Origin: Candidatus Omnitrophota bacterium
Lineage (GTDB): Bacteria > Omnitrophota > JACPQZ01
Length of the DNA: 19,598 nucleotides
Direction: 5' to 3'
NCBI GenBank assembly: GCA_016190205.1
Contig: JACPQZ010000039.1
Location: 1-19,598, forward strand
The position numbers were made by a program, and so were the translations under genes. Of the stretch, positions 1 through 19,598 are shown piece by piece. The stretch's first letter is position 1. Every line of letters begins with the position of its first letter. Under the pieces are notes generated by a model that saw only the letters and a program-made list of their open reading frames with translations, was not told the DNA's origin and did no database searches.

Positions 1-126
1 CGGTTTTCGGTGATCGGTTATCGCAAGCATCTTAAGGTTGCGATCCCCGATGACCGATAAACGATCAGCGAACGCGCTCGCCAAACGGCGGTTGCGATCC
101 CCGATGACCGATAAACGATCACCGAA
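1..126. repeat. CG-heptad array I (intergenic, dyad)
   Basis: CG dinucleotides fall at 1, 8, 15, 22, then 41, 48, 55, 62, 69, then 95, 102, 109, 116, 123. Each run is spaced exactly 7 bases. The words begin CGAT or CGGT, for example CGATGAC and CGATAAA. The block 37-72 is repeated at 91-126 with one mismatch (36 bases, 54-base offset). The left run (6-26) is roughly the reverse complement of the starts of the other two, so the array can fold. No ORF is supported here. The array lies downstream of the tRNA on the minus strand and may continue beyond the window edge. Confidence 0.85.
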
Positions 127-128
127 TC

Positions 129-202
129 TGGGCCCTGGTGGACTCGAACCACCGACCCGCGCATTATGAGTGCGCTGCTCTAACCGGCTGAGCTAAGGGC
201 CC
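129..202 (-). tRNA. tRNA with anticodon CAT, probably tRNA-Ile2
   Basis: The minus strand folds into a complete 74-nt cloverleaf. It has a 7-bp acceptor stem (GGGCCCT with AGGGCCC), a D arm with GCTC/GAGC, an anticodon stem GCGCA/TGCGC around the loop CTCATAA, a five-base variable loop, and a T arm GGTGG/CCACC around TTCGAGT. The anticodon is CAT, so the gene is elongator Met, initiator Met or Ile2 (whose C34 is converted to lysidine by TilS). The body resembles bacterial Ile2 tRNAs, with TTAGCTCAG, GGTTAGAGCAG and ACTCATAAT, more than elongator Met, and it is not an initiator because the acceptor starts with a paired G-C. CCA is not encoded: discriminator A at 129 is followed by GA. The gene lies about 140 bases downstream of rpoD. 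Confidence 0.9.
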
Positions 203-236
203 CTTTATCTTCTCCAGGCGAGCAACGGCCGTGGTT

Positions 237-331
237 CGTGAATCGTGAAGCGTGAATCGCAAACCAGTCGTGAGTGGAGTGTGATGGGTGGTGAGACAGT
301 CACATCACTCACCACTCACCCCACTCGACAG
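237..331. repeat. CG-heptad array II with adjoining dyad
   Basis: CG dinucleotides at 237, 244, 251 and 258 are spaced 7 bases apart, with words CGTGAAT and CGTGAAG. This is followed by a hairpin-like pair of arms rich in GTGAGTG (about 266-296) and its complement CACTCAC (about 301-329). The second arm also repeats ACTC with 7- and 9-base steps. It sits directly after the rpoD stop codon on the minus strand, so the hairpin could end or stabilise the rpoD transcript, but there is no T-run. Confidence 0.75.
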
Positions 332-345
332 ACGCGCTCGCCAGA

Positions 346-2079
346 CTAGTCCGCCAAGCCCAGCTCAAGGAAACTCTTGAGGCGGCGTGAACGGGTGGGA
401 TGTCTCAACTTACGCAGCGCCTTGGCCTCTATCTGCCGCACCCGCTCGCGCGTCACATTGAAAATATTACCCACCTCTTCCAGGGTGCGAGGATATCCGT
501 CGCCGATGCCAAAACGCAGACGCAGCACCTTTTCTTCTCTCTCCGACAATGTGCCCAAGACCTCTGTCATCTGTTCCTTGAGCATGGTATGGGCCGTAGC
601 GTTCGCAGGCGAGATTGCGGTTTTGTCCTCTATAAAATCCCCGAAATGCGTATCCCCCTCATCGCCGATCGGGGTCTGCAGGGAAATAGGCTCCTGGGCG
701 ATCTTCAAGATCCCCCGCACCTTTTCAACGGGCATTCTCATCTCGCGCGCAATCTCTTCAGGGGTAGGTTCCTTGCCGTTCTCCTGCACGAGATGCCTGG
801 ACACGCGGAAGAGCTTGTTGATCGTCTCAATCATGTGGACAGGTATGCGGATGGTCCTCGCCTGATCTGCAATGGACCGCGTAATAGCCTGCCGGATCCA
901 CCAGGTGGCATAGGTGCTGAATTTATAGCCGCGTTTGTATTCAAACTTATCGACCGCCTTCATGAGACCGATATTGCCTTCTTGTATGAGATCCAGGAAG
1001 GAGAGGCCCCTGTTTGTGTACTTCTTGGCGATGCTGACCACCAAACGCAGATTGGCGGCGACCAGTTCCTTTTTTACCTTATTGAGATCTTTCTCGCGCC
1101 TCTGGATCGTCTTCAGGCGCTCCCGGATCGCGGCCGGACTTTCCACGAGACTCGCCTTGATCTGGCTGATCTTTTCAATGAGCTCGCCGATCTGCCCGCG
1201 CTGTCTACGGCGCCTGAGCTGCTCGATCTCCCGCTCCATACGCTCAATGACGGAAAGGGCCGAGCGGATATGGGTGACGACGCGCTCGATCGACGCGGTC
1301 GAGGGTTTCGTCCTCAATATGAGGCTGATGATGTCTTCCCTTTTTTGGGTGCGGCGCAGCCGGTTGCGCACCTGGCGCAGATTGCCGATGAGCCTCCCGT
1401 TCTTGACCCCCAGCTCCTCCTCAAAATACTCCTCCGGATTCACCTTCCTGTCCAGGACATCGGCGAGCAAAGTCAAAAACTCGGCCCGGGAGGCGCGGCA
1501 CTCCAAGACGGCAAGCTTGAATCTTTCCTCGGCCGCCTCAATCCGTTGGGCCAGTTTGAGCTCCTCCTCACGGGTCAAAAGGGGTATCTGCCCCATCTGC
1601 CGCAGGTACATGCGAACCGGGTCATCCACCCGGCTCACGCGGGCCAGGGCGTCCAGCCGGCGCTCCTCCTCCTCGGCCTCTTTCAGATCCTTGGCGGAAT
1701 CACCCACCTCCTCCCGCGCCGCCGAGCCCACCACTTCAACATCCTCATGCCCGAGCATAGACAAGATGTCGTCGATCTCATCGGGCGAGACCACAGACTG
1801 GGGCAGCATCTGATTGAACTGGTCGTACGTGAGCGACCCCTTCTGCTTGCCCAGGGAGATGATCTTCTTAATCTGATCTTTCTTGACATGCTCGGTGTCG
1901 TGCAGACTCTCGGGCAAAGGCGTGACGGCCGGTGAGGCCGCCGCCACCCGGCGGGCGGAAAGGGCGCCGCTCGTCGGCCTGCCGCTGCCGGTACGCGCGC
2001 CGAGACGCCTGCGCGCTGTTCTTTGCTTCGCCCTGTGGCGGTGTTTGCCTTTCTGCACCATGCGAGTATTTCTTCCCAT
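346..2079 (-). CDS. rpoD: RNA polymerase primary sigma factor (sigma70/RpoD)
   Basis: Primary sigma factor of 577 residues that directs RNA polymerase to housekeeping promoters. Region 1.1 is recognisable at about residues 66-117 and region 1.2 at about 148-182 ([13 protein letters not shown]). Region 2 at about 341-430 contains [16 protein letters not shown] and the -10 melting segment [13 protein letters not shown]. Region 3 follows, and region 4 near the C-terminus carries the -35 reader [18 protein letters not shown]. The ATG directly follows the dnaG stop codon (TAA then ATG), with AGGTGA about six bases upstream, which implies translational coupling. The first 48 or so residues are an unusual Arg/Lys-rich tail before region 1.1. 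If a later start were used this tail would vanish, but the coupled ATG has the best context. It is the last protein gene of the cvpA-dnaG-rpoD unit, a variant of the classical macromolecular synthesis operon. Confidence 0.97.
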
Positions 2080-3828
2080 TTATATCACCTGAACGTCTTT
2101 TAAACTTGTCAAAAGCTTGTTCACACGGCCCTCATCCCGGTGCCGCTCTGCCAGCCGGATCTCTTCTATAAGATCCCGCCGGCGCTGATGAGCTTCATTC
2201 CTCTGAACGCGGCGGATGCAGTCTTGAATCATCTGCGGACGGTTCGTATAATGCTCTGATTCCGCCGAAAGCGAAGTGAGGAGCGCCGCAAGCGCAGGAC
2301 TCTCAACATCCTCCAAGAGGGCTGCCGGGCGTGCCAGACGCTGCGGATCCTCCTGCTTGAACAGATGCGAGGCCAGGGCGCGGTAATCCGGGTTATGAAA
2401 ATCCTCCGGCCGAAGTTTTTCCCTTACGGTAGCTACAGCCTCCTCATCCCCCAGCATGAGCCCCAGGAGCAGTCTTTCCTCAATAAAGCGCCGCCCCTCT
2501 CCCCGATGAACCGGAGCCTCCCCGGCAGGCGTCCTTCCCTTCCGCCTCGCCTTATTGAGCTCAACCACAATCGCCTCTTCGGGCAGCGAGAGGGCGCTGG
2601 ACAGGCGGCGGATGTAATTTGCGCGTATGACGGCGTTCGAGATGCCTGCCAGGGTGCCGAGGAGCGCGCTCACCACCTTCCACTGCGACCTCGCATCGCG
2701 CGTGCCGTATCGAGCGCTCATCAGTCTTAACCTGAACTCAAAGAGATCCTCCGCCTTTCGAGCGAGCTCGATAAATTTTTCCGGTCCTTCTTCCCGCACC
2801 AGTTCATCCGGGTCTTTCACATGACCGAGGCTCAAAACTTTCAGCCCGAGGTCATCGCCCATCAAGACCTCGGCTCCCCGGAGCGTCGCCTCCTCGCCCG
2901 CCCGGTCGGCATCGAACACCAGCACACAGTCATCGGCAAAGCGCCTGATGAGCCGGGCATGCTCCGGAGTGAGGGCCGTCCCCAATGTCGCGACGCAGTT
3001 CTGGATGCCGTGCTGATAGAGCGTTAAGGCATCCAGATAACCCTCTACACAGATAAGCGTCCGGTCCTTGCGCGCCGCCTCCCGCGCCAGGTGGAGGCCG
3101 TACAAATTTGCCCCCTTGGAATAAAGTTCGGTATCCGGGGAATTGATGTATTTGGGCAGCGACTGGTCTAAAACCCGCGCCCCGAAACCCACCACCCGCC
3201 CCCGCACATCGGCGATCGGAAACATAAGCCGCCCGTGGAAACGGTCGCAGAGCGCCCCATCCGGCTGGCGGACAGCTAAACCCACCCGGATAAAAAGCTC
3301 GGGCGAGAGGCCCTGTTCCTTTACCCAGCGCACCAAATGGGTGCGCGCGGCAGGAGCCCAACCCAACCGAAAGAGATCGCGCGTCTTATCGTCTATTCCC
3401 CGTCCGATGAGGTAGTTCCTCGCGGCTTCTCCCTCGGCGGCATCTTTCAAACGCTCCTGATAGAAGCGCACCGCTCGATCCAGCGCCTCATACAAAGACG
3501 CACGAACTGCGTCGGAACCGGATAGGCGTTCCGGGCCGGGGACTTCAATCCCCGCCTTTTCGGCCAGCATCCTGACCGCCTCCGGGAAGCTTAAGTTCTC
3601 ATACCGGGCCACAAACCCAAACACGTTACCTCCCACCCCGCAGCCGAAGCAGTGCCAAATCTGCTTTTCCTGGCTCACCATGAATGAAGGGGTCTTCTCC
3701 GTATGAAAGGGACAGCGCGCCCTGAAATTGCGGCCTGCGCGCCGAAGCGGAATGCGCTCTCCGATCACCTCCACGATGTCCACGCGGCCTAAGATCTCGT
3801 CGATGGTGCGATCCGGAATGAGTCCCAT
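2080..3828 (-). CDS. dnaG: DNA primase
   Basis: DnaG primase, 582 residues, makes RNA primers for the replication fork and is recruited by the DnaB helicase. The N-terminal zinc-binding domain shows Cys39, His42, Cys60 and Cys63 (RCPFHTEKTPSF, then WHCFGCGVGGN). The catalytic core continues to about residue 340 and includes the TOPRIM motifs: Glu262 in ICVEGYLDAL, and Asp306 and Asp308 in VLVFDADRAG. The remaining 230 or so residues match the helical helicase-interaction domain in length and charge. The ATG follows the cvpA stop directly (TAG then ATG) with GGAG just upstream. The stop abuts the rpoD ATG, so cvpA, dnaG and rpoD are joined without spacers and are very likely co-transcribed and coupled. 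Confidence 0.98.
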   Translation of the reverse strand: MGLIPDRTIDEILGRVDIVEVIGERIPLRRAGRNFRARCPFHTEKTPSFMVSQEKQIWHCFGCGVGGNVFGFVARYENLSFPEAVRMLAEKAGIEVPGPERLSGSDAVRASLYEALDRAVRFYQERLKDAAEGEAARNYLIGRGIDDKTRDLFRLGWAPAARTHLVRWVKEQGLSPELFIRVGLAVRQPDGALCDRFHGRLMFPIADVRGRVVGFGARVLDQSLPKYINSPDTELYSKGANLYGLHLAREAARKDRTLICVEGYLDALTLYQHGIQNCVATLGTALTPEHARLIRRFADDCVLVFDADRAGEEATLRGAEVLMGDDLGLKVLSLGHVKDPDELVREEGPEKFIELARKAEDLFEFRLRLMSARYGTRDARSQWKVVSALLGTLAGISNAVIRANYIRRLSSALSLPEEAIVVELNKARRKGRTPAGEAPVHRGEGRRFIEERLLLGLMLGDEEAVATVREKLRPEDFHNPDYRALASHLFKQEDPQRLARPAALLEDVESPALAALLTSLSAESEHYTNRPQMIQDCIRRVQRNEAHQRRRDLIEEIRLAERHRDEGRVNKLLTSLKDVQVI

Positions 3829-4383
3829 CTAAAGCTCCGTAACCATCTCCCAGGACTTGTGACTGGGCTCCCCGCCGCCCACCACAAAGCCCCTCAAGCC
3901 GGTGTATAAAACCGGGGTAATCTTCATAAAGCGGGGACCCAAAACCGAACGCTTCTTGACGGAGTCATTTAAATACTGCTGGGCGGACATGACCAGGGTG
4001 ACCAGGACCAAACTGACCAAAAAGCTGGCCTGGACCACCCCCAGGACCGTACCCACGACCCGGCCCACCCACCCCTCGGGCCCAAACTTAAGCATGCGCG
4101 TCAAACCGCCGATCAGGATGTTGACCACGAAGCCCAGGACAACACCCAGCAAGATAAAGCACGCCCATTCCAGGAAGGGAGACCTGATGTGGAATCGTTC
4201 TTGTGCCCACAGCGCGAGGGGGTAGGACTTGGAAAACGCGATAAGCGAAACCGTGATGATGCCGACAAAACGCACAATTCCCCACCCCGATCCCCTGGTA
4301 AAACCCAAGTAAATGCCCCGAATGAGGAAGACGAGGATGAGGATGTCAATCCAATTGAGCTGTCTTAAGTAGGGGATTTCCAT
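3829..4383 (-). CDS. cvpA: CvpA family membrane protein
   Basis: Small inner-membrane protein of 184 residues matching the CvpA family, named for a requirement in colicin V production in E. coli. Its general role is still poorly defined. The opening NWIDILILVFLIRGIYLGFTRG is the family signature, and four hydrophobic segments can be seen at about residues 11-28, 35-52, 70-92 and 105-130, the last two with small-residue patterns (GVVLGFVVNILIGG; VGRVVGTVLGVVQASF). The C-terminal 50 residues are soluble. The ATG is preceded by AAGGG with almost no spacer, so the ribosome site is weak or the very short leader is used directly. The gene has its own promoter (4405-4433) and leads the cvpA-dnaG-rpoD unit. 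Confidence 0.85.
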   Translation of the reverse strand: MEIPYLRQLNWIDILILVFLIRGIYLGFTRGSGWGIVRFVGIITVSLIAFSKSYPLALWAQERFHIRSPFLEWACFILLGVVLGFVVNILIGGLTRMLKFGPEGWVGRVVGTVLGVVQASFLVSLVLVTLVMSAQQYLNDSVKKRSVLGPRFMKITPVLYTGLRGFVVGGGEPSHKSWEMVTEL

Positions 4384-4404
4384 CCCTTCGCTGGAATTTT
4401 CAAA

Positions 4405-4433
4405 ATTATAGCACGATTGACCTATTTAGTCAA
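4405..4433 (-). promoter_or_regulatory. sigma70-type promoter for cvpA-dnaG-rpoD
   Basis: On the minus strand a -35 box TTGACT (4428-4433) and a perfect -10 box TATAAT (4405-4410) are separated by 17 bases. The expected start near 4398 leaves a leader of about 15 nt before the cvpA ATG. The -35 box overlaps the mtaB stop codon. The rpoD-containing unit can therefore be transcribed independently of mtaB and the TPR gene. Confidence 0.85.
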
Positions 4434-5739
4434 AGGACAAGAGGTTACCGAAAATATGGCCCTCTGCCGCATGCGTCACGGCAACCTGGGCTAAGCGGTT
4501 TTCTAGCGGGATACCCGAACTTACCCGCACCCGCACATAATTATCGGTAAACCCTTCCTGCCACCCCTCGCCGCCGCACGCGCCTTCCATCAATACCCTT
4601 ACGCTTTGGCCCAGCAGGGAATGGTGAAACGCGCGCTCACCCCGCGCCGCCGCCTCCTTGAGACGCTCGACGAGCCTCTTTTTTTCCGCCGGTTCCACCT
4701 TGTCGGAAAAGGAAGCGGCATCCGTTCCCCTTCTATCGCTATAGGGAAAGATATGCACCCGGCTGGGGGAAAGTTCTTCAACCAGACCAAGGGTTTCAAG
4801 AAATTCGTCCTCCCCCTCCCCGGGAAAGCCTACCATGATGTCGGTGGCTATGCCAATGTCCGGGACCTGGGAACGAAGCGAACGCGTGATGTGTTCCAAA
4901 TCCTGCCTGCGGTAGCTCCGGCGCATGCGCGTCAAAACCCGGTCGGACCCGCTCTGCCACGGCATGTGCACATGGGCGCACAGCCTCGAGCGCCGCGCAA
5001 GTCTCTGGATGAGCCTTTCGGTGATGTCCTTGGGCTCGATGGAGCTTAAACGAATGCGGTCAAGACCGGGCACCTCCTCCAAGGCATCCACCAAATCCGC
5101 CAGATCCCGTGCGGGAACAAGGTCTCTCCCGTAGTAACCCAGCTGGATGCCGACGAGTACGATCTCCCGGTGTCCGCTCCCGACCAGGGCCTCGGCCTCC
5201 GCTGTGAGTTCCTTAAAAGGACGGCTGCGGGCGTTCCCCCGCACGATGCGCACCTTGCAAAAGCTGCAGCGGTAATTACAGCCGTCCATGACCTTGAGAT
5301 ATGCCCGCGTGCGGCCAGAGAACTCCTGTATGGAGTGCGGGCTCATTTTAAGATCATGCGCCATGTCCGTGCAGGCGCTTCCTGTCGTTCCATCTTCCTC
5401 GCGCCAGCGCTCTACCAGAGAAGCCAACTGGCCCTCCTCTTTCACCCCGAGGCAGGCGCTCACCTGGGGCAGGCTCGCTACCGCCGCCCGGTCTGCTTCC
5501 ACATAGCAGCCCGTAACGACGATGCGGGCTTGAGGATTTTCCCTGGCAAGTCTTCGGATGAGATAGCGCGATTTGCTGTCGCTTGTTTCCGTTACGGTGC
5601 AGGTATTGAGTACGATGAGATCAGGGACTTCACCCGGCTGGGCTTCCTTTACTCCAAGAGACCCCAGGGCCTGGCGCATGACCTGGGTATCATATTGATT
5701 GACCTTACAGCCCAAGGTATCGAAACGGCAGGTCTGCAT
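4426..5739 (-). CDS. mtaB: tRNA t6A37 methylthiotransferase MtaB
   Basis: Radical-SAM methylthiotransferase of 437 residues. It adds a methylthio group to t6A at position 37 of tRNAs reading ANN codons, giving ms2t6A. The N-terminal domain carries the three cluster cysteines Cys11 (TLGCKVNQYDT), Cys47 (LNTCTVT) and Cys78 (VTGCYVEAD). The radical-SAM CxxxCxxC is Cys154, Cys158, Cys161 (DGCNYRCSFC). A C-terminal TRAM-like RNA-binding segment begins at about residue 378 (LGQSVRVLMEG). TLGCKVNQ and NTCTVT point to MtaB rather than MiaB or RimO. The ATG overlaps the stop codon of the upstream TPR gene by one base (TGATG) and has a G-rich ribosome site in the end of that gene, so the two are translationally coupled. 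Confidence 0.93.
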   Translation of the reverse strand: MQTCRFDTLGCKVNQYDTQVMRQALGSLGVKEAQPGEVPDLIVLNTCTVTETSDSKSRYLIRRLARENPQARIVVTGCYVEADRAAVASLPQVSACLGVKEEGQLASLVERWREEDGTTGSACTDMAHDLKMSPHSIQEFSGRTRAYLKVMDGCNYRCSFCKVRIVRGNARSRPFKELTAEAEALVGSGHREIVLVGIQLGYYGRDLVPARDLADLVDALEEVPGLDRIRLSSIEPKDITERLIQRLARRSRLCAHVHMPWQSGSDRVLTRMRRSYRRQDLEHITRSLRSQVPDIGIATDIMVGFPGEGEDEFLETLGLVEELSPSRVHIFPYSDRRGTDAASFSDKVEPAEKKRLVERLKEAAARGERAFHHSLLGQSVRVLMEGACGGEGWQEGFTDNYVRVRVSSGIPLENRLAQVAVTHAAEGHIFGNLLSFD

Positions 5740-7454
5740 CAGGATCCCCCGCCCTCCCCGCGCCTGGCCGCGAGGGCCCGCTTCAGATTCTGCTCGCCCA
5801 AAGCAAAGCCAGGATCAATCCGAACCGCCTCCCGATAATGAAATATGGCCTCCTGGTCCGCGCCCAGCTTTAGAAAAATGTTCCCCAAGTTGTTGTGCGC
5901 CTGCGCGAAGCGGGGCTCAACGGCCAAGGCCCTTTCGTAATGGAGCTTCGCTTCAGCAAGCCGGCCGCTGCGGGCGAGGAGATTGCCCCAGTTGTAATGA
6001 GCTCTGTAATCAGAAGGTTCTATCTCCAAAGCCTGTGCATAAAGCGTGACAGCCTCTTCAACACGGCCCTCGCGATCCCGGATGCTCCCCAAATTGACAT
6101 AGGCCTCCACGAAACCGGGTTCCAGTTCGATGGCCCGCGACAAATGCCGTGCGGCCTCCTCCAGCTTCTCCAGCTTAAGAAGTTCCGCCCCGAGATTAGC
6201 GTGCGCGCGCGGATTAAAAGGCTGTTTAGAAAGCGTATCGCGCCAGATGGCTTCATGACTTTGGTAGTCGCGGTTGCGAAGGAAGGTCAGCGTGCCCAAG
6301 GCAAAGGCCAAAGCACTCACCAGACTCACCGCCATGAAACCCCTCACACCCTGCGGTCCAACGCTGCGAATCAACTTCCATCCTCCCCCCACCGCAAGGG
6401 CTACCACCACGGCAAGGGGCAAGTACATGCGGTGCTCAAAGACAGGGTCTGCGAGTGGGATGAAGCTTGAGGTGGGCATCAAGATGAGAAAAAACCAGGC
6501 TCCCAAAAAACCCAGCGCAGGTCGGTAACAAAGGGCCCACACGGTGCCCGCCACCAGGCACGAAACGAAAATAATTGTCGGCAGATAAAACCCAAGCGAC
6601 TTAGCCACCGGCCAATGGTAGCTTAGAATAAGAGGCGACGGCCAAAAGGCCAGCCACAGGTAGTGGAAAATCACATGGGTTTGAACCTTTGCATACGCAA
6701 GGGGCTCCAAGCCCTTCCACCCGGGGCCCGCACTCAAGCCATATTCCTGACCTGATGTAGCAAGGATCCATCCCAAAATAACCCAGGTTAAAGCCAGCCC
6801 TGCGTAAAACCACTTCCTCTCCCGCCAGAGCATTTTCCAGGAACTGGACAAAAAGACGCGGTCGTAAATGAGAGCGATTAATGGGGCGCTTGCCATCACA
6901 GGTTTTGACATCATCCCCAACGCGCAGCTTACTACGGCCGCGGAAAACCAGGCACCGGGCCTTGTGCCCCCAGCTCCCCTCACAAGGGAGTAAAGGGTCA
7001 ATAAATAGAAGAGCCCCATCAGGGCCTCGGAGCGCTGGATGATGTAAGTGACGCTCTCCGTCTGAAGCGGGTGCAGCATCCACAAAAGCGCCACCGCAAA
7101 ACCAAAGCCGGTTGACGGTAATACGGGCAGTGATCCGACACGGAGTGCCTGGAGTGTCCGTCGCACAAGTCCAAACAAGACGAGCGCGCCCAGGATGTGA
7201 ATGACCAGATTGACCAGGTGATAACCGAATGGATTGAGGCCCCCGGACGCATAATTTAAGGCAAAGGAAATATCGACAAGTGGCCGCGTAGATCCTTTAA
7301 CGTGCGCCCAAAATGGGGTGAGTGTACGGATGTTCGGGCTTTCGACGATGTGCTGGATGTCATCCAGCACAAAGGCTCCCGAGAAGCTGTTGAGGTAAGC
7401 AAGAAAACCCAGCAGAATCAATGCTGCCGAAGCGATCACTGATAAACGCTCCAC
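5739..7454 (-). CDS. TMTC-like membrane protein with C-terminal TPR repeats
   Basis: 571-residue polytopic membrane protein. Residues 1 to about 400 hold around ten hydrophobic segments. The first extracytoplasmic loop carries an Asp-Asp pair (Asp31-Asp32 in FVLDDIQHI), where GT-C glycosyltransferases keep their catalytic acid. NPFGYHLVNLVIHIL, HPLQTESVTYIIQRSE and FEHRMYLPL are hallmarks of the TMTC-like family. Residues 420-560 contain four tetratricopeptide repeats (AHANLGAELLKLEKLEEAARHL is typical), ending in a basic tail. Known eukaryotic TMTC proteins are O-mannosyltransferases; the bacterial relatives are mostly uncharacterised, so protein glycosylation is inferred only. The start is GTG, preceded by GGGAG at a suitable distance. 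It overlaps mtaB by one base. Copy A of the tRNA-Arg tail repeat lies just upstream of the start. Confidence 0.85.
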   Translation of the reverse strand: MERLSVIASAALILLGFLAYLNSFSGAFVLDDIQHIVESPNIRTLTPFWAHVKGSTRPLVDISFALNYASGGLNPFGYHLVNLVIHILGALVLFGLVRRTLQALRVGSLPVLPSTGFGFAVALLWMLHPLQTESVTYIIQRSEALMGLFYLLTLYSLVRGAGGTRPGAWFSAAVVSCALGMMSKPVMASAPLIALIYDRVFLSSSWKMLWRERKWFYAGLALTWVILGWILATSGQEYGLSAGPGWKGLEPLAYAKVQTHVIFHYLWLAFWPSPLILSYHWPVAKSLGFYLPTIIFVSCLVAGTVWALCYRPALGFLGAWFFLILMPTSSFIPLADPVFEHRMYLPLAVVVALAVGGGWKLIRSVGPQGVRGFMAVSLVSALAFALGTLTFLRNRDYQSHEAIWRDTLSKQPFNPRAHANLGAELLKLEKLEEAARHLSRAIELEPGFVEAYVNLGSIRDREGRVEEAVTLYAQALEIEPSDYRAHYNWGNLLARSGRLAEAKLHYERALAVEPRFAQAHNNLGNIFLKLGADQEAIFHYREAVRIDPGFALGEQNLKRALAARRGEGGGS

Positions 7455-7474
7455 GATCTCCCGCTCCCCAAACC

Positions 7475-7513
7475 GGTGACTTTTTCGCTAAAAAGTGCCC
7501 CAAGCAGGACTCG
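7475..7513. repeat. tRNA-Arg tail repeat, copy A
   Basis: This 39-base unit matches copy B (7630-7668) with a single mismatch. Its right part, 7496-7513, is identical over 18 bases to the 3' end of the tRNA-Arg gene (discriminator, acceptor strand and T arm; GCCCCAAGCAGGACTCG plus one base). The left part carries a small AT hairpin, ACTTTTT then CGCT then AAAAAGT. The unit is framed by a 9-base inverted repeat, CCCAAACCG (7467-7475) and CGGTTTGGG (7515-7523). Confidence 0.85.
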
Positions 7514-7548
7514 GCGGTTTGGGCTCGCGACTTCGTCGATTACCCCTT

Positions 7549-7626
7549 CGGTTATCGGTGTTCGGTGATCGGTTATCGCAACCGTCTTTAGTTTGCGATC
7601 ACCGATAACCGATACCCGGTCCCCGA
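7549..7626. repeat. CG-heptad array III (perfect 5+5 dyad)
   Basis: CG dinucleotides fall at 7549, 7556, 7563, 7570, 7577 on the left arm and 7596, 7603, 7610, 7617, 7624 on the right arm, all exactly 7 apart. Words on the left are CGGTTAT, CGGTGTT and CGGTGAT; on the right CGATCAC and CGATAAC. The block 7591-7610 is the reverse complement of the left arm except for a 14-base (two-heptad) surplus on the left. Bases 7561-7581 are identical to 6-26 of array I (21 bases). No coding potential is supported. Confidence 0.88.
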
Positions 7627-7629
7627 ACA

Positions 7630-7668
7630 GGTGACTTTTTCGTTAAAAAGTGCCCCAAGCAGGACTCG
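7630..7668. repeat. tRNA-Arg tail repeat, copy B
   Basis: Second copy of the 39-base unit, with CGTT in place of CGCT in the hairpin loop. Positions 7651-7668 repeat the 3' end of tRNA-Arg exactly over 18 bases, in the same orientation as the gene. Unlike copy A it lacks the flanking inverted repeat. It lies 181 bases beyond the tRNA 3' end. Confidence 0.85.
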
Positions 7669-7848
7669 CCGCCCTTCGCTCGCCGATGTGGAACCGAAGG
7701 TCATGAGCCTCGAATGAAATCGGCTCGCTTCGGGTCGGGCACCCGCGCCGGCCAAGGAAGGCGGTGCTCCCATTAGGTCGCGCCGCATTATGTTGGGGGG
7801 CCGGCGCTCCCTTCGAGTCCTGCTTGTTGGCGAGCGCGAAAGCAAATA
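7669..7848. other. spacer between tRNA-Arg and tail repeat B
   Basis: No convincing gene is present; the open frames here are by-products of tRNA-derived and GC-rich sequence. It holds an inverted 15-base copy of the tRNA-Arg T-arm region (7812-7826), a 9-base inverted repeat GCGCCGGCC (7745-7753) with GGCCGGCGC (7799-7807), and two copies of the octamer CGCTCGCC (7677-7684 direct; 7829-7836 inverted). It may be the remnant of something once inserted at the tRNA 3' end, bounded by the duplicated tail, but no integrase or transposase sequence is visible. Confidence 0.5.
7812..7826. repeat. inverted fragment of tRNA-Arg 3' end
   Basis: The 15 bases TTCGAGTCCTGCTTG are the exact reverse complement of 7854-7868 within the tRNA-Arg gene. 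They sit 23 bases downstream of the tRNA's 3' end and could pair with the T arm and acceptor strand of the unprocessed transcript. Confidence 0.85.
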
Positions 7849-7922
7849 TGCCCCAAGCAGGACTCGAACCTGCGGCCTCTTGCTTCGGAGGCAAGCGCTC
7901 TATCCAACTGAGCTATTGGGGC
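7849..7922 (-). tRNA. tRNA-Arg (anticodon CCG)
   Basis: The minus strand gives a 74-nt cloverleaf. It has acceptor GCCCCAA/TTGGGGC, D arm GCTC/GAGC, anticodon stem CTTGC/GCAAG with loop CTCCGAA, variable loop AGGCC, T arm GCAGG/CCTGC around TTCGAGT, and discriminator A. The anticodon CCG reads the arginine codon CGG. CCA is not encoded (TAT follows the discriminator). It lies alone between rsmE and the TMTC-like gene. Its 3' end is copied three more times in the neighbouring 400 bases. Confidence 0.95.
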
Positions 7923-7942
7923 TCGTTTCTCGTCATGGCGAG

Positions 7943-8118
7943 CGTGGATCGTACTGCGTACAAACCTCATGGCGTGCACGACCGTACTGCGTACAGCGTT
8001 CTGCGCAATTGTACTTAGTATACGCCTTGCTCTCAACGCTGTACGCACGACGCTGTACGAATCCCGCTCGCCCCGACGTTGCGCTGTACGCACGACGCTG
8101 TACGCTGTACGCTGTACG
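7943..8118. repeat. CG-heptad array IV (CTGTACG family)
   Basis: CG dinucleotides fall at 7943, 7950, 7957; at 7983, 7990, 7997, 8004; at 8023, 8037, 8044, 8051, 8058, 8065; and at 8082, 8089, 8096, 8103, 8110, 8117, in steps of 7 (one step of 14). The main words are CGCTGTA and CGCACGA. CGTACTGCGTAC occurs at 7950-7961 and 7983-7994. A 23-base block at 8037-8059 is repeated exactly at 8082-8104. The left words are the approximate reverse complement of the right words, again giving a dyad. It fills the gap between the rsmE stop and the tRNA-Arg, and open frames through it are artefacts. Confidence 0.88.
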
Positions 8119-8121
8119 AAC

Positions 8122-8934
8122 CTAATCACCCAATTCATACCTAATAAGGGCACACACTACAACGGCGGCGGTAGGAGAACGCAGGACCGTGGGGCCGAGG
8201 GACACCGGCTGAAAATCGTGACTCCTGGCCTGGGCCACTTCGGCAGGTGTAAAGTCCCCCTCGGGACCCACCAATACCGCCACCCTGGCTGGCCCCTTCG
8301 GGCCGTAGGCCCGGGGGGCCGAAGGCGTTGCGGGGGCCTGACCGCCTTTACCACGGTGGCTGTTTTTAAATTCGGCCAGCACTTCTTTCAGCGGCCGGAC
8401 AGGTTCTTCCAGCGTCGCGATGAGCGAGAGGTCATAGGGTTCCAAGCGGTGAAAAAACATGGCCAAATCCACCACCTGCTCGAGGCGGGTAACCTGCGCG
8501 GTGCCGCACTGCTTAGCCGTTTCCTGGGCGAGCCGCTTCCAGCGCTCCGGCTTGGGACCGGGGTCCTCCGGGTCGATCTTCACCTCAGTCCGTTCGGTGA
8601 TAACGGGCACCACACGCTCAATCCCGAGCTGGGCGCACTGGGAAACAATGAGTTCCATCCCCCTTTGCTTGGGGATGGCCTGGACCAGGGTAATCAAAGG
8701 GCCCTGCCGGGTTGACCGTTCTTGTGCGAGGGACTCTTCAATCCTAACCCGGACCCCCTTCCGGGTCACTTCATCCACGACGCCGCGATACGTAGTGCCC
8801 AGCCCGTCAAAAAGGGATACGCGCTCTCCGGCCTCCACCCTTAGCACTCGAACCAGGTGCCGCGCCTCGCTCCCCCGGATTTCGGCCCAGCCGTCCCTGA
8901 TGTCCGATGGGCTTACCAGCACTTGTCTCGCCAC
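8122..8934 (-). CDS. rsmE: 16S rRNA m3U1498 methyltransferase RsmE
   Basis: SPOUT-family methyltransferase of 270 residues that methylates N3 of U1498 in 16S rRNA using S-adenosylmethionine. The N-terminal PUA-like domain spans about residues 1-70 (EARHLVRVLRVEAGERVSLFDG). The SPOUT domain carries the knot motifs LVGPEGDFTPAEV at about 217-229 and LGPTVLRSPTAA near the C-terminus. The usual LRxETA appears as LRSPTA, with Glu replaced by Pro. Between about residues 190 and 213 there is a Gly/Pro/Ala-rich insert that contains a 15-base palindrome also found in dnaE. The start is GTG with GGAG six bases upstream. A terminator lies immediately upstream (8949-8983), so transcription depends on read-through or a promoter I cannot see. 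Confidence 0.93.
   Translation of the reverse strand: MARQVLVSPSDIRDGWAEIRGSEARHLVRVLRVEAGERVSLFDGLGTTYRGVVDEVTRKGVRVRIEESLAQERSTRQGPLITLVQAIPKQRGMELIVSQCAQLGIERVVPVITERTEVKIDPEDPGPKPERWKRLAQETAKQCGTAQVTRLEQVVDLAMFFHRLEPYDLSLIATLEEPVRPLKEVLAEFKNSHRGKGGQAPATPSAPRAYGPKGPARVAVLVGPEGDFTPAEVAQARSHDFQPVSLGPTVLRSPTAAVVVCALIRYELGD
8291..8325. repeat. in-frame GC-rich palindrome in rsmE
   Basis: The core 8299-8313 is CGGGCC, GTA, GGCCCG, a 6-bp inverted repeat around a three-base loop. It is extended by imperfect arms (8291-8302 with 8310-8320, or CCTTCGG at 8295-8301 with CCGAAGG at 8319-8325). On the coding strand it reads Arg-Ala-Tyr-Gly-Pro starting at codon 208. The same 15-mer in the opposite orientation occurs in dnaE at 12393-12407 in the same codon phase. 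Confidence 0.75.
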
Positions 8935-8948
8935 AAAACGCTCCGAAT

Positions 8949-8983
8949 CAAAAACCCCAAATCCTGCCTGCCGATTTGGGGTT
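8949..8983 (-). terminator. intrinsic terminator after HU gene
   Basis: A perfect 10-bp stem, AACCCCAAAT (8953-8962) with ATTTGGGGTT (8974-8983), encloses an 11-base loop and is followed on the minus strand by a run of five T (8950-8954). It lies 24 bases downstream of the HU stop codon and ends the short two-gene unit. Confidence 0.85.
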
Positions 8984-9007
8984 GATCAAAAACCGTTACC
9001 AGGAACG

Positions 9008-9280
9008 CTATTTAATGCGCTTTTTCATGATAAGACCGGGTTTAAACACGGCGACCTTTTTGGCCGGGACCGGCACCTCCTGACCCGTGCGCGGGTTGCG
9101 CCCCATGCGTCCGCGCCGGGACTTCACCTTGAAGACCCCGAAATTCCTGAGCTCAACGGTCTGGTCTTTCTCAAGGCTTTCCACAATATAGTCCAGCGTG
9201 CGCTGGATCACCTTCTTGACATCGACCTGCGTCAGATTGGTCTCGTCCGAAATGCGGAGCACTAGGTCCTTCTTGGTCAT
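9008..9280 (-). CDS. HU/IHF family DNA-binding protein
   Basis: Histone-like DNA-bending protein, 90 residues from the chosen start. The sequence begins MTKKDLVLRISDETNLTQ, followed by the two-helix dimerisation region (VDVKKVIQRTLDYIVESLEKDQTVELRNFGVFKV). The DNA-binding arm holds the family signature GRNPRTGQEVPVPAKKVAVFKPG. An upstream in-frame ATG (9307) would add nine residues, but AGGAGGTGA lies between it and 9280, exactly where a ribosome site for 9280 should be, so the later start is preferred. HU and IHF subunits cannot be told apart with certainty from sequence alone. It is co-transcribed with the upstream tail-anchored protein from the promoter at 9828-9857. Confidence 0.95.
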   Translation of the reverse strand: MTKKDLVLRISDETNLTQVDVKKVIQRTLDYIVESLEKDQTVELRNFGVFKVKSRRGRMGRNPRTGQEVPVPAKKVAVFKPGLIMKKRIK

Positions 9281-9287
9281 AACCTTC

Positions 9288-9296
9288 TCACCTCCT
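9288..9296 (-). promoter_or_regulatory. strong Shine-Dalgarno site for HU
   Basis: AGGAGGTGA on the minus strand is a full match to the 16S rRNA tail and lies seven bases before the ATG at 9280 (ten bases from the AGGAGG core). It fixes the HU start and argues against the ATG at 9307. Confidence 0.85.
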
Positions 9297-9310
9297 ACCG
9301 TAGACATCTC

Positions 9311-9805
9311 TCAATACTCCCCGCCTTGTGATCCGAACAGGAACAGGTAAACCGCGATGACGAGAACAATGAGATAAATTAAAATCATCCACCGGTTGAA
9401 AAGGAAAGAAGAGAAAGTGCGCGGTCCCGCCAGCCCGAGCCGGACGCGGTCCTTGGCGGCCTCCAGACTTCCCAGGACGCGATTTAAGGCGATGTGACCC
9501 TCATTCCAATCCGCCTCGATCTTACCCCGCTCCATCTCCGAAAGGGCGGGGATTTTGGATAGCGCTGGAACCCTCGACACCACATCAAGCGAGCGCACGT
9601 CGGCCACACCTTTCATTTCCGTTGTCTCAGCGAGACTTTGGAAACGGCGGGCGATCTCGCTCTTTAGATCCATAAATTTTTGCTCGTCTTGAGGAGTAAT
9701 CTTGCCGCCGCTCAAAGCACTTTCATAGAGCGCGTGAAATTGCTTCCAAAGCTCTATGATGTCGTGGGTTCTGGAGATATGAAACTTGGTTGCTTTAGTT
9801 CCCAT
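9311..9805 (-). CDS. tail-anchored membrane protein of unknown function
   Basis: 164-residue protein that I do not recognise. Residues 1-135 are soluble, charged and predicted mostly helical, with no cysteines and an alternating PALSKIPALSEMERG stretch at about residues 80-95. Residues 138-157 form a single hydrophobic segment (MILIYLIVLVIAVYLFLF), and only seven residues follow it. This makes a C-tail-anchored topology with the bulk of the protein in the cytoplasm. There is no signal peptide. The gene has a consensus promoter with a leader of only about 15 nt and no visible ribosome site before the ATG. It ends 30 bases upstream of HU, with which it shares a transcript. Linkage to HU suggests a nucleoid-membrane role only as speculation. 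Confidence 0.75.
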   Translation of the reverse strand: MGTKATKFHISRTHDIIELWKQFHALYESALSGGKITPQDEQKFMDLKSEIARRFQSLAETTEMKGVADVRSLDVVSRVPALSKIPALSEMERGKIEADWNEGHIALNRVLGSLEAAKDRVRLGLAGPRTFSSFLFNRWMILIYLIVLVIAVYLFLFGSQGGEY

Positions 9806-9827
9806 AGTTTTGCAAGTGTTGGCGTAG

Positions 9828-9857
9828 ATTATACATAGCGAAAGTATGCAGTGTCAA
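9828..9857 (-). promoter_or_regulatory. consensus sigma70 promoter for orf164-HU
   Basis: Perfect -35 TTGACA (9852-9857) and perfect -10 TATAAT (9828-9833) are separated by 18 bases on the minus strand. The predicted start at about 9821 gives a leader of about 15 nt. It is located in the 82-base gap after the dnaE stop codon. Confidence 0.9.
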
Positions 9858-9887
9858 GAATATTTTTTACCTATCCCCTTTACGTAC

Positions 9888-12800
9888 TTAGGTTTGAATA
9901 GTAACCGAACCGGCACCCAGAAGTTCCTCAAGCTCCTTGAAGAAACCATTCGATATAAGCACGCTGTGATCAGCATCCGGACGAATGGACACAATTTTAC
10001 CTTCAGGAGTAGAAAATTGTAGATTCACAGGAATATTGCCAGGGTGGGCATTTAGAATGGACTTAAGTTTGCCTAACGTGAGTTCCTCCATCCCCGCCGC
10101 TTGCAGATGTATCTTCACGGTGCGGGTCAGGCGCTTTCCGACCTCCTCCAGGGGAAATAGATCCTCGGCCATGATCTTCGGCTGATCCTCTTTCAGGTTG
10201 ATTTTACCGCGCACGAAGATGACTGCATCCTTTATGATATGCGAGGCCCCCCGTTTAAATGCCTCGGGAAACACAACGACCTCTACCGCACCTTCCATGT
10301 CCTCCAGGGTCACGAAGGCCATTTTATCGCCCTTCTTCGTCAGGATCTCGCGGCTGCGCGCGACCATTCCCCCGAGCGCCACGGTCTGCTGATTCTTGAG
10401 GCGGCCCAGACCTGTTGTGGAACAAGTTGAGAAGTGCTTGAGCTCGCCCGAAAAACGGGCCAGGGGGTGGCCCGTGATGTAAAAGCCCAGGAGCTCTTTT
10501 TCGAAGGCGAGCTTTTGATTCTCGGGCCATTCGGGAATATCCGGCACCTCCCCCACACTCGCCTTGAAACCCAGGGGGTCCCCCATGGAGTCAAAGAATG
10601 AGATCTGACCTTTCTGCCGGTCCTTTTGCGCGCCGCCCGCCGCCGAGAGGGCCGTATCCAATAGGGCCATGAGCTGCGAGCGCCGGAGGTTGAAGCCGTC
10701 CATCGCCCCGCACCTGATGAGGCTCTCCATCACCTTGCGATTGGCGAGCCTCAAGTCCACCCGGTCGCAAAAGTCGTACAGAGAGCTAAAGCGGCCCTGA
10801 CGAGTGCGCTGGGAGACGATCGATTCAATGGCACCCAAACCGACATTCTTGACCGCGCTTAAGCCAAAACGGATTTTCCCCTCGACCAGAGTGAATTTGG
10901 CAAAGCTCTCATTGATGTCGGGGGGCAGCACATGGAGCCCCATCCGGCGGCACTCCTCCACATACACCATGATCTTGTCGGTGTTGTCTTTTTCGCTGGT
11001 GAGAAGCGCTGCCATGAACTCCGCCGGGAAATTGGCCTTAAGATATGCCGTCTGATAAGTGATCATGGCATAGGCGGCCGAATGTGATTTATTGAAGCCA
11101 TAACCCGCGAAATACTCGATGAGGTTAAAGACCTTGCTGGCTGTTCTTTCATCCACGCCGTTCCGGATGGCCCCGTCCAGAAAAGCCCTCTTTTGCTTTT
11201 CCATCACCTCCGGCGTTTTCTTGCTCATGGCCCGCCTTAAGTTGTCCGCCTGGCTTAGGGAAAATCCGGCCAGGGTGCTCACGATCTTCATCACCTGCTC
11301 TTGGTACAGGATGACGCCGTAGGTTTCTTTGAGGATAGACTCGAGACTCGGGTGATCGTAGCGGACGTCGCCCTGGACCCGGCGCCTCTGGATAAAGTCG
11401 TCCACCATGCCGCTTCCCAACGGGCCCGGCCGGTAGAGGGCCAGGATGGCCGTGATGTCCTCGAAGCGCGTGGCCCGGAGCCGGCGAAGAATGTCACGCA
11501 TGCCCGACGATTCCAATTGGAACACCCCCAGGGTCTCGCCCGAGCCCAAAAGGCCATAAGTACCTGCATCATCCAGAAGGATCTTGTCCGGCCGGATGTG
11601 AACCCCCCTGATTTCCCGGACGAGCTCAACCGCCTCGTGGATCACCGTGAGCGTCTTTAAACCCAGAAAGTCCATCTTGAGAAGCCCGATCTTTTCCAAG
11701 GAACTCATGTCGTACTGCGTGGTGATTTGATCGTCGTTCGTCTTAAAGAGCGGTGTGTGCCGGATGAGGGGACCGTCCGAGATAACCACCCCGGCGGCGT
11801 GCGTGGAGGCATGCCGCGTGAGCCCCTCCAGCGATTTACTCGTGTTGATGAGCCTGCGGAAGGCATCATCCGTTTCATACAACTCTTTAAGGCGCGGCTC
11901 CTGCCCCAAGGCCTTATCCAGCGTGATATTGAGCTCGGCCGGTATGAGCTTCGCGATGCGGTCCACCTCCGCGTAAGACATTCCCATAACCCGGCCCACG
12001 TCCCGTGTCACGCCGCGCGCGGCCATGGTCCCGAAGGTAATGATCTGGGCGACGCTCTCCTCGCCGTACTTCTGCTTTACGTAAGCGATCACCTCGTCGC
12101 GCCGCTCATAACAAAAATCGATGTCGATGTCGGGCTGGGTCACACGATCAGGATTCAGGAACCGCTCAAAGATGAGGCCGTGCTGAATGGGATCGATGTC
12201 GGTAATCCCGAGGCAGTACGCTACAAGGCTTCCGGCGGCCGACCCGCGGCCCGGGCCCACGGGGATACCCTGCTCCTTGGCGAACCGGATGAAATCCCAG
12301 ACTATGAGAAAGTAGCTCGTGAACCCCATCTTCTGGATGATGGCCAGCTCATGGTCCATGCGCTCCCGAAGCCGCGCGGGCGGGGCGCCCTCCGGGCCTA
12401 CGGCCCGTAGGACCGGAGCGCCCCCGTAGCGCCGCGTAAGTCCCGCCTCGCACAGGTCCCTCAAATATTTTTCATGGCTCGTCACACCGGCAGGAACTGG
12501 GAAAAGGGGGAAATGCGTCCTATGGAATTCGAACTGGAGACGGCATTTATCCGCAACCACACAGGTGTTCCGGATCGCCTCGGGAAGATCCTTAAAGAGG
12601 CTTACCATTTCCTCGCCGCTTTTTAAATAAAACTCATGAGTGGAAAATTTCATGCGCCTTGGGTCGGACAGCGTCGTCTGGGTCTGGAGCGAGAGCAGGC
12701 ATTCATGGGCCGGGGCATCCTTCTGGTGAAGGTAATGCACGTCATTGGTGGCCACGACGCTTAAGTCAAATTCGCGCGCGAGTTCGATGAGGGCCCGGTT

Positions 12801-13367
12801 CTCATCCCGCTCCTCCGGGATGCCATGGTCCTCAAGCTCAATGTACACGTCGTCCTTCCCAAAAAGGTCCACGAAATCCCGGAGCCGCTCGCGGGCCGTC
12901 TTGAGATCCTGCGTGCGCACAAAATAGGGGATCTCCCCGCTCATACAGCCGGTGAGTACCATAAGACCCTTGGCATGCCCTTTCAGAAGTTCCATATCGA
13001 TGCGCGGCCGGTAGTAAAATCCCTCGAGGTACCCCTTGCTGACCAGGACCATAAGATTTTTATAGCCAGCCTCGTCCTTGGCAAGCAAGAGGAAATGGAA
13101 CGCAGTATCGGTGCCTCCTCTTCCCTTTCGATCAAAGCGGCTGCCGCGGGCCATATAGGCCTCACAGCCGATGATGGGCTTGATACCCTCCTTCTGGGCG
13201 GTCTCATAAAAATCAATGGCACCAAAGAGATTCCCGTGATCGGTGATGGCCAGGGCGGGAAACTTAAGCTCCACCGCCCTTTTGATCAGGGGCTCGATCT
13301 GGCAGGCCCCGTCCAACAAACTGTATTGCGTGTGGACGTGCAGGTGGACGAAATCTGTATTAGCCAC
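9888..13367 (-). CDS. dnaE: DNA polymerase III alpha subunit (DnaE1 type)
   Basis: Replicative polymerase subunit of 1159 residues. The N-terminal PHP domain (about 4-250) starts FVHLHVHTQYSLLDGA and keeps metal-site motifs such as ITDHGN and NDVHYL. The polymerase palm shows GPGRGSAAGSLVAYCLGI at about 370-388, the catalytic pair in PDIDIDF at about 405-411, and the third Asp in MDFLGLKT at about 563. Helix-hairpin-helix and OB-fold segments follow (VALGGMVARSREILTKKGDKMAFVTLED is the OB start, about residue 985), then a C-terminal tail-binding domain. Length is close to the 1160 residues of E. coli. Residues 314-331 form an extra Gly/Pro-rich loop encoded by a palindrome. The start is GTG, with AAGGTG upstream. 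No promoter is evident; array V separates it from guaA. Confidence 0.98.
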   Translation of the reverse strand: MANTDFVHLHVHTQYSLLDGACQIEPLIKRAVELKFPALAITDHGNLFGAIDFYETAQKEGIKPIIGCEAYMARGSRFDRKGRGGTDTAFHFLLLAKDEAGYKNLMVLVSKGYLEGFYYRPRIDMELLKGHAKGLMVLTGCMSGEIPYFVRTQDLKTARERLRDFVDLFGKDDVYIELEDHGIPEERDENRALIELAREFDLSVVATNDVHYLHQKDAPAHECLLSLQTQTTLSDPRRMKFSTHEFYLKSGEEMVSLFKDLPEAIRNTCVVADKCRLQFEFHRTHFPLFPVPAGVTSHEKYLRDLCEAGLTRRYGGAPVLRAVGPEGAPPARLRERMDHELAIIQKMGFTSYFLIVWDFIRFAKEQGIPVGPGRGSAAGSLVAYCLGITDIDPIQHGLIFERFLNPDRVTQPDIDIDFCYERRDEVIAYVKQKYGEESVAQIITFGTMAARGVTRDVGRVMGMSYAEVDRIAKLIPAELNITLDKALGQEPRLKELYETDDAFRRLINTSKSLEGLTRHASTHAAGVVISDGPLIRHTPLFKTNDDQITTQYDMSSLEKIGLLKMDFLGLKTLTVIHEAVELVREIRGVHIRPDKILLDDAGTYGLLGSGETLGVFQLESSGMRDILRRLRATRFEDITAILALYRPGPLGSGMVDDFIQRRRVQGDVRYDHPSLESILKETYGVILYQEQVMKIVSTLAGFSLSQADNLRRAMSKKTPEVMEKQKRAFLDGAIRNGVDERTASKVFNLIEYFAGYGFNKSHSAAYAMITYQTAYLKANFPAEFMAALLTSEKDNTDKIMVYVEECRRMGLHVLPPDINESFAKFTLVEGKIRFGLSAVKNVGLGAIESIVSQRTRQGRFSSLYDFCDRVDLRLANRKVMESLIRCGAMDGFNLRRSQLMALLDTALSAAGGAQKDRQKGQISFFDSMGDPLGFKASVGEVPDIPEWPENQKLAFEKELLGFYITGHPLARFSGELKHFSTCSTTGLGRLKNQQTVALGGMVARSREILTKKGDKMAFVTLEDMEGAVEVVVFPEAFKRGASHIIKDAVIFVRGKINLKEDQPKIMAEDLFPLEEVGKRLTRTVKIHLQAAGMEELTLGKLKSILNAHPGNIPVNLQFSTPEGKIVSIRPDADHSVLISNGFFKELEELLGAGSVTIQT
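12381..12426. repeat. in-frame GC-rich palindrome in dnaE
   Basis: The core 12393-12407 is CGGGCC, TAC, GGCCCG, the exact reverse complement of the rsmE core. Outer arms 12381-12395 and 12413-12426 pair with a two-base gap, and inner arms CCTAC/GTAGG offer an alternative fold, so the whole 46 bases form a dyad. The coding strand reads Arg-Ala-Val-Gly-Pro from codon 321, in the same phase as in rsmE. It falls between the RRYG segment and the RLRERMDHELAII segment, where most DnaE proteins have only a short linker. Confidence 0.75.
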
Positions 13368-13381
13368 TTCTCTACACCTTG

Positions 13382-13468
13382 CGTGCTTCGTGCTTCGTGC
13401 CTCGTGCCTCGATAAGGGATGTAATCGCCATGACGTTACGACGCACGATGAACGCTGAACGAAGCACG
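13382..13468. repeat. CG-heptad array V (perfect 5+5 dyad)
   Basis: Left arm CG dinucleotides at 13382, 13389, 13396, 13403, 13410 and right arm at 13439, 13446, 13453, 13460, 13467 are all spaced 7. The left words are CGTGCTT (twice) then CGTGCCT (twice); right-arm bases read as their approximate reverse complement (for example AAGCACG). A 27-base central loop separates the arms. It occupies nearly all of the gap between the guaA stop (13473) and the dnaE start, and may end the guaA transcript as a hairpin. Confidence 0.9.
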
Positions 13469-13472
13469 ATCA

Positions 13473-15014
13473 TTATTCCCACTCAATGGTCGCCGGGGGT
13501 TTGGAACTTACGTCGTACACCACCCGGTTAATGCCACGCACCTCGTTGACGATGCGGCTGGAGATACGCCCCAGAACTTCCGCGGGGATCTGGGCCCAAT
13601 CGGCCGTCATGCCGTCCTTGCTCGTCACCGCCCGCAGGGCAAGCACGTGCTCGTACGTGCGGGCATCGCCCATGACACCGACACTGCGGACGGGAAGGAG
13701 CACGGCGAATGCCTGCCAGGTCGCATCATACAGGCCGGCCTTGCGCAGCTCCTCGATGAAACGCGCGTCGGCCTCCCTTAAGATCTCGAGACGCTCCGGT
13801 GTGACCTCCCCGATGATGCGTACCGCCAGCCCCGGCCCGGGAAAAGGGTGACGGCTTAAAAATTCCCTATCCAGCCCCAACTCTGCGCCCAAGCGCCGCA
13901 CCTCGTCCTTAAAAAGCTCCTTCAGGGGCTCGATGAGCTTGAGCTCCATGTCCTTCGGCAGCCCCCCCACATTGTGATGCGTCTTAATAACCGCGCTCGG
14001 GCCCCCAAACGCGGAACGGGATTCTATGAGATCGGGGTAAAGTGTTCCCTGGGCCAGAAATTCCACGGACCCAAGGCCCTTGGCCTCGCGCTCAAAGAGT
14101 CGGATAAACGTCTCGCCTATTCTTTTGCGCTTGAGTTCCGGATCCTCCACACCCTTCAGGGCCCGCAAAAACTCATCGCCCGCGCGGACACAGCGGACAT
14201 CAAGCCCCATCTTGCGCGCGAACCGGTCCATCACCTCTTCCGCCTCCCCCTTGCGCAGGAGTCCGTTGTCCACAAAAATCGAGTGCAGGTGATTCCCCAC
14301 CGCGCGATGCACGAGAACAGCGGTCACGGCCGAATCCACCCCGCCGCTTAAGGCGCACACGACACTGGCTTCGCCCGCCGTCCGGCGGATCTCATGAACC
14401 GCCTCGCCGGCAAATGATTTCATGTCCCACCGGCGCGAGCAGCCGCAAATCCCGTGCACGAAATTGGACAGCATGAGGTCCCCGCGGGCCGTGTGGGATA
14501 CTTCTGGATGAAATTGCACGCCAAAAAGACGGCGCTTTCGGTCCGCCATGGCTGCTATTGCAGCGCTTTCGGTGTGGGCAATTGCGGCGAAGCCGGCCGG
14601 GGCATCCGTTACGGCATCCCCGTGGCTCATCCAGCAGGTGGTGGGATTTTCGGAGATGGATCGGAAAAGGTCCTGGGTATCATCCAGGATGAGCTGGGCC
14701 TTGCCGTACTCCCGGCGGGTTGAACGTCCGACCTTCCCGCCCAGGGCCTGCGCCATGGCCTGCATCCCGTAGCAGATCCCCAAGACGGGAATCCCCAATT
14801 CAAATATCGCGCGGTCCGGCTGGGGCACCCCGCGGTCATAGACGCTCGCGGGTCCGCCGGACAGGATGAGCCCTTTGGGCTGGACTTTACGGATTTGATC
14901 GGCCGGGGTGTCATGGCCGATGATACGGGCGAAGACCTGGGCGTCTCTCACCTTGCGCGCGATGAGCTGGTTATACTGGGAACCAAAATCAAGGATGAGA
15001 ATCTCTTCGCGCAT
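13473..15014 (-). CDS. guaA: GMP synthase (glutamine-hydrolysing)
   Basis: Converts XMP to GMP with glutamine and ATP. The protein is 513 residues from the chosen ATG. The class I glutamine amidotransferase domain shows ILILDFGSQYNQLIAR at the start, nucleophile Cys81 in GICYGMQ, and His169 and Glu171 in VQFHPEVS. The ATP pyrophosphatase domain has the P-loop-like SGGVDS at 223-228. The C-terminal dimerisation domain ends in VSSKPPATIEWE, as in nearly all GuaA. The start is uncertain. An in-frame ATG at 15065 overlaps the guaB3 stop (TAATG) and would add 17 residues including a GC-rich palindrome, and neither start has a strong ribosome site. The downstream ATG places the conserved domain at residue 5, as in typical family members. 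Co-transcribed with guaB3, the preceding pathway step. Confidence 0.97.
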   Translation of the reverse strand: MREEILILDFGSQYNQLIARKVRDAQVFARIIGHDTPADQIRKVQPKGLILSGGPASVYDRGVPQPDRAIFELGIPVLGICYGMQAMAQALGGKVGRSTRREYGKAQLILDDTQDLFRSISENPTTCWMSHGDAVTDAPAGFAAIAHTESAAIAAMADRKRRLFGVQFHPEVSHTARGDLMLSNFVHGICGCSRRWDMKSFAGEAVHEIRRTAGEASVVCALSGGVDSAVTAVLVHRAVGNHLHSIFVDNGLLRKGEAEEVMDRFARKMGLDVRCVRAGDEFLRALKGVEDPELKRKRIGETFIRLFEREAKGLGSVEFLAQGTLYPDLIESRSAFGGPSAVIKTHHNVGGLPKDMELKLIEPLKELFKDEVRRLGAELGLDREFLSRHPFPGPGLAVRIIGEVTPERLEILREADARFIEELRKAGLYDATWQAFAVLLPVRSVGVMGDARTYEHVLALRAVTSKDGMTADWAQIPAEVLGRISSRIVNEVRGINRVVYDVSSKPPATIEWE

Positions 15015-15064
15015 GACAATTGTGATTTTTTCCGGAGACGGCCGCCCGACGGGCGCCACCGCCA

Positions 15065-16225
15065 TTACCCGGACATCCCGACCCGCTGGGTGGCCTGAAA
15101 AATCTTTCCTTCGGTCTTGATGGCGGGGGCGATGACGAGCTCGGCCAGATGCATGTCCCGGACGGTGCGGGCGCCCAAATTTCCCATGCAGGTCTTTAAG
15201 GCCCCGACCAGATTCTGACTGCCGTCGTCCTGGGTGGCGGGCCCGAACAGGATCTCCTTGAGCGTGCCCGTCGTCCCCACGCGGATACGCGTCCCGCGCG
15301 GGAGGTTCTGGTGGGGCGTCGCCATCCCCCAATGAAATCCGTGCCCCGGGGCCTCCTTGGCGCGTGCGAAGGCGGAGCCCACCATCACGGCGTCCGCCCC
15401 GCAGGCAAAGGCCTTGCAGATATCGCCGCCTGTCGTCATGCCCCCGTCCGCAACGATGGGCACGTAGCGGCCGCTCTTTTTGGAATAAAAGTCGCGCGCG
15501 GCGGCCGCGTCGCAGATGGCCGTCACCTGCGGGACACCGAGCCCTAAAACCCCGCGGGTGGTGCAGGCCGATCCGGGACCTATTCCTACCAGGAGGGCGC
15601 TCACCCCGCTCTCCATGAGCTCCAGGGTGGACTGGTACGTGACCGTGTTGCCCACGATGACGGGAATCTTCATCTTCCGGCAGAACTTTTCGAAAGAAAG
15701 CGATTCGTAATGGGTGGAATAGTGCCGCGCGCTGGACACGGTGGACTGCACCACGAATACATCACACCCTGAATCCTGCGCGATTGAGCCAAAACGCTCG
15801 GCCCTCTGGGGAATAGCGCTCACGAGGACAGGGACCTTGGCCTTCTTGATCTCCTTAATGCGCTTGACGATCAGCTTTTCCTGGATGGGGCGTTCATAGA
15901 TGGTCCGCACCAGGCCCGTGGCCCGCCCGTTTGCGGACGCCGTGATCTTGCGGATGACCGTGTCAGGATTTTCGTAGCGCGTCTGGACCCCCTCCAGGTT
16001 GAGCACCGCCATTCCGCCCAGCTTGCCCATCTCGATGGCAAATCGGGTATCCACCACCCCGTCCATGGCCGAGGCAAAGATCGGCACCGGGAAGGTCCAT
16101 TTTCCGATCTTAAAACCGATGTCCGTGTCTTCCGGGTCAATCGTGACGGCGCCGGGCACCAGGGCGACTTCGTCGAAGCCGTAACTGCGGCGGGCCTTTC
16201 GGTTTCTACCTACCCATTCACCCAC
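15065..16225 (-). CDS. guaB3: GuaB3-type IMP dehydrogenase family protein
   Basis: 386-residue (beta/alpha)8-barrel enzyme of the IMP dehydrogenase/GMP reductase family, expected to oxidise IMP to XMP with NAD. The start GRNRKARRSYGFDEVALVPG and the length match the GuaB3 subfamily described from actinobacteria and cyanobacteria. The CBS pair that interrupts ordinary GuaB (about 490 residues) is absent. The substrate loop has the catalytic Cys221 in GPGSACTTRG, so it should be active, unlike some mycobacterial GuaB3 proteins that lack this Cys. ADGGMTTGGDICKAFACGADAVMVGS is the phosphate-binding part. The start is GTG with only a weak GGGGT upstream. Placement directly before guaA supports a guanine-nucleotide role. 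No other guaB is in the window. The loss of CBS domains removes the usual site of ATP/GTP allosteric control. Confidence 0.9.
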   Translation of the reverse strand: MGEWVGRNRKARRSYGFDEVALVPGAVTIDPEDTDIGFKIGKWTFPVPIFASAMDGVVDTRFAIEMGKLGGMAVLNLEGVQTRYENPDTVIRKITASANGRATGLVRTIYERPIQEKLIVKRIKEIKKAKVPVLVSAIPQRAERFGSIAQDSGCDVFVVQSTVSSARHYSTHYESLSFEKFCRKMKIPVIVGNTVTYQSTLELMESGVSALLVGIGPGSACTTRGVLGLGVPQVTAICDAAAARDFYSKKSGRYVPIVADGGMTTGGDICKAFACGADAVMVGSAFARAKEAPGHGFHWGMATPHQNLPRGTRIRVGTTGTLKEILFGPATQDDGSQNLVGALKTCMGNLGARTVRDMHLAELVIAPAIKTEGKIFQATQRVGMSG

Positions 16226-16258
16226 TTGGATGACCCCGAATAGAAAAATTTAAAAATC

Positions 16259-16375
16259 CGAAACTCGAATATCGAAAATCGAAACAAATTCAAAATTCGA
16301 AATTCAAAAAGTGACGTTTCGAATTTCGGATTTCAGTTATTCGAATTTGTTTCGTGCTTCGAATTTCGGATTTCG
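16259..16375. repeat. CG-heptad array VI (AT-rich), inside the guaB3 leader
   Basis: CG dinucleotides at 16259, 16266, 16273, 16280 on the left and 16353, 16360, 16367, 16374 on the right are spaced 7, with an additional 16320-16327 pair. The left words are CGAAACT, CGAATAT and CGAAAAT; the right words are CGTGCTT, CGAATTT and CGGATTT. A 17-base block at 16318-16334 recurs at 16358-16374. The arms are approximately complementary. The motif TTCGTGCTTCG is shared with array V. Unlike the others it lies between a strong promoter and a start codon, so it should be transcribed as part of the guaB3 leader. Confidence 0.83.
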
Positions 16376-16416
16376 TGCTTATACTTGCGCAAGCAGCTGT
16401 TAACGTGATGCAAGCT

Positions 16417-16445
16417 ATCTTATCCCAAGCCTTCGGGACTGTCAA
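16417..16445 (-). promoter_or_regulatory. sigma70-type promoter for guaB3-guaA
   Basis: TTGACA (16440-16445) and TAAGAT (16417-16422) are separated by 17 bases on the minus strand. The predicted start near 16410 gives a leader of about 185 nt before the guaB3 GTG, containing array VI. The leader begins next to a 10-base palindrome, CTTGCGCAAG (16384-16393). Confidence 0.85.
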
Positions 16446-16456
16446 CACGACCCGCG

Positions 16457-16493
16457 TTAAAACAAAGGAGCAGGGCAAAACACGCCCTGCTCC
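16457..16493 (-). terminator. intrinsic terminator after groES
   Basis: A perfect 10-bp stem, GGAGCAGGGC (16467-16476) with GCCCTGCTCC (16484-16493), has a 7-base loop and is followed on the minus strand by TTTGTTTTA. It ends the groEL-groES transcript just upstream of the guaB3 promoter. Confidence 0.92.
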
Positions 16494-16514
16494 ATCACTC
16501 TTTTCTCACACGGA

Positions 16515-16539
16515 CCTTCCTGGACTTGAGTCCGGAAGG
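16515..16539 (-). other. second hairpin between groES and its terminator
   Basis: CCTTCC (16515-16520) pairs with GGAAGG (16534-16539) and GGAC with GTCC around the tetraloop TTGA, with one bulged T. It has no T-run after it, so it is more likely a 3' stabilising structure than a terminator. Confidence 0.5.
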
Positions 16540-16554
16540 GGCGCGTGAGCGTCT

Positions 16555-16848
16555 TCATGCCGACTTGACTACCCCCAGGATGTCCGACTCGCGGATGATG
16601 AGATATTCCTTGTCGCCCACCTTGATCTCATCACCGGTGTACTTTCCGAAGATGACCCGGTCGCCGGCCTTGACCTGCGGCGGGATCACCTTTCCGCTTT
16701 CCAGGGAACGGCCGGGCCCGACCGCCATCACCTTTCCCTCCTGCGGCTTCTCCTTCGCCGTGTCGGGGAGATAAAGCCCTGACTTCGTCTTCTCATCCGA
16801 CTCCAGGACTTCAATGATCACCCGATCGCCCAGTGGCTTTATATTCAT
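16555..16848 (-). CDS. groES: co-chaperonin GroES
   Basis: Heptameric lid of the GroEL folding chamber, 97 residues from the ATG at 16848. It starts [16 protein letters not shown], has the mobile loop at about 17-33 ([17 protein letters not shown]), and carries the conserved GKVMAVGPG and [20 protein letters not shown] at 16854 could add two residues (M-I), but AAGGAG lies only two bases from the GTG and eight from the ATG, so the ATG is preferred. The gene follows groEL by 24 bases, whereas most bacteria place groES first. It shares the CIRCE-controlled promoter of groEL. Confidence 0.97.
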
Positions 16849-16872
16849 AATCACGTCTCCTTAAATTAAGTT

Positions 16873-18516
16873 TTAATACATTCCGCCGCCGGGGGGCATA
16901 CCGCCTCCGTGCCCGGCCCCGCTTCCACTCTTCTCTTCTTCCGGTATATCCGTCACCAGGGCCTCGGTGGTGATGAGGAGGCCTGCGATGCTGGACGCGT
17001 TCTGGAGTGCTGTCCGGCTGACCTTGGTAGGATCAATGACCCCGGCCGCGAGCATGTCTTCGAACTCCTCGGTTTGGGCATTGAATCCGATATTCCCCTT
17101 CTCCTTTTTGACGCGATCCACTACGACGGAACCTTCCATGCCGGCGTTCTCGGCAATCTGGCGAATGGGCTCCTCCAGACTGCGCACGATGATATCCACA
17201 CCGATCTTTTCATCCGTATCCGGCCCCGTCTTGGTCTGGCGGGCAGCGTCCATGCAGCGCAGGAATGCGGTCCCGCCTCCCGCGACGATGCCTTCCTCAA
17301 CAGCCGCGCGGGTCGCATGCAGGGCATCTTCCACCCGGGCCTTCTTCTCCTTCATCTCGGTCTCGGTCGCGGCACCCACATTGATCACCGCGACGCCCCC
17401 GGATAACTTAGCCAGGCGCTCCTGCAGCTTCTCTTTATCGTAATCAGAGTCCGTGTCTTCGATCTGCTTTCGGATCTGCGCGACGCGCCCGCTGATGTCG
17501 GCCTGTTTGCCGCCGCCCTCAATCAAGGTCGTATTTTCTTTATCAATCGTGACGCGCTTGGCACGGCCCAGGTCATCCAGGTTCAGGCTCTCCAGTTTGA
17601 TCCCTAGGTCCTCGCTGATCGCGCGGCCCTTGGTCAGGACAGCAATGTCTTCCAGCATCGCCTTGCGTCGGTCGCCGTAACCCGGGGCCTTGACGGCCGC
17701 GCACTGGAACGTCCCGCGCAGCTTATTGACCACCAATGTGGCCAGGGCCTCTCCTTCCACGTCCTCGGCAATAATAAGGAGCGGTTTGCCCGTCCGCGCC
17801 ACCTTCTCCAGGAGGGGCAAAAGCTCCTTCATGTTGGAGATTTTCTTCTCGTTGATCAATATATAAGGATCCTCGAGAATACACTCCATGCGCTCCGCGT
17901 CCGTGACGAAATAGGGCGAGAGATACCCCTGATCGAACTGCATGCCCTCTACGACGTCGAGCGAAGTGGTCGTGGATTTGGCCTCTTCCACTGTAATGAC
18001 GCCGTCCTTCCCCACCTTCTCCATAGCCTCGGCGATCAGGTTGCCGATGGTTTCATCGGTGTTCGCGGCGATGGTCGCAACCTGGGCAATCTCTTTTTGA
18101 TCCTTTACCTTCTTCGAAATTTTCTTGAGCTGATCGACCACCGCTTCAACGGCCTTGTCGATCCCACGCTTGATCTCCATGGGATTGGCGCCCGCCGTGA
18201 CGTTCTTGAGACCCTCACGGAAGATAGCCTGGGCCAAGAGAGTCGCGGTCGTGGTCCCGTCACCCGCGGCATCGGAGGTCTTTTCAGCCACCTCCTTCAC
18301 CATCTGGGCCCCCATATTCTCGAACGGGTCCTTGAGCTCGATCTCCTTGGCCACTGTGACACCGTCTTTGGTGATCGTGGGTGATCCAAACTTTTTGTCA
18401 ATGACTACATTGCGGCCCTTCGGCCCCAGGGTCACCTTGACTGCATTGGCCAGCTGATCCGCTCCGCGCTGGATAGCCCGCCTAGCCTCTTCATCGTAAA
18501 TGAGCTGCTTTGCCAC
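16873..18516 (-). CDS. groEL: chaperonin GroEL
   Basis: 547-residue 60-kDa chaperonin subunit that refolds proteins in the cytoplasm with GroES and ATP. Equatorial, intermediate and apical domains appear in canonical order. The ATP-binding segment is [13 protein letters not shown] at about 85-97, and the hydrolysis Asp lies shortly before [15 protein letters not shown]. The apical signature is [21 protein letters not shown]. The C-terminal tail is [13 protein letters not shown], a variant of the GGM tail. The start is GTG with an ideal AGGAGGAG four to five bases upstream. The leader is about 165 nt, carrying the CIRCE element at its beginning. It precedes groES in the operon. Confidence 0.98.
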
Positions 18517-18659
18517 TTTTACTCCTCCTCTACTGTTCCGTTAATGAATTAATCCTTCAGGCACCCTTTAAACCGTAGGGTACTTGACTAAAGCCTTCGC
18601 CAGAACGCTAAACGCGGATTACCCTTCGAGAGGCTTGCGATATTTAAGGAAAGAAAGAA

Positions 18660-18686
18660 TTAGCACTCTTAATCTGTGAGTGCTAG
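18660..18686. promoter_or_regulatory. CIRCE operator (HrcA binding site)
   Basis: TTAGCACTC, nine bases, then GAGTGCTAG reproduces the CIRCE inverted repeat with one mismatch, in the last base. It lies at the expected transcription start of groEL, where HrcA binding blocks initiation and releases on heat stress. hrcA itself is not in the window. Confidence 0.95.
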
Positions 18687-18690
18687 AGTA

Positions 18691-18719
18691 ATTCTACCGG
18701 TTTTACATGACTTTGTCAA
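18691..18719 (-). promoter_or_regulatory. sigma70-type promoter for groEL-groES
   Basis: TTGACA (18714-18719) and TAGAAT (18691-18696) are separated by exactly 17 bases, immediately upstream of CIRCE. The -35 box overlaps the coaX stop codon, so coaX ends inside the heat-shock promoter. The leader from about 18684 to 18517 holds no CG-heptad array and no other feature that I can name. Confidence 0.92.
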
Positions 18720-19507
18720 TTATCTCTTTGACCCCGCTCACTTCGGTATACCCGGTATGTCCACATGAGCCCCTTCAGCGTTAGATCGACATCTATATAT
18801 CTTATTGTTTTACAATAGGTTGTACAAATTCTTGCCAGACCGCCGCAGGCCATCGTCTTGAGCTTGCTGCTAAAGAGCCCTTGGACGCGCCCTACCACCC
18901 CGTCGCAGATATCCGCATATCCGAACAAGGCCCCCGCTAGTATGCTTGCGACAGTGCTGCGCCCAGGGAGTTTGAGACTTCCAATTTGCTTTGGAACACT
19001 CACGCGCGGCAAAAGCGCGGTTTTTTCCGCAAGGGCGCCCAGCCATATACCCAGCCCTGGAACAATCACCCCCCCAAGATAATCTCCCCGTCGATTCACC
19101 ACGTCAAAAGTCAGGGCCGTCCCGAAGTCAGCAATCACAAGGGGACCGCCTTTCATTTTATAGCCGGCCAGGGCATTGAGCAGGCGGTCGCTCCCCACCT
19201 GCTGCGGCCTGCTGTACCGATTGCGTATGGGAACGATGACATCTTTCCCAACCACGAGTACCTTTAGACCCAAACGATTTTTGAGCACTTTTCCCAGCGA
19301 CGGGGTTAGGCGAGGAACCACGGAAGAAACGATGCCGGCCTTAAGCTGCTTTTTAAAAGGAAGGAGGGCCTTCACGAACTTCGTCCAGTTGCCTGTGCTG
19401 GGCATACGCACGCGCCGAATGATTTGAGAGCCGCGAAAAAGCCCGGCGAGCACGCTGGTATTTCCAATATCAATGGCGAGCAGAAGCTGGTTCGAATTTT
19501 TCCGCAT
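18716..19507 (-). CDS. coaX: type III pantothenate kinase
   Basis: Phosphorylates pantothenate with ATP as the first step of coenzyme A synthesis. It belongs to the ASKHA fold and is insensitive to CoA feedback in known members. The protein has 263 residues, normal for CoaX (about 250-270). The phosphate-binding motif is Asp13 in LLAIDIGNTSVLAGLF. GSDRLLNA at 105-112 and IADFGTALTFD at 125-135 are family signatures, the latter containing the catalytic Asp127, and GGVIVPG follows. The ATG lies inside the 3' end of the upstream birA-like frame. The ribosome site is weak (AAGAG). The stop codon overlaps the groEL -35 box. No terminator is seen, so read-through into groEL is possible. Confidence 0.96.
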   Translation of the reverse strand: MRKNSNQLLLAIDIGNTSVLAGLFRGSQIIRRVRMPSTGNWTKFVKALLPFKKQLKAGIVSSVVPRLTPSLGKVLKNRLGLKVLVVGKDVIVPIRNRYSRPQQVGSDRLLNALAGYKMKGGPLVIADFGTALTFDVVNRRGDYLGGVIVPGLGIWLGALAEKTALLPRVSVPKQIGSLKLPGRSTVASILAGALFGYADICDGVVGRVQGLFSSKLKTMACGGLARICTTYCKTIRYIDVDLTLKGLMWTYRVYRSERGQRDN

Positions 19508-19598
19508 GGTATCTCTTGCTTACTTCTTTAAGGAGAGCGGTGAGCACCTTCGTGCGATCCCACTCTTGCGCGGTTTCCTCTTTAAGCGAGGTTGCTCC
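19470..19598 (-). CDS. birA: 3' end of a probable biotin-protein ligase (birA), partial
   Basis: An open frame enters from the window edge and stops at TGA (19470-19472), giving 42 residues. The peptide GATSLKEETAQEWDRTKVLTALLKEVSKRYH resembles the end of the catalytic domain of BirA-type biotin ligases (ATSL, then DR, then LLAALLxELE). birA directly before coaX is a common arrangement. The frame overlaps the coaX start by 38 bases. It ends only about ten residues after the catalytic domain, so the small C-terminal SH3-like domain of many BirA proteins would be missing here. The short length limits certainty. Confidence 0.6.
   Translation of the reverse strand, partial: GATSLKEETAQEWDRTKVLTALLKEVSKRYHAEKFEPASARH

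Follow-up and report, generated by a model that had tools for sequence, protein, structure and literature searches.

Arrays with a unit of 7 bases fill spacers in the genome of an uncultured Omnitrophota bacterium, and we see about an even chance that they are dispersed non-autonomous foldback (palindromic) elements whose arms are counted in 7-base steps, with local turnover of units in addition. The arms keep an invariant order, the arrays recur in other spacers and nest within one another, and they are nearly absent from coding DNA. We investigated a stretch of 19,598 nucleotides (the window) together with a 581 kb sample of the same genome, an assembly of 76 contigs; the sample consists of stretches numbered with the prefix L, some of them masked.

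A period of 7 bases in the spacers

The 7-base periodicity confined to the spacers of this genome is confirmed as real. Only spacers have maxima in the distance from one CG to another, at 7, 14, 21, and 28 bases. Window spacers contain 61 CG pairs 7 bases apart against about 13 expected, and 47 pairs 14 apart, with most other distances at roughly 7–18. The window coding DNA has a flat spectrum (134 pairs at distance 7) and no chain of more than three CGs. Over 273 kb sampled from the genome, intergenic pairs at 7, 14, 21, and 28 bases number 384, 304, 261, and 201 over a background of about 155, and 53 intergenic regions have period 7, with 0 or 1 for every other period among 3–13. The comparison of intergenic with coding CG spacing proposed in a preliminary description of the window thus gave peaks at 7 and 14 in the former and no peak in the latter. 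Spacing spectra, CG chains, and an Rfam search likewise bore out its account of a spacer-limited period with facing arms outside Rfam. All six spacers that it named contain rows of CG plus five bases at a strict 7-base period (Table 1). The row that it placed at 237–331 lies at 230–259, and the remainder there is a separate GTG-type palindrome without a CG period.

CG, which had been taken as the defining feature, is typical for the families of this genome yet not essential, being in phase in only 72 of 123 non-coding period-7 arrays. The cleanest family without CG has ACCAG boxes at 7-base steps with two free bases between boxes. We rejected CpG as the essence of the arrays because regular families exist without it (ACCAG, CCTTT). 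As these are equally regular, and the reversed GC pattern is more abundant than CG in some other genomes, the earlier suggestion of CpG methylation is weakened.

Table 1. Heptad elements of the window, with the CG chains (4–6 CGs) found in them
Element	Position	CG chain	Remarks
Family B left arm, CGGTNNT words (CGGTTTT CGGTGAT CGGTTAT CG)	1–29	1–23	Contig start; similar copies 7556–7628, L149 16835–16902
Family B right arm, CGATNNN words	41–70	41–70	Pairs with 1–29; hairpin of 1–80, z −3.5
Family B right arm, second copy	90–126	95–124	Adjoins tRNA-Met; 97% identity to 36–72
Family E left arm, four units CGTGGTT CGTGAAT CGTGAAG CGTGAAT + CG	230–259	230–259	Related arm L147 7715–7750
GTG-type heptad palindrome (GTGAGTG...CACTCAC), dispersed repeat	about 264–334		Similar copies (BLAST) L103 6598–6668 (89%), L104 1484–1567 (85%), L149 8277–8337 (85%)
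Family B left arm, four units + CG	7549–7578	7549–7578	Similar copies
Family B right arm	7596–7625	7596–7625	Hairpin 7545–7630, z −5.7
Family A left arm CGTACTG CGTACAG CGTTCTG CG	7983–8005	7983–8005	Family words
Family A right arm, first copy	8037–8059	8037–8066	Family words
22-base linker AATCCCGCTCGCCCCGACGTTG	8060–8081		Similar form between family A arms at L110, L115, L152, L153
Family A right arm, second copy	8082–8118	8082–8118	Stops 3 bases before next gene
Family D left arm CGTGCTT CGTGCTT CGTGCCT CGTGCCT CG	13382–13411	13382–13411	14 bases from dnaE
Family D right arm, diverged (CGACGCA CGATGAA CGCTGAA CGAAGCA CG)	13439–13468	13439–13468	Hairpin z −3.6
Family C left arm CGAAACT CGAATAT CGAAAAT CG	16259–16281	16259–16281	Similar copy L102 19157–19287, 82% over 132 bases
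Family C right arm CGTGCTT CGAATTT CGGATTT CG	16353–16375	16353–16375	Hairpin z −5.5

Dispersed families with counted arms

The words had been described as specific to each locus. Instead, the arrays belong to several repeat families that are dispersed through the genome. BLAST found similar copies elsewhere in the genome for five of the six window arrays and none for 13360–13480 in the 581 kb sampled. At the other loci, sequence matches stop close to the arms. L140 and L143 match at 93% over 255 bases, and their box linkers are identical but inverted. The four-box ACCAG pattern occurs 75 times genome-wide, against 3 for the reversed control. Contamination was rejected as a source, as array-bearing contigs have ordinary composition.

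Constant boxes of four or five bases recur once per 7 bases in each arm, separated by about two free bases. Spacer CG chains most often have five CGs, or four units (46 chains, with 24 of four CGs and 25 of six), whereas GC control chains fall steadily with length. Four units are also found in 26 of 51 family A arms. ACCAG arms have four boxes, then AAGATA or ATAGATA, then three boxes (4+3), and their rows comprise 31 with four boxes and 30 with three. In spacers having both arms of a family, the same arm always lies to the left (39:0 over eight families; 23:0 under a stricter test). The CGTG family encloses ACCAG or CGGT and crossing was never seen (3:0), while family C sits within an ACCAG element. 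Arm placement follows a crude keto or G-skew rule only weakly here, and the ACCAG family, with its C-rich left arm, breaks that rule. Separate lineages for the left and right arms of family A were not borne out either. Stop codons in all frames occur on the left-arm strand in 16 of 91 arms, against 1.3% in shuffled sequence, and in none on the other strand; they are enriched in some families and missing from the main words.

Constant boxes with free linkers would also suit binding sites for a chromosomal (nucleoid or boundary) protein reading a short box every seven bases. A span of 21 bases is close to two helical turns, and the arms are placed outward at gene boundaries. However, several different boxes occur in one genome, no candidate protein was found, many Omnitrophota genomes have none of the tested patterns, and 20 sampled contigs are nearly array-free, so we consider this reading improbable.

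Placement and folding

Arrays are located tens of bases or less from gene ends. The right arm of family D (13439–13468), for instance, is only a few bases from a guaA-like gene. The arrays had been noted only between same-strand genes, and 61 of 64 arms do lie in such spacers. This is mostly background, as same-strand spacers account for 188 of 217 spacers longer than 30 bases and 78% of spacer length, and in Desulfacinum, a member of another phylum, arrays occupy all spacer types.

The position at gene ends, together with folding better than shuffled sequence in five of six window spacers (z −3.5 to −5.7), would fit RNA hairpins that serve as terminators, processing sites, or stabilizers of mRNA ends. 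However, two arms from one spacer complement each other no better than arms paired by shuffling within their family. Complementarity in family A is 0.875 against 0.891 after shuffling (p 0.89), family B has no excess (p 0.15), and families D and E, with three pairs each only, give no sign of compensatory pairing. Furthermore, a T-run follows none of 66 arms, outward placement is as frequent at the 5′ ends of genes (28) as at the 3′ ends (27), and the Rfam covariance-model search matched two tRNAs and nothing else. With no covariation, no T-runs, and equal placement, the transcript-end hairpins suggested earlier are therefore weakened. An RNA-hairpin or terminator function is poorly supported and, in our judgment, improbable. 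On present evidence the arrays are spacer passengers, neither terminators nor regulatory hairpins.

Related arrays in other genomes

Similar gap-filling heptad repeats occur in distant bacteria. Desulfacinum has the same paired-arm architecture, and the genome of the isolate Desulfacinum infernum contains paired heptad arrays in quantity. We counted 54 Desulfacinum arrays at period 7, 9 at period 8, and 0–3 at other periods. In a search seeded on CCTTT, the entropy is 0.12–0.67 bits at the positions of this box, compared with 1.75 and 1.73 bits at the two linker positions. Differences also concentrate in two phases, often adjacent, in a search not seeded on words. Most CCTTT arrays exceed four units, and the four-unit preference is not shared. 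A single vocabulary across phyla was rejected, as this genome and Desulfacinum have 3 words in common with about 1 expected (p 0.065). Within Omnitrophota, the excess of common words is modest (7 against 2.7 expected, p 0.011).

The dominance of period 7 in both this genome and Desulfacinum is also what heptanucleotide simple-sequence repeats would give if polymerase slippage preferred a 7-base step and were tolerated only in spacers. Orthologous arrays of two Desulfacinum species keep their place, phase, and gene-proximal end while most units have changed in a coordinated manner, and seeded CCTTT arrays have a small excess of similarity at lag 2 (0.248 against 0.193 shuffled). At lag 1, however, neighboring units do not resemble each other more than after shuffling of the array (0.174 against 0.187). 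Slippage or templated synthesis, proposed in the preliminary description, may account for unit turnover and leaves unexplained the inverted arm pairs in fixed order, the counted 4 or 4+3 boxes, the dispersed copies with shared ends, and the nesting. Plain slippage is hard to reconcile with the fixed arm order and the counted boxes, and we find it unlikely as a full account.

Relation to known repeats

Reports of heptamer repeats in bacterial spacers date back to 2007; the repeats were attributed to slippage, going by the account in PMC4679880, or, in Xanthomonas, to G-quadruplexes (PMC4692102). The closest known system is that of the Xanthomonas and Nostoc heptamers GGGAATC and GGGGA(C/T)T (Rehm et al. 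2015, PMC4692102), with which most of the architecture is common and which the preliminary description had overlooked. Those heptamers have one G-tract word per genome and are mainly intergenic, near gene ends, with four units commonest; in Xanthomonas five of seven positions (1–4 and 6) are conserved and inverted pairs are convergent. The arrays described here share the intergenic seven-base period, the conservation of five positions in seven, the four-unit preference, the convergent inverted pairs, and the proximity to gene ends. Unlike the Xanthomonas type, they have many words per genome, 4+3 boxes, dispersed copies, and nested families. Most of their words also lack quadruplex-capable G-tracts: the main words CGTACTG, CGTACAG, CGGTNNT, CGTGCTT, and ACCAGNN contain no GGG, and runs of three G occur only in minor words such as CGGGAAG and CGTGGGA. 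A four-unit preference in words without G-tracts speaks against quadruplexes as the cause of that preference. With evidence against both the quadruplex explanation of the four-unit preference and plain slippage, what copies the units, and why seven bases, becomes a testable question, and the D. infernum isolate is an example of an organism in which to ask it.

Long simple sequence repeats (Mrazek 2007), as PMC4679880 relates them, share the preference for seven-base units and are simple tandems from slippage, unlike the degenerate boxes and the paired, counted, dispersed arms found here. The TAACTGA repeats of Beggiatoaceae are likewise intergenic heptamer direct repeats. They consist of one exact word, mostly directly upstream of start codons, and have no paired arms (PMC4679880). 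The Galileo foldback transposons of Drosophila also have inverted repeats with internal repetition (PMC3573991), but they are eukaryotic and have an identified transposase, whereas we found none for the arrays.

Mobility and origin

The elements have terminal inverted repeats and multiple dispersed copies, as MITEs do. Reading the flanks of the listed ACCAG elements by eye revealed no consistent target-site duplication, and no ACCAG arm pair was seen enclosing a gene-sized insert in the 76-contig assembly, in which some contigs are masked. Searches found no match to a reverse transcriptase and no flanking enzyme or coding copy of the elements.

REP and BIME elements are short multicopy intergenic palindromes as well; they are not known to be built of 7-base units and are associated with RAYT genes. 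Mobilization of REP-like elements by Y1 (RAYT-type) transposases would agree with a weak association in a small sample uncorrected for kinship, in which all 10 array-rich genomes and 3 of the 7 array-poor ones have Y1 genes. However, Y1 genes are common in general, the four Y1 transposase genes have no systematic position beside arrays, most of the Y1 loci taken from array-rich genomes lack an array in the available flanks, and the arrays do not fit the REP/RAYT arrangement of a transposase gene flanked by repeats. A link to RAYT genes is not supported, and we regard this reading as very improbable.

Under the foldback reading, recombination or a putative box-reading protein would copy whole elements into further spacers, and selection would remove insertions within genes. 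Within arms, units may be gained, lost, and homogenized in 7-base steps, so that words would change together over time without loss of place, phase, or arm polarity. Against foldback elements, several unrelated box words in one genome are hard to assign to one reader protein, and the concentrated variable phases within an array could stem from duplicated, mutated units. A broader proposal, which we find doubtful, is an unnamed class of bacterial foldback elements spanning several phyla and including the Xanthomonas heptamers, copied by a putative enzyme that reads boxes in 7-base steps and that, rather than G-quadruplexes, would set the four-unit rule. As regards a possible phage origin, exact searches of a viral collection matched 1 and 3 contigs, and two of the matched contigs are dense in heptad arrays and perhaps cellular.

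Seven-base periodicity and word families

The window corresponds to contig C28 in an Omnitrophota assembly of 1.65 Mb and 76 contigs. We ran the CG-to-CG spacing spectrum separately for spacers and genes. In the window spacers, the distances peak at 7 (61 pairs) and 14 (47 pairs), against roughly 7–18 at most other distances, whereas the spectrum of the window genes is flat. A 273 kb sample of the same genome contains 384, 304, 261, and 201 intergenic CG pairs at 7, 14, 21, and 28 bases over a background near 155, and its coding DNA shows no CG-distance peak. The spacer-limited CG period of 7 and 14 proposed in the preliminary description is thus borne out. A scan of periods 3–13 in this sample returned 53 intergenic regions at period 7 and 0 or 1 at every other period. 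Four short contigs of the assembly (L101, L106, L111, and L139) have a G+C of 0 with no gene called, and are apparently wholly masked.

The words had also been described as locus-specific, and this did not hold; they form families that recur through the genome, including CGTACTG/CGTACAG (family A), CGGTNNT (B), CGAAATT-type (C), CGTGCTT-type (D), and CGTATCT/CGTGAAG/CGTGAAT (E). By BLAST, five of the six window arrays have similar copies elsewhere in the genome. Families without CG recur as well, ACCAGNN foremost; among non-coding period-7 arrays, 72 out of 123 have an in-phase CG.

Unit number and arm arrangement

The length distribution of spacer CG chains peaks at four units, with five CGs (46 chains, versus 24 with four CGs and 25 with six), while GC control chains fall steadily without such a peak. 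In the ACCAG family, AAGATA or ATAGATA separates a row of four boxes from a following row of three; we counted 31 four-box and 30 three-box rows. Genome-wide, the four-box pattern was found 75 times, versus 3 for the reversed control. Matches to it exist in 22 of the 193 Omnitrophota genomes, each genome having its own typical linker bases.

Where both arms of a family share a spacer, left and right never swap (39 to 0, eight families). Where a single spacer holds both arms of two families, these are nested rather than crossing (3 to 0), and family C is enclosed by several ACCAG elements. Relative to the nearest gene, 55 arms point outward against 9 that do not, and the outward arms are split evenly between 5′ (28) and 3′ (27) gene ends; where arms are paired, the fixed arm order accounts for their outward direction. 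Arms without a recognized partner face outward 29 to 8, some of these having a diverged partner. Distances are mostly short to 3′ gene ends and longer to 5′ ends.

RNA hairpins were one proposed explanation. Against shuffled sequence, five of the six window spacers do show better folding, with z −3.5 to −5.7; for the sixth, z is −1.2. However, true pairs of arms show no more complementarity than pairs made by shuffling within the family, a T-run follows 0 of 66 arms, and Rfam matched only tRNA. An RNA function is therefore not supported, and the hairpin proposal is weakened rather than refuted. As for mobilizing agents, no reverse transcriptase was found, and the Y1 transposases that do occur are not located with the arrays.

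Four Y1 transposase-like genes were seen in this genome (L156–L159), and a CGTCCNA array adjoins L159. A stretch including GCCCCAAGCAGGACTCG matches the 3′ end of a window tRNA-Arg gene and recurs as two more partial copies (91% over 57 bases), lying either side of array III, one of the family B arrays.

Arrays in a second phylum

A pattern of four CCTTT boxes separated by two free bases matches 169 times in the Desulfacinum infernum DSM 9756 genome (reversed control 2) and 110 times in a related MAG (reversed control 0). Entropy in CCTTT-seeded arrays is 0.12–0.67 bits at the five box positions and 1.75 and 1.73 at the two linkers, a contrast that seeding favors. In a word-free search, differences are concentrated in two phases, often adjacent (Desulfacinum, 0.65 versus 0.48 expected; the window's genome, 0.60 versus 0.52). 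Paired arms keep one order, whether as CCTTT pairs (6 to 0) or told apart by G-richness (13 to 0). Most CCTTT arrays exceed four units; therefore, the preference for four units does not extend to these arrays.

We aligned four regions of D. infernum with their counterparts in Desulfacinum sp. MAG-79; the long stretches common to the two are about 92–98% identical. In region 1, the right array shows conservation where it adjoins the conserved flank, its terminal units (CACTC, followed by ACCACTC repeats that run into the flank) being exact matches. Deeper in the array, a CACCCAT run of one species lies opposite units of CACTCGT and, after them, CACCCGT in the other, with no shift of phase. The left array shows the same kind of difference (GTGAGGAGTAAGGAG versus GTGAGGCGTTAGGCG). 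In region 2, some units are common and others replaced, and one species has an extra block of several units. In region 3, the two species are nearly identical at the gene-proximal end (CCTTTCACCTTCAAAGGATTGA) but not in the unit preceding it, and outer units differ in linker and number. In region 4, AAAGG units start beside the gene and the outer part aligns poorly. These alignments indicate that most units differ and some are common, with place and phase kept, in a comparison of two species only, from which the ancestral state and speed of change are not readable.

Coordinates of regions and features
Stretch	Positions	Feature
L215 / L229	5640–6080 / 8500–8990	Desulfacinum region 1
L215 / L229	7800–8020 / 10720–11010	Desulfacinum region 2
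L085 / L089	7520–7760 / 9690–10035	Desulfacinum region 3, upstream of dnaE
		Desulfacinum region 4, downstream of dnaE
L231	7393–7571	Desulfacinum dispersed repeat, ~155 bases, similar copies at several other loci
Window	7849–7922	tRNA-Arg gene
Window	7460–7516, 7615–7671	Partial copies of the stretch with GCCCCAAGCAGGACTCG
Window	13360–13480	No similar copy by BLAST in the 581 kb sampled
L121 (G002)	2303–2412, 13255–13343	Period-8 hairpin arms, TAAAYTGY-type words
L122 (G002)	5411–5611	Period-8 hairpin arms, TAAAYTGY-type words
L132 (G038)	1200–1302, 6412–6473, 12938–12987	Period-10 arms, AAGGTTACGG type

Comparison with known heptamer repeats

The architecture matches that of the GGGAATC repeats of Xanthomonas (Rehm et al., PMC4692102), which have seven-base units with five conserved positions, mostly number four units, are arranged as convergent pairs (70 and 75 cases), and are mostly intergenic, near genes. 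The G-quadruplex explanation of those repeats cannot hold for words such as CGTACTG and ACCAGNN. Heptanucleotides are the commonest long-repeat class in most genomes, with slippage proposed (Mrazek 2007, as relayed in PMC4679880). The present arrays differ from known heptamer repeats in their many words, counted boxes, and dispersed, nested palindromes.

Distribution in Omnitrophota

A six-CG pattern was matched in 52 of 117 Omnitrophota genomes searched, some strongly (e.g., G035, with 100 forward matches); others (G062 and G046) are richer in the reversed GC pattern. Twenty contigs sampled from other Omnitrophota contain almost no arrays, and the trait is therefore patchy. Genomes G002 and G038 have hairpin arms of period 8 and 10, respectively; by eye, the same period-8 arm is apparently on the left each time. 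Two IMG/VR contigs (L263 and L264), which may be cellular DNA, have eight period-7 arrays in 10 kb and nine in 7 kb, respectively.
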